This document shows positions 1-59,553 of a stretch of DNA of 59,553 bases, in pieces. How positions within the stretch are numbered: position 1 is the stretch's first letter; the number at the start of each line of letters is the position of its first letter. The stretch covers positions 1 to 59,553 of the forward strand of contig MGXA01000058.1 in assembly GCA_001801215.1 (NCBI GenBank), given 5' to 3'. The DNA comes from Gallionellales bacterium RIFCSPLOWO2_02_FULL_59_110 (lineage in GTDB: Bacteria > Pseudomonadota > Gammaproteobacteria > Burkholderiales > Gallionellaceae). A program made the translations under genes and the position numbers. The notes below the pieces were generated by a model that did not search any database, was not told the DNA's origin, and saw only the letters and a program-made list of their open reading frames with translations.

Positions 1-106
1 TGGGGATGAAAACAAATTCCTGCCCCGCTTTCCAATGCAGATCGTCGCGGATGGCTTTGGGGACAGAAATCTGATATTTGCTGGATAGTGTTGCGGTGGC
101 AGCCAT
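1..106 (-). CDS. AbrB/MazE-type antitoxin or regulator, partial
   Basis: Only the first 35 codons lie inside the window, read leftwards from an ATG at 106-104. The peptide contains LSSKYQISVPKAIRDDL, the N-terminal swapped-hairpin signature of SpoVT/AbrB DNA-binding domains found in MazE- and VapB-type antitoxins. A GAGGTG ribosome binding site lies at 117-112, five bases before the ATG. The rest of the gene, and any PIN or MazF toxin that would follow it, lies beyond the left edge, so the call as an antitoxin is inferred from family habit. Confidence 0.75.
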   Translation of the reverse strand, partial: MAATATLSSKYQISVPKAIRDDLHWKAGQEFVFIP

Positions 107-110
107 CGTC

Positions 111-368
111 TCACCTCTTTTGTATCGATGCGTTAATGGTAAGAGTATAGAAGGCACTGTTGTTGGCGGCAAGAATAAAAGCAGCTGAAGGTGAACCCTG
201 CGCCCAGTCGAAGGGCGGCCACATGGGCAAAGAAGTATCCCAGCCTTGGGGGGTGTGTAGCCAAAGGGGCGCTTGCTGCACTGATTTATTTGCTAAAAAA
301 TCATAAAGAATAGCGGCGAAAAAAGAATCGCGGTAAGGTGCCAGAGTCGAATAAAATATATCGGTCAT
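111..368 (-). CDS. small hypothetical protein upstream of the AbrB gene
   Basis: An 85-codon frame starts at ATG 368-366 behind a GGAGG site (382-378) with 9-base spacing and stops at 113-111, directly before the AbrB-type start, so the two would be co-transcribed. I do not recognise the product. It has no clear signal peptide or membrane helix. Part of it (PFDWAQG) resembles translations of dispersed repeats, so a decayed or chance frame is possible. The good ribosome binding site and tight spacing are the only positive evidence. Confidence 0.35.
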   Translation of the reverse strand: MTDIFYSTLAPYRDSFFAAILYDFLANKSVQQAPLWLHTPQGWDTSLPMWPPFDWAQGSPSAAFILAANNSAFYTLTINASIQKR

Positions 369-417
369 ACCGATATTCCTCCATACCCTCGGCTGTAAAC
401 GTGCAAGGGAAGCACAA

Positions 418-2919
418 ATGAACCTCCTCCGCCTCTCCCTCAACCTTCTCCGCCGCGACTGGCGTGCCGGGGAGTGGCGCGTGCTGCTGCTCGCGCTGGT
501 GCTCGCGGTGGGCAGCCTGGCGACCGTCGGGCTGTTCGCCGACCGCGTGCGGCTGGCGTTGCAGCAGGAGGCGACCAGCCTGATCGGTGCGGATTTGCGC
601 ATCGTTTCGACGCGCCCGCTGCCGCCCGCCTATCGCGGGATGGCCGAGGCGCGCGGGCTGCGCACGGTGGAGAGCCGCGCGTTCCTGAGCATGGTGGCGC
701 ACCGCGAGCAGACTTTGCTCTCCGAGATTCAGGCGGTCGGCGCGGGCTATCCGCTGCGCGGCAGGATCGAGATTGATTCACCCTCTCCCCAACCCTCCCC
801 CGTCAAGGGGGAGGGGGTAAACGGCGGCATTCCCGCGCGCGGCACGGTATGGGTGGACGGGCGGCTGCTGCGCAGGCTGGATTTGCGCGTCGGCGACGAG
901 GTCGGCATCGGCGCGCAGCGCTTCGCGGTGGCGGCGCGCATCGTGCGCGACATCGACCGCGCGGTCGGTTTCTACAGCTTTGCGCCGCGTGTGCTGATGA
1001 ATGATGCCGACCTCGCCGCGACGGGTCTGTTGCAGGAAGGCAGCCGCATCACTTACCGCCTGATGGTTGCGGGTGAGGCGCGGCAGGTCGGGGCGTTGCA
1101 TGACGAGCTGAAGCCGAAACTCTCGAACGGCGAGAAGCTGGAAAGCGTGCGCGATGCGCGCCCGGAAATCCGCAGCGCGCTGGAACGCGCCGAGCATTTT
1201 CTCGGCCTCGCCGCGCTGACTGCGGCGATCCTCGCGGGCGCGGCGCTGGCGCTGGCGGCGCGGCGTTTTGTGCTGCGCCATCTGGATACCTGCGCGATGC
1301 TGCGTTGTCTCGGCGCGCAACAGGGACAGGTGCTGCGCCTGTTTTTCTACCAGTTCCTGTTGCTCGGCGCGGTCGCGGTGCTGCTCGGCTGTGCGCTCGG
1401 CTATGTTACGCAGGCGCTGCTGGCCGGATTCATCGAAGCGATGCGCGATACGGAGCTGCCGCAGCCCGGTATGCTGCCCGCACTCAAGAGCGCGGCCAGC
1501 GGCTTTGCGCTGTTGCTCGGCTTTACTTTCCTGCCGTTGCTGCAACTGCGTAAGGTGTCGCCGCTGCGCGTGCTGCGCCGCGAACTCGGCGCGCCGCAGG
1601 CGAACGCCGTGCTGGCCTGGGGTTTTGCCGCGCTGGTGCTGGCGGGGTTGTTCCTGTGGCATTCGGGCTCGGTCAAGCTGGGATTCACGATGCTCGGCGG
1701 GCTGCTCGCTGGGTTGCTGTGCTTCGGCTTCCTGGCCTTGCTGCTGCTGCACGGGCTGGCGCGTTACTCGTTGCGCTTTCATGCGCAAGTGCGGCACGCA
1801 TTCAACAACCTCGTGCGGCACGGGCGCGATTCCGCGCTGCAAGTGGTGGCGCTCGGGCTGGGGGGCATGGCCTTGTTGCTGCTGACGCTGGTGCGCGCCG
1901 ACCTGCTGCAAAGCTGGCAGGGTAAGCTGCCGCCGGACACGCCGAACCGCTTCATCGTGAACATCCAGCCGGATCAGCAACAGGCATTGCAGGATTTTTT
2001 CGCGCGCCAGTCGCTGCCGCAGCCGCAGTTGCTGCCGATGGTGCGCGGGCGTCTGGTCGCCATCAGCGCCGCGCCGGTCAGCGGCGAAAGCTACGCCGAC
2101 CCGCGCGCGCGCGAACTGGTGGAGCGCGAATTCAATTTATCCTATGCCGAGCAGATGCCGGAATGGAACGAACTGGTGAGCGGAGCCTGGTGGAGCGGTT
2201 CCGAATCCGGGTTGGCGCAACTTTCGGTCGAAGAAGGCATCGCCGAGCGGCTCGGCATCCGCCTCGGCGACGAGCTTACCTACGATGTGGCGGGCAGCCG
2301 TTTCAGCGCGCGCGTGACCAGCCTGCGCAAGGTGCAATGGGATTCGATGCGGGTGAACTTTTTCGTGATCGCCACGCCGGAACTGCTGCGCGATTACCCG
2401 GCGAGTTATCTCACCAGCTTCTACCTGCCGCCGGACAAGCTGCGCGCGGGCGACCAGCTGGTGCGGGAATTCCCCAACCTGCTGGTGATCGACACCGGCG
2501 AAATGATCGCGCAGGTGCGCGGCATCATGGAGCAGATCGCGCAGGCCGCCGGCGTGATCTTTCTGTTTACCCTGTTGAGCGGCCTCGCGGTGCTGTATGC
2601 CGCGCTGCTGGCCACGCAGGACGAGCGCATCAACGAGGCGGCGATCCTGCGCACTCTGGGCGCGGACAGCCGCTACCTGCGCCGCCTGCACCTTGCTGAA
2701 TTCGCCACGCTGGGTTTGCTTAGCGGCCTGCTCGCCTCCACCGGCGCGGTGCTACTCGGCTGGGTGCTGGCGCGCTTCGTGCTGGAAATTCCCTATCACG
2801 CGAGCGCCGTCATCTGGCCGGTCGGCGCGCTGGGCGGGATGCTGGTGGTGATGCTGGCGGGCTGGCTGGGCACGCGGCGGCTGACCGTGCTGCCGCCGCT
2901 GGCGATCCTGCGCGAGTAA
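418..2919 (+). CDS. ybbP: YbbP-like ABC transporter permease with two FtsX domains
   Basis: The 833-residue protein has an N-terminal membrane helix (about 20-40), a large extracytoplasmic domain, a first FtsX-type core at about 260-385, two more helices at about 395-450, a second periplasmic region and a C-terminal FtsX core at about 710-830. This is the architecture of the YbbP family, whose ATPase partner is YbbA and whose substrate is unproven. The partner gene is not adjacent: a YbbA-like ATPase sits alone at 31975-32658. The first extracytoplasmic region carries an inserted proline-rich stretch (SPSPQPSPVKGEG) encoded by a palindromic repeat. The start at 418 follows AAGGGA. Confidence 0.88.
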   Translation: MNLLRLSLNLLRRDWRAGEWRVLLLALVLAVGSLATVGLFADRVRLALQQEATSLIGADLRIVSTRPLPPAYRGMAEARGLRTVESRAFLSMVAHREQTLLSEIQAVGAGYPLRGRIEIDSPSPQPSPVKGEGVNGGIPARGTVWVDGRLLRRLDLRVGDEVGIGAQRFAVAARIVRDIDRAVGFYSFAPRVLMNDADLAATGLLQEGSRITYRLMVAGEARQVGALHDELKPKLSNGEKLESVRDARPEIRSALERAEHFLGLAALTAAILAGAALALAARRFVLRHLDTCAMLRCLGAQQGQVLRLFFYQFLLLGAVAVLLGCALGYVTQALLAGFIEAMRDTELPQPGMLPALKSAASGFALLLGFTFLPLLQLRKVSPLRVLRRELGAPQANAVLAWGFAALVLAGLFLWHSGSVKLGFTMLGGLLAGLLCFGFLALLLLHGLARYSLRFHAQVRHAFNNLVRHGRDSALQVVALGLGGMALLLLTLVRADLLQSWQGKLPPDTPNRFIVNIQPDQQQALQDFFARQSLPQPQLLPMVRGRLVAISAAPVSGESYADPRARELVEREFNLSYAEQMPEWNELVSGAWWSGSESGLAQLSVEEGIAERLGIRLGDELTYDVAGSRFSARVTSLRKVQWDSMRVNFFVIATPELLRDYPASYLTSFYLPPDKLRAGDQLVREFPNLLVIDTGEMIAQVRGIMEQIAQAAGVIFLFTLLSGLAVLYAALLATQDERINEAAILRTLGADSRYLRRLHLAEFATLGLLSGLLASTGAVLLGWVLARFVLEIPYHASAVIWPVGALGGMLVVMLAGWLGTRRLTVLPPLAILRE
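778..826. repeat. GC-rich palindromic repeat inside the permease gene
   Basis: The arms CCCTCTCCCC..CCCTCCCCC and GGGGGAGGGGG pair around GTCAA. The element adds about 15 codons to the permease gene without breaking the frame. A related C/G-rich hairpin lies in non-coding DNA at about 54780-54865. Confidence 0.7.
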
Positions 2920-2970
2920 GCGCGCGTTGCGCTCGCGGGGTGCGCCGAAGCTCACCCCGTGGCTGAGCCT

Positions 2971-4479
2971 CTATTTGCCGCGCCGTACTGGCCTGGGCGA
3001 GAACAGGGCAGGCTGCGGCATGGATTGGTGGCGCGCCGCTTCGGACAGATGCTGATCGTCAGGCTTTTGCGCCGGGCGCGGCTTGGCGGCTTGCTGGCTG
3101 GGGCGCGTTTGAGGGGCGCGCTGCTGCGGGTTGCCTGCCTGTGGGTTGCGCGCCTGCGGGTTGCCCGGCTTCCTGCCTTGGCTGTCACGCGGCGGTTGAT
3201 TGCGGTTTCCCGCACCTGCCGGGCGCGGCGCGCCTGCGGTGGTGTGGCTATGGCGCCGTTGACCGTGCTGCGGGCGCGGCGGGCGCGGGGCTTCGGCGGG
3301 AAGGTTGGCGGGCGGCACGAAACTGTCCACCGCCACCTTCGGAATCTCGCGCTTGATCAGCCGCTCGATGCTCTTGAGGAATGACAACTCTTCGCTGTCC
3401 ACCAGCGAGATCGCCGCGCCGCTGCTGCCCGCGCGCCCGGTGCGACCGATGCGGTGCACATAATCTTCCGGCACGTTCGGCAACTCGAAATTCACCACAT
3501 GCGGCAACTGGTCGATGTCCAGCCCGCGTGCGGCGATGTCGGTGGCGACCAGCACCGGCATGGTGCCGTCCTTGAACTGCGCCAGCGCCTTGGTGCGCGC
3601 CGGCTGGCTTTTGTTGCCGTGGATCGCGGCGGCGGGGATGCCGTCCGCATTCAGTTTTTCCGCGAGCCGGTTCGCGCCGTGCTTGGTGCGGGTGAATACC
3701 AAGACCTGCTTCCAGTCGTGGTGCTTGATCAGGTGGGCGAGCAAGTGGCTCTTCAGCTTCTGCGGCACCAGATGGACGCTCTGCTCGATCAGTTCCACCG
3801 TGGAATTGCGCCGCGCCACTTCGACATAGCCGGGGGTGTGCAGCAGGCCGTCGGCCAGGGTCTTGATCTCGTCGGAGAAGGTCGCAGAGAACAGCAGGTT
3901 CTGGCGCTGCTTCGGCAGCAGCGCGAGGATCTTCTTGATGTCGCGGATGAAGCCCATGTCCAGCATCCGGTCTGCTTCGTCCAGCACCAGGATTTCGACG
4001 CCGGACAGGTCGAGCGTTTTCTGCCCGACATGGTCGAGCAACCGCCCCGGCGTGGCGACGAGGATGTCCATCAGACCGCGCAGTGCTTTAATTTGTGGGT
4101 TGATGTTCACGCCGCCGAACATCACCATCGACTTCAGCGCCAGATATTTTCCGTAGGTCTGCACCGATTCCTCGACCTGCGCGGCGAGCTCGCGCGTCGG
4201 CACGAGGATCAGGCAGCGCGGTCTGCCGGGGCGCTGGTTGGCGACGGGCTTCGCGGTGAGCAGATGCAGGATCGGCAGCGTGAAACCGGCGGTCTTGCCG
4301 GTGCCGGTCTGCGCCCCGGCAAGCAGGTCGCCGCCGGCCAGCACCAGCGGGATTGCCTGCGCCTGCACCGGGGTGGGGTGCAAGTAGCCGGCATCGGCAA
4401 TCGCGCGCATCAGGGGTTGCGCCAGTTTCAGGTCGGCGAAAGTAATTTCATTGGACAACGGGATAGCGGTATTCGACAA
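2971..4479 (-). CDS. rhlE: DEAD-box ATP-dependent RNA helicase, RhlE group
   Basis: This 502-residue helicase shows a Q-motif region near the N-terminus ([10 protein letters not shown]), motif I AQTGTGKT, motif Ia PTRELA, motif II DEAD, motif III SAT, and motif [10 protein letters not shown]. The core ends near residue 380 and is followed by a basic, Pro/Gln/Arg-rich disordered tail of about 110 residues, typical of RhlE proteins and probably used for RNA contact. It is expected to remodel structured RNA in ribosome assembly or decay. A second RhlE-type gene lies at 24582-25946. The 3' end faces the convergent permease gene across about 50 bases. Confidence 0.93.
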
Positions 4480-4667
4480 AGTTTGGCTCCTGCGACGGCC
4501 TGCCGCCCATCAGAGCGGCACCAATCGAGGCAGACGAATCAAGGGATCAGAAAGATCGGGGGTGAATTAAAGAGACCGCTGCACTGATTGGTTTGGTGCA
4601 GGGCGGCGGGGATTATACACCATCGTTCGCGCCATGCCTGCGCGGAGCGAATTGACTCAAGATAAAA

Positions 4668-4682
4668 GTTACCGAGGGTAAC
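4668..4682 (-). terminator. weak hairpin after the SGNH hydrolase gene
   Basis: On the minus strand a 6-bp stem (GTTACC/GGTAAC) with a 3-base loop is followed by TTTTATC, about 30 bases past the SGNH gene stop. The stem is short, so this is a weak terminator candidate. Nothing else was recognised in the gap up to the helicase gene. Confidence 0.3.
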
Positions 4683-4709
4683 CTCTGCGCCGCACATCCC
4701 GTGTTCCTG

Positions 4710-5573
4710 CTACAAAAGAACTGCCCAATACCTTGCGACCTTGTCCTTGCCATTGTTGTTGAGATGTATTTCATTCAGCCAATCGCCGCTATTGCCGGTG
4801 TCGCGGGCATTGGCGCGATTGAGAGTGACATTTTTCAGCGTGTCGATTAGCTGAAGGTTGGCGCTGATGCCTGCAAATCCCCGGAGCATATCGGCCAGCT
4901 TATCCATCAGGGTGTCTGACAGGGCGTTCCAGTAGTGCGGAGGTATATTCGTTTGCTTGAAAGCCTTGTACAGCCATGGGCCTGAAACCGAAGCTGCCCC
5001 GTTTCGGGGTGTCGGGTAGCCGTATGTGTGGTAATAAATCGGGATGGCGCGGTTTGCTGCTATTTCGGAATTGTTCCTCAGGCTCACCAGGTGCCGGAAG
5101 TTTTCCTTGAGGTAGTTCTCGAACACGGCCATGGCGTTGCTGGCGATGAAATCCTGGACGCTTGCCGGGTTGGCGCAAGCTTGCAGGATTCCTTTTGGCG
5201 ATAGCGCAGCATCGATAATGTCGTTTCCGCCCGCGCTCAGCAGGATACCGTCCCATTCCCACCCGAACTTTTTCCTGGTAAGCAAATTCGGGAAATTTAT
5301 GTTTTTGCTCCAGTCCGCCATTCTGGCAAGCGTGTCGCCCGGATAGGAACAATTAACGATCAGCGTGCTGTGTTTGAGCGGGACGTTATAGCCGAACCTG
5401 TAGAGGAAGCTTGGCGATAATAGATCGCTGAGTGAGAACCACGAGTCGCCTTCGGCCAGGTAGTGGCGGTCAAAGTCTTTCCATGAGTAAAAAACGCCGG
5501 GCTTGGTGATCTCGCCGTTTCCTTTCAGTTCGTCTGGCGAAATGACTGTGACTGTGCTTGTGGTGGTTGGCAT
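4710..5573 (-). CDS. SGNH/GDSL-like hydrolase, cytoplasmic
   Basis: The 287-residue protein carries block I AEGDSWF (nucleophile Ser in GDS), a GGNDI block III (Gly-Asn) and a C-terminal NEIHLNNNG block V, an arrangement typical of SGNH esterases/lipases. The usual block V Asp-X-X-His reads Asn-X-X-His here; an Asp lies three residues further upstream (DWLNEIH), so the catalytic acid is uncertain. There is no signal peptide, so it is predicted to act in the cytoplasm. An AGGAGG site lies just before the ATG. It is followed upstream by the TPR gene on the same strand (about 75 bases apart), which may form an operon. The substrate cannot be predicted. Confidence 0.75.
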   Translation of the reverse strand: MPTTTSTVTVISPDELKGNGEITKPGVFYSWKDFDRHYLAEGDSWFSLSDLLSPSFLYRFGYNVPLKHSTLIVNCSYPGDTLARMADWSKNINFPNLLTRKKFGWEWDGILLSAGGNDIIDAALSPKGILQACANPASVQDFIASNAMAVFENYLKENFRHLVSLRNNSEIAANRAIPIYYHTYGYPTPRNGAASVSGPWLYKAFKQTNIPPHYWNALSDTLMDKLADMLRGFAGISANLQLIDTLKNVTLNRANARDTGNSGDWLNEIHLNNNGKDKVARYWAVLL

Positions 5574-5650
5574 TGCCCCTCCTGTGTATTGTGTTTACTA
5601 ACCAAGGATCAGCCTTGTTTCATTAATTCCGGCCAGAGCGGTTGTACCGC

Positions 5651-8600
5651 TCAGGTGCCGCCCTTCTCTTGCAGTGCCAGGCTTTGGCCGTTGCTGTACC
5701 AGCGGTACAGCTGGTCGTATGCCCAGCGCCATTCGCCGTTATTGGACTGGCCGGTTTCAAGCGCGACGCGGTACCAATCCGACGCGTCACGGAAGCGGCG
5801 TTCCGATTCGGCGCGCAGCCCGGCGTAGAACGCGATTTCGCACTTCAGTTTGGGTGTGGTCGCCAACGCCAGCAGTTCGCCCTCGGGGGACATGCCCAAT
5901 AGGTAGCGGCCGATCCGATCATACTGGCTGCTCTGGGCATTCTTGTAATACCGCTCCAGCGCCGCGCGATTCGGGTCATTGGCCAGCCCCTGGCGCGTCG
6001 CGAGCGCCGCACGCATCAGCCAGACAAAGTCCGCGCCCTGCCCCGATGGTGTCGCGCCGACGAGTTCCCAGAGCAGTTCGGGATCGTTGCTGCGGAAAGC
6101 GAACATGCTGAGCGGATTGATCAGCGGCGGCGGCAGCAATTTGCGGATCCAGGGCATGGCCTGCGCTTGCCCTTGCCATTCTTTGAGCGCGTTGTAGGCG
6201 GTGATCGTCATTTCCAGTTGCCCGAGGCCATTCGCGCGGAGGGGTGACGCCATCTCGAAGGCGAGTTGCGCGCGCCCGTCTTTCGCTGCGGCGCGAGCCA
6301 ATTCGAGCAGGCTGAAGGGGTCGATCCTGGCCGCGTGCAGCGCCATGAACGCGGCCTGCGCGGCTTCATCCTGTGTCTTGCCGAAGGTCTCCAGCAATGC
6401 CTTGGCAACCGTGAACCTCCATTCGTATGCCGAGATCGGGTTGCGATGCGCCTTGACCAGTGCCGCAGCTTCGTCGTAGCGCCCATACATCCATAGCAAC
6501 TGTGTGCGCACCAGCAGCGTCCGGAGGGAATTCGGGTAGCGATCCACTACGGCTGCGGCGAGCTTGTCCGCTTCGTCGCGATACCCGGCGCGGGCAAGCA
6601 GCAAGGCGGCACACTCCATCGCACCGGATTGCCAGCTTGGCACCACCGGCCAGACAGCATCCAGCCCTTCGGCGTAGCGTCCTTCGCGCTCATACAGCCG
6701 CGCCAGCGCGGTGCGCGCGACGACCTCATCGAAGACGCCCGAAGATTTGCCGACCTTCAGCCATTCCAGGATCACGGCGCGCGCCTTCGCGTAATCCCCG
6801 GTTTTCTCGAGCAGCTCGACCATGCCACGCCGGTATTTCCAGGACTCCGGCCAACGCGCGATGAGCGCCTGGAAGGCGTCGGCGAGCAGCTTCGGGTCGG
6901 CCCCGTGGCTATTTGCGAGTTGATTCAGCGTGCCGAAGTGTTCGTCTGGATCGCCTTCGGCAGAGGCAATCAGGCGTGCGACTTCCTCGCTGTTCCCGTT
7001 GAAGAGCGCCAGAAACGCGCGCGTCTCTGGGAACGTATGAGGCGAGGCGGAGACGGCGCTGTCGAGGAGGCGCTCGGTCAGCGGCAGGTCCATCAGCGAG
7101 GCATAAGCGATCTCGCCGAGAATCTGGCGGTGGAGTGGCCGGCTGTCGAGGCGCGCAGCCAGGCGTTTCGCGGCTACCATTACACCCACGCTGCCAAAGG
7201 GCGCGTTGCTGGTATACAAGTCGAAGGTGCGGGCGATGGGTAAACCGCCCAGCGCCGTGATCTTGTCCAGCTCGGCCAGCAGCACGTCGGCATTCGCCGT
7301 GCCGGCGCTGACCTGTGACAGGCTGGTGTACCAGCGCTTGTATTCCGCCCCCGGCCCCGTCGGCGCCGCGTGCAGGCTCGCGGCAAAATTTTCTGCATCA
7401 GGCAGTGAGAACAGCGACTCAAGGTAGTGCCGGCCCAGCCGGTCGAGCGCGGAGTAGAAATATCCGCTGTAGAACGCGCGCAGCATTTCCGCGTCGAACA
7501 GCGCCCCGCTCATTTCTTGGGCGCGCGCTTCCAGCTCCTTCTCGAACGGAGCCACGAGGTTGCCGTCGACGACGCCATGGCGCTCCCGGAACTTGTCGAT
7601 GGCCATCCGGAATCCGGCAGCTTCCTTTTCGGTCCGCGGGCCGGCCGTGATCATCGGTAGCCAGCGTTTTTTCGGCGCGTCCTTTTCCAGCGTGATGAGA
7701 ACCGCGTAGGGCAAAAACAGGGCGGCGCTTTCGGTCACCGCGAAATTGTGCGTCTGAAGAATCGTCTTGAACCACGGCAGCTCCCCGGCGATTGCGGGGA
7801 AGCTGTCCGCCTGGAATTGGAGCGCAGCTTCGAGTTGCCGCTTGCGCCCGAGATGGGATAGCAGGAGATAGCGCGCCTCGGGCGTGGCGTCCGGCGCTTG
7901 TGCGATCCGCTGCAACGCGGCTTTATCCCCTTCCGCGAACGCGCGCGCCGGATCGTTCGCCGGCAGGGTTTGCGCCAGCGCGCGCGCTTCCGTTTCGTAG
8001 CCGAGCAGTTCGGCCAGCAGGGTGTGCTCGCGCGTGAGTTCCGCGCCACCTGCTGCAGAGTGCAGCGCCAGCAGCGCGAGTGCGCGCGCCGGCAGCGCCT
8101 CGGCAATGTCCAGAGTGTCGAATGACTGCAAGCACAGTGCGATCTGCGCCTGCGCCGCGAGGCGCAACAGGCCGGCATCGCGTTCGCCAGCCTGCCAGGC
8201 GGCGCTCGCAAGGCGCGCCGCCGGGATTGCCTCGGAGGCGACGAACGCGCGTATACCGCGCTCGATCTTGGCACGGCCCGACGGCGTTTTTGCGCTTGCG
8301 GGCGGTGCGGGCGGTGCGGGCGGTGCGGGCGGTTGCAGGCGGGCGGCGGTCGCGGCCAGCAGCTTGCGCAAGTCGGCGTATGTCGGAAACTCGGGAAGCT
8401 GGCCGATCTCATCGGCCCCGTAGTGGATGCGCCAAGCGGAGCCGGAGAACGTGAAACCGACCGGCTTCGCCTCGCTAGCGGCGTGGATGCGGTAAATGTC
8501 GGCCACCGCCCGCAGCGCGCGCCTATCGGGTGCGAGGCGGTAGGCATTTGCGACCGCTGCCCGCATTTCCGTCGGCGGCGCGGCCTGCTTGACCGGCGCG

Positions 8601-8779
8601 GCTTCGAGTTGATAGCTGACAGCGGCCAGCGCGCACAACGATAACCATAGATATACGATCTTCGGTATCGCACCTCGATCACAGAGAATACCAACGTTCG
8701 AATTTAACGGACATTTAGGCGATGCGTTCAAGCTGAACCCCCCGTTTTTTATTGTTGCTTTATCAGCCACTGCTTGCAA
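5651..8779 (-). CDS. large secreted or membrane-anchored TPR-repeat protein
   Basis: A frame of up to 1042 codons encodes an alpha-helical, Ala/Leu-rich protein. It has a hydrophobic N-terminal segment (about residues 40-58, VYLWLSLCALAAVSY) that acts as signal peptide or anchor, a proline linker with repeated PPAPPAPP near 150, and many TPR-like helical pairs between about 200 and 1000 (for example the stretch around ALARLYEREGRYAEGLDAVWP). The start is unsure: the longest frame begins with TTG at 8779 without a ribosome site, whereas a TTG at 8731 has GGGGGG just upstream and still precedes the signal sequence. The role is unknown; the fold suggests a periplasmic protein-protein scaffold. 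Confidence 0.72.
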   Translation of the reverse strand: MQAVADKATIKNGGFSLNASPKCPLNSNVGILCDRGAIPKIVYLWLSLCALAAVSYQLEAAPVKQAAPPTEMRAAVANAYRLAPDRRALRAVADIYRIHAASEAKPVGFTFSGSAWRIHYGADEIGQLPEFPTYADLRKLLAATAARLQPPAPPAPPAPPASAKTPSGRAKIERGIRAFVASEAIPAARLASAAWQAGERDAGLLRLAAQAQIALCLQSFDTLDIAEALPARALALLALHSAAGGAELTREHTLLAELLGYETEARALAQTLPANDPARAFAEGDKAALQRIAQAPDATPEARYLLLSHLGRKRQLEAALQFQADSFPAIAGELPWFKTILQTHNFAVTESAALFLPYAVLITLEKDAPKKRWLPMITAGPRTEKEAAGFRMAIDKFRERHGVVDGNLVAPFEKELEARAQEMSGALFDAEMLRAFYSGYFYSALDRLGRHYLESLFSLPDAENFAASLHAAPTGPGAEYKRWYTSLSQVSAGTANADVLLAELDKITALGGLPIARTFDLYTSNAPFGSVGVMVAAKRLAARLDSRPLHRQILGEIAYASLMDLPLTERLLDSAVSASPHTFPETRAFLALFNGNSEEVARLIASAEGDPDEHFGTLNQLANSHGADPKLLADAFQALIARWPESWKYRRGMVELLEKTGDYAKARAVILEWLKVGKSSGVFDEVVARTALARLYEREGRYAEGLDAVWPVVPSWQSGAMECAALLLARAGYRDEADKLAAAVVDRYPNSLRTLLVRTQLLWMYGRYDEAAALVKAHRNPISAYEWRFTVAKALLETFGKTQDEAAQAAFMALHAARIDPFSLLELARAAAKDGRAQLAFEMASPLRANGLGQLEMTITAYNALKEWQGQAQAMPWIRKLLPPPLINPLSMFAFRSNDPELLWELVGATPSGQGADFVWLMRAALATRQGLANDPNRAALERYYKNAQSSQYDRIGRYLLGMSPEGELLALATTPKLKCEIAFYAGLRAESERRFRDASDWYRVALETGQSNNGEWRWAYDQLYRWYSNGQSLALQEKGGT

Positions 8780-9361
8780 ACCGCATTTGATTTATTGTTT
8801 CCGCTGGATGGGGCGGAGGATATTTGTTGCGGTGCCGAATGCTCGCTTAATTGGTTTCTTTAGGCAATATGCCGAATTGCCTATATATTTCGGCCTAGCC
8901 CGGATATTTCACCAGACCGGCCCCGCACTTAATGGAGAACCGCATGGAAATTTGGATACAGGCACAGAAGGCAGAAAGCCAATTTGTACCGCAGGCCTTT
9001 GCGGGCACTGGCGGACATTTTGCGGCATCTACGCGCTCCCGCTTCGCGCCAATAGGCCGTGCTATTGGCTTGGCGCGGGATGCGCGAATCTGTCCGCAAA
9101 CTGCCTCGCCATCATCCCGCAATCTGATGAAATATCCGGGCTAGTGGCTCGCGCGGTGATTTGACGGTTTTGTTTTGAAACAGTGGTTTGGGTGGGGAAG
9201 GGAGAAGAAAGCCGAGCCGCGCCTGAAGGTGCGGCACTGTTCAGCGGATGGTCGATCAATATGTTGTAATGGTAAACGGGCGGGACGTACCGATCCGGTT
9301 CAGGATGCTCCTGCGGCACGCTCATGTTGCCCCCGGATGCACTCTCCGCGCTCTGCCGGTT
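8780..9361. other. gene-poor interval between the TPR and GGDEF/EAL genes
   Basis: This 580-base stretch holds the inverted-repeat element at 8895-9144 and no convincing gene. An 87-codon minus-strand frame (9325-9062, starting MSVPQEHPEPDRYVPP) lies 36 bases past the GGDEF/EAL stop, but its last third is encoded by the repeat element, so if real it is a truncated gene. Confidence 0.5.
8895..9144. mobile_element. 250-bp MITE-like element
   Basis: The 21-base ends at 8895-8915 and 9124-9144 are inverted copies with one mismatch (core CTAGCCCGGATATTTCA / TGAAATATCCGGGCTAG). The 208-bp interior has no transposase-like frame. No clear target duplication is seen. A similar end sequence (TGAAATATCCAGGTTA) occurs near the right edge at about 59481. 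It may be a non-autonomous transposon. Confidence 0.55.
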
Positions 9362-11860
9362 TCAAGAATTTGCGTTGCGCAGAAATTCGATGAAATCTTT
9401 CTCTGGCAAGGGGCGGCTGTAGTAATAGCCCTGTATTTCTTCGCAGCCGGCCGCTTTGAGGAAAGCCAGTTGCTGTTCGGTTTCCACCCCTTCAGCGATG
9501 GCGCGTAGGCCAAGGTTCCTGGATAAGTTGATGATCGCGTGCGTGATAGCCTCATCGTCCGTGTCCTGGGTGACGCCGCGCACAAACGACTGGTCGATCT
9601 TGAGTTTGTCGATGGGAAAGCGCTTGAGATAACTCAGGGACGAATAGCCGGTGCCGAAATCGTCCAGCGACAGGCTGGTGCCCAGCAGATGGAATTCGTC
9701 CATCATGGAGATCGCGCTTTCGACATTCTGCATGATCATGCTTTCGGTGATTTCCAGTTCGAGAAAGCGCGCATCCAGTTCGTGGTGCGCCAATATCTCC
9801 GCCACCTGGCGCGGCAGCGCCGGGCGGAACTGTTTGGCGGAAATATTCACCGCCAGCTTGACGATGGGCAATCCGGCCTGCTGCCATTCCCTGTTGCGTG
9901 CGCAGACGGTTTCCAGAATCCACTCGCCGATGGGAATGATCAGCCCGGTTTCTTCCGCCAGCGGGATGAACGCGGCCGGCGGAACCATGCCCATCACGGG
10001 GTGGTTCCAGCGCAGCAGCACTTCCGCGCCGACGATTTTGCCGCTTTCCAGGTTCAGTTGCGGCTGGTAGTGAAGCACCAGTTCGTTCCGTTCCAGCGCG
10101 CGGCGCAGGTTGTTCTCCAGATTGAGGCGTTCCAGGGCGCGCTTGTTCATGCCGGGCGAGAAAAACAAATAGCCGTCATGAGTTTCGCCCTGTTTGACGC
10201 GCTCCATTGCAATGTCTGCGTTTTTGATCAGGGTTTCCGCATCGTCGCCGTCGTCGGGGTAGACGCTGATGCCGATGCTTGCGGAGATTTGCAGTTCATG
10301 CCCTTCGGTTATGATGGGGATGGTCAGGCTGGCGAGGATTTTTTGCGCGACGATGGAGGCATCTTCGTGTTTGGCGATATTCACCAGGGTTACGATAAAT
10401 TCGTCGCCGCCAATGCGGGCAATAATATCCTCATCGCGCAGGCCGGCAAGCAGCCGTCCGGCGATTTCCTTGAGCAGGGTGTCGCCGTACGCGTGACCGA
10501 GCGAATCGTTGATCTGCTTGAAGCGGTTGAGGTTGACGAACAGGATCGCGCCATGCGTTTTGTTGCGCCGCGCCTCGAGCAGGGCCTGGCGCAGCAGGGT
10601 ATGCAGCCTGCTGCGGTTCGGCAGGCCGGTGAGCACATCGTGATAAGCCAGGCGGTAGATTTGCTGTTCGGCATTCTTGCGCTCGGTCAGGTCGGTAAAG
10701 ACCGAGAAGTAATGGGTAATCGCCCCATCCTTGTTGCGCACTCCGCTGATCGACAGCCACACCGGAAAATTCTCGCCGTTCTTGCGCCTGTTCCACAGCT
10801 CGCCGATCCAGTGTCCGTTATCGGCGATCGAGGCATTCATTTCGTCGTAAAACGTCCGGTCATGCAGCCCCGATTTCAGCATCGAGGGAAACTGCCCGAC
10901 AGCCTCGTGCGCTTCGTAGCCGGTGATCTTGGTGAAGGAACGGTTCACCGAAAGAATGCGCTTGGCCACATCGGTGACGATGATGCCCTCGTCGCTGTAT
11001 TCGAAGATCGCCGCTTGCAGGCGTAACTCCGCTTCCGCCTGAAGACGCTCGGTAATATCCATCAGATAGCCGAGAATCGCGGTGGGGTTGCCCTGCGCAT
11101 CATACGACAGCGAAAGGCTCAGGCTGGCCCAGAACACCTCGCCGGATTTTTTGCGCCGCCTGACCACCATCTCCTGCCTGCCGTGTTCGAGGAAATCCTC
11201 ATGAAACAAGGCATTTTCATCATCATCCTCGCCCGCATACAGGAACAGGATGTTTTTTCCTATCGCCTCATCGGCGCTGTAACCGAACTGTTGCTCCGCC
11301 CCCTTGTTCCATCCGGTGATGTAGCCGTTCAAATCCATGGAAATGACGGAATTGTGGATCTGGTCGAGGATCTGCTGCTGCCGCGCCAGCGTATCTTCGC
11401 TGGCCAGCAGGTCGCGCTTGCGCTCGTCGAGCTCTAAACGGTTAAGCAGGGTTATTGAGGTCAATTCAGCCAGTGCCTGCAAAGTCGGTTGGACATCCAA
11501 TGGCGCCCGCACGCACAGTACGCCAAACACTTCGCCCTGGGCAAGCAAAGGGCAGCCCAGTCTTATAGGTTCGTTTGCATGGCTGTCGGCCGGCAAACAG
11601 GCTGCCCGGCGGTCACGTTCGGCTTGTTCCGTCAAACCGCGCCAGCCCTCCGGCAACTTGTGCCGGTCAGCCAGATAGGCCGCCCGCCCGGTGAGATGGC
11701 AATAAACCTCGGGCCAGTCGAAAACTTCCCTGATCGCTTCCAAGAGCGCTCGCGTGAAATCCCTTTCGCCTGCGTGCAGCACGCTGTGCACGATGCTGCC
11801 CGCCACGGCACAAGCATGGCGGTCAGCGGCACTGGGAGCGGGGGCGGCCTGCAGTGTCAT
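9362..11860 (-). CDS. GAF-PAS-PAS-GGDEF-EAL cyclic-di-GMP turnover protein
   Basis: The 832-residue protein has, in order, a GAF-like N-terminal domain, two PAS/PAC modules (second around MLKSGLHDRTFYDEM), a GGDEF domain and an EAL domain. The cyclase site is intact (RIGGDEF) and an I-site RDED sits five residues before it, so product inhibition is likely. In the EAL domain the signature reads EVL, with later motifs present (NISAKQF, ITESMI, DDFGTGYSSL, KIDQSFV), so phosphodiesterase activity is plausible. No membrane helix is seen, so it is cytoplasmic. The ATG chosen (11860) overlaps the TGA of the upstream HDOD gene by four bases (ATGA), indicating translational coupling. Confidence 0.9.
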   Translation of the reverse strand: MTLQAAPAPSAADRHACAVAGSIVHSVLHAGERDFTRALLEAIREVFDWPEVYCHLTGRAAYLADRHKLPEGWRGLTEQAERDRRAACLPADSHANEPIRLGCPLLAQGEVFGVLCVRAPLDVQPTLQALAELTSITLLNRLELDERKRDLLASEDTLARQQQILDQIHNSVISMDLNGYITGWNKGAEQQFGYSADEAIGKNILFLYAGEDDDENALFHEDFLEHGRQEMVVRRRKKSGEVFWASLSLSLSYDAQGNPTAILGYLMDITERLQAEAELRLQAAIFEYSDEGIIVTDVAKRILSVNRSFTKITGYEAHEAVGQFPSMLKSGLHDRTFYDEMNASIADNGHWIGELWNRRKNGENFPVWLSISGVRNKDGAITHYFSVFTDLTERKNAEQQIYRLAYHDVLTGLPNRSRLHTLLRQALLEARRNKTHGAILFVNLNRFKQINDSLGHAYGDTLLKEIAGRLLAGLRDEDIIARIGGDEFIVTLVNIAKHEDASIVAQKILASLTIPIITEGHELQISASIGISVYPDDGDDAETLIKNADIAMERVKQGETHDGYLFFSPGMNKRALERLNLENNLRRALERNELVLHYQPQLNLESGKIVGAEVLLRWNHPVMGMVPPAAFIPLAEETGLIIPIGEWILETVCARNREWQQAGLPIVKLAVNISAKQFRPALPRQVAEILAHHELDARFLELEITESMIMQNVESAISMMDEFHLLGTSLSLDDFGTGYSSLSYLKRFPIDKLKIDQSFVRGVTQDTDDEAITHAIINLSRNLGLRAIAEGVETEQQLAFLKAAGCEEIQGYYYSRPLPEKDFIEFLRNANS

Positions 11861-13038
11861 TTGGAGTTGGCGATTTTCAAAGCCCAGAAAATGGCGTCGA
11901 GCTGGGAGCGGCTCAGCGTTTCGGGCGCTATGCCCAGATTGGGCAGCAGTTGTCGCACCACGGTAAGGTTGCGTTGTTCGGTCGCGCACACCAGGTCGAG
12001 CAGGGCGCCCAGCCGTCCTTTGCGTTCGAGCAATGCCTCTTCAACCGGCTGCGGCAGGGAAACCGATTCGAGCAGTTCCGCCAGCGGAGTCTCCATCAGG
12101 ATATCCAGCACGGAAAACACCCCCGCCATGAAGGCCTCTTCCCGGTCGGTTTTTTCGTTGCCTTCCTGGGACAGGAGTTCCATTATCCTGCCCCGCTCGG
12201 CGGCGCGCTGCATCAGGATGTCGGGGCTGTCGCCGTTTTCCTTGCGCAGGGAGAACATCAGCAGTTGCAACCAGCGCTGCAACTGGCGCCGCCCCAATAC
12301 CATGATAGCCTGGGCGAAACTGGTAATTTCCTTGCGGATGCCGGAAGAGGCGGAATTGACCAGGCGCAATAATCCGAAGGCCAGCTTCGGGTCGAGCTTG
12401 AAAACCTCCTCCATGGTCGCCGTATCCGCGTCGGCGGCAACCAGGGAGAGCAGGCGCATCAGCGGCACGCGGGAAGCGTCTTTCGGTTTGCCCCCGTATT
12501 CCGGAGTGTCCAGCCCGCCGAAGGTGAAGTAACTGAACCCCGTTGCGGCGCACCATTTGAACAGTTCCAGCGAGCCGATGCCAAGGATAAGCAGTTTTGC
12601 TCCGGAGCGGCTGGCCTCCAGCAAGGTTTTTTCGCCAAACGATGTGCGCGCGGTGGCGGCATCGAAGACATGCACGGCGATCATGTCGCGGGAAAGTCCG
12701 GGTGGAACGTTCAGGCCGTTTACCGCCAGGCGTATTTTCTTGTCGTGCCAGGCGCGGAAGAGGGCCATGCTCGCGTCGGCCGACAGGAAGTTCTCGCTGA
12801 GCACGGCCACCAGCCTGGATGACGGAAAAGGCAGTTGCAGCGGTTGCTTGCATGCTCCCAGAACATCGGCGCCCACAAAAAATAATTTGCCGTCGATCTC
12901 ATCGATTGCCAGCGCCGCGCCGCTCATCTGGCCAAAAAATTCCTGCGGCACGTCTATCGTCGTGTCCGTCTCCAGGCTCACGCCCACCCACGCGAGATGG
13001 CGATCGTAAACCGGGTACCACAATCCGATGGTTGACAT
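11857..13038 (-). CDS. HDOD-domain signalling protein with degenerate EAL-like N-terminus
   Basis: The 393-residue protein matches the YuxH-like EAL-HDOD layout. Residues 1-190 resemble a degenerate EAL barrel beginning with GLWYPVYDRHLAWVGV and lacking the catalytic motif, and residues about 195-390 form an HDOD helical domain (DPKLAFGLLRLVNSASSGI). HDOD proteins usually work as scaffolds in c-di-GMP or stress signalling rather than as enzymes. Its stop overlaps the start of the downstream GGDEF/EAL gene, so the two products are made together and may act as a pair. Confidence 0.85.
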   Translation of the reverse strand: MSTIGLWYPVYDRHLAWVGVSLETDTTIDVPQEFFGQMSGAALAIDEIDGKLFFVGADVLGACKQPLQLPFPSSRLVAVLSENFLSADASMALFRAWHDKKIRLAVNGLNVPPGLSRDMIAVHVFDAATARTSFGEKTLLEASRSGAKLLILGIGSLELFKWCAATGFSYFTFGGLDTPEYGGKPKDASRVPLMRLLSLVAADADTATMEEVFKLDPKLAFGLLRLVNSASSGIRKEITSFAQAIMVLGRRQLQRWLQLLMFSLRKENGDSPDILMQRAAERGRIMELLSQEGNEKTDREEAFMAGVFSVLDILMETPLAELLESVSLPQPVEEALLERKGRLGALLDLVCATEQRNLTVVRQLLPNLGIAPETLSRSQLDAIFWALKIANSK

Positions 13039-13250
13039 GATTAAAATACCCCTGAAAAAATCACCGTCCCGGAATTTTAACGGGGCGGGTCGGTCGCATG
13101 ATCCATATTGCGCAGACAGTATTCTATATCAGCGTGCGGTGTATGGTTCAGCCTTGTCCAATGGCACGCGAGCCCGAACGAAGCCGCCTCGTTTATGCTG
13201 GCGAACCTGCCGCACGCAAGACAAAGCAAAACAGGATATTCATGATTCGA

Positions 13251-13300
13251 TTGACAGCAGAACGCCCGTTCTCTATTATGCAAAGAACGTTCGTTCTGTA
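13251..13300 (+). promoter_or_regulatory. lexA promoter with two non-canonical LexA operators
   Basis: A near-consensus sigma-70 promoter (TTGACA at 13251-13256, 17-base spacer, TATTAT at 13274-13279) is covered by two palindromes, AGAACGCCCGTTCT at 13259-13272 and AGAACGTTCGTTCT at 13284-13297, with centres 25 bp apart. Both match GAAC-N4-GTTC, the LexA site reported for Sideroxydans lithotrophicus and allied Nitrosomonadales instead of the usual CTGT-N8-ACAG. One site fills the -35/-10 spacer and the other covers the expected transcription start, so LexA binding should block the polymerase. Confidence 0.88.
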
Positions 13301-13311
13301 CAGGTGATGCC

Positions 13312-13926
13312 ATGACTGATTTTGATTCTCCCGCGCCCGAGTCCAACCCCAGAGACGCCGAATATCTGGCCAAGCTGCAAGACTATTACGCCGAGTGGAA
13401 AAGTATCCCTTCCTACGCTTCGCTGTGCGAGGTATTCGGCATCGCTTCCAAGTCCTGGGTTAAAGCGATTCTGGACCGGCTCGGCAAAGCCGGCTTCATC
13501 GAGCGCACGCCGGACGGCATGTGGATTCCGACAAGCCAGTTTTTCGCCCGCCCATTCGCCGAATCGTCCGTTCAGGCAGGAATGCCGGTGTCGGTGACGG
13601 CGACCCAGGGCAAGTATTTCGTCATCGACGAGTTGCTGATCGAAACCCCGTCCCTGACCACGATCATTCCGGTCAAGGGCGATTCGATGATCGATGCGGG
13701 CATCCATGACGGCGATCTTGCCGTGGTGGAAAAACGCCTGTCCGCGAATGTCGGCGATATCGTGGTGGCCATCGTCGACAACGAATTCACCCTGAAGACA
13801 TTAGGCCGCGAACGCGGCAAGTTTGTCCTGTGCCCGGCCAATCCCGCCTATCCGGTGATCCGCCCGAACGACACGCTGGAGATATTCGGCGTGCTGATCG
13901 GCCTGATCCGCAAGTACCGGAAGTAA
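13312..13926 (+). CDS. lexA: LexA-type SOS repressor (non-canonical beta-proteobacterial type)
   Basis: The 204-residue protein has an N-terminal helix-turn-helix-like region (about 15-65) and a C-terminal S24 autoprotease domain. The self-cleavage bond is predicted at Ala89-Gly90 (VQAG), with nucleophile Ser125 (KGDSM) and general base Lys162, 37 residues apart as in E. coli LexA. It is the first gene of the lexA-umuD-umuC operon and very likely represses its own promoter through the two upstream palindromes. The AGGTGA ribosome site fits the ATG at 13312. Whether it is the only LexA of the genome cannot be seen here. Confidence 0.9.
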   Translation: MTDFDSPAPESNPRDAEYLAKLQDYYAEWKSIPSYASLCEVFGIASKSWVKAILDRLGKAGFIERTPDGMWIPTSQFFARPFAESSVQAGMPVSVTATQGKYFVIDELLIETPSLTTIIPVKGDSMIDAGIHDGDLAVVEKRLSANVGDIVVAIVDNEFTLKTLGRERGKFVLCPANPAYPVIRPNDTLEIFGVLIGLIRKYRK

Positions 13927-13930
13927 TGCC

Positions 13931-14401
13931 ATGCAGCAAGCCAATCTCAGCTTTGGCCGCCGTGCCACGCCTTCCGCCCTGCTGTCTCTGACGCATCCGA
14001 ACAAGGAATTCCTGCAACGTCACGGAGCGCTGTTGCGCCGGGCAATTCCGGCGGGCTTTCCGTCGCCGGCCGACGATTACGTCGAGCGCCGCCTGAACCT
14101 CGACGAGCATCTGATCGAGCATAAGGACTCCACCTTTTTCATGCGGGTGGCGGGCGATTCCATGCGCGGCGTGGGCATCTCCGACGGCGACCTGCTGGTG
14201 GTGGACAGGTCATTGCCGGCCATGGACGGCTGTGTGGTGATTGCCGTGGTGGATGGTGAATTCACCGTCAAGCAATTGCGCTTCACTCCGAACGGGCCGG
14301 TGCTCCATGCCGCCCATCCCGACTATCCGGATATTCCGGTCGGGCCGGAACAGGATTTCTCTATCTGGGGTGTGGTGAAATGGAGCATCCATAAAGTCTG
14401 A
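13931..14401 (+). CDS. umuD: UmuD, DNA polymerase V accessory subunit
   Basis: This 156-residue S24-family protein starts four bases after the lexA stop. It has the predicted self-cleavage bond Ala41-Gly42 (IPAGFPSP), catalytic Ser77 (AGDSM) and Lys114 (EFTVKQLRF), 37 residues apart. After RecA-stimulated self-cleavage UmuD' joins UmuC to form the translesion polymerase Pol V. Its N-terminal arm is about 17 residues longer than in E. coli UmuD. Operon position between lexA and umuC supports the call. Confidence 0.92.
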   Translation: MQQANLSFGRRATPSALLSLTHPNKEFLQRHGALLRRAIPAGFPSPADDYVERRLNLDEHLIEHKDSTFFMRVAGDSMRGVGISDGDLLVVDRSLPAMDGCVVIAVVDGEFTVKQLRFTPNGPVLHAAHPDYPDIPVGPEQDFSIWGVVKWSIHKV

Positions 14402-14431
14402 ATGGGCTCATGTTCCAGCGGGTGAACAGCC

Positions 14432-15706
14432 GTGCCGCTTGCTCTTGTCGATTGCAACAATTTCTATGTTTCCTGCGAACGGGTGTTCAACCCCAGGCTG
14501 GAAGGCAAGCCCGTCGTGGTGCTCTCCAACAACGATGGTTGCGTTGTTGCCCGATCCGACGAAGTCAAGGCGATGGGGGTGAAGATGGGCGAGCCCTGGT
14601 TCAAGCTGGAGAAACTCGCCAGGCAACGCGGCATCATTGCGCTGTCCAGCAATTACACCCTCTATGGCGATATGTCGGCGCGGGTGATGTCGATCCTGGC
14701 TACGTTCTCGCCCAGGCAGGAGGTTTATTCCATCGACGAATGCTTCATTGACCTGGACGGCTTCACACCTGAAACCATAGCCGACTATGGGCAAACGATC
14801 CGCAAGACCATAAGACGCAATGTCGGCATTCCGGTGTGCGTCGGCATTGCCGGCACCAAGACCCTCGCCAAGCTGGCTAACCACTGCGCCAAGAAGGGGC
14901 TGGCAGGACGGGACGGCGTATGCGACTTCGGGCGGACGGATGATGCGGAGCTCGGTAAATTGTTTGCCGGCATCCCCGTTGCGGAGGTTTGGGGCATTGG
15001 CAGCAAAATTGCCGAAAAGCTGCTTGCGATGGGAATCCGGACGACCTGGGAGTTGCGGGTTGCCAATCCGGGCAAAATTCGCCGGCAGTTTTCGGTCGCG
15101 GTCGAGCGTACCGTCAAGGAACTCAACGGCGTTCCCTGCATAGAGCTGGACGCCGCCGGCACGCCCCGGCAGCAGATCATAGTGTCCAGATCATTCGGGC
15201 GGGAAGTGTCCAGCCTCGATGACTTGGCCGAATCAGTGGCTTACTTCGCAACGAGTGCGGCGGAAAAACTCCGCGAGGATGGCTCCGTGGCTGCAAGCGT
15301 CTGCGTATTCATCCAGACCAATCCGTTCAAGGAAAAAGCTCCCCAATGCCAGCGCTCGATCATTGTTCCCATGGAACAGCCTGCGGACGATACCGCGAGG
15401 CTGGTCAGCGCCGCCATACGGGGGCTGAAAACAATCTATCGCACAGGCTTCGGCTACAAGAAGAGCGGGGTGCTGCTGATGGGATTGCAACCCAAAGGAA
15501 CGATCCAGGCCATGCTGTTCGATGACCCGGTCGAGCAGGCCAAGTCTGCCAGGCTGATGCAGGTCATGGACAGCATTAACCGCCGTATGGGGCCGGGGAG
15601 CATGACTGTTGCTGCCTCTGGAACCAGAAAACACTGGGCGATGCGCAGGGATCGGAAGTCGCCGAACTATACGACTGAGTGGGGCGAACTGCCGGTGGCA
15701 GGGTGA
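14432..15706 (+). CDS. umuC: UmuC, Y-family translesion DNA polymerase V catalytic subunit
   Basis: The 424-residue protein begins with the Y-family motif [16 protein letters not shown] (metal-binding Asp), continues with [12 protein letters not shown] and [12 protein letters not shown] (catalytic Asp-Glu), then the helix-hairpin-helix thumb around [11 protein letters not shown] and the little-finger domain. The start codon is GTG at 14432, 30 bases after umuD. Co-transcription with lexA and umuD places it under SOS control. The gene ends next to remains of a toxin-antitoxin pair on the other strand. Confidence 0.94.
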
Positions 15707-15726
15707 CTGGAAAACCGGGATGTGCC

Positions 15727-15776
15727 ACTCCGCTTCCGTCAGCGCCGCCAGGTAGTCATTTTTAGTGCAGTTCCAT
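15727..15776 (-). pseudogene. remnant of a HigA-type antitoxin gene (N-terminus only)
   Basis: Just after the HigB-like stop, a GAGG site leads to an ATG at 15776-15774 and the start MELH, then a stop; a single-base shift restores KNDYLAALTEAE, which resembles the N-termini of HigA antitoxins. The rest is missing: the frame runs into the end of umuC. It appears to be a frameshifted, truncated antitoxin gene. Confidence 0.5.
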
Positions 15777-15786
15777 TTCGGGTTCC

Positions 15787-16068
15787 TCAAATCGTTTCAA
15801 CGTTGATCTTGCCGCACTGGCGATGGCTGCCGATGAAGCGGGCAAACATCTGCCCACGGTCATAATGCACAGCTACTACCAGGCGGTAGGCATTGCCCTT
15901 AATGTTGAACTTGGCATTCCGGTAAGCCGCCTTGATGTCCGCCGGTGTTTGCCAGTCCGCCCGGCTTGCCTCGGCATACCATACCCGCAACGGCGTTTCG
16001 GCATCCCGCTGCCTAAATCTTTGTAGGCTCTCTTGTACGTGGGTACTCCGGATACACCGTTCGGCCAC
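15787..16068 (-). pseudogene. HigB-like toxin, probably decaying
   Basis: The frame of up to 93 codons contains LRVWYAEASRADWQTPAD, FNIKGNAYRLVVAVHYDRG and FARFIGSH, hallmarks of the HigB mRNA-interferase family. Compared with what I know of the family, it lacks the residues normally between the first helix and AETPL, and a short strand (usually like RVVFN) before the GNAYRLV segment. The N-terminal residues before QRFRQRD do not resemble HigB. With the truncated antitoxin after it, the pair looks dead, though a short functional toxin cannot be excluded. Confidence 0.55.
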
Positions 16069-16155
16069 ACTTTTTCGCGTTGGTTCATGTCCGCTGCGCT
16101 AACACCGGGCAGCCCCGCTTTCCCCATGAACCGCATGGGGGACGGTGATGCTCGT

Positions 16156-16461
16156 TCAGGCTGCGATTAGCTCGGCGCGCCGCACCTTCGGCTTGAAGCT
16201 CTTGCGTGCTTGCCACAGGTCGTAGGATGCCTGCTCCGCCAGCCATACATCCGCCCGCCCGCCATTTTCCACACCCAGCCATTGCTCGATGCGCAAGGCC
16301 ATTTCCGGCGAGATTGCGGCGCGTCCATTCAGCACGCGCGAAAGCGCCGCACGGGTCACGCCAAGCTGCGCGGCGGCATCGGTGACGGACAATCCCAAGG
16401 CGGGCAATACATCTTCCCGCAGAGTTTCGCCGGGGTGCGGCGGGTTGTGCATTTTGCTCAT
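16156..16461 (-). CDS. higA: HigA-family antitoxin (XRE-type helix-turn-helix)
   Basis: The 101-residue protein begins MSKMHNPPHPGETLREDVLP, the typical HigA/VapI start, followed by an XRE helix-turn-helix (LSVTDAAAQLGVTRAALSRV) and a C-terminal toxin-binding tail. It follows the higB toxin gene by 13 bases on the same strand; toxin-first order is characteristic of higBA. HigA neutralises HigB and represses the shared promoter. I chose the ATG at 16461 because family members start there; a longer in-frame start would run back into the toxin gene. Confidence 0.92.
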   Translation of the reverse strand: MSKMHNPPHPGETLREDVLPALGLSVTDAAAQLGVTRAALSRVLNGRAAISPEMALRIEQWLGVENGGRADVWLAEQASYDLWQARKSFKPKVRRAELIAA

Positions 16462-16474
16462 GTTCAATTTCCTT

Positions 16475-16753
16475 TCAGTGGTAATCCTGGTAATCCACCA
16501 GCACGGCATCCTTGCCCTCAAAGGTGAAGGTCATCCACCAGCTCGCATTGACCCATACCGCATAATGCCCGGACAGATCGCCGCCCAAGGGGTGCAGCTT
16601 CCAGCCGGGGAGGTTCATGTCCGCTGCGCTGCTGGCCTCATCCAGCCGCCGCAGTTGCCGCTTGAGTTTGGGCGCATGGCTGGGTTGTATGCCCGCCTTG
16701 CTGCCTGTCTCGAAGAACCTTTGCAGTCCCTTATGCCGGAATGTTTTAATCAT
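16475..16753 (-). CDS. higB: HigB/RelE-type toxin
   Basis: The 92-residue protein (starting MIKTFRHKGLQRFFETGSKA, later LHPLGGDLSGHYAVWVN and WWMTFTFEGKDA) matches the proteic-killer/HigB branch of the RelE superfamily, ribosome-dependent mRNA interferases. It appears full length and is paired with an intact antitoxin gene, so the module is likely functional. Its ATG is preceded by a promoter-like sequence in the 30 bases upstream. Confidence 0.9.
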   Translation of the reverse strand: MIKTFRHKGLQRFFETGSKAGIQPSHAPKLKRQLRRLDEASSAADMNLPGWKLHPLGGDLSGHYAVWVNASWWMTFTFEGKDAVLVDYQDYH

Positions 16754-16760
16754 GGCTAAC

Positions 16761-16787
16761 TGTATAGCGTAGCGTTCCGCACGTCAA
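16761..16787 (-). promoter_or_regulatory. probable higBA promoter
   Basis: On the minus strand TTGACG (16787-16782) and TATACA (16766-16761) are separated by 15 bases, ending 7 bases before the higB start codon. Spacing is short for sigma-70. HigA would be expected to bind here. Confidence 0.4.
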
Positions 16788-16899
16788 GCGGATTTTGCCG
16801 CTTTTCTCCCGGTGCCGCCGGTCGCCCCAGTGATTTCCAATACCACACGCTCCACAGCCTTGGTGGCGGCAATACGTTCCTCGGTCATTGCGGCGTGGG

Positions 16900-17088
16900 C
16901 ATACCCTCGCAGCTTTTGAGTCCGCCTTCGATTTCGCGCAAAGAGTGCGCCCTGCCAAGCTGGCAGAACAACATGGCGACGAACTGGCTCCAGCTCGACA
17001 GCCCCTTGCTGCGGTGCTCCGCCTTGGTTTCTTTGACGTGGCGCTCGAAATCGGTGCGCGGAATTAGCTTGAGTATTTGGCTGAACAT
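16900..17088 (-). pseudogene. IS4-type transposase remnant (DUF4372 N-terminal domain)
   Basis: About 62 residues from MFSQILKLIPRTDFERHV through LSSWSQFVAMLFCQLGRA to LREIEGGLKSCEG match the N-terminal DUF4372 region of IS4-family transposases. Then the reading frame ends in unrelated sequence; the catalytic DDE part is absent. Downstream, 16784-16893 encodes a short unrelated tail (AAMTEERIAATKAVERVVLE) that I cannot place. This is an inactive leftover of a larger insertion sequence. Confidence 0.7.
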
Positions 17089-17177
17089 GCTGCATGATGC
17101 TTTCACGTTGGGTCTCCTTCGGTCAATGTGATGGTGGGTTTGGCGATTCACCAATACATTACACATGAGGATGACCT

Positions 17178-17290
17178 AAGGACGCGCTGATTTATTCGGT
17201 TTCGTCGTTCCCGCGAAGGCGGGAACCCAGTTAAGTAAAGGCACTGGATCCCCGCCTTCGCGGGGATGACGAATAAATCAGCGCCTTCCT
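17178..17290. repeat. palindromic repeat, copy 1 (GCGCTGATTTATTCG ends)
   Basis: Inverted ends GCGCTGATTTATTCG and CGAATAAATCAGCGC enclose a GAAGGCGGGAACC / CCCGCCTTCGCGGGG core. A second, partly deleted copy lies at 56281-56361. It has no coding capacity, so it is a dispersed REP/MITE-like element. Confidence 0.75.
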
Positions 17291-17292
17291 AG

Positions 17293-17532
17293 CAGCCTAT
17301 CTGACTTAAAGGGAATCGGCTGCAAATCCGCCTGGCCGGGCCATATTTCACCGCTTTTTTGGCCAATAGAACGACTATTGACCTGCAAAACCGGCAAGTG
17401 GGGTAAGCAGGCATTTCGCCGCAAGGCGAAAGCTCGCAAAATCTGTCCTCGCCCAGCCGATTTTGCGAGCAGCCGCTGCGCGGCTTGCCTGCTTGACCCG
17501 CTTCGCTTCGATTCTTCAAGTCAGACAGGCTG
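17293..17532. mobile_element. 240-bp MITE flanked by CTAG
   Basis: The ends CAGCCTATCTGACTT (17293-17307) and AAGTCAGACAGGCTG (17518-17532) are inverted repeats with one mismatch. Both sides are flanked by CTAG (17289-17292 and 17533-17536), which looks like a 4-bp target duplication of the type made by IS5-family transposases. No transposase is encoded. The left CTAG overlaps the end of the neighbouring palindromic repeat, so one element appears to have inserted beside the other. Confidence 0.7.
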
Positions 17533-17550
17533 CTAGAAAAAAGCAATTGT

Positions 17551-17656
17551 CCGCAGATTACACAACAAGCAACTTGAGCTTGCTGATCTATCTTTTGGGT
17601 GAAGCGATATTTGCCAACAACTCTCTGAAAATCTGCGTTAATCTGCGAAATATGCG
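17551..17656. repeat. GCAGATTA/TAATCTGC inverted repeat, copy 1
   Basis: The left arm CCGCAGATTACAC and right arm AATCTGCGTTAATCTGCG face each other about 65 bp apart. A more complete copy lies at 27946-28050. Confidence 0.5.
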
Positions 17657-17705
17657 GATTGAACTAAGGTTTTTAGGATGGTTACGTTTTCACCGGGAGG
17701 CGCAT

Positions 17706-18104
17706 ATGGAAGTTCGCAAAGAAAGTGACGACAAGAAGATAATCGCTGCGCTCGGCTGCCTGTTTATAGGATTTCTGTTTGTCTGGAACATCACGGCGCA
17801 TATTGCGGAAATTTACGAACTGCGCCTGGACGCGGAGACGTGCGACCGGGTAAGGAAGCTCGGCTTGGCCCCGACTCACGAATGCGTTATTACCGCCCCG
17901 TTCCGGCAGGCCGGGCTCGGCACCCCGGTGGGCTTTTTGGCGCTGCCGGATGGCAATGAGATGCAAATCTCGCCGGTTGCGGCAAAACAGACTGGCAGGA
18001 GCGCGGAATGGACGTCTCATATGAAGACGCAGCTTGTGATGGCATTGCTGTTCTGGGCGGCTACGCTGGCGCTGCTGATAAGCGTGTTCCGCAACAGCGA
18101 ATGA
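17706..18104 (+). CDS. small two-helix membrane protein of unknown function
   Basis: The 132-residue protein starts at an ATG behind GGGAGG. It has a hydrophobic helix at about 12-31 (AALGCLFIGFLFVWNIT), an extracytoplasmic region of about 75 residues with two cysteines (TCDRV and HECVI), and a second helix near 108-128 (TQLVMALLFWAATLALLISV). I do not recognise the family. It stands alone between a repeat-rich patch and the convergent rne gene, with a terminator after it. Confidence 0.65.
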   Translation: MEVRKESDDKKIIAALGCLFIGFLFVWNITAHIAEIYELRLDAETCDRVRKLGLAPTHECVITAPFRQAGLGTPVGFLALPDGNEMQISPVAAKQTGRSAEWTSHMKTQLVMALLFWAATLALLISVFRNSE

Positions 18105-18139
18105 TGTCGGCCGGGCTCACGTTGCACAGCGGCCACAAT

Positions 18140-18175
18140 AAAGCCGCGCGATGAAAATCGCGCGGCTTTGTTTTT
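18140..18175. terminator. bidirectional-type terminator between the membrane protein gene and rne
   Basis: A 13-bp stem AAAGCCGCGCGAT / ATCGCGCGGCTTT with a GAAA loop is followed by a T-rich run on the plus strand and preceded by A-rich sequence, so it can serve both convergent genes. Confidence 0.85.
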
Positions 18176-18191
18176 GCCTGCCCGGACGGGA

Positions 18192-20708
18192 CTACGTTTG
18201 CGGATGCTGCGTTTCGACCTGCATCAGAGGCTCATTCTCCACATAAACTTCGCGTTGGCGGGTGCGGCGGCGCGTTGCGGGTTCATCCGTGTACCCGGCA
18301 GGAATGCTTGCGATGACCCGAGGTTTTCCAGGATCGGTTTCGATCTGGAACAGGCCTTCGCCGCTGCTGGCCGCAATGGGTGCAGAAATTTTGCTAGGCG
18401 CTGCTTCCGGTTGAACTGCGGTTGTTGGCATGGCGATGTATTCGCTCGGCTTTGCAGGTGGCGTCCAGCCTGTCGGATAGGCGATATATTCGGAAGGCTT
18501 GAGTTTTGCCGGAACGGTATCGGCTGGCTTGGCGGTTGCCGTTGGAGCGGCCTGCGCTACGGTTTCCTGTTCTGCAATAGCAGCTTCTCCGTTGCCTGCC
18601 GACGCTTCAATGCCCTGTGCGGTGATATCGCGACGCTCGCGCTCGCGCCTGCCGCCACGGCGACCGCGACGGCGGGCGCCTTCGCGCGTGCTGCCATCCT
18701 CGACCGCTTCTGCGGCAGGTGCGGCAGCCTGGTTTTCAGGAACAGGTTTTTCTTCGGCTTGCCGCTGCGCTGGTGCGGCACGCGGCTGGCGCGGCGGTCG
18801 CGGCTGGCGCGGCTCTTGCGGTTTTACCGCGTCTTCTGCCGGCGCGGGTTTTTCGCCGCGCTCGCGTTTGCCGCTTTCGCCTCGTTCCGCACGTTCGCCG
18901 CGCTCTCCGCGTTCGCCGCGCTCCCGGCGCTTGCCGCCTTCGCTGCGCTCGCCACGTTCACGCTGCGGAGCGTTGCGGGGCTTGGCTGCCGCCGGTTTGG
19001 CCTTTTTGGGTTGCTCTTCTTCCGCGCTCATGGCCTTGAACCAGCCTAATATCTTGCCGAGCAGCGAGGGTTTGGTCTCTGGTTCTTCGGTTTTCATCGG
19101 CGCGGGCTGCGCCGGGGTGATGCCCTGCACCACGGCTTGGGCGCGGGTGGCTTTTTGCTGTTCCTGCGCGGCGGTCAGCGGTTTTTCTTCAACCGGTTTT
19201 TCCACCAGCTTGTAGCTGGCCTGCAACACCTCGCCGGTCAGGTCGTCCTGGCGCAGGCGGTTGATGCTGTAGTTGGGCGTTTCCAGGTGCGGATTGGGAA
19301 TCAAGGTAACCGCAACTTTCAGGCGCGATTCGATGCGGTGAATATCGGAGCGCTTTTCGTTGAGCAGGAAGGTGGCGACATCCACCGGAACCTGTACGTG
19401 AATCGCAGCGCTGCTCTCTTTCATCGCCTCTTCCTGGATGATGCGCAGGATGTGCAGGGCGGAAGATTCGGTGCCGCGGATATGGCCGATACCGCTGCAA
19501 CGCGGGCAGGCGATGTAGTTGCTCTCGCCCAGGCTCGGCTGCAAACGCTGGCGCGACAGTTCCAGCAGGCCGAAGCGGGAGATTTTGGCGGTCTGCACAC
19601 GGGCGCGGTCGTAGCGCAACGAATCGCGCAGGCGGTTTTCCACGTCGCGCTGGTTGCGGCTGTTTTCCATGTCGATGAAGTCGATCACGATCAATCCGCC
19701 CAGGTCGCGCAGGCGCAGCTGGCGGGCGATTTCTTCCGCCGCTTCGAGGTTGGTGTTGAATGCGGTGGCTTCGATGTCGGAGCCCCTGGTGGAGCGCGCC
19801 GAATTGATGTCGATGGAGGTCAGCGCTTCGGTATGGTCGATCACGATCGCGCCGCCGGACGGCAGGCGCACTTCGCGCGCATGTGCCGATTCGATCTGGT
19901 GCTCGATCTGGAAGCGCGAGAACAGCGGCACGTCGTCCACGTAGCGCTTGATGCGGTTCACGTTGTTCGGCATCACCGTGCTCATGAACGCCAGCGCCTG
20001 CTGGTAGACGTCTTCGGTATCGATCAGGATTTCGCCGATTTCCGGGTTGAAGTAGTCGCGGATGGCCCTCACCACCAGGCTGCTTTCCAGATAGATCAGC
20101 GACGGGGCTTTTTCGGCATTGGCCGCGCCCTCAATTGCATCCCACAATTGCTTGAGGTAATCCAGGTCCCATTGCAGCTCTTCCTCGTTGCGTCCGATGC
20201 CGGCGGTGCGCGCGATGATGCTCATGCCTTTCGGCACTTCGACATTTGCCAATACTTCGCGCAGTTCGTCGCGTTCCTCGCCCTCGATGCGGCGCGACAC
20301 GCCGCCGCCGCTCGGGTTGTTCGGCATCAGCACGATGTAGCGGCCGGCCAGGCTGATGTAGGTGGTCAGCGCCGCGCCTTTGTTGCCGCGCTCGTCCTTT
20401 TCCACCTGCACCAGCAAAGCCTGACCCTCGCGCAAGGCTTCCTTGATTGATGGGCGGTTGCCGCTGCCGGGCTGGTAATACTGCGGGGCGACTTCCTTGA
20501 ATGGCAGGAAGCCGTGGCGGCTGCCGCCGTATTCGACGAAGCAGGCTTCGAGGCTGGGTTCGAGGCGGGTGATGACGGCCTTGTAGATGTTGCTCTTGCG
20601 TTGTTCCTTGCCGGCAATTTCAATGTCGAGATCGATGAGTTTCTGACCGTCGACAATGGCGACGCGGAGTTCTTCCGGCTGCGTCGCATTGAATAGCATG
20701 CGTTTCAT
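18192..20708 (-). CDS. rne: ribonuclease E
   Basis: The 838-residue protein begins [17 protein letters not shown] as in other RNase E proteins. It has the S1 domain (about 36-125), the RNase E/G catalytic core with IVIDFIDM metal-binding aspartates near 340, and the zinc-link CPRCSGIG near 400. After about residue 515 comes a long basic, Arg/Glu/Pro-rich disordered tail ([15 protein letters not shown]) that normally anchors the RNA degradosome and RNA. Two short motifs near the C-terminus ([11 protein letters not shown] and SEYIAMPT) may be partner-binding microdomains. GGGAGG precedes the ATG. It is divergent from rluC, as in E. coli. Confidence 0.96.
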
Positions 20709-21171
20709 AATGTTGCCTCCCGCGCTCTGACACGGGCGAGACCAAGCTACACGCGATCAGGCGTGCCAGATGAATATACTGGGGAGCAATCGTGCAAACA
20801 GATATAGTTTGTGCAAACGGTTGGTCAAATCAGTTCTCAATCAGTAGCTTGTCTAAAAATCGTTTTCTGGAGTATCTGCATCAGCGGTTGCGGAAGTATT
20901 GCCGTATCGCACTGCATCCGTTTCGCCGGCTGTTGCATAAGTCCTTAGGGTGTGAGCCAGCTATGGCTGCCTCACTTAAAATCCGCAGGTGCTTTGAGCG
21001 CATAAATCAATTACTATCGCTACTGGTTCCGGTGAACGATATTAACCGGGCTGCGGCTGGAAGGGTGGCGGCGCATTGCGCCGTCGCTTGTGCCAAAAAT
21101 TATTCTTGGCGGGGAATTACATCCCAAACTTACCCGATACCAAAACGCGCGAGCAGCGAAGTATAAGCAAA
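20709..21171. other. rne-rluC divergent intergenic region
   Basis: These 463 bases separate the divergent rne and rluC starts and must hold both promoters and the rne leader. In E. coli the long rne 5' leader mediates autoregulation by RNase E; the length here would allow the same, but I could not identify the E. coli hairpins. No protein-coding signal is evident. Confidence 0.5.
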
Positions 21172-22128
21172 ATGAATGGTTTAAGCAAAGATTCCGTCGC
21201 ATTTCTTACGATAGATGAAAGCGGCGCGGCTCAGCGTATCGATAATTTCCTGTTCAGGCTTCTGAAAGGCGTGCCCAAAAGCCATGTTTATCAAATACTG
21301 CGCGGCGGCGAGGTGCGGGTCAACAAGAAACGTGTCAGGCAGACCTACCGCCTGCAACCGGGCGATTTGTTACGTATTCCGCCGATCCGTGTCGCGGAAA
21401 AACATGAACTGAAACAGGAGCATATACCGGCTGTCGAGTTTCCGGTCATTTACGAGGATGACGCGCTGCTGGCGGTGAACAAGCCTTCTGGCGTGGCGGT
21501 GCATGGCGGCAGCGGGGTAAGCTTCGGCGTCATCGAACAAATGCGCCACGCGCGCCCGCAGGCCAAATTTCTGGAACTGGTGCACCGGCTCGACCGCGAA
21601 ACCTCCGGCGTGCTGCTGCTGGCAAAAAAGCGTTCTGCGTTGACCGCGATGCACGAGATCATGCGCGAGGGAAACAGCGATAAGCGCTACATCGTCTTGG
21701 CGCTTGGGCAATGGAAAAACGCCAAACAACATGTCAAATTGCCGCTGCACAAGTTCGACACGCCACAGGGCGAGAAGCGCGTGATGGTCAGGGAAGACGG
21801 GCAGGCCTCGCACACCGTCTTCACGTTGCAAAAAAGCTGGCCGGGCTATTCCCTGCTGGAAGCGCAGCTCAAGACCGGACGCACCCACCAGATCCGCGTG
21901 CATCTGTCGCATCTCGGCTTTCCGATAGCAGGAGACGATAAATACGGCGACTTCGCGCGCAACAAGGAGCTGATGAAACAGGGGTTGAAGCGCATGTTTT
22001 TGCATGCCCATTCGATCACGTTCAGCCATCCGCTGAGCGGCGAGCCGCTGCATCTGGCAGCGCCGCTGCCGCTGGAACTGGAGAAGTTTATTGCGCGGCT
22101 GGACGCCGGCGTTGCTGCGCAGCGATGA
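21172..22128 (+). CDS. rluC: 23S rRNA pseudouridine synthase RluC
   Basis: The 318-residue enzyme has an N-terminal S4 RNA-binding domain (about 20-75, YQILRGGEVRVNKKR) and an RluA-type catalytic domain with the motif HRLDRETSG containing the catalytic Asp. RluC makes pseudouridines in 23S rRNA (E. coli 955, 2504, 2580). The start at 21172 is chosen by alignment to the family's N-terminus; the Shine-Dalgarno sequence is weak. A longer in-frame extension to 21076 is unlikely to be coding. Confidence 0.92.
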   Translation: MNGLSKDSVAFLTIDESGAAQRIDNFLFRLLKGVPKSHVYQILRGGEVRVNKKRVRQTYRLQPGDLLRIPPIRVAEKHELKQEHIPAVEFPVIYEDDALLAVNKPSGVAVHGGSGVSFGVIEQMRHARPQAKFLELVHRLDRETSGVLLLAKKRSALTAMHEIMREGNSDKRYIVLALGQWKNAKQHVKLPLHKFDTPQGEKRVMVREDGQASHTVFTLQKSWPGYSLLEAQLKTGRTHQIRVHLSHLGFPIAGDDKYGDFARNKELMKQGLKRMFLHAHSITFSHPLSGEPLHLAAPLPLELEKFIARLDAGVAAQR

Positions 22129-22171
22129 GGGAAGATAAAGGGTGGGCAAGAAATAGGTTTTTGCTATCACT

Positions 22172-22197
22172 GCCGATTGTGCGATAAAACAATCGGC
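22172..22197. other. hairpin after rluC
   Basis: A 9-bp perfect stem (GCCGATTGT/ACAATCGGC) with an 8-base loop lies about 45 bases after rluC, without a T-run. It could stabilise the 3' end or act as a weak terminator. Confidence 0.3.
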
Positions 22198-22309
22198 CAT
22201 CAGGCTGATATGATATCCAAGCAGCATGTTAAGGCACTGATTCCTGAGTTGCGATGCGGATGAAGTTAAAAATACAAGAAAAAGTCAATTGCGGGAAAGC
22301 TGACTCCAG

Positions 22310-24358
22310 ATGAAAAAAATAACCGGTTACGTTGCCCAGCTTACGCTGGGCAGGCTGCTGATTTTGCTTTCCGTGTTCTCGATGGCGGTTGCCTTCGCGC
22401 TAATCTTTGTCATGTCTGGAATGGTGCGGGATCGGGCGATACATGATCTGGCGCGCGACGATGCCCGGCAAACTTCCCAGCTGGTGTTTCAGAGCCTGTA
22501 TTCCGCGATGCGCAAGGGTTGGCGCAAACAGGAAGTCAACGAAACCATCGGGCGGCTTAATGCCGTCATGCCGGGCGCGCAGATAAGGGTGTATCGCGGC
22601 GAGATAGTGGCGCTGGAATTCGGCGAGATGGAAGGCGAACGCGAATTGATCGAAAAAGACAGCGCGCTCAAGCGGGCAATGACCAACGGGCAGGATGCAT
22701 TGCTGTTTCCGGATAATGCGACGATCCGTTATTTGTATCCGTTGCTGGCAACCGAAGAGTGTTTGAAATGCCATGCGGAATCCCGCGTCGGAGCGGTGCA
22801 TGGGGTGGTCGATATTGTCTACCCGATCAGTAACCTGAAAGTGTCCTTCAACGAGGTGCTCAATTCCGTCGTCGCCTATACGCTGCTTGTCATGGGCGCG
22901 GTCTTCGCCATTCTTTATTTCCAGTTGCGCTACTTGGTCGTTACTCCGATTGCCAATCTGGTGGGGGTGATGCGCAATGTGACAATGGATATGGATTTAA
23001 GCCACCGCGTCAGCAGTTCGACCCGGTTGCGGGAGCTGAATCACCTGGCCGAGTATTTCAATCACCTGCTCAAAACGGTGCAGGAATACAACACCAAGCT
23101 GGAAGAGTTATCCATCCGCGATCCGCTGACCGGACTGTATAACCGGCGCAAGTTCCAGGAATTCATCCAGCACGAAATCATCCGCGCGACGCGCCATCAG
23201 CGCGGCTTTTCGGTAATCATGATCGATCTGGATAATTTCAAGTACATCAACGACACCTTCGGGCACCCCATCGGCGATATGGTGCTCAAGGAACTCAGCT
23301 CGATGCTGGGCGAAGCTTTGCGCCGTGGCGATATGCTGGCGCGCCTGGGCGGCGACGAGTTTGCCATCATCCTTCCGGAAACGGGCGCGGCCAACGGTTT
23401 CCAGGTCGCCACAAAGCTGCATCAGGCATTGGCCGGCAAAGAGTTTGAGTTGCCGGTAGGCAAGATACGTTCTACCGCCAGCTTCAGCATGGTGAGTTTC
23501 CCCGAAGACGGGCAGACCGAAGATCAGATTTATTCCGCGATGGATGTGGTGTTATACAAGGCCAAGAGGCGCGGCAAGAACCAGGTGATGACCGCTGAAT
23601 CCGAAGAAGACCGCAGCATGATGTCGATCTTCAAACAGGGTGAATTCCTGCGCAATGCCATTCACGAAAACCGCATCGAGGTTTTCCTGCAACCTATCGT
23701 CGATGTGCGGACCAGGGAGACGATGGCGTTTGAGGCGTTGGTGCGGATACGCGATGGCGGGGCGATCATTCCGGCCGGCGAGTTTATCGAGGTTGCCGAA
23801 GAGCTGGGTATGGCGAAGGATCTGGATCGGGAGGTGTTCCGCAAGGGGCTGGCGCATTACGCCGTGATTGCGAAGAAGCGCCCGCACATCAAAATGTTCT
23901 TCAATCTGTTTCCGCGCAGCTTCGGCGATCTCGAATGGGTGCGGGGGATACCGGGGATGGCGCGCGACGCGGGCGTGCCCTGCCAGAGCATCGTGCTGGA
24001 AATCACGGAACGCGAGGCATTGCCCAATTTGACCCAGGTGAGAGCGGTGATCGAAGAGTTGCGTGCGGACAAGATTTCTGTCGCACTGGATGATTTCGGC
24101 AGTGGATTTTCTTCGTTCCTGTACCTGAAATATCTTTCGATAGACTATGTGAAGATCGAGGGCAGCTTTGTGCGGAATATGGTTGCCGACGAGCGCGACC
24201 GCATCATCGTCGAGCAGATTAACAGCATGGCGCACAAATTCGGCCTGAAAACCGTTGCAGAATTCGTCGAGGATGAAATGACCGCAGAAATGCTCGCCGA
24301 AATCGGTGTGGATTATGCGCAGGGCTATTTTTACGGCCACCCCGCGTTGCCGTCGTAG
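22310..24358 (+). CDS. membrane GGDEF-EAL protein with a c-type heme motif in its periplasmic sensor
   Basis: The 682-residue protein has a membrane helix at about 14-36, a periplasmic sensor of about 150 residues, a second helix at about 188-205, a HAMP-like linker, GGDEF (RLGGDEF at about 346-351, with I-site RRGD at 338-341) and a C-terminal EAL domain (FEALVRIRD, EITEREA, DDFGSGFSS, KIEGSFVR). The sensor contains CLKCH at 151-155, a covalent heme c motif. The protein is therefore probably a redox- or gas-sensing bifunctional c-di-GMP enzyme. It stands alone, 180 bases after rluC. Both catalytic signatures are intact, so net activity cannot be predicted. Confidence 0.9.
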   Translation: MKKITGYVAQLTLGRLLILLSVFSMAVAFALIFVMSGMVRDRAIHDLARDDARQTSQLVFQSLYSAMRKGWRKQEVNETIGRLNAVMPGAQIRVYRGEIVALEFGEMEGERELIEKDSALKRAMTNGQDALLFPDNATIRYLYPLLATEECLKCHAESRVGAVHGVVDIVYPISNLKVSFNEVLNSVVAYTLLVMGAVFAILYFQLRYLVVTPIANLVGVMRNVTMDMDLSHRVSSSTRLRELNHLAEYFNHLLKTVQEYNTKLEELSIRDPLTGLYNRRKFQEFIQHEIIRATRHQRGFSVIMIDLDNFKYINDTFGHPIGDMVLKELSSMLGEALRRGDMLARLGGDEFAIILPETGAANGFQVATKLHQALAGKEFELPVGKIRSTASFSMVSFPEDGQTEDQIYSAMDVVLYKAKRRGKNQVMTAESEEDRSMMSIFKQGEFLRNAIHENRIEVFLQPIVDVRTRETMAFEALVRIRDGGAIIPAGEFIEVAEELGMAKDLDREVFRKGLAHYAVIAKKRPHIKMFFNLFPRSFGDLEWVRGIPGMARDAGVPCQSIVLEITEREALPNLTQVRAVIEELRADKISVALDDFGSGFSSFLYLKYLSIDYVKIEGSFVRNMVADERDRIIVEQINSMAHKFGLKTVAEFVEDEMTAEMLAEIGVDYAQGYFYGHPALPS

Positions 24359-24581
24359 CTGAAGATTGCCGCTCCCGCCGACGCATCGCGAACGAGCTTT
24401 TTGTTCGGCGTGGCGCTTTGTATGGCGGTGAGCCGAACGTACCTAAAGCACCGGACGTTCTGCATCCGGTACTGATCCCAGAAAATATATCGCGTCGGTC
24501 AGGGAGTATTTCGGGTAGTGGAGTATAATGCCCGGGTTCGAGCGGGGAAGGCCGTCCCCGGTTATTTCTTAAGAGAAAAGA

Positions 24582-25946
24582 TTGAGTACTGTTAGCTTTG
24601 CCGATTTAAATCTGGCGCCCGAAATCCTCAAGGCGTTGACCGAATCCGGTTACGTCACCCCCACACCCGTCCAGGCGCAAGCCATCCCGGTCGTGCTGGA
24701 AGGCCGCGATTTGATGGCAGGCGCGCAAACGGGCACCGGCAAAACGGCTGCGTTCGTGCTGCCCATCCTGCAAAAATTGCTGCCGCTTTCCAGCGCCAGC
24801 GCCTCGCCCGCGCGCCATCCGGTGCGGGCGCTGGTATTGGTGCCGACGCGGGAACTGGCGATACAAGTGGAAGAGAGCGTGAAGGCTTACGCGAAACACA
24901 CCCGGTTGCGTTCGCTGGTGGTGTTTGGCGGGGTCGATATCAGGACGCAGACGCCGCACCTGAAAACCGGCGTAGAGATTCTGGTTGCTACCCCGGGCCG
25001 CCTGCTTGATCACGTCGAGCAAAAAACGGTGCAGTTGAACCAGGTGCAGGTGCTGGTTCTGGATGAAGCGGACCGCATGCTGGACATGGGTTTCATGCCC
25101 GATCTGAAGCGCATCCTGGCCTTGTTGCCGAAACAGCGGCAGAGCCTGATGTTTTCGGCCACATTCTCGAACGAGATCAAAAAACTATCGGCGGATTTCC
25201 TGGTCGCCCCGCAGCTCATCGAGGTCGCGCGCAGCAATGCCACCGCCGAAAACGTCACGCAGAAAGTCTATCTGGTCGAGCAGGCGGACAAACACGCCCT
25301 GCTCGCGCAACTGCTGCGCGGCAGCGACGCGACACAGGTGCTGGTGTTTACCAAGACCAAACTTACCACCGGCCGTCTCGCCCGGCAATTGCAGCGCGAC
25401 GGCTTTGCCGCCGATGCCATTCACGGCGATAAAAGCCAGCTGGAGCGCATCCAGGCGCTGGATGCTTTCAAGCAGGGCAAAGTGACCGTCCTGATCGGAA
25501 CCGATGTGGCAGCCCGCGGCCTGGATATCGACCAGTTGCCGATGGTCATCAATTACGAGATACCCAGCGCCCCGGAAGATTACGTCCACCGCATCGGACG
25601 CACCGGCCGTGCCGGCGCTTCGGGCATCGCCATCTCTCTGGTGTCGCCGGAAGAAGAAAAATACCTGAAGGAAATCGAGAAGCTGATCAAGCACGAGATT
25701 CAGAAGGAAAATGCGGTGGTGCAGCATCAGTCCGCGAGACCGGCCAGAGCGCCGCGCGGCGAACATTCTGAGCGCAGTCATACGCCGCGCCCTGCCGCGC
25801 CGAAAAAACCCGGCCACGATGCTTGGTTCGACAAACCCTACGAACCCTCTGCCAGCGCCTTTTCCAATACTGCCCAGCCGGTAGAGCAAGTTTCCGAAAA
25901 GCCGAAAAAACAGGTCGCGGCGCTGCTGGTGCGCCGTCAAGGCTAA
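24582..25946 (+). CDS. rhlE: DEAD-box RNA helicase, RhlE group (second copy)
   Basis: This 454-residue helicase shows FADLNLAPEILKAL, Q-motif [31 protein letters not shown] and HRIGRTGR, and a basic tail of about 75 residues. The most likely start is TTG at 24582, since the first residues STVSFADLNL align with family N-termini and no ATG is nearby. It is similar to the product of 2971-4479 but not identical, notably in the tail. The leader of about 50 bases contains a GCCCGGGTTCGAGCGGGGAAGGC-like region. A strong terminator follows. Confidence 0.93.
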   Translation: MSTVSFADLNLAPEILKALTESGYVTPTPVQAQAIPVVLEGRDLMAGAQTGTGKTAAFVLPILQKLLPLSSASASPARHPVRALVLVPTRELAIQVEESVKAYAKHTRLRSLVVFGGVDIRTQTPHLKTGVEILVATPGRLLDHVEQKTVQLNQVQVLVLDEADRMLDMGFMPDLKRILALLPKQRQSLMFSATFSNEIKKLSADFLVAPQLIEVARSNATAENVTQKVYLVEQADKHALLAQLLRGSDATQVLVFTKTKLTTGRLARQLQRDGFAADAIHGDKSQLERIQALDAFKQGKVTVLIGTDVAARGLDIDQLPMVINYEIPSAPEDYVHRIGRTGRAGASGIAISLVSPEEEKYLKEIEKLIKHEIQKENAVVQHQSARPARAPRGEHSERSHTPRPAAPKKPGHDAWFDKPYEPSASAFSNTAQPVEQVSEKPKKQVAALLVRRQG

Positions 25947-25976
25947 AATCCTATCCGGAATGCCAAATGACCCGGT

Positions 25977-26007
25977 AGGGGCGCGATTCGTCGCGCCCTT
26001 GCTTTTT
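25977..26007 (+). terminator. rho-independent terminator of the second rhlE gene
   Basis: Stem GGGGCGCGA / TCGCGCCCT with a stable TTCG tetraloop, followed by TGCTTTTT. Confidence 0.85.
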
Positions 26008-26033
26008 ACATATCTGGCAATTCAGATTTCGTA

Positions 26034-26053
26034 ATTCCGGCGCAGGCCGGAAT
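26034..26053. repeat. REP-like hairpin
   Basis: ATTCCGGC-GCAG-GCCGGAAT is a perfect 8-bp stem followed by CCATC; sequences of this type are common extragenic repeats in proteobacteria. It has no T-run. Confidence 0.5.
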
Positions 26054-26139
26054 CCATCTACGCGGGCTATGAATGGCTGTTCGTGGTATCGAACTATGAA
26101 CGGCCTCTTTAGTCGCCGGGGCAAAACTGCGAAATTGCC

Positions 26140-27210
26140 TTACCCCTTGGTCTTCGTCAAAAACACCGTAACCTCTTCCCGATCATGATAAAGCTGCTTC
26201 GCCATCATCCGGTAGTTGATACCTTCTTCATCCAGCCGTTTACGGATGCCGTCCAGCGCGCTGTCCAGCGCGGCGAGGCGCTGCTTCATCGGCAGTTTTA
26301 GATTGAAGATCGCATGCCTGCACCAGCCTGCCGCGAACCATTCTTCGATCAGCTTGGCGACTTTGGAGGGTTTCTCCACCATGTCGCACACCAGCCAATC
26401 CACCGTTTTGTGCGGTGTGAATTTGAAGCCGTCCCGCTTGAGATGTTCGACCAGCGGATGCTTCGCCAGCACGCCCTTCATCGGGCCGTTGTCCACCGCG
26501 GTGACGCGGATGCCGCGTTTGACCAGTTGCCAGGTCCAGCCGCCGGGTGCGGCGCCGAGATCGACCGCAGTCATGCCTTGGCGCAGCAGGCGCGTCTGCT
26601 CGCTGCGATCCATGAACACCTCGATTGCCTCGGCCAGTTTCAGAGTGGAGCGGCTCGGCGCTTCGGCGGGCATCGACTGGCGCATGATGCCCATAATGGC
26701 TGCTGCACTGTTGTATGGGTCGCCGGTACCGATCAATGCGGATGATTTATCGGGGAAGAAGATGTGCAGGCGCGGCAGTTTAATATCTTCCGGCAAGCGT
26801 CCTTGTTCACGAAGTTTTTCTTCCAGCAGCGGCTGGAAGCGGCGGGTGAAGGCGGACAACGTCTTGCCATCGTTGGTGTCAGGCACTTCCAGCCACAGCG
26901 CGCCGAAGCTGCCGGGCAGCGCGGCGACGGCGGACAGAACCGGCGTGAGGCGGTCGCGTTCCGGCAGGGCGGCAATGGTGTGGTGCAGCCGGATCAGCTG
27001 GCGCGCGAAGATCAGTTCGCGGTAGCTTAATTGCTGCTCGTTCAGCGCGACGATGGCGTAGCCGCTTTCGGCAATGATGGCGGGCTGTTCGGCGATGACG
27101 GGCTTCTGCTGGCGCGCCTGGCGCAGAGCTTCCTGGGCGCAATCCTGCTCGAAGCCGGGGCGGCAATACAGCAGCCAATGAGTAAGCGGTGGTTTTTGCA
27201 TGGCGCGCAT
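26140..27210 (-). CDS. rlmM: 23S rRNA 2'-O-ribose methyltransferase RlmM
   Basis: The 356-residue protein has an N-terminal THUMP-like region (LLYCRPGFEQDCAQEAL) and a C-terminal FtsJ-type methyltransferase domain with the SAM motif VDLGAAPGGWTWQLVKRG, VTAVDNGPM, VCDMVEKPSKVA and FNLKLPMKQR. RlmM methylates C2498 of 23S rRNA using S-adenosylmethionine. The start may be the first ATG (27210) or the fourth codon (27201); neither has a good ribosome site. It is divergent from the HAD phosphatase gene with about 70 bases between. Confidence 0.92.
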   Translation of the reverse strand: MRAMQKPPLTHWLLYCRPGFEQDCAQEALRQARQQKPVIAEQPAIIAESGYAIVALNEQQLSYRELIFARQLIRLHHTIAALPERDRLTPVLSAVAALPGSFGALWLEVPDTNDGKTLSAFTRRFQPLLEEKLREQGRLPEDIKLPRLHIFFPDKSSALIGTGDPYNSAAAIMGIMRQSMPAEAPSRSTLKLAEAIEVFMDRSEQTRLLRQGMTAVDLGAAPGGWTWQLVKRGIRVTAVDNGPMKGVLAKHPLVEHLKRDGFKFTPHKTVDWLVCDMVEKPSKVAKLIEEWFAAGWCRHAIFNLKLPMKQRLAALDSALDGIRKRLDEEGINYRMMAKQLYHDREEVTVFLTKTKG

Positions 27211-27279
27211 TGTGGCACATGTTTAGGAAGGTGCGCCTTAAGGTGGTAATATCCGCGCCTCTTTTTTTGCGCATCGGCT

Positions 27280-27936
27280 ATGGCAAAGCGTTATGATTTG
27301 ATCGTGTTCGACTGGGACGGCACGCTGATGGATTCGACCGCAGTGATCGCAGGCTCGATACAGGCGGCGTGCCGCGACTTGGATCTGACTGTCCCCGGCG
27401 ATGAGGCGGCGCGCCATGTGATCGGCCTGGGGTTGAACCAGGCTTTGCGTTATGCGGTGCCGGATGCGCCGGAGTCCATGTATGTGCCGCTGGTGGAGCG
27501 CTACCGCCATCATTATTTGGCACAGGATCGGGCGATCCCGTTGTTCGAAGGCGCTCGCGAGACACTGGCGGAGCTGCATGGCGCGGGCCATTGGCTGGCG
27601 GTGGCGACCGGCAAAAGCCGCATGGGGCTGGACAGGGCGCTGGACAGTACAGGTTTGAAAAGATATTTTCACGCTACGCGCACCGCAGACCAGACTTTTT
27701 CCAAGCCCGATCCGGCCATGTTGCTGGAGCTGCTGGACGAGCTGGCGGTCGGCCCCGAACGTGCGTTGATGATCGGCGATACCACGCACGATATGCAGAT
27801 GGCGCAGAATGCCGGGGTGGACGCGGTAGCGGTGTTATATGGCGCGCATCCGCCCGAGCAGTTGCAGGAATTGAAGCCGCTCGCGCTGGCGCGGGACTTT
27901 GCGGAATTGCGCGCGTGGCTGAAGGGAAATGCTTAA
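27280..27936 (+). CDS. HAD-superfamily hydrolase, phosphoglycolate phosphatase-like
   Basis: The 218-residue protein has HAD motif I DWDGTLMDS (Asp11, Asp13), a helical cap domain, motif II VATGKS, motif III Lys in FSKPDPAM and motif IV MIGDTTHDM. This is subfamily IA, typically small-molecule phosphatases such as Gph. In betaproteobacteria a gene like this often lies between rluC and a sppA-like gene; here it precedes sppA but rluC is 5 kb away. The substrate is not predictable from sequence. Confidence 0.88.
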   Translation: MAKRYDLIVFDWDGTLMDSTAVIAGSIQAACRDLDLTVPGDEAARHVIGLGLNQALRYAVPDAPESMYVPLVERYRHHYLAQDRAIPLFEGARETLAELHGAGHWLAVATGKSRMGLDRALDSTGLKRYFHATRTADQTFSKPDPAMLLELLDELAVGPERALMIGDTTHDMQMAQNAGVDAVAVLYGAHPPEQLQELKPLALARDFAELRAWLKGNA

Positions 27937-27945
27937 AGGCTTAGT

Positions 27946-28050
27946 TCGCAGATTACGCAGATTCGCGCAGATTGGGTGCCATGCTGGCCGCGAGTTGCCG
28001 AACAGAATGATTTCTGTGGTTTTTAATCTGTGTCAATCTGTGTAATCTGA
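27946..28050. repeat. GCAGATT/AATCTG inverted repeat, copy 2
   Basis: Three CAGATT words on the left (27949-27974) face three AATCTG words on the right (28025-28048), giving an imperfect palindrome of about 105 bp. A shorter relative lies at 17551-17656. It fills most of the gap between the HAD and sppA genes. Confidence 0.55.
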
Positions 28051-28145
28051 TGGAGCTACTAGTCATTCGACTAGGCTGCCAGAAAACGTCAGTCAAGGTG
28101 CTGGTTATGCGGACAGTGGTTTTGGGATTTTATTGAGGAATTTCG

Positions 28146-29093
28146 ATGTCGGATCAGAACAACAACTGGGAGCGCGGCGTGATCGAGAAGCTGGCGATGA
28201 CAGCCGTTCAGGAGCAGCGCCGCGCGCGGCACTGGGGTATTTTTTTCAAGACGCTGACATTCGCTTATTTGTTCATCATTTTGTTCCTGGTGATGGGGTG
28301 GGCGGGTGCGCCGGAGAAAGCGTTAGGCAGCGGCAAGCATACCGCGCTGGTGGATATGCAGGGCTTGATTGCATCGGACAGTCAGGCGAGCGCCGACAAC
28401 CTGATTCCCAGCTTGCAGGATGCGTTCGAGGATAAGAATACGCAGGGCGTGATTCTGCGCATCAACAGCCCCGGCGGCAGCCCGGTGCAGGCCGGGCAGA
28501 TCAACGATGAAATACGCCGTCTGCGTGCGAAATATCCGCAGATACCGCTGTACGCGGTGATCGAGGATATTTGCGCTTCCGGCGGCTATTATGTGGCGGT
28601 GGCGGCGGACAGCATTTTTGTGGACAAGGCCAGCCTGATCGGTTCGATCGGCGTGCTGATGGACGGTTTCGGCTTTACCGGGTCGATGGAGAAGCTCGGC
28701 GTGGAGCGCCGCCTGATTACCGCCGGTGCCAACAAGGGCTTCCTCGACCCGTTTTCGGCGGCCGATCCGGCGCAGCAGGAATACGCCAAGCAGATGCTTA
28801 CGGAAATTCACCAGCAGTTTATCGATGTGGTGAAACAGGGTCGCGGCAAGCGCCTCAAGGAAGCGCCGGACATTTTCAGCGGCCTGATATGGAACGGGCA
28901 GCGCGGCGTGGAACTGGGGCTGGCGGACGGCTACGGCAGCCTGGAGTCGGTGGCGCGCGATATCATCAAGGCCGAGAAGATCGTGAATTTCACCATGGAA
29001 GAGAACTTCGCGGATCGCCTGGCAAAACGCCTCGGTGCAGGTGTGACGAGCGCGCTCGGATTCTCGATGCTGGGCGGCGCGTCGCTACGCTAG
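28146..29093 (+). CDS. sppA: signal peptide peptidase SppA-type protease (family S49)
   Basis: The 315-residue inner-membrane protease has a membrane helix at about 37-53 and an S49 domain with catalytic Ser145 (ICASGGYYVA) and the Lys general base at about 197 (AGANKGFLDP), as in half-length SppA proteins. It should degrade signal peptides and membrane protein fragments in the periplasmic leaflet. The start follows GAGGAATTTCG. Its stop codon TAG is the first trinucleotide of a repeat element, so the last residues may have been changed by the insertion. Confidence 0.92.
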   Translation: MSDQNNNWERGVIEKLAMTAVQEQRRARHWGIFFKTLTFAYLFIILFLVMGWAGAPEKALGSGKHTALVDMQGLIASDSQASADNLIPSLQDAFEDKNTQGVILRINSPGGSPVQAGQINDEIRRLRAKYPQIPLYAVIEDICASGGYYVAVAADSIFVDKASLIGSIGVLMDGFGFTGSMEKLGVERRLITAGANKGFLDPFSAADPAQQEYAKQMLTEIHQQFIDVVKQGRGKRLKEAPDIFSGLIWNGQRGVELGLADGYGSLESVARDIIKAEKIVNFTMEENFADRLAKRLGAGVTSALGFSMLGGASLR

Positions 29094-29283
29094 TGTAGCG
29101 TTGCACGCTATTTGGAACTTATGTCAACCGCAAGAGTTGCATTGTAGGTCGGGCTCCGCCCGACATGTCGGGCGAGTTTTGCATAGCCATTCGACTAGGC
29201 CGCCAAATACAGCAGCCAAGTCGCCGGTTAAGCCCGACCTACATGGGTTTGCACATACGTATCGCCAAGAATGCAACACTGCA

Positions 29284-29290
<7 letters not shown>
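29091..29290. mobile_element. MITE-like repeat, long copy
   Basis: It begins TAGTGTAGCGTTGCACGC and ends GCAACACTGCATTAGTA, with an internal palindrome (GTAGGTCGGGCT...AGCCCGACCTAC). The first 65 bases and last 30 are nearly identical to the 114-bp copy at 32765-32878; the difference is about 85 extra bases in the middle. It overlaps the sppA stop and touches the 3' end of the YyaL gene. Confidence 0.75.
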
Positions 29291-31338
<2,048 letters not shown>

Positions 31339-31364
31339 TGGGTTGCCCTTTCGGTGTGGTGCGG

Positions 31365-31976
31365 TCAGCGCAGCAGCGGCTTCAGTTCCTTCAGCACATT
31401 GCGCATCAGCAGCGGTTGCGCCTCTTTTGTCGGGTGCAGATTGTCGGCTTGAAATTGTTCGGGAGCAACGCTTTCGAGCAGGAAGGGCAGCAGCCCGATG
31501 CGGTGTTTTTCCGCCAGCTTCCGATACATCTTCTCAAATTGCAAAGTATAGGTTTCACCATAATTCGGCGGCAGCCTCATGCCGACCAGCAGCACCCTGG
31601 CGCGGGCAGCGCGCGCATCCTCGATGATCCTGCTCAGGTCGGCCTCGATGCCTGCGACATTGAAGCCGCGCAGCCCGTCGTTCGCGCCCAGCTCCACGAT
31701 CACCGCCGCCGGGCGGTGCTGCCGCAGCGCCCCGGCGATGCGCTGCCGCCCGCCCTGTGCGGTCTCGCCGCTGATGCTGGCGTTCACCACGCGATAGCCG
31801 GGATGGCTGCGCGCCAATTCATGCTGCAGCAGGCTTACCCAACTTTCTGCTACTGCGATGCCGTATCCGGCTGATAAACTGTCGCCGAACACCAATATAT
31901 TTTTCGCGGCATAAACCGGGCAGGGCAGCCACAGTGCGGCAACCAGCAGAATAATTTTCAGGGGCAAGGTTTTCAT
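31365..31976 (-). CDS. tesA: TesA-type arylesterase/lysophospholipase, periplasmic SGNH hydrolase
   Basis: The 203-residue protein has a signal peptide (MKTLPLKIILLVAALWL... cut near VYAA), block I FGDSLSAGYG with the nucleophile Ser, the GANDG block and DNLHPT with catalytic Asp-His. This matches E. coli TesA (thioesterase I/protease I/lysophospholipase L1). I chose the ATG at 31976 because the signal peptide begins there; it overlaps the ATG of the divergent ybbA by two bases. Divergent tesA-ybbA is a conserved arrangement. Confidence 0.92.
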   Translation of the reverse strand: MKTLPLKIILLVAALWLPCPVYAAKNILVFGDSLSAGYGIAVAESWVSLLQHELARSHPGYRVVNASISGETAQGGRQRIAGALRQHRPAAVIVELGANDGLRGFNVAGIEADLSRIIEDARAARARVLLVGMRLPPNYGETYTLQFEKMYRKLAEKHRIGLLPFLLESVAPEQFQADNLHPTKEAQPLLMRNVLKELKPLLR

Positions 31977-32658
31977 GACAGCGATTGTGCAGGCAGTTGG
32001 ACTGACCAAGCAAGTGCTAAGCCCGTCAATAGATGGAAAAGGCCAGCCGCTGACCATCTTGCAGCAGGTCAGTTTCACCGTTGAGGCGGGCGAGAGTCTG
32101 GCGGTCCTCGGCGCGTCCGGCTCCGGCAAGTCCACCTTGCTCGGCCTGCTGGCCGGGCTGGACGTGCCGAGCAGCGGCAGCGTGCTGCTCGACGGTCACG
32201 ACCTGTTCGCGCTGGACGAGGACGGGCGCGCGCGGCTGCGCGGCTCGGCGGCGGGCTTCGTGTTCCAGTCTTTCCAGTTGCTGCCTGCGCTGAACGCGCT
32301 GGAGAATGTCATGCTGCCGCTGGAGCTGCGCGGCATGACCGATGCACGTTCGCGCGCCGCCGAATCGCTGCGCCAGGTGGGACTCTCCGCCCGCGCGCAC
32401 CATCTGCCCAAACACCTCTCCGGCGGCGAACAGCAGCGCGTCGCGCTGGCGCGCGCCTTCGTCACCCAGCCGAAAATCTTGTTTGCCGACGAACCCACCG
32501 GCAACCTGGATGCAGCTACCGGAGCGCAAATCATCGAATTGATGCTGGAACTCAACCGTGCGCAGGGCACGACCCTGATCCTGGTTACCCACGACGAAGT
32601 GCTGGCGCGGCGTTGCGGCAGGCAGTTAATGCTGGAGGCGGGGCGGGTGGTATCGTAG
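31975..32658 (+). CDS. ybbA: YbbA-like ABC transporter ATPase
   Basis: The 227-residue ATPase has Walker A GASGSGKST, Q-loop FQSFQLLPAL, signature LSGGEQQR, Walker B ILFADEPTG and the H-loop VTHDE. It belongs to the LolD/YbbA group whose permeases carry FtsX domains. Divergence from tesA identifies it as YbbA. Its normal partner, a ybbP gene directly downstream, is missing here; the only matching permease in the window is at 418-2919. The ATG overlaps the tesA start codon, so the ribosome site of each gene lies inside the other. Confidence 0.9.
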   Translation: MTAIVQAVGLTKQVLSPSIDGKGQPLTILQQVSFTVEAGESLAVLGASGSGKSTLLGLLAGLDVPSSGSVLLDGHDLFALDEDGRARLRGSAAGFVFQSFQLLPALNALENVMLPLELRGMTDARSRAAESLRQVGLSARAHHLPKHLSGGEQQRVALARAFVTQPKILFADEPTGNLDAATGAQIIELMLELNRAQGTTLILVTHDEVLARRCGRQLMLEAGRVVS

Positions 32659-32764
32659 GGGTGCGATTCATAGCGCCCGGATTTGGTTGATTTTCCCCGG
32701 AAAGATTGTGAGCTCCTGGCTGCCGTGGCTGGAACAGGTTGTTTGCGTAACTTTCGATACCCGC

Positions 32765-32878
32765 TAGTGTAGCGTTGCACGCTATTTGGAACTTACGTCA
32801 ACCGCAAGAGTTGCAAGGTCGGGCTCCGCCCGACAAGGGGTTGTCCATAAGTATCGCCAAGAGCGCAACACTACACTA
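32765..32878. mobile_element. MITE-like repeat, short copy
   Basis: Terminal inverted repeats TAGTGTAGCGTTGC and GCAACACTACACTA (one mismatch) enclose 86 bp that contain the palindrome GGTCGGGCTCCGCCCGAC. It is homologous to 29091-29290. It lies 106 bases after ybbA, where ybbP would be expected. Confidence 0.75.
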
Positions 32879-32905
32879 ATCAGTCCGGACAACCGACCTG
32901 CCTAT

Positions 32906-33604
<699 letters not shown>

Positions 33605-34903
33605 ATGTCCAGCGTAATAACTGTGAGCGCGTTAGAGCGCCGCCTTAACGCATCCATTCCCCAGCAAGCCATTCGCGGCGAGGTTGCTGCCCGCCTGAAA
33701 AAAATCGGGCGTACCGCAAAGATTTCCGGGTTCCGCCCGGGCAAAATCCCGGCGAAAATTCTGGAGCAGCATTATGGCGCGCAAGCACACCAGGAAGCCT
33801 TCGGCGATGCGTTGCAGCGCTCGTTTGCCGAGGCTGTGCAGCTCAACAATCTCAGGGTGGCAGGATACCCGCAATTCGAGGTGAAAACTAACGATCCGAA
33901 TGCCGATCTGATCGAATACAGCGCGACTTTCGAGGTTTATCCGGAAGTGCAGATCGGCGATCTGTCGGGCGTGGCGATGGAGCATCTGGTTTACGAATTG
34001 GCCCAGGCCGATGTGGATAGCACCGTTATGACGCTACGCAAACAGCGTGCAGTATTCGAAACGGCGGATCGGGCCGCGCAAGCTGATGACCAGGTGCTTG
34101 TTGATTTTACCGGCAAGCTGAACGGCGAAGTCTTTCAGGGTGGCGAGGCCAAGAACTATTCGTTCGTGCTGGGCGCGGGGCGCATGTTGCCGGAATTCGA
34201 GGTGGCCCTTACCGGTATGAAGGCCGGCGAGACCAAGTCTTTCGACATGACTTTTCCGGCCGATTATCATGGCAAGGATGTGGCGGGCAAGCAGGTGACT
34301 TTCACCATCGCGCTGCACAAGGTGGAGGCGCCGAAATTGCCGGAAGTGGATGCCAGTTTTGCCGAGGTGGTCGGTATCGAGGGCGGCGATGTCAGCAAGC
34401 TGGAGAGCGAGATACGCAGCAGCCTGCAACACGAAGTGGCGCGCCGCCTGAAAGCGCGCAACAAGGAGGCGGCGATGGAGGCATTGCTGAAGGTGTCCAG
34501 CTTTGCTGTGCCCAAGGCGCTGGTGGAATGGGAAGCGCAGAGCTTGATGCAGAAAACCGCGCAGGATATGGAATCGCGCGGGATGAAGATGGAAGGCTTG
34601 TCAATTTCGCCGGAATTCTTTGCCGAACGGGCAGAAAGACGCGTCAAGCTCGGCTTGATTCTTGCCGATCTGGCGCAGAAGCAAGGCCTGAAGGCCAGGC
34701 CCGAGCAGGTGAGGGCTTTGGTTGAGGATTATGCGCAAAGCTTTGACCAGCCGGAAGATGTGGTACGCTGGGTTTACGCTAATGCCTCGCAGTTGCAGGA
34801 AGTAGAGAACCTGGTCATGGAAGAAAATATTGTGGCATGGACGATGGCGCAGGCAAAAACGGCAGACAAGGCTATTTCTTTTAATGAACTGATGGGAAAT
34901 TGA
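33605..34903 (+). CDS. tig: trigger factor, ribosome-associated chaperone and prolyl isomerase
   Basis: The 432-residue protein has the N-terminal ribosome-binding domain with the GFRPGKIP signature (about 43-50), a central FKBP-type isomerase domain (about 160-245) and a C-terminal helical chaperone domain. It binds nascent chains at the ribosome exit. AAGGAAA precedes the ATG. It heads the conserved block tig-clpP-clpX-lon, with clpP starting four bases after its stop. Confidence 0.96.
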
Positions 34904-34907
34904 CGCG

Positions 34908-35516
34908 ATGCACTATCAAGAACCGCAAAATATCGGATTGATCCCGATGGTCGTGGAGACCAGCGGGCGCGGTGAGCGCGCTTACGACATCTATTCGCGC
35001 TTGCTCAAGGAACGTGTGGTATTCCTGGTCGGCGAGGTCAACGATCACAGCGCAAACCTGATTGTGGCGCAGATGTTGTTCCTGGAATCGGAAAACCCGG
35101 ACAAGGATATTCACTTCTACATCAATTCGCCGGGCGGTTCGGTGACTGCCGGCATGGCGATTTACGACACCATGCAATTCATCAAGCCGAATGTCAGCAC
35201 GCTGTGCGTCGGTCAGGCCGCGAGCATGGGCGCATTTTTGCTGGCGGCGGGCGAGAAAGGCAAGCGTTTCTGCCTGCCCAATTCGCGCGTGATGATCCAT
35301 CAGCCGCTGGGCGGCTTCCGCGGCCAGGCTTCGGATGTCGAAATTCATGCGCGCGAGATACTGTACCTGAAGCAAAGGCTCAATCAGCTGCTGGCGCAAC
35401 ATACCGGGCAACCGGTCGAGACTATCGAACGCGACACGGATCGCGATAATTTTCTGAGCGCGCCGGATGCGGTGAAATACGGCATGGCGGATCAGGTGCT
35501 GGAAAAGCGTGTTTGA
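34908..35516 (+). CDS. clpP: ATP-dependent Clp protease proteolytic subunit
   Basis: The 202-residue serine protease has catalytic Ser106 (GQAASMGAF), His131 (MIHQPLGG) and Asp176 (ERDTDRD). The N-terminal propeptide-like extension precedes [20 protein letters not shown]. It forms the two-ring chamber that degrades proteins unfolded by ClpX or ClpA. It starts four bases after tig and is followed 44 bases later by clpX. Confidence 0.97.
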
Positions 35517-35560
35517 GAAAACGATCGGTTTGCCGATAACTAGATGGAAGGTTAGCAGCG

Positions 35561-36820
<1,260 letters not shown>

Positions 36821-36921
36821 ATAGGCACTTTCCGCTCGTTCTTTATCTTGTCCCGAGGGGGCGCTTGAATTTTTTTGAGCTACCCCCATCTAACCTTCCA
36901 GTCAACGAAGAGGTTATCGCC

Positions 36922-39351
<2,430 letters not shown>

Positions 39352-39409
39352 AAAAATCCAGATAGCAATTAATTAACAGTGGCGCAAGCTAAAAAATTAG
39401 CGTAATCGC

Positions 39410-39439
39410 TTGACCAAAGCTGCGCGGCCTTGATATAAA
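39410..39439 (+). promoter_or_regulatory. probable hup promoter
   Basis: TTGACC (39410-39415) and TATAAA (39434-39439) are 18 bases apart, about 50 bases before the hup start codon, in an A/T-rich gap after lon. Confidence 0.6.
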
Positions 39440-39492
39440 GCCGTCGCAGGACTTCTTCCTGTTTTTAACCACTCAATATCAAGGGGGCTTAC

Positions 39493-39765
39493 GTGAATAA
39501 ATCTGATCTGGTTGATGCAATTGCTAAATCCGCTGATCTTTCCAAGGCGGCTGCTGGCCGTGCGTTGGACGCAGCCGTAGATTCGATCAAAAAAGCATTG
39601 AAAAAAGGGGATACAGTGAGTTTGGTCGGTTTTGGCACTTTTAAAGTTGGCAAGCGTGCAGCGCGCAGCGGCCGCAATCCCCGTACCGGCGAGACGATAA
39701 AGATCAAGGCAGCCAAGGTTCCAAAATTTACAGCTGGCAAAGGCCTGAAAGATGCTGTAAACTGA
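39493..39765 (+). CDS. hupB: DNA-binding protein HU-beta
   Basis: The 90-residue histone-like protein begins [20 protein letters not shown] and has the HU signature [18 protein letters not shown]. The start codon is GTG at 39493 behind AAGGGGG. HU bends DNA non-specifically and compacts the nucleoid. Position after lon is conserved in proteobacteria. Confidence 0.96.
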
Positions 39766-39776
39766 TCGACTTTGTT

Positions 39777-39852
39777 GGGTGCTTAGCTCAGCTGGTAGAG
39801 CGTCGCCCTTACAAGGCGAATGTCGGCGGTTCGATCCCGTCAGTACCCACCA
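39777..39852 (+). tRNA. tRNA-Val (anticodon TAC)
   Basis: This 76-base cloverleaf has an acceptor stem GGGTGCT/AGTACCC (one mismatch pair), D-arm AGCTCAGCTGGTAGAGC, anticodon stem-loop GCCCTTACAAGGC with anticodon TAC, and T-arm GGTTCGATCC. CCA is encoded. Confidence 0.95.
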
Positions 39853-39866
39853 ACGGATAGTTTTCT

Positions 39867-39943
39867 GGAGTGGTAGTTCAGTTGGTTAGAATACCGGCCT
39901 GTCACGCCGGGGGTCGCGGGTTCGAGTCCCGTCCACTCCGCCA
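39867..39943 (+). tRNA. tRNA-Asp (anticodon GTC)
   Basis: This 77-base cloverleaf has acceptor GGAGTGG/CCACTCC, anticodon loop CCTGTCACGCC with anticodon GTC, T-arm GGGTTCGAGTCCC and encoded CCA. It lies 14 bases after tRNA-Val and is probably cut from the same transcript. Confidence 0.97.
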
Positions 39944-39948
39944 AATCA

Positions 39949-39973
39949 AGGCGAACGCAAGTTCGCCTTTTTC
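39949..39973 (+). terminator. terminator after the tRNA pair
   Basis: Stem GGCGAAC / GTTCGCC with a GCAA loop followed by TTTTTC, five bases after tRNA-Asp. Confidence 0.85.
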
Positions 39974-40014
39974 GCATTTATGCCTTTTAAACCAATTAGG
40001 TTGGTGTCGTTATT

Positions 40015-41919
40015 ATGTTTAATCTTGTCCATGAGAATAAGAAGTGGGTGCAGATTGTGCTGGCGCTCATCATTTTGCCGTTTGCTTTCTGGGGTGTGGA
40101 TTCGTATAACCAATCCGGCAACAGGGCTGACGCGGTTGCTACGGTGAACGGCACAGAAATTACTCAGCAAGAATTTGAGGACGCGCTGCGTCAGCAGCAG
40201 GATCGCTTACGTCAAGCGTTGGGAGCCAATTTTGATGCGGCGATGCTCGAGAGCCCCGAAGTAAGGCATAACGTGATGGATAATCTTGTTGCGCAGCGGC
40301 TGCTGGTCGAGCGCGCCAAAGCGGCCGGATTGACAGTCAGCGACGCGCAGGTGGCGCAGATTATCCAGGGTATCGAAGCGTTTCAGGATAACGGAAAGTT
40401 TGACAAGAAGCGTTATGGAGCTGCGCTGGCAAACCAGAATATGTCGCCATTGATGTTCGAGGCTCGCCTGCGCAGCGACCTTGCCGGGCAGCAGATGCGC
40501 GATGCATATGTGCAGAACGGATTTGCCTCAAATAATGTGGCGGACAACATCATCCGCCTGAACGAGCAACAGCGTGTGGTAAGCGTTTCACCCATATCGT
40601 TACAGCCATTCATGGGGCAGGCAAAAGTGGGCGAGAACGCACTGAAGACTTATTACGAACAAAATCTTAAAGAGTTTCAGGTACAGGAACAGGTAAAGGT
40701 CGAGTATGTGAAGCTTTCGGTAGATAATTTGCTGCCGAAAGCTGAAGTGAATATGGAGGATGCGCGCAAGTATTATGAAGAGCACCAGCGCGATTTTGGC
40801 ACACCGGAAGAGCGCCAGGCGGCGCATATTCTGATTGCGGTCGCTGCCACCGCGCCGCAGGCTGAGCAGGATGCCGCCAAGGCAAAGGCAGAACAGTTGC
40901 TGCAACAAGCCAAGAAAAATCCTGCCGAGTTTGCCGCTCTGGCCAAGCAGAATTCGCAGGATCCGGGCTCTGCGGTAAACGGCGGCGATCTCGGGTTCTT
41001 TGGACACGGCATGATGGTCGGACCGTTCGAGGATGCTGCGTTTGCGCTCAAGCAGGGCGAAATCAGCGACCTGGTGAAATCGGATTTCGGCTATCACATT
41101 ATCAAACTGCTTGCGGTTAAACCCGCCAAGCTATTGTCGTTTGATGAGGCGCGGGAAGACATCTTGAGAAAACTGCGCCAGCAGAAGGCGACCGATATGT
41201 TTGCGGAACTGGCCGAAAAGTTCAGCAATACCGTATATGAGCAAAGCGATACCCTGAAACCGGCAGCTGATCTGGCAGGCGTCAAGATTGAGCAGAGCGG
41301 GTGGTTGATCAAAGGAATGGCTGCGGGCGAGCCCTGGACGGAGAAAATGTTGCAGGCAGTTTTTTCCGATGGGGCAGTGAAAGACAAACGTAATACGGGC
41401 GCGATCGAGGTTGCAGCCAATACGCTGGTTGCCGCACGGGTTCTGGAACACAAGCCAGCCGCAGTGCGTGCGCTGGATGAAGTGCAGGAAACGATTCGCG
41501 GTAAACTGTTGCGCGGGCAGGCAGCGGAACTGGCTGTCAAGCAAGGCAGGACTTTACTGGAGCAATTACAGCGCGGCGACAAACCCGCACTGAACTGGGC
41601 TACAGCCCAAACCGTCACCCGTGCAAAATTTGGCACGCTGGACAGGGATATGGTGCGCAAGATATTCCAGGCGGATGCAACCAGGCTGCCGCAGTTCATC
41701 GGAGCGGAAACACCGCAGGATGGCTATGTGCTGGTGCGCATAGAGTCTGTCAAGGAAGGCGGTAAACTTGACGGGGAGAAGCGAAACGGCTACGTGCAGC
41801 AACTGCGCAAACTGACCGGAGAGGAAATGTTCCGGGCTTATCTGGCCGATGCCAGGCAGCAGGCCTCTATCAATGTGATGCTGTCTGATAGTTCCACTCC
41901 TGCCTCAAGCGGAAAATAG
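40015..41919 (+). CDS. ppiD: PpiD/SurA-type periplasmic peptidyl-prolyl isomerase chaperone
   Basis: The 634-residue protein has an N-terminal membrane anchor ([17 protein letters not shown], about 12-28), a SurA-like N-terminal chaperone domain (about 35-200), a central parvulin domain (about 265-365, AAHILIAV ... [21 protein letters not shown]) and a C-terminal SurA-like region. PpiD assists folding of envelope proteins as they leave the Sec translocon, which would be relevant to the porin and cytochromes encoded downstream. Its place after hup and tRNAs is the usual one. Confidence 0.95.
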
Positions 41920-42389
41920 CCTGCCAGACGCAATAATCGATGGGGACCTTCATGCAAAACATCCCACATGAAGGAATTAACCGCCCGATGCGGGGCGAAA
42001 GCGGCAGAGATGGGCGGCCATTGCCGACAAGATAAAAGTTAAGATGTCTCCCCATCGCCCCCGCTATGAATGCTGATCCCGCTGTGCGGCGTCTGCCCGA
42101 TTAACCCGAGATATTTTTGACTGCCAAACCTGCTGTCTGCCCATACTTTACCCGCCTGACTGCCAGCCACATAAACGCAGTCGTATATTCCGGCTTCGAC
42201 ACCTTCATCGTTTTCTTTTTCAAGTGCAGGATTGGTTTTACATCGCCCTTGAAATACAGCTTGTCGGGGGAAGAACGCCATAAAATGCATCCGGCTTGGA
42301 GCATCCATTGACATGCCGAACAAGGAATGGTTTATTCTGTCCAATCCGGATTGCCGCATCCCGTTTTGCGGCGTGGTACGCCTGATTGT
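41920..42389. other. ppiD to FAD-oxidoreductase intergenic region
   Basis: This 470-base gap marks the left boundary of the electron transfer cluster. An 8-bp stem CCTTCATG/CATGAAGG (41947-41974) lies after ppiD without a T-run. On the minus strand two overlapping frames around 42100-42305 look mildly protein-like (KYLGLIGQTPHSGISIHSG in one), possibly a frameshifted remnant, but I cannot assign them. Confidence 0.4.
42308..42336 (+). promoter_or_regulatory. candidate promoter of the electron transfer cluster
   Basis: TTGACA (42308-42313), a 17-base spacer and TTTATT (42331-42336) lie about 55 bases before the first gene of the cluster. The -35 is perfect and the -10 matches at four of six positions. 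Confidence 0.5.
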
Positions 42390-44777
42390 ATGAGCGAGCA
42401 TTTTAAAATTGCGATTGTTGGTGGGGGGCCTGGAGGCTTGTCTGCCGCTGCGCGAGCGGCGGAGCTCGGCATTTCCCATGTTCTTCTTGAGGCCGCGCCC
42501 CACATCGCCGATACCATCCATCGCTACCAGAAGGGGAAACTGGTGAGAGCGGAGCCGATGCAACTGCCTTTGCGCAGCGCCTTGAGTTTCTATGCGGGAA
42601 CCCGTGAAAATATTCTGAGAACCTGGCAGCAGGAACTTGCCGAGCTTGGAGTGAATGTGCGCGTGGGTGCGGCGGTTTCCGCGATCTCCGGGCAGTGCGG
42701 CAATTTTCGGATTCCCTTGGAGCCGGGCAAGACGTTGACCGCCGAATTCGTGGTGCTTTCCATCGGGCTGCAGGGCAACATTCGCAAATTGGGCGTGCCG
42801 GGTGAAGACATGCAGAGAGTGCAGTATCAGCTGGACGACCCGGACGAATACAGCAACGAAACGATCATAGTGGTCGGCGACGGCGATGCGGGTGTGGAAA
42901 ATGCGCTCGCACTGTCCAGGCAGAATCGGGTGATTTTGGTCAATCTCCATGAGGAATTCAGCAATTGCGCGGAAGCAAACTTCCAACTGCTGATGACCGC
43001 TGTCACCGAAGGGCATATCGAAACGCGCGTCAGTACCTGGGCCGAGCGCGTCGACACGATTGCAAAAGGCGATTTTCCCGTGGCCTTCGTGGCGCATACG
43101 CCGCAAGGCCTGGAGCGCATCGAATGCCATCGTGTCATCGCACGTCTCGGAGCGGAGCCGCCGCGCAAATTGCTGGAAAATTTCGGCGTGCGCTTTCCGA
43201 ACAGCGATACGGCCTCCGTGCCGCAACTGTCCGAGCAATACGAATCCAATGTGCCGGGTTTGTACATCGTGGGGGCGTTGGCCGGATATCCGCTCATCAA
43301 GCAGGCGATGAACCAGGGTTATGAGGCCGTCGAATATATTACGGGCAATCCCGTCGAGCCTGCCGACGAGGTGTTGCTGCGGGAGAAATTCGCCGGTGTT
43401 CCCAATATTCGCTCGGTCGGCGATGGCATTGCGCTGGTCAGGCGCAATCTGCCGTTACTGGAGTCGCTCACGACGCTGCAATTGCGCGAATTCATGCTGG
43501 ATAGCTCGGTTCTGGCGCCGCGTAGCGGCGAAGTTATTTTTGCGCGGAGCGATTACAACAACAGCTTTTACTCGATCCTGGAAGGCGAAGTCAGCGTTCA
43601 TGTCGAAGGGAAAGACGGTGCCGCTGTTTTTACAATGGGCGCTGGAGACTTTTTCGGCGAGATGGGATTGTTGTCCGGGCGCCGCCGTTCTGGTACGGCA
43701 ATAGCCGGAGAGAATTGCGTGCTTGTCGAAACGCCGCGCCGCTCGATGCTCAAGTTGCTGAATGCGGCGAGCGGTGTGCAGCGCAAGCTGGACGAGGTGT
43801 CGCTCAAGCGGGTCGTGCTGAATTACCTGGATGCGTCGCTCCCGGATAGCGAGCTCGATTATCTCGTTCAAGGCGCCAAGTTCAAACAATATGCGTTTGG
43901 CGAAGTAATCTTCAAAGAGGGCGACAAAGCGGACGGGTTATACATGATCCGGCGCGGTTCGGTTACGGTATCCCGTATGGTTGCGGGAAAAGAGCAGGTT
44001 CTGGCGTATGTCTCCGCAGGCAACTATTTCGGGGAGATGGCTCTGACATCCAACATGCCGCACTCCGCGACAGTGCGCGCGGTATCGCCCACCGATGTGA
44101 TTGTGCTGGAGGCCGAGCATTTCAGGGCAGTGATGGAGCGGAATTCTTCAATGCGCGGCAAGGTTGGCAGCCGTTATCTGGAGCGCATCAGCCAAGGCGA
44201 GCCCAATCCGTCCGGCGAACCCGGCGGGCTGATTAAGTTCCTGATGGATCATGGGGTGGGCGAGGCGACCGATGTGTTGCTGATCGACTATTCGCAGTGC
44301 ATTCGCTGCAACAATTGCGAAAGGGCCTGCGCCGACGTGCACGGTGGAATTTCGCGTTTGAATCGCGGGGCCGGCCCGACATTTGAACAAGTCCATGTTC
44401 CCGTTTCCTGCCGGCATTGCGAACACCCGCATTGCATGAAGGATTGTCCTCCTGACGTGATTCGCCGTTCGGTGCATGGCGAGGTGTTTATCGATGATGG
44501 TTGCATCGGTTGCGGCAATTGCCTGAATAATTGCCCATACGATGCGATCCAAATGGCAGGCACAAGCGAGTACAAGCAACTCACTGTTTGGGAGGCGGTA
44601 TTCGGCAGGCGCAAACACCGGGAAGTCCGGAATGAGGCTGATGCGAATTTGCCCAAAAAAGCGGTCAAGTGCGACATGTGCATGGGTATTATCTCGGGCC
44701 CCGCCTGCGTCCGTGCCTGTCCCACCGGCGCTGCCTTGCGTGTAAGCCCGGAAGAATTTTTCAGCTTTGTCAGGTAG
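42390..44777 (+). CDS. FAD/NAD(P) oxidoreductase fused to two cyclic-nucleotide-binding domains and a four-cluster ferredoxin
   Basis: The 795-residue protein has four parts. Residues 1-330 are a thioredoxin-reductase-like flavoprotein (VGGGPGGLSAA for FAD, VVVGDGDAGVENA for NAD(P)) lacking the CXXC disulfide. Two cAMP-receptor-like domains follow at about 360-480 (FFGEMGLLSGRRRSGTA) and 500-615 (YFGEMALTSNMPHSATV); the second has His where the phosphate-binding Arg usually sits. The C-terminal 150 residues carry four cysteine sets (CIRCNNCERAC, CRHCEHPHCMKDCP, CIGCGNCLNNCP, CDMCMGIISGPACVRACP) for four [4Fe-4S] clusters, as in DmsB/HybA. There is no signal peptide or membrane helix, so it is cytoplasmic. 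It probably moves electrons between NAD(P)H and the membrane partner encoded next, under cyclic-nucleotide control (inference). Confidence 0.88.
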   Translation: MSEHFKIAIVGGGPGGLSAAARAAELGISHVLLEAAPHIADTIHRYQKGKLVRAEPMQLPLRSALSFYAGTRENILRTWQQELAELGVNVRVGAAVSAISGQCGNFRIPLEPGKTLTAEFVVLSIGLQGNIRKLGVPGEDMQRVQYQLDDPDEYSNETIIVVGDGDAGVENALALSRQNRVILVNLHEEFSNCAEANFQLLMTAVTEGHIETRVSTWAERVDTIAKGDFPVAFVAHTPQGLERIECHRVIARLGAEPPRKLLENFGVRFPNSDTASVPQLSEQYESNVPGLYIVGALAGYPLIKQAMNQGYEAVEYITGNPVEPADEVLLREKFAGVPNIRSVGDGIALVRRNLPLLESLTTLQLREFMLDSSVLAPRSGEVIFARSDYNNSFYSILEGEVSVHVEGKDGAAVFTMGAGDFFGEMGLLSGRRRSGTAIAGENCVLVETPRRSMLKLLNAASGVQRKLDEVSLKRVVLNYLDASLPDSELDYLVQGAKFKQYAFGEVIFKEGDKADGLYMIRRGSVTVSRMVAGKEQVLAYVSAGNYFGEMALTSNMPHSATVRAVSPTDVIVLEAEHFRAVMERNSSMRGKVGSRYLERISQGEPNPSGEPGGLIKFLMDHGVGEATDVLLIDYSQCIRCNNCERACADVHGGISRLNRGAGPTFEQVHVPVSCRHCEHPHCMKDCPPDVIRRSVHGEVFIDDGCIGCGNCLNNCPYDAIQMAGTSEYKQLTVWEAVFGRRKHREVRNEADANLPKKAVKCDMCMGIISGPACVRACPTGAALRVSPEEFFSFVR

Positions 44778-44815
44778 GCGGCAAGACACCCGCCCCATCA
44801 TCACCGGAGCTTCTT

Positions 44816-45790
44816 ATGAACCTGTCGCAGTCCTCCACCTTGATAAAGTACAAAAATTACCGGTATTTCAAAATTGCGGGCTTGCTGGTGGCCGTTGCGT
44901 TGGTGGCTTATGTGTCGGTAAAACCTGCCGATAGCCTGTTCTACGGCGGAACCTGGTTAAGTTTCGTGCTGGGCGTTACTTCGGCGCTGATTATAATCGT
45001 GCTGATGTTGTATGGCGTTCGCAAGCGTGTTGCATCAAAAGTGCCCGAGAGGCGTCATTACCGGACAAGCGTCGTACACCAACAAGAAGAACGCAACGCT
45101 CAGGACGATTTTTATGCGCTACATAAGGCAGAACGAAGAAAGCGCGATATCCGGGAAGGCTGGCGTTATGGCGGGACGCTACAGGGATGGCTTTCTGCGC
45201 ATGTATATCTTGGGGCCTCGCTCATCGTGTTGGCTTCGTTGCATACCGGTTTTCAGTTCAGCTGGAACATCCATACATTAACCTATGTATTGATGTTGCT
45301 GGTCATAGCGAACGGATTTTACGGGTTATTTACGTACCTGAACTACCCCGCCCTGATTACCCGGAATATGGGGGAAGATACGCTGAACGGGTTGCTGCTC
45401 AAGATTGACAAGCTTGATGAGTTGGCGCGGATACGCGCGCTCGACTTGCCCGATGAAGTGAACGCGCTGGTATTGAAGGCGCGGCGGGAAACACGGTTGG
45501 GCGGCAATCTGCTTCAACAATTAAGCGGCAGCCAGCATGATTGCCCGACCGACGCGGCGATACTGGGCATACGGCTACTGAGCAAAACCTTGATCGCGGA
45601 CGATCAGCCAAAATTAATGCGCGACCTGTATTCCGTGCTTTTGCAAAAACAAAAACTGGTGTTGCGGGTACGGAATGAAATCAAGATAAAAGCCAGCATG
45701 CAGCTCTGGCTATATCTTCATACGCCGTTATCCGTCGCGCTATTGGCCGCGCTCTTTACCCACATCGTGGCTATATTTTTCTACTGGTAG
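44816..45790 (+). CDS. membrane protein with two His-X13-His pairs, probable diheme cytochrome b
   Basis: The 324-residue protein has about five membrane helices: near 20-38, 45-65, 130-150, 155-175 and the C-terminus. Helix three contains a HVYLGASLIVLASLH pair and the last helix HTPLSVALLAALFTH; each His pair is 13 residues apart, the spacing that holds two stacked b hemes across a bilayer in ferric-reductase- and cytochrome-b561-like proteins. A charged cytoplasmic region lies in between. CGGAG precedes the ATG. It lies 38 bases after the FAD/FeS gene and five bases before the FHA-decaheme gene, so it likely links the two electrically. I do not recognise a named family. Confidence 0.7.
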   Translation: MNLSQSSTLIKYKNYRYFKIAGLLVAVALVAYVSVKPADSLFYGGTWLSFVLGVTSALIIIVLMLYGVRKRVASKVPERRHYRTSVVHQQEERNAQDDFYALHKAERRKRDIREGWRYGGTLQGWLSAHVYLGASLIVLASLHTGFQFSWNIHTLTYVLMLLVIANGFYGLFTYLNYPALITRNMGEDTLNGLLLKIDKLDELARIRALDLPDEVNALVLKARRETRLGGNLLQQLSGSQHDCPTDAAILGIRLLSKTLIADDQPKLMRDLYSVLLQKQKLVLRVRNEIKIKASMQLWLYLHTPLSVALLAALFTHIVAIFFYW

Positions 45791-45795
45791 CCAGA

Positions 45796-47418
45796 ATGAT
45801 CTCTTGCCTGTTGATTCGAGTCTCGCGCAACCAGCAAGGCTTGCCGGTTCTCAAGGAAAGCGCCCTTGCCGGCGAATCGCTCCAGATCGGGCGGGGCGCA
45901 GCCTGCAAGATTCATCTCCCCGACCATCGTGTCGGTTTGCTCCATGCCACCGTGAGGCGATCGGAAGATGGGGCGCTGTATATTGAGGGAGAAAATGGCG
46001 CGACCATCAAAATCAACGGTGCCGCCGAGCAGAGCGCCGCTCTTTCACCCGGGTTGCGCATCGAAGTTGGCCCTTATTTGCTGGTTGTTGAACCTGTGCC
46101 GGATGGCCGCGATATCGCCTTGTCGGTTGAAATGGCGCACTCGCTGCAGGAGAAGGCTGCAACATGCCGGACCGTGCCGGTCACGCTGGCAGAATTGGGC
46201 TTGAGCAAGCGCAAGCTCGGCTTCAGTTTGGCGTCCGGTATTCTTTTCTTGTTCCTGTTGTTGCCATTGCTGGCGAGCACTTCAACGACATTTGATAAAT
46301 GGCAGGCTACGCTTCCCGTCATCCTGACCGAATTGTGGAATCCCGGCCCATTAACCGGCGGGCATAGTGTATTTGGCGCGAAATGCACAACCTGCCACCA
46401 ACAGGCTTTCCGGGCTATTTCCGACGATATCTGCGCGGAATGCCATAAACAGGTCGCCAAGCGCCTGAGGGAAGATGATTTGCATGCGCGGATATTCAAG
46501 GATGTGCGCTGCACGGACTGCCATCAGGATCACAGGGGGAAAGCGGGGTTGGTGCTGCATGATTCATTGAAATGTGTAGCCTGCCATGGCGATATCAAGG
46601 GTAAATATGCTCGCACGGAGTTTGACGACGTGCGCGATTTTGCCACGGATCATCCGCCGTTCAATATCACTTTTCCAGATGGCAAAAATGTCGTACATGT
46701 CCGGCAGGACGACAAGGGAAAGCTGGTCGAGAAACCCGGACTCAAGCTGAACCATCAGGTTCATTTGGACAAGAAGGGCTTGTTGAGCCCGAAAGGCAAT
46801 ACTGTTTTGGCGTGCCGCGACTGTCACAGGCTCGAAGAGTCCGGAGCGCATTTTGCACCCATGACCATGAGAAAAACTTGCCAGCAGTCACAGTGTCACG
46901 TGCAGTATTTCATTGAGCCTGTCGAGGAAGTTGTGCCCCATGGATCGGAGCGCGAGGTATTGAACAGATTGCGCGAATTGAATGCCAGATGGCTGGCTGG
47001 TTCGGCGGAGAATATGGCGGCATGCAAACCTGAGAGCGGGGCTGGCATGGCCGCCAGCCACACCCTGGGATGTGTCGATGATCTTGCGCGGAAGTATGCT
47101 GCGACGTTTTTCAAGGAAAATCTCGAATGCGGCCAATGCCATGAAATCGAACCGAGCGGAAATAACGATGTTCCATGGAAGGTGACGCCGCTGCATATCA
47201 ACCGCGATTACCATCCGGTCGCCGTGTTTGCGCACTCCCGGCATGACACGGTTGACTGCACGGACTGCCACGACAAGGCGAATTCGAAGCCAAGCGCGGA
47301 GATTGCCATGCCGGCCATAGAAAAGTGCCGCGAGTGCCATGCCGGCAATCGATCCGTCAAAGGGAAAATCAAAAGCACCTGCGATAGCTGTCACCGGTTT
47401 CATCGAGCCGCGGAGTAA
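45796..47418 (+). CDS. FHA domain - membrane helix - periplasmic decaheme cytochrome fusion
   Basis: In this 540-residue protein residues 1-105 form an FHA-like domain (LQIGRGAACKIHLPD...LLHATVRR) in which the usual Ser of the phosphothreonine pocket (VSRxH) is replaced (VGLLH). One membrane helix follows at about 141-160, then a periplasmic domain with nine CXXCH motifs (CTTCH, CAECH, CTDCH, CVACH, CRDCH, CGQCH, CTDCH, CRECH, CDSCH) and one CX4CH (CQQSQCH), ten hemes in all. The topology puts FHA in the cytoplasm and the hemes in the periplasm, suiting a role like CymA or NrfH but phospho-responsive. It ends the three-gene inner-membrane module. Confidence 0.85.
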   Translation: MISCLLIRVSRNQQGLPVLKESALAGESLQIGRGAACKIHLPDHRVGLLHATVRRSEDGALYIEGENGATIKINGAAEQSAALSPGLRIEVGPYLLVVEPVPDGRDIALSVEMAHSLQEKAATCRTVPVTLAELGLSKRKLGFSLASGILFLFLLLPLLASTSTTFDKWQATLPVILTELWNPGPLTGGHSVFGAKCTTCHQQAFRAISDDICAECHKQVAKRLREDDLHARIFKDVRCTDCHQDHRGKAGLVLHDSLKCVACHGDIKGKYARTEFDDVRDFATDHPPFNITFPDGKNVVHVRQDDKGKLVEKPGLKLNHQVHLDKKGLLSPKGNTVLACRDCHRLEESGAHFAPMTMRKTCQQSQCHVQYFIEPVEEVVPHGSEREVLNRLRELNARWLAGSAENMAACKPESGAGMAASHTLGCVDDLARKYAATFFKENLECGQCHEIEPSGNNDVPWKVTPLHINRDYHPVAVFAHSRHDTVDCTDCHDKANSKPSAEIAMPAIEKCRECHAGNRSVKGKIKSTCDSCHRFHRAAE

Positions 47419-47905
47419 CGTGCCGCAGTATCCGGAATGGGGCAGGGGCCGAGAGCAATATGGCTTGCGACAGCATATGGCACAGCAAGCAAAGATCCGC
47501 CTGCCCGGTGTTACCTTGGAGCGCCGATCCGAAAAAATGCCCCGCATTGGCACAGCGTTTCCGCCGCTGGCTTTTGCCTCCATGGAAGAGGCGGGCGGCA
47601 GAAGATGCGGCGGTTGACAAGCGATTCGCGGATAGGGTATCGTCGCGCCCGGTGCCGTAGCGAGGATTTGTTTGGCGGCATTTTTCCGGTTAACACCTTT
47701 GTGTCTGTTTACGTTGAAGCTGCGGGAAATCGGCCCGGCCCACCTCCAGTGAGAACCGTACCAGGCTTTCCGGTGGCCGCGAAAAAAACATAAGTTCGAT
47801 TAAGACCCTCGCTATAGATGGGTTCGGGCATGGCGAACCGGATTTTTGTTCAGTAAAAATTCTAAGGCTTGTCAGAAAAACGCTGGATTGGGGAGAGTAA
47901 TTAAG
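47419..47905. other. intergenic region before the monoheme cytochrome gene
   Basis: These 487 bases contain no convincing gene. TTGACA at 47614-47619 with TATCGT at 47638-47643 (18-base spacer) is a candidate promoter, so the porin-cytochrome genes may be transcribed separately from the inner-membrane module. A short frame with GC-rich composition in this stretch lacks any homology I recognise. Confidence 0.4.
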
Positions 47906-48301
47906 ATGCAAATGAACCATCGGACACGCACCAATATCCTGGCCGGAATGATGGCTGGCGCAATTATCCTTTTCTTTCCGGTAGCGGCGCTTGCCGACGA
48001 TAACGGCCAAAAGGCTCAGGCCGGGGAGCAGATCGATGCCTACGAGGCAGTGGCCCTTGCGAATAGGGATAATTGCTGGAGATGCCATCATCTGACCAAG
48101 AAAAAAGAAGGACCTTCCTACAAGGCCGTTGCGGAAAAGTACCGGGGCAAACCGGAAGCCATCGATAAGCTGGTCAAGCACATCACCCTTGGCAAAGACG
48201 TGATCAAGCTTTCCGACGGACATGAAGAATTACATAAGTTCGACAAGAAACGCCCTCCTGAAGAAATCAGGAACTTGATCCTGTATATTCTCGCCCAGTA
48301 G
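47906..48301 (+). CDS. periplasmic monoheme c-type cytochrome without methionine ligand
   Basis: The 131-residue protein has a signal peptide (about 1-30, ending AALA) and one CWRCH heme motif at 57-61. It resembles class I c551-like cytochromes in length and in its C-terminal helix (PPEEIRNLILYILAQ), but the predicted mature protein has no methionine at all; the place of the usual Met loop holds GHEELHKF, so the second axial ligand is probably His. GGGAGAG lies eight bases before the chosen ATG. It is a candidate shuttle between the inner-membrane decaheme and MtrA, comparable in position to MtoD of Sideroxydans. Confidence 0.85.
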   Translation: MQMNHRTRTNILAGMMAGAIILFFPVAALADDNGQKAQAGEQIDAYEAVALANRDNCWRCHHLTKKKEGPSYKAVAEKYRGKPEAIDKLVKHITLGKDVIKLSDGHEELHKFDKKRPPEEIRNLILYILAQ

Positions 48302-48367
48302 GCATGGATATGCCATGGGCGGATCGTCAGCGTCTTCCAGTATCGAAAATAATAAAGTAGAAAAATA

Positions 48368-49363
48368 ATGAAACTCTCAAGAAAATTTCTAGTTTTGTGC
48401 GCATTCATCGCGGGAACTGGTTGGGCTTCGGCCTCGCTGGCCGCGCCCCCGCTGCCGCCGAATGCGGATTTGCCGCCATTCAATGACAAGACTTGCACCC
48501 GGTGCCACGACGAAGGCGAAATGAAACCGATCTGGTCTCTTTATCAGGCAAGGCATGGCGTCAGGACGGATGCCCATGCCCCAAACTGCCAATCGTGCCA
48601 CGGCGGGAGCAAGAAACACCTGTACGGTGACCCTGACCCTAAAATCAAGGGCAAGCAGCCGCCGGATGTCGTATTCGGCACGCGCGCGAATCCCGACGGC
48701 TTCCCGAAGAGTGAAGTGGACAGGCAAAATGCCTCTTGCAGCGCCTGCCACGATAAAGATTCGAAGCGCTCGCACTGGCAGGGAAGCACGCACCAGAGCC
48801 GCGGACTGGCATGCGTCTCGTGTCACGAAATCCACACCTTCAACGATAAAGTGCGCGACAAGCGCACCCAGCCCGAAGTTTGCTTCAAATGCCATAAGGA
48901 GCAGCGCGCGCAAATCAACCGGCCTTCCCGCCACGCGATTCCGGAGGGCAAGGTGGCATGCTCCGATTGCCATAACCCGCATGGTTCGGTCGGGCCGAAG
49001 CTGATGGTTCGCGACAGCATCAATGCGACCTGCTATACCTGCCACATGGAAAAACGCGGGCCATTCGTGCATAACCACGAGCCTGTCGACGACGACTGCA
49101 CGAACTGCCATAACCCGCACGGCACTCTCGAGCCGAACATGCTGAAGGCGCGCACCCCCTTCCTGTGCCACTCCTGCCACACGCCGCATGGCGCGGTGCA
49201 GCCTTTGCTGGCCGGCCAGGCGGGCGCCCCCAACATCGTGGGTTACGGCAACGGAACCTATATCACCCAGGGCAGGGGTTGCCTGAACTGCCATACGCAG
49301 GTGCATGGCAGCAATAACCCGAGCCTGACCGACCCCAAGAATGCGCAATTCTTCTTCCGCTGA
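48368..49363 (+). CDS. mtrA: MtrA/MtoA/DmsE-family periplasmic decaheme cytochrome c
   Basis: The 331-residue protein has a signal peptide (cut near SLAAPP) and ten CXXCH motifs (CTRCH, CQSCH, CSACH, CVSCH, CFKCH, CSDCH, CYTCH, CTNCH, CHSCH, CLNCH), matching the length and heme count of Shewanella MtrA (333 residues). In the Mtr, Mto and Pio systems this protein plugs the outer-membrane porin and carries electrons through it. The MtrB-type gene follows within 20 bases, confirming the pair. Direction of flow (metal reduction or Fe(II) oxidation) cannot be read from sequence. Confidence 0.95.
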   Translation: MKLSRKFLVLCAFIAGTGWASASLAAPPLPPNADLPPFNDKTCTRCHDEGEMKPIWSLYQARHGVRTDAHAPNCQSCHGGSKKHLYGDPDPKIKGKQPPDVVFGTRANPDGFPKSEVDRQNASCSACHDKDSKRSHWQGSTHQSRGLACVSCHEIHTFNDKVRDKRTQPEVCFKCHKEQRAQINRPSRHAIPEGKVACSDCHNPHGSVGPKLMVRDSINATCYTCHMEKRGPFVHNHEPVDDDCTNCHNPHGTLEPNMLKARTPFLCHSCHTPHGAVQPLLAGQAGAPNIVGYGNGTYITQGRGCLNCHTQVHGSNNPSLTDPKNAQFFFR

Positions 49364-49382
49364 TACAACTGTGCGAATGATC

Positions 49383-51602
49383 ATGAAAACAACCAGACAA
49401 CAATTTGGCTTTACTCCGAAACTTCTTGCCCTCATGTTGCTCGTGGCCTTTGGGGCGGCGCAAGCCGAAGAGGAAGAGGATGATGAGGATGATGGAATTA
49501 CGCGGCTCACCGTGCATGAAAACACGATAGGCGTCGGCTTGGGCGCAGTTGCCCGCGATAGCAAGGACAGGGCGATCTTTGGACAGTACAACGGCCTGCG
49601 CAAGGATGACGTCAACCTGTTGTTTGATGCCGATATCGAGAAGCGCTCGACGGAAGAGGGAACCCTGTTCGAGTTAAAAGTCAAGAATCTGGGTCTCGAC
49701 AACCGGGAAGCCAAAATCGAGTTCGAGAAGCAGGGCGACTATGAAGTTTATGCCATCTTCAGCGAAATTACCCGCCGCGATATCCACACCATCAACACCG
49801 GCCTGCTGAATGCCGAGACAACTGCCCCAACCGTGGTGAGCCTTGCCGCACCCGGAGCGGGGACTGACCTGAACTTGGATATCAAGCGCAGGGGGATCAC
49901 CGTCGGCGCGGAAAAATGGCTTACTCCAAACCTCTTTTTCGAGGCAAGCTTCAAGAACGAAGACAAGGATGGGGCGCGCTTGTCAGGAATAGGCCTCGCC
50001 TGCAGCACGGGCGGAAATTTCACCCCCATAAGCCGCTTTTTATGCGGCGACACCGGGGCGGTGCTGATGTTGCCCGAACCGATAAACTACACGACCAAGC
50101 AACTCGATGCCAAACTGAATTTTTCGGGCGAAAATTTCCTGCTGAGCGGCGGTTATTACGGCTCGTTTTTTAATAACTCGAACGGCTCGTTGAACCCGGC
50201 AATAAGCGGCAATCTGTGGAATCCGAATGGCTCGCCTCTCGATACCGGCGCCGCACCCGGCAGCACCCTGGCGGGTTATTTGCAGCAACCCTTTGCACTG
50301 CCGCCCGACAATCAGGCGCACCAGCTTTTCGTATCGGGCAACTATGCCTTCTCCCCGGCCACACGCGCAACTTTCAAATATGCCCATACCCATGCCACGC
50401 AGCACGACAGCTTCGCCGGCATGGGACTGACGGGAGCACCGGCAGGTGTCGGCAATCTCGGCGGGGTTGTGGACAGCAGCATAGCCCAGGTCGGATTAAC
50501 GGCGCGGCCCACAGCAAAGCTTTCCATGCTCGCCAACCTGCGTTACGAAGAAAAAAGGGACAAGACCCCGCTTGCCTGGTATGACTCGGACAGCAGCGGT
50601 GCGGTGCGCTATACGAACGACTTGAATTCGTCGCGGAAGGTTGCCGGAAAACTGGAAGCGAGTTACCAGTTGCCGGACAACTACCGGGCGACCGTGGGCG
50701 TCGATTACGCATCGGTGCACCGCGACCGGCCTGTAGCCACCTCCAGCATATCTGACCTCGCGCTTGCGCTGACCTCGCTGCGCGAGGAAACGCAGGAACT
50801 GGGCTATCGAGCCGAGCTGCGCCATTCGATGTCCGAAACTTTCAATGCCTCCGTCAGCTTCGGGCAAAGCCAGCGCGACGGATGGGAATGGCTGAACCTC
50901 GTACCCGGCACGCCGACCGTTCCGGATAGCGCCATCTACAATGCCAGCGGCACCTTCCCGATGACGATGGCTGACCGCCAGCGCGACAAATTCCGGCTGT
51001 CGGCGGATTGGCTGGCGACCGAAGACCTATCGCTGCAGTTCACCGTCGAAAATCTGCGGGACGGCTATACGGCCCCGTCCGAAAAAGGCGTGCATGGCGC
51101 CCGCACCATAACCTACGGCGTGGATGCAGCCCTGAAACTGTCCGAGGAATGGAGAGCGACCGCTTATGCGAACCGCGGCAGCCAGACCCTCAACCTGGAT
51201 CACTCGGTCGGATATATCGCCGAACTGGAAAACGTCAGCACCAGCCTGGGGATGGGCGTAAGCGGCAAGCCCAGCGACAAGCTGGAAGTGGGCGGAGACC
51301 TGTCGTACCTGGACGACGCTAACCGCTATACGCAAAGCATGAGTTCGGGCGCGCCGCTGGCCGGAGGAGGCTTGCCGGACATCACTTATCGCATGACCAG
51401 CCTGAAGCTTTACGGCAAATATGCGCTGGAGAAAAATGCCGATCTCCGTATCGATATGGGATATCAGAGACTGATGTTCGACGAATGGACCTGGGAAAAC
51501 AACGGGGTTCCCTTTGCCTATTCGGACAATACGACCGTTTCGATGCAGCAACACCAGAACGTGACTTACCTCGGGGTAAGCTATATTTTCAAATTCAGGT
51601 AG
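49383..51602 (+). CDS. mtrB: MtrB/PioB-family outer-membrane beta-barrel sheath
   Basis: The 739-residue protein has a signal peptide (ending GAAQA) followed by an unusual acidic stretch (EEEEDDEDDG), then alternating amphipathic strands rich in Tyr, Asp and Asn to the C-terminal aromatic end (NVTYLGVSYIFKFR), typical of a large barrel. MtrB-type porins surround MtrA. The N-terminal CXXC pair known from Shewanella MtrB is absent, as in PioB/MtoB-like members. An ATG two codons upstream (49377) is possible; neither has a clear ribosome site, so coupling to mtrA is likely. Confidence 0.92.
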   Translation: MKTTRQQFGFTPKLLALMLLVAFGAAQAEEEEDDEDDGITRLTVHENTIGVGLGAVARDSKDRAIFGQYNGLRKDDVNLLFDADIEKRSTEEGTLFELKVKNLGLDNREAKIEFEKQGDYEVYAIFSEITRRDIHTINTGLLNAETTAPTVVSLAAPGAGTDLNLDIKRRGITVGAEKWLTPNLFFEASFKNEDKDGARLSGIGLACSTGGNFTPISRFLCGDTGAVLMLPEPINYTTKQLDAKLNFSGENFLLSGGYYGSFFNNSNGSLNPAISGNLWNPNGSPLDTGAAPGSTLAGYLQQPFALPPDNQAHQLFVSGNYAFSPATRATFKYAHTHATQHDSFAGMGLTGAPAGVGNLGGVVDSSIAQVGLTARPTAKLSMLANLRYEEKRDKTPLAWYDSDSSGAVRYTNDLNSSRKVAGKLEASYQLPDNYRATVGVDYASVHRDRPVATSSISDLALALTSLREETQELGYRAELRHSMSETFNASVSFGQSQRDGWEWLNLVPGTPTVPDSAIYNASGTFPMTMADRQRDKFRLSADWLATEDLSLQFTVENLRDGYTAPSEKGVHGARTITYGVDAALKLSEEWRATAYANRGSQTLNLDHSVGYIAELENVSTSLGMGVSGKPSDKLEVGGDLSYLDDANRYTQSMSSGAPLAGGGLPDITYRMTSLKLYGKYALEKNADLRIDMGYQRLMFDEWTWENNGVPFAYSDNTTVSMQQHQNVTYLGVSYIFKFR

Positions 51603-51612
51603 GCAAGCGGGC

Positions 51613-51693
51613 GTAGCCCGGGTGAAATGCAATCCGGGATGCTTTCGGAAATTTGCACATTCCCCCGGATTCCGCTACGCTTCATCCGAGCTA
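51613..51693. repeat. REP-like element between porin and surface cytochrome genes
   Basis: GTAGCCCGGGTGAAATGC at the left faces GCTTCATCCGAGCTAC at the right, with inner ATCCGGG/CCCCGGAT arms. This type of element is common in proteobacterial intergenic DNA and could stabilise the upstream mRNA or attenuate read-through. Confidence 0.6.
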
Positions 51694-51744
51694 CAACCGT
51701 ATCTGCAAGTTCAGGTAATCAACAGAATAATATAAGCAGCTAAT

Positions 51745-51780
51745 AAAGGCAGTAAAGGCAGTAAAGGCAGTAAAGGCAGT
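51745..51780. repeat. 9-bp tandem repeat upstream of a surface cytochrome gene
   Basis: Four perfect, contiguous copies of AAAGGCAGT, followed by a degenerate fifth (AGGAAGGCA). They lie about 100 bases before the start codon of the decaheme lipoprotein gene, within the likely promoter or leader. Confidence 0.9.
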
Positions 51781-51878
51781 AGGAAGGCATGACCGGCTTA
51801 CTGGCAGAATTGGGGTAAGGGGTTGTTTTTCGTGTTTCTTTGACTAACTTCGAAATTGTAATTTCATGGGGGAAAAAA

Positions 51879-54542
51879 ATGAAATCCATGTTTGCTCGAC
51901 TGGGTCTGCTGGCCCTGTTTATCACCGCGCTGGCGGGCTGTAGCGGCGGCGGAGGCGGTTCCGGTTCGGAAGCACCGACAACACCGACAACACCGACAAC
52001 ACCGACAACACCAGCGGTAACCTCACAACCCCCAGCAGTCGGGGCTGGCAATGCGATTACCAACATTTCCACGATGACGCCAGACGCATTCGCGGATATC
52101 AAGTTCGACACTGCAAAGGCCAAGATCACCGGCGCAACCGTCAGCAGCGCGCCCAAGGTCTACTTCAACCTGGTCGACGCCTCCGGCAACCCGATCACGG
52201 GCATGACCACCAACAACCTGCTTTTCGCCATCGCCAAGCTGGTTCCGGGTACGCCCGGCAGCAGCAGCTTGCCGCAAAGCGTGCAGAGGTGGGTCAGCTA
52301 TATGGTGATCAACCCCGCTACGGGCGCGCTCGGCAAGCCCGGCACGGATTCCGGCGGCAAGCTGACGGACAACGGCGATGGCTCGTACGTCTATGAATTT
52401 GCCCAGGATCTCGCCACGGTCAAGGCGCGCGTCGATGCCGCCACGGCAACGGCCAGCCAGAACAAGGCAGACCTGGACGACCTGACCTACGACGCGAACC
52501 TCACGCACCGCGTCGGTATCCAGCTCAGCGGCGCCAAGCCCGGCTTTGGCACCGACAGCTCGGTCACCGGCGTAATCAAGAACCCGATAGACCTGATCTT
52601 CGACTTCGTCCCGGCCACCTCGACCGAAGTCGCGCAGACCGAAACCGACGGCACGAAGCAGCGCAACATCGTCGACATCAGGAACTGCTTCACCTGTCAC
52701 GTCAAGTTCACTTTCCACGGACGCCGGTCACCGACCACCGGGCAAGGCACCATTGATGCCACGTTCGGGATCGGCGGCGGTCGCCAGGACACCAGGTTCT
52801 GCGTGCTCTGCCACAGCGACCAGCGCAAATTCGGCGTCGCCAATGCGGCCATCACCGGCACGACCATCGCAGCGGGCGACAGGATGAAGGACTTCTCGAT
52901 GAAGAACCTCCCCGTCTGGATCCACAAGATCCACATGGGCGAGCATCTGGTGCTGCAAGGCTATAACGCCAGCAATGTCATGCTCAACCACATCAAGTTC
53001 CCGCAGGACGTGAGGAACTGCACCAAGTGCCACTCCGACAACGACGGCGCGACGGGCGGCAACACCGTGGCACAGGCCGACAACTGGAAGAACAAGCCTA
53101 GCCGCCTAGCCTGCGGCGCATGCCACGACGGCATCGACTTCGCGACCGGCACCGGCACCAGCGTAAAGGGCGGTGCCACCGGCCACATGGGCGGTGCTCA
53201 CCAGACGGATGACAACTGCGCGCTGTGCCACTCTCCTGGCGTCATCGCGACGCAGCACACGCCCGTGTTGACGTTGACGAACGCGACCACCGGCGTGCAA
53301 ACGCACTTTGCGGCGGTCGAGAGCAACCTCCCGACCGGCGCGAAGAAGGTCGCCTACGATCTGAACAGCGTCACGCTGAATACCGACAGAAATCCGGTAT
53401 TCAAGTTCAAGATACTGCTGGATGGCACTGCGGCAGCCCTGAGCACAACCACCGGCCTGCCTACTTCCGGCAACTATTCGGGTAACGGGCCAACGTTCTA
53501 CATCGCATATGCCCAGGATCAGGATGGCATTACCGCGAAAAACGACTGGAACGTGACCAGCACCAGCGGCCAGGCTCTGGCGACGATCGCGGCGGCGGGA
53601 GGTTTGACGGGCCCGGATGCCAACGGCTATTTCACGGCAACGTACGTGCCAACGACCAATGCTACTACTGGTGTCGTCACAGCGGCCCCTGCCGTGCCGG
53701 CCGGCGCGAAGAAGGTGACCGGCCTGATGATCGACGGGTTTAGCCAGACCGATGTGGCGGGTTACACGGCGATCAAGGTGGTGCCGGATGCGGTGCTGAA
53801 ACCGGTTTCTGCGAATGACGCGCGCCGCACCATTACCAGCAAGGAGCGTTGCAACAGATGCCACGAGAAACTGGGGGTATTCACCACCGCCAACTTCCAT
53901 GGCGGCGTGCGGAACAATCCGCAGGTATGCGCCTTCTGCCACGACAACAAGACGCGCAGCACAAATGCGGGATGGTCCGCCTCTTCCAACTACTTCTACC
54001 ATGCGATTCACGCAGCCGGCAAGCGGACGGAGGACTTCACGCGGAACCCGACTTTCAATTTCCAGGACATCGGTTATCCGGGCCTGTTGAGAGAGTGCCG
54101 TCAGTGCCACGAGCCGAACACCGTCAACTTTGGCGCTGCTGCGAGCAAGGCGGCGGCTGAAAGCGGCCTGCTGTTCCCGGTCGTTGCCTCGGGAACCATT
54201 CATGCGACCAACCCCATTTCCCCGTATCTTGCTCAGGTTGGGGTCGCACGGGGCGATAATCTTGGCACTGCCACGAGCGGGACTGCGTTGCTGAATTCGC
54301 CGATCCTGCATGCCTGCTTCGCCTGTCACGATACGACGGCGGCGATTTCGCACATGAAGGCCAACGGTGGCGACTTCTATGAAGCCCGTTCCGTTATCGA
54401 CGCCAAGGACGGCAACGCCGACGGCACGCTCACCAGCCGCGAGCAGTGTCTGGTATGCCACGGCGCGGGCAAGATCGTGGATGTCGAAGTCATGCACAGG
54501 TCGCCCGCAGGCCTGACGACGGCGGATCGCGTGACCCCGTAA
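51879..54542 (+). CDS. MtrC/OmcA-family decaheme outer-surface lipoprotein cytochrome
   Basis: The 887-residue protein has a lipoprotein signal (ALAGC, lipid-bearing Cys21), a Gly/Ser run, a TPT repeat linker (about 32-45), and a non-heme N-terminal domain to about residue 260. Ten CXXCH motifs follow (CFTCH, CVLCH, CTKCH, CGACH, CALCH, then CNRCH, CAFCH, CRQCH, CFACH, CLVCH), five plus five around a second beta-rich domain, the layout of MtrC/OmcA/UndA. It should sit on the cell surface and exchange electrons with minerals or metals. GGGGG precedes the ATG. The family name is clear; assignment to MtrC or OmcA is not. Confidence 0.92.
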   Translation: MKSMFARLGLLALFITALAGCSGGGGGSGSEAPTTPTTPTTPTTPAVTSQPPAVGAGNAITNISTMTPDAFADIKFDTAKAKITGATVSSAPKVYFNLVDASGNPITGMTTNNLLFAIAKLVPGTPGSSSLPQSVQRWVSYMVINPATGALGKPGTDSGGKLTDNGDGSYVYEFAQDLATVKARVDAATATASQNKADLDDLTYDANLTHRVGIQLSGAKPGFGTDSSVTGVIKNPIDLIFDFVPATSTEVAQTETDGTKQRNIVDIRNCFTCHVKFTFHGRRSPTTGQGTIDATFGIGGGRQDTRFCVLCHSDQRKFGVANAAITGTTIAAGDRMKDFSMKNLPVWIHKIHMGEHLVLQGYNASNVMLNHIKFPQDVRNCTKCHSDNDGATGGNTVAQADNWKNKPSRLACGACHDGIDFATGTGTSVKGGATGHMGGAHQTDDNCALCHSPGVIATQHTPVLTLTNATTGVQTHFAAVESNLPTGAKKVAYDLNSVTLNTDRNPVFKFKILLDGTAAALSTTTGLPTSGNYSGNGPTFYIAYAQDQDGITAKNDWNVTSTSGQALATIAAAGGLTGPDANGYFTATYVPTTNATTGVVTAAPAVPAGAKKVTGLMIDGFSQTDVAGYTAIKVVPDAVLKPVSANDARRTITSKERCNRCHEKLGVFTTANFHGGVRNNPQVCAFCHDNKTRSTNAGWSASSNYFYHAIHAAGKRTEDFTRNPTFNFQDIGYPGLLRECRQCHEPNTVNFGAAASKAAAESGLLFPVVASGTIHATNPISPYLAQVGVARGDNLGTATSGTALLNSPILHACFACHDTTAAISHMKANGGDFYEARSVIDAKDGNADGTLTSREQCLVCHGAGKIVDVEVMHRSPAGLTTADRVTP
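51973..52008 (+). repeat. 9-bp coding tandem repeat (TPT linker)
   Basis: Four perfect copies of CACCGACAA encode the repeated Thr-Pro-Thr linker just after the lipid-bearing Cys region. Unit length is a multiple of three, so copy-number change alters linker length without a frameshift. Confidence 0.9.
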
Positions 54543-54599
54543 TTCGCAGTTGGTTGTAGCGGCGACCGGGGGCGCGCCCCGGTCACACGAGCAGCAAAA

Positions 54600-54633
54600 A
54601 ATAACCCGGATGTGGCGGCACATCCGGGTTATT
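54600..54633 (+). terminator. terminator after the first surface cytochrome gene
   Basis: A perfect 15-bp stem AATAACCCGGATGTG / CACATCCGGGTTATT with a GCGG loop is followed by CTTT. A shorter GC-rich stem (GACCGGGG/CCCCGGTC, about 54563-54583) lies just before it. Confidence 0.8.
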
Positions 54634-54942
54634 CTTTGGTAAGGCGGCGAAAATATCGCAGGGCGCATTCCGTGCGCCAACGGCAACATGCATGGAATGC
54701 GTCCTGCGTATTTTCCCCGGATTGTCCGTCAGGCCGCAAACTCCTCCCGGCCTCCCCTTGTGCGAGCATCCGCTGCGCGGATTGCCTGCTTACCCCACTT
54801 CAGGGGAGGAGTTGGGGAGGAGGAGCGGCTCGGTTCTCCCCCTGATAAGGGGGTTAGAGGGGGTTTTATCTGGCCGGATCGCTATAAGCTCCGCCATTAA
54901 CGTACATCAACGTACATCGCAGTTAAACCCGGAAGGAGTTTT
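54634..54942. other. repeat-filled gap before the helix-hairpin-helix gene
   Basis: It holds an imperfect inverted repeat (CGCAGGGCGCATTCC at 54658-54672 against GGAATGCGTCCTGCG near 54696-54710) and a C/G-run hairpin region (about 54780-54865, TCTCCCCCTGATAAGGGGGT), related to the repeat inside the permease gene. CGTACATCAA occurs twice just before the next gene. No gene is seen. Confidence 0.5.
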
Positions 54943-55398
54943 ATGAAACGCTATTTTATTTGCGCAGCCCTGGCTGTGCTGTTGCTGGGCACAGGTTCAT
55001 CCTTTGGCGCCGGGCAAAAACCCGTTGCGGACGACGATGAGGCGAGTGCAAACCCTGCCATGAAGAGTGTCGATGCCAGCAGGAAAGATATCGCCGAGAG
55101 GCGCAAGACCGCCGCGAAAATCAAGCTGATCGACATCAACAGCGCGAGCGCGGCGGAACTCAAGAAGCTTCCCGGCATCGGTGACGCCGAAGCGCGCAAG
55201 ATAGTGGCGGGCCGCCCCTACGGCAGCAAATTCTGGCTAGTGACCAACAACATCCTGCTCGAAGGCACCTACTCGGGCATCAAGGACAGGATCGTCGCCC
55301 GGCAACCCTTCAAGGACGGCGACAAGAACGCGGAGATATATAAAAAGTTGAGCGAAAAGAAAACGGCTGAGGAGCTGAAGGCGGGCGGTAAGCAGTAG
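54943..55398 (+). CDS. secreted ComEA-like helix-hairpin-helix protein
   Basis: The 151-residue protein has a signal peptide (ending SSFGA), a charged linker and a helix-hairpin-helix domain at about 62-115 (IDINSASAAELKKLPGIGDAEARKIVAGRP), then a Lys-rich tail. ComEA-type domains bind DNA or protein in the periplasm. It has a strong AAGGAG site. Its position between two surface cytochrome genes suggests a structural or assembly role in the same system rather than competence; that is inference, and no cysteine or heme motif is present. Confidence 0.8.
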   Translation: MKRYFICAALAVLLLGTGSSFGAGQKPVADDDEASANPAMKSVDASRKDIAERRKTAAKIKLIDINSASAAELKKLPGIGDAEARKIVAGRPYGSKFWLVTNNILLEGTYSGIKDRIVARQPFKDGDKNAEIYKKLSEKKTAEELKAGGKQ

Positions 55399-55588
55399 CA
55401 ATTTTGTGGCGGGCTCTGCGCGCGCTGCCGGGGCTTTGGTCCCTTGCAACCAAGGCGCACCCCTTGCTGGTGTTGTCCGCCGGACATGGAAAGCGGTGTC
55501 GGGCGGAGCCCACCCAGCCGGGCTTCTTTTATTCGTCAGGCCGGAGTGCTACCATGCGCGCATTCAATTTGAATTCAGAGGTGAAATC

Positions 55589-55846
55589 ATGGCTGGCATG
55601 AGTATTCGTGGTTTGGACGATCGGGTATTGGCCAGGCTTAAAAGTCAGGCCGAGCAAGAGGGCAGCAGCCTAAACAGTTTGGTATTGCGTCTGCTGCAAG
55701 GCGCAGGCTCGGACAGGCGCCCCGGCGCATTGCAAAAGTTTGATGACCTCGATACCCTGGCGGGAACCTGGAGCAAGCAGGAAGCACTGGCCTTTGAACG
55801 CAACACGGCAGCGTTTGCCGAGGTTGACGCGGCACTGTGGAAATAA
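55589..55846 (+). CDS. VapB/FitA-like antitoxin
   Basis: The 85-residue protein starts MAGMSIRGLDDRVLARLKSQ, a ribbon-helix-helix DNA-binding N-terminus of the FitA/Arc type, and continues with a helical tail that would wrap the toxin. A GAGGTG site precedes the ATG. The toxin gene begins four bases after its stop. An A/T-rich near-palindrome (ATTCAATTTGAAT, about 55562-55574) just upstream could be its operator. Confidence 0.85.
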   Translation: MAGMSIRGLDDRVLARLKSQAEQEGSSLNSLVLRLLQGAGSDRRPGALQKFDDLDTLAGTWSKQEALAFERNTAAFAEVDAALWK

Positions 55847-55849
55847 GCC

Positions 55850-56260
55850 ATGCGCACCATCGCGCTGGACACCAACGCCTACGCCGCCTTCAAGCGCGGC
55901 GATGCTGCAATTGTCGCCGTGCTGCAACATGCGCCCAGCATCATTGTGTGCGCCACGGTATTGGGGGAGTTGCTGGGTGGCTTCGCTGCCGGTAAGCGGG
56001 AGAGCGTCAATCGCAGCGAGTTGACGCAGTTTATCAACGTGCCGCGCGTGAAGGTGGTTCCCATCACAGCGGCTACTGCCGATCTGTATGCGCTGGTGTA
56101 TGCCGTACTGCGCCGCAAAGGCCGGCCCATTCCCACCAACGACCTGTGGATTGCCGCCAGTAGCCTGGAACATGGAGCCGCGCTGTTGACGCTCGACACG
56201 CATTTCCAAAACATTGATGGCCTGCGCGCGGGGGCACGGCTGGAGGAGTTTATTCCGTGA
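55850..56260 (+). CDS. vapC: PIN-domain ribonuclease toxin, VapC family
   Basis: The 136-residue protein shows the PIN acidic residues: Asp in IALDTNAYAAF, Glu in TVLGELLGGF, Asp in PTNDLWIAA and Asp in LTLDTHF. VapC toxins cut tRNA or rRNA and are held inactive by the cognate antitoxin encoded directly upstream. The pair sits inside the electron transfer locus, between the helix-hairpin-helix and the second surface cytochrome genes, and may help retain it. Confidence 0.9.
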   Translation: MRTIALDTNAYAAFKRGDAAIVAVLQHAPSIIVCATVLGELLGGFAAGKRESVNRSELTQFINVPRVKVVPITAATADLYALVYAVLRRKGRPIPTNDLWIAASSLEHGAALLTLDTHFQNIDGLRAGARLEEFIP

Positions 56261-56280
56261 TGGTTTCGCCTTCCGGGCTC

Positions 56281-56361
56281 TGCCCGCGCAGGCGGGAACC
56301 CGGTTAAAACAAGAAGCTGGATATCGCCTTCGCGGGCATGACGAATAATCAGCGCCTCCTT
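56281..56361. repeat. palindromic repeat, copy 2 (GAATAATCAGCGCCT end)
   Basis: Homologous to 17209-17292: both share CCCGCG-AGGCGGGAACCC, a CTGGAT spacer, CGCCTTCGCGGG and ATGACGAATAA-TCAGCGCCT. The left end present in copy 1 is missing here. Confidence 0.7.
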
Positions 56362-56800
56362 AGAGCCAAACCTCTTGCAGGAGCGCAATTTATTACGCGA
56401 TTGCTCCCGATGAATCGCCCGATAAATCAAGCTACTGCGGTCAAGCTCATGCAGCCTGATGGGTTATTTGCGTTCATGGTGTTGAACCGGCATTGCAGGG
56501 GCGAATGAATCACGTTATCCGTCATGGACGGTGACTGGTGTTGTATTAGGATGTGCTTCATTAAAAAAAGGTACTGTCTTTCCGAAAAAATCTAAGTTAG
56601 AATCCGGCGACCTTCGAAAGAGTTCCGCCAATGTTGTTCCCGTAACGGGCTGAAATTGGCAGATTTTTCGAGGTTCAGGAATCGCTGTAGTGTGCGATTG
56701 CAGGTATCAAGCGGGACCGGGGGGGGTGAGGGGGCGTGTTTATGCGCGCTTTTTTGGTCTGAATTCGGTCATTGTAGTTTCGACAAGGGGAGAGAAAATA
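56362..56800. other. leader region of the second surface cytochrome gene
   Basis: These 439 bases precede the second decaheme lipoprotein gene. I see no gene. The region is moderately A/T rich around 56560-56610 (AAAAAAAGGTACTGTC, AAAAAATCTAAGTTAG), where a promoter would be expected, but no pair of hexamers is convincing. A strong AAGGGGAGAG site lies just before the start. Confidence 0.35.
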
Positions 56801-59125
56801 ATGAAATTCAAGTTCATACGACACGCCCTGCTGGCATTGTTTGTCGTCGCGCTGGCAGCTTGCAGCGACGGCGATGATGGCGCGGCAGGACCGGCGGGCG
56901 CCACAGGCGCTACAGGCGCCACAGGCGCTACAGGTGCAGCAGGCTCAGCAGGCGCTGCGGCGGACAACTTCAAGGTCAGCAATTTCCACGGCGAAGCCGC
57001 GCTGGAGGCAGAGCATCTGGCCACAGCCGGCCAGCTCATTGTAAACACCACCATCACCGGCGCCAGCGTTGCCGCTGACGGCACCGTGACGGTCAATTTC
57101 ACGGTGAAGAAGAAAGACGGCACGGCGGTGACCGACCTCAATACTGCAGTGCCTACTGGTGTGACGGCTCCGATAGCCGTATCCGCCACCGTTGCCTATC
57201 TTGACGCTTCCAACAACTGGGTGCCGTACTTCCAGAACACAGAGGATTCCGGCGCCTTCACCGCCGCCTGGAAGGCCGGCGAAGCGGCCGCCTTTGCGGC
57301 CAACGGCAAGACCATCGGCAACATCACCGGTCAGGCCACCACCAGCACGACGACCGTCACGAACCTGGGCGGCGGCAACTACTCGCTGGTACTGGCCAAG
57401 AAAATAGTGGGCCAGGTTGAGCCGAACACCGCCAACACCAACGATCTGGCCAACGGCGAGACGATAGCCTACGATGCGTCGCGCACGCACCGCGTGTCCC
57501 TGCAGCACGGTGGGCACAACGGCTACACCGCCAACGCCGAGCTGAATTTCGTACCCAACGGCACTGCCGGGAACGGATCGCGCAACATCGTATCCACCAC
57601 GGCTTGCAACCAGTGCCACAAGAAGATCGAAATCCACGGCGGCAGCCGCTTCAGGATCGAGACTTGCGTGACCTGCCACAACCCGACCAACTTCGACTCG
57701 TCCAGCGACGTGACGATGGACGCCAAGGTGCTGTTCCACAAGATCCACATGGGTTCCAGAATGGTCAAGGGATTGAAGATCGGCCACCGCGGCAACACGG
57801 TTGACTATGGCCATATCGGCTTCCCGGCGGACGTGCAGAACTGCCAGAAGTGCCACTACCAGCCCCAAGGTGAAACCCTGGCCGACGTGAACAACTGGAA
57901 GGAAAAACCGAGCCGCGCGGCGTGCGGTTCCTGCCACGACGACGTCGATTTCGCGACCGGCACCAACCACCCGGGCGGCGCGCAGAGCACCGATGCAGCC
58001 TGCACCTTCTGCCACGGCTCTTCCGGCACGCAAACTGCCAACGGCCAGGCGCCGGCCCCCATTCCGGATGTGCATAAGGTCGTACGCAGCTACGACTACA
58101 CGACGGACATCAGCATGACGCCACCCGCCAACGGCACCCACTATGTGGCGGGCGAAGCGCCAGTGGTGACTATCGTTCTGAAGAAGGACGGCGTCGCGAT
58201 CGACCATACCACGGTGACGCAAGCAGCCAACAGCAACACTTACCTGTTCGTGAGCGGCCCGAGGGCGAGCCGCAAACCGGTGCTGACCACCCAGGCGGCA
58301 CTGCATGCCGTACAGAAGGAAGGCACCGCCAACGGCACCTACGCCAATAACGCGATCTACAAGCATACCGACCCGACGCAGGACGATCCGAAAATCACCT
58401 GGAACACCGGCAATATCCAGTACCAGCTCGATGCGATCCCGGCGGGCATGAAGTCCGGCACCTACGTCGCCTATGTGTCTGCGCATGATAACGCGAACGC
58501 TGTCGGCGTCGATGGGGTGGACTTCATCACCTTCCAGGTCGGCACGGCCACGGAAGAGAAGAAGATCGCGACCAACTGCAACGACTGCCACGGAAAACCA
58601 GCCGAAGTCGCGGCTGACACGACCTCTCTGGCTATGGATAACGTGATGCACGGCAACCGTCCGTTCAATGTCGATATTTGCGGCAACTGCCACGACTATA
58701 CGGCGCAGCGGGTGGCGAAGCTCGGTTCGGAAGGCACCCTGTGGACCCAGGGCGGCGCCAACAACATGGGCTTTGGCGCACAGCCGATCTCCAAGCGCGT
58801 TCACGGCGTGCACTTCGGTTCCAGCGTCACTTATCCGTTCCAGATCCACGCCACCTACGGTGCGCATTACCAGTATGTCACCTTCCCGCAGGACGTGAGG
58901 AACTGCGAGAAGTGTCATCCGGCCAGCACCACCAGCGGCACGTGGAAGACCAACCCGAACAGGCTCGCCTGTAACGGTTGTCACGACTCCGACTCGGCAG
59001 CGGCGCATACCGCGACCATGACCTGGGATCCGACTCCGTACTTCGACAAGACGGGTGCGGGTTATACGAGCGGCCCATTCAGCGGCGATGAGCGCGAAGC
59101 ATGCGCTACATGTCATGCCGACTAA
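56801..59125 (+). CDS. second MtrC/OmcA-family decaheme lipoprotein cytochrome with collagen-like linker
   Basis: The 774-residue protein has a lipoprotein signal (ALAAC, Cys21), then a Gly-X-Y collagen-like segment (GPAGATGATGATGATGAAGS, about 28-47), an N-terminal beta domain and ten CXXCH motifs (CNQCH, CVTCH, CQKCH, CGSCH, CTFCH, CNDCH, CGNCH, CEKCH, CNGCH, CATCH) arranged five plus five. It is a paralogue-like companion of the 51879-54542 product but differs in linker and in the region between pentaheme domains. It probably shares the cell surface with it, as MtrC and OmcA do in Shewanella. A terminator follows. Confidence 0.92.
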   Translation: MKFKFIRHALLALFVVALAACSDGDDGAAGPAGATGATGATGATGAAGSAGAAADNFKVSNFHGEAALEAEHLATAGQLIVNTTITGASVAADGTVTVNFTVKKKDGTAVTDLNTAVPTGVTAPIAVSATVAYLDASNNWVPYFQNTEDSGAFTAAWKAGEAAAFAANGKTIGNITGQATTSTTTVTNLGGGNYSLVLAKKIVGQVEPNTANTNDLANGETIAYDASRTHRVSLQHGGHNGYTANAELNFVPNGTAGNGSRNIVSTTACNQCHKKIEIHGGSRFRIETCVTCHNPTNFDSSSDVTMDAKVLFHKIHMGSRMVKGLKIGHRGNTVDYGHIGFPADVQNCQKCHYQPQGETLADVNNWKEKPSRAACGSCHDDVDFATGTNHPGGAQSTDAACTFCHGSSGTQTANGQAPAPIPDVHKVVRSYDYTTDISMTPPANGTHYVAGEAPVVTIVLKKDGVAIDHTTVTQAANSNTYLFVSGPRASRKPVLTTQAALHAVQKEGTANGTYANNAIYKHTDPTQDDPKITWNTGNIQYQLDAIPAGMKSGTYVAYVSAHDNANAVGVDGVDFITFQVGTATEEKKIATNCNDCHGKPAEVAADTTSLAMDNVMHGNRPFNVDICGNCHDYTAQRVAKLGSEGTLWTQGGANNMGFGAQPISKRVHGVHFGSSVTYPFQIHATYGAHYQYVTFPQDVRNCEKCHPASTTSGTWKTNPNRLACNGCHDSDSAAAHTATMTWDPTPYFDKTGAGYTSGPFSGDEREACATCHAD
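56897..56932 (+). repeat. 9-bp coding tandem repeat (Gly-Ala-Thr linker)
   Basis: Four copies of GGCGCYACA alternate C and T, forming two 18-bp units that encode GATGAT twice in the collagen-like linker. Copy-number change would keep the frame. Confidence 0.85.
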
Positions 59126-59149
59126 ATAACATTAAGTAACCAACCTCAA

Positions 59150-59176
59150 GGCGGCGCTTATGCGCCGCCTTTTTTT
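59150..59176 (+). terminator. terminator of the second surface cytochrome gene
   Basis: Stem GGCGGCGC / GCGCCGCC with a TTAT loop followed by seven T residues, 25 bases after the stop codon. Confidence 0.93.
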
Positions 59177-59553
59177 ATTGGTGCCCCCGGCAGGGCGCAC
59201 TTGCCTGGAGGTGAAAATTTTGAGGCGAATTGATTCTTGAGTCGTAACTACTCAGGTCGAAATTACGATACTCACGGAAGCACCACAACACCAGTCCCTC
59301 TCCCGCAAGCGCAAGGGGAGTAAAACCGCTGTACCTGAGTAATAACCTTGAGCCATGATATTTGTGGATTAAGCGCGTAACGCGAATCTACCGAAAAGGC
59401 GGTGGATATACGCCTTCGGCGTTTTTTCCACCCTACCCAATACCGCGCAGCTTGCGGGGGGTGCTTTATTTTCGGTCCGGTGAAATATCCAGGTTAAAGT
59501 AGCGCCATGAGTATTAGCATTTTCTTGATTGCTTATACCGCGAAGGCTGCTAT
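59177..59553. other. right-edge region, mostly repeats
   Basis: It contains a hairpin GGTGGATATACGCC...TCCACC (about 59401-59432) of the dispersed type, and TGAAATATCCAGGTTA (59481-59496), similar to the end of the 8895-9144 element. An ATG at 59507 opens a frame (MSISIFLIAYTAKAA) running off the edge; it has no good ribosome site and is too short to call. Confidence 0.35.

Follow-up and report, generated by a model that had tools for sequence, protein, structure and literature searches.

The described systems closest to the outer part of the locus analysed here are the MtoAB/MtoD/CymA (ImoA) system of Sideroxydans lithotrophicus ES-1 and that of the Gallionellaceae MAGs with MtoAB and MtrC, seven Gallionellaceae MAGs with MtrC being reported in the part of PMC10734462 available to us. 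According to the available portion of PMC13390432, MtoD of ES-1 interacted in vitro with neither MtoA nor ImoA, unlike the monoheme cytochrome PmcA, and in Shewanella MtoD and PmcA were each able to connect CymA with MtrA. In iron-oxidising Sideroxydans CL21, mtoD and a PCC3 inner-membrane gene were upregulated (PMC12442390, available in part).

For the inner part of the locus, the nearest comparison is with the porin-cytochrome systems PCC3 and PCC4 of He et al. (2017). In the accessible text of that paper (PMC5566968), a pair of WX3HX13H motifs (TM3 and TM5) and an SGXXG motif (TM4) mark 47 PCC3/PCC4 inner-membrane proteins, for which two b hemes are proposed, a likeness to FRD/NOX diheme domains is drawn and a quinone-active role is hypothesised; the diheme role and the tie to porin-cytochrome systems are thus already proposed there. 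PCC4 is described in the same text as having 4-, 5- and 10-heme cytochromes, with a PF13247 Fe-S gene upstream of the inner-membrane gene in subgroup II. In addition, Table 1 of PMC10734462, a source available in part, lists cluster 403, a 'Forkhead-associated protein' with 10 hemes, in 27 of 87 Gallionellaceae FeOB. Here we describe a locus in which a widespread PCC4-like, probably trans-inner-membrane module (genes A, B and C), and not an Mtr-specific entry, stands beside a known outer module, with whose conduit it may exchange electrons.

Gene content of the window

The window, that is, the whole stretch of DNA analysed, is the entire contig C58 (59553 bases) of a genome of 2.81 Mb in 112 contigs. 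On the 5' side, the locus (Table 1) is preceded by trigger factor, Lon and a PpiD/SurA-like gene, so that its site resembles ordinary chromosome. On the other side, the contig itself stops 428 bases past K, and since the window is this whole contig, the term 'complete', applied to the locus in an earlier note made from the sequence alone, cannot be claimed. The gene list of that note agrees with the open reading frames and Pfam domains, and every redox gene lies on a single strand, as it had stated, but the helix-hairpin-helix protein H, the ribbon-helix-helix/PIN pair and the 487-base gap between C and D were missing from it. Its count of 41 c-heme motifs was reproduced (C, nine CXXCH and one CX4CH; D, one; MtrA, G and K, ten apiece), far above shuffled residues (500 shuffles per protein; mean CXXCH at most 0.08, maximum 2). 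The top match of a promoter scan falls in the C-D gap, the total number of matches not being above that in shuffles.

Table 1 Features of the redox locus, with positions in the window.
Feature	Position	Strand	Basis
A: oxidoreductase domain of FAD/NAD(P) type, a pair of cNMP-binding domains and, C-terminally, a 4Fe-4S region (four Cys groups); predicted cytoplasmic	42390..44777	+	Pfam, 16 Cys invariant in 8 homologues
B: probable diheme b-type cytochrome of the inner membrane (IMP of PCC3/PCC4 type), with two WX3HX13H	44816..45790	+	motifs, published signature
C: N-terminal FHA domain, single membrane helix (141-159), C-terminal decaheme part (9 CXXCH + 1 CX4CH)	45796..47418	+	Pfam, motif count
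Gap of 487 bases between inner and outer gene sets	47419..47905	.	sequence
D: MtoD-like monoheme cytochrome c of class I, lacking Met beyond residue 30	47906..48301	+	motif count, PDB match
E: MtrA/MtoA-type decaheme	48368..49363	+	Pfam, motif count, PDB match
F: MtrB/PioB-type outer-membrane barrel	49383..51602	+	Pfam
G: MtrC-like decaheme, lipoprotein-type signal (LAGC)	51879..54542	+	Pfam, motif count, PDB match
H: secreted helix-hairpin-helix protein, ComEA-like	54943..55398	+	Pfam
FitA-like ribbon-helix-helix antitoxin-like gene	55589..55846	+	Pfam
PIN-domain toxin-like gene	55850..56260	+	
K: second MtrC/OmcA-like decaheme, lipoprotein-type signal (LAAC)	56801..59125	+	Pfam, motif count

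The inner genes A, B and C

Protein A combines Pyr_redox_3, two cNMP_binding and 4Fe-4S domains, the PF13738/PF07992 and Fer4 families scoring above cut-off, and aligns over almost its entire span, from the FAD to the FeS region, in the relatives retained. It also contains PF13247 and is encoded directly upstream of B, as is the PF13247 protein of PCC4 subgroup II in the accessible text of PMC5566968. Identification of A as a thioredoxin reductase was also considered: the only CXXC spacings begin at residues 637 to 761, inside the FeS region, so that the usual disulfide of such enzymes is not seen.

In B, His129, 143, 153, 302 and 316 are invariant in 27 homologues, and 25 of these 27 share a pair of WX3HX13H motifs, among them the window protein, where W125-H129-H143 and W298-H302-H316 fall in the third and fifth long helices of an AlphaFold model (mean pLDDT 82.6). 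The SGXXG motif is present in 24/27, the window protein having NGXXG (NGFYG) at this place. In its two WX3HX13H motifs, B bears the inner-membrane-protein signature of PCC3/PCC4, as given in the accessible part of PMC5566968, and by its motifs is probably a diheme cytochrome b. It resembles the NOX/ferric reductase and b561 diheme proteins in its two HX13H pairs, but differs from them in that the cytochrome b561-type Pfam match, found at E <= 0.01 in 13/27 homologues, is below the curated cut-off in the window protein, and in that Foldseek with the model of B returned no match at E <= 0.001.

Protein C matches the FHA domain (22 bits, cut-off 20.7) and cytochrome c7/c3; it is without an N-terminal signal, its one hydrophobic helix following the FHA domain. 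Its domain name and heme number are those of cluster 403 in the available part of PMC10734462, to which it is likened by description alone. In the literature searched, which included few subscription journals, an FHA domain named as such was not found paired with a multiheme cytochrome. Judged from their sequences, A, B and C together carry the domains expected for a trans-inner-membrane electron module, with predicted use of NAD(P)H. The view of the earlier note that the inner genes differ from the usual entry is borne out.

The outer module and an unlinked CymA-family gene

The outer part had been assigned to a known Mtr/Mto-type system, and an MtrB barrel, an adjoining MtrA decaheme and MtrC-like decahemes are indeed all present. 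F, the sole MtrB match of this genome, hits PF11854 (MtrB_PioB) with E 3e-124 and 416 bits (cut-off 23). E contains 10 CXXCH and ends 19 bases before mtrB, and its top PDB match is chain A of 6r2q (E 1.3e-60), which we take to be the MtrCAB structure. Both G and K have MtrC/MtrF domains II/IV, with PF22113 above cut-off, and their lipoprotein-type signals suggest a location at the cell surface; PDB matches of G are MtrF and OmcA. The top PDB match of D is 4xxl (Cytochrome c class I; E 7e-24), presumably MtoD of S. lithotrophicus ES-1. D is thus homologous to this bis-His monoheme protein and, like Table 1 shows, without Met beyond residue 30, but in the family genome G042 a closer relative of 4xxl (E 7e-58) is accompanied by a D-like paralogue (E 4e-30).

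MtrB scored above the Pfam cut-off in 13/60 family genomes, and the mtrB neighbourhood was inspected in 10 of the 12 others that bear it. A D-like monoheme gene lies just 5' of mtrA in eight of these 10 regions, and a cymA homologue immediately 3' of mtrB in four, while in a fifth, G024, it lies past mtrC and a helix-hairpin-helix gene. The gene order of G024 is the nearest to that of the window (D-mtrA-mtrB-mtrC-HHH-cymA, with a kinase/regulator pair on the opposite side), and the helix-hairpin-helix protein that follows its mtrC is a counterpart of H (45% identity). With the window MtrC as query (E <= 1e-20), matches were found in 3/60 family genomes, only the window genome having A-B-C as well. 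The FitA-like/PIN toxin-antitoxin-like pair sits between G and K (55589-56260). The outer module D-E-F-G is like MtoAB/MtoD of ES-1 and of the Gallionellaceae MAGs with MtrC, but the window differs from these in being without a cymA homologue and in its extra MtrC/OmcA-like gene and toxin-antitoxin-like pair.

Although tblastn gave no match to a CymA homologue within the window, a NapC/NirT (CymA-like) gene is found on contig C33 (E 8e-70), 51-56% identical to cymA of the mto loci in five relatives, which refutes the notion that the organism has no CymA. It adjoins a kinase/regulator pair that shares 65% and 79-81% identity with its counterpart at the mto loci of G024 and G050, where the pair is a flanking one. 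A CymA-type entry is thus present but unlinked, and the product of this CymA-like gene may serve MtrAB. This segment of C33 (L142:2705-8813) holds the regulator/kinase pair, a diheme cytochrome and the cymA homologue, an mto-associated set away from mtrAB.

A-B-C in the Gallionellaceae

Full-length C is present in 8/60 family genomes and A (E <= 1e-100) in the same eight, with A-B-C contiguous in every one. Conservation of the inner genes beside mtrAB across the family, which the earlier note had proposed to look for, was not seen: among the eight carriers, mtrAB adjoins A-B-C only in the window, and in G042 a cymA-mtrB-mtrA-mtoD cluster lies on the same contig about 7 kb away, on the opposite strand. 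Some carrier contigs are short, that of G049 being 7.5 kb and that of G052 stopping about 550 bases after C. In three of the eight (G049, G052 and G059), two of which are listed as 99% complete, no MtrB match was found genome-wide. MtrB above cut-off occurs in 5/8 carriers vs 8/52 other genomes (Fisher p 0.009), with p 0.026 when either the window genome or G036, whose MtrB is a contig-edge fragment, is left out and 0.075 when both are; these values are only a guide, as the genomes are related and the statistics ignore phylogeny. In other family genomes (loci L034, L032 and L035), weak matches to C (about residues 134-257) lie by proteins weakly resembling the FAD domain of A, perhaps a distant paralogous set.

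Wider distribution and partners of A-B-C

A scan of named genomes gave at least 570 confirmed stretches, of which the best 80 were retained; they reach no further than 10 kb from A, many being shorter, and some belong to the family set as well (L037, for instance, is G042, with mtrB at the locus edge). In these best 80 of at least 570 loci, tblastn detected B in 51, C in 61, an HbpS-like lipoprotein in 33, a porin-like protein in 34, an LVIVD-repeat decaheme in 39 and a c554-like cytochrome in 35, while MtrA, MtrB, MtrC and K of the window matched in 0/80, many loci being cut by contig ends and a divergent MtrB being able to escape. The genes recur in two orders, A-B-C-HbpS-porin-decaheme and C-HbpS-porin-decaheme-c554-A. 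The earlier note had held that wide occurrence of the inner genes without porin-cytochrome genes would count against it; they are indeed widespread without Mtr genes seen, but 48 of the best 80 carry one or more genes of a different porin-like/multiheme set. The idea that A-B-C belongs specifically to Mtr loci is rejected, since mtrAB is adjacent in 1/8 family carriers and the Mtr queries of the window matched none of the best 80 named loci, which extend at most 10 kb from A and are often cut short.

One example of the HbpS-like lipoprotein, porin-like protein and LVIVD-repeat decaheme is L112:14929-22373, a conserved set with A-B-C that has equivalents in 33 to 39 of the best 80 of at least 570 loci; it occurs under Lysobacterales, Nevskiaceae and Burkholderiales titles and may be related to PCC4 or represent another porin-cytochrome system. 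In eight of the same best 80, a DUF1924 monoheme cytochrome (L038:5657-6073 and relatives, the Pfam assignment being of the L038 member only) lies near A or A-B-C. A is adjoined by B and C in Methylotenera oryzisoli La3113, Lysobacter sp. CAU 1642 and Alcanivorax sp. 1008, among others.

As in PCC4, the neighbours of A-B-C in its relatives include a porin-like gene and multiheme cytochromes, here a c554-like protein and two decahemes, PCC3 and PCC4 being compared by published description and not by sequence. The c554-like protein has four CXXCH and one CX4CH in 21/21 relatives, so that five hemes, a PCC4 number, are possible; the window differs in that its cytochromes have 10, 1, 10, 10 and 10 hemes and its adjoining barrel is MtrB. 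The decaheme-LVIVD protein recalls the Geobacter Ext operon (ExtI porin, ExtM), that of L047 matching the NCBIfam model of ExtM (E 6e-21), but at 74 bits, against a cut-off of 800, it is not a member. Geobacter ext, in the available part of PMC5877670, has ExtO/ExtP (Rieske/b) and not A-B-C, and the ExtM-like gene is not in the window.

At class level (369 genomes), 16 genomes have A and 13 have the porin-like family, with 12 in common (Fisher p 2e-18); in 8/12, the two genes share a contig, 4-18 kb apart. This co-occurrence indicates that, as a rule, the module accompanies a multiheme system that includes a porin-like protein, although 4/16 genomes with A, that of the window among them, are without the porin-like family, and its query, which matched 13/369 class genomes, had no match in 60/60 family genomes. 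MtrB was above cut-off in 34 class genomes and at E < 1e-50, a limit of our choosing, in 28, the scan scoring no more than 2 to 3 candidates in each genome. At that limit, MtrB is present in 4/16 genomes with A vs 24/353 (p 0.026; 3/15 and p 0.09 without the window genome); at the Pfam cut-off, the p values are 0.049 and 0.14, respectively, phylogeny being ignored.

In a quick ML phylogeny built from 81 A proteins, with the midpoint root for drawing only, the window falls inside a 27-row group (SH-aLRT 99) of mostly Gallionellaceae and Methylophilaceae titles, Methylotenera included, and clusters there with G042 and G037 (support 90). No porin-linked gene was seen by tblastn in this clade, within loci of at most 10 kb and many shorter, vs at least one in 48 of the remaining 54 rows.

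A-B-C as a unit, its porin-like tie and its placement beside mtrCAB were not found described in the literature searched, which comprised few subscription journals and no supplements, some of the sources being available in part. The accessible portion of PMC11475568 holds no LVIVD, ExtM, PCC4, Lysobacter or Methylotenera, and that of PMC12442390 no 'cyclic nucleotide'.

Discussion

The results described above reveal that the genes and neighbourhood on which the earlier note had built a single pathway are real and unusual, but lend no support to one dedicated locus, as A-B-C stands beside mtrAB only here among eight family carriers. In our preferred reading, to which we give a probability of about 0.5, two separately inherited modules lie side by side, A-B-C being trans-inner-membrane and C probably exchanging electrons with MtrA. 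In the predicted path, A would relay electrons in the cytoplasm among NAD(P)H, FAD and successive 4Fe-4S clusters, in one direction or the other, and B would carry them across the inner membrane via two b hemes. C would be anchored by its one helix, with the FHA domain in the cytoplasm and ten periplasmic hemes carrying electrons, and the cNMP-binding and FHA domains suggest that the flow may be switched by signals. D-E-F-G, perhaps with H, and K would form the outer conduit of the MtoD/MtrAB/MtrC type, which C would probably meet at MtrA, either directly or via periplasmic cytochromes, beside the unlinked CymA-type route.

It is also conceivable, though we hold it to be less likely, that A-B-C works here independently of MtrAB, with other periplasmic cytochromes or another conduit, that the adjacency is due to chance and that the unlinked CymA serves MtrAB. 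This would agree with the 27-row clade holding the window, in which A-B-C occurs, as in Methylotenera, with no porin-linked gene seen beside it, with the lack of an MtrB match in three of the eight family carriers, two of which have a listed completeness of 99%, and with the C33 CymA-family gene, whose kinase/regulator pair is that flanking mto-mtr in G024 and G050; the 487 bases between A-B-C and D point the same way. The enrichment of mtrB speaks on both sides, with p 0.009 over all carriers but 0.075 without the window and G036, and the tight linkage of A-B-C with mtrAB in G042 as well as in the window argues against mere chance. To a second alternative we give similar weight: B would be quinone-active, as He et al. 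proposed for the PCC3/PCC4 proteins, and the module would trade electrons with the quinone pool, the FAD/FeS protein being a side input or regulatory. The fit of B to the published motif, with its hypothesised quinone-active role (accessible text of PMC5566968), and the b561-type Pfam matches (E <= 0.01) in 13/27 of its homologues, the window's being under the curated cut-off, are in its favour, yet A accompanies full-length C in 8/8 family genomes and is conserved almost over its full length, from FAD to FeS, in the retained relatives.

That A-B-C serves chiefly as a sensor, of redox state or of a second messenger, and not as a respiratory path appears very improbable, since the cNMP-binding and FHA domains that suggest it are outweighed by the four FeS groups of A, the five invariant His of B, the ten heme motifs of C and the porin-like/multiheme genes near A in 48 of the best 80 of at least 570 loci. 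Going beyond the preferred reading of two modules side by side, we speculate, as an unlikely extension, that A-B-C is a regulated NAD(P)H-linked module swapped among unrelated conduits, usually that of the porin-like protein and LVIVD-decaheme, freed in a Nitrosomonadales clade and recruited to MtrAB here and in G042.

How electrons cross the inner membrane and how NAD(P)H is generated in iron-oxidising bacteria is an open question. If A-B-C forms a direct link from NAD(P)H in the cytoplasm to the multiheme cytochromes of the periplasm, electrons would have a route that bypasses the quinone pool, and should the module indeed be swapped among conduits, bacteria with Mtr would gain a quinone-independent link from NAD(P)H to the cell surface.
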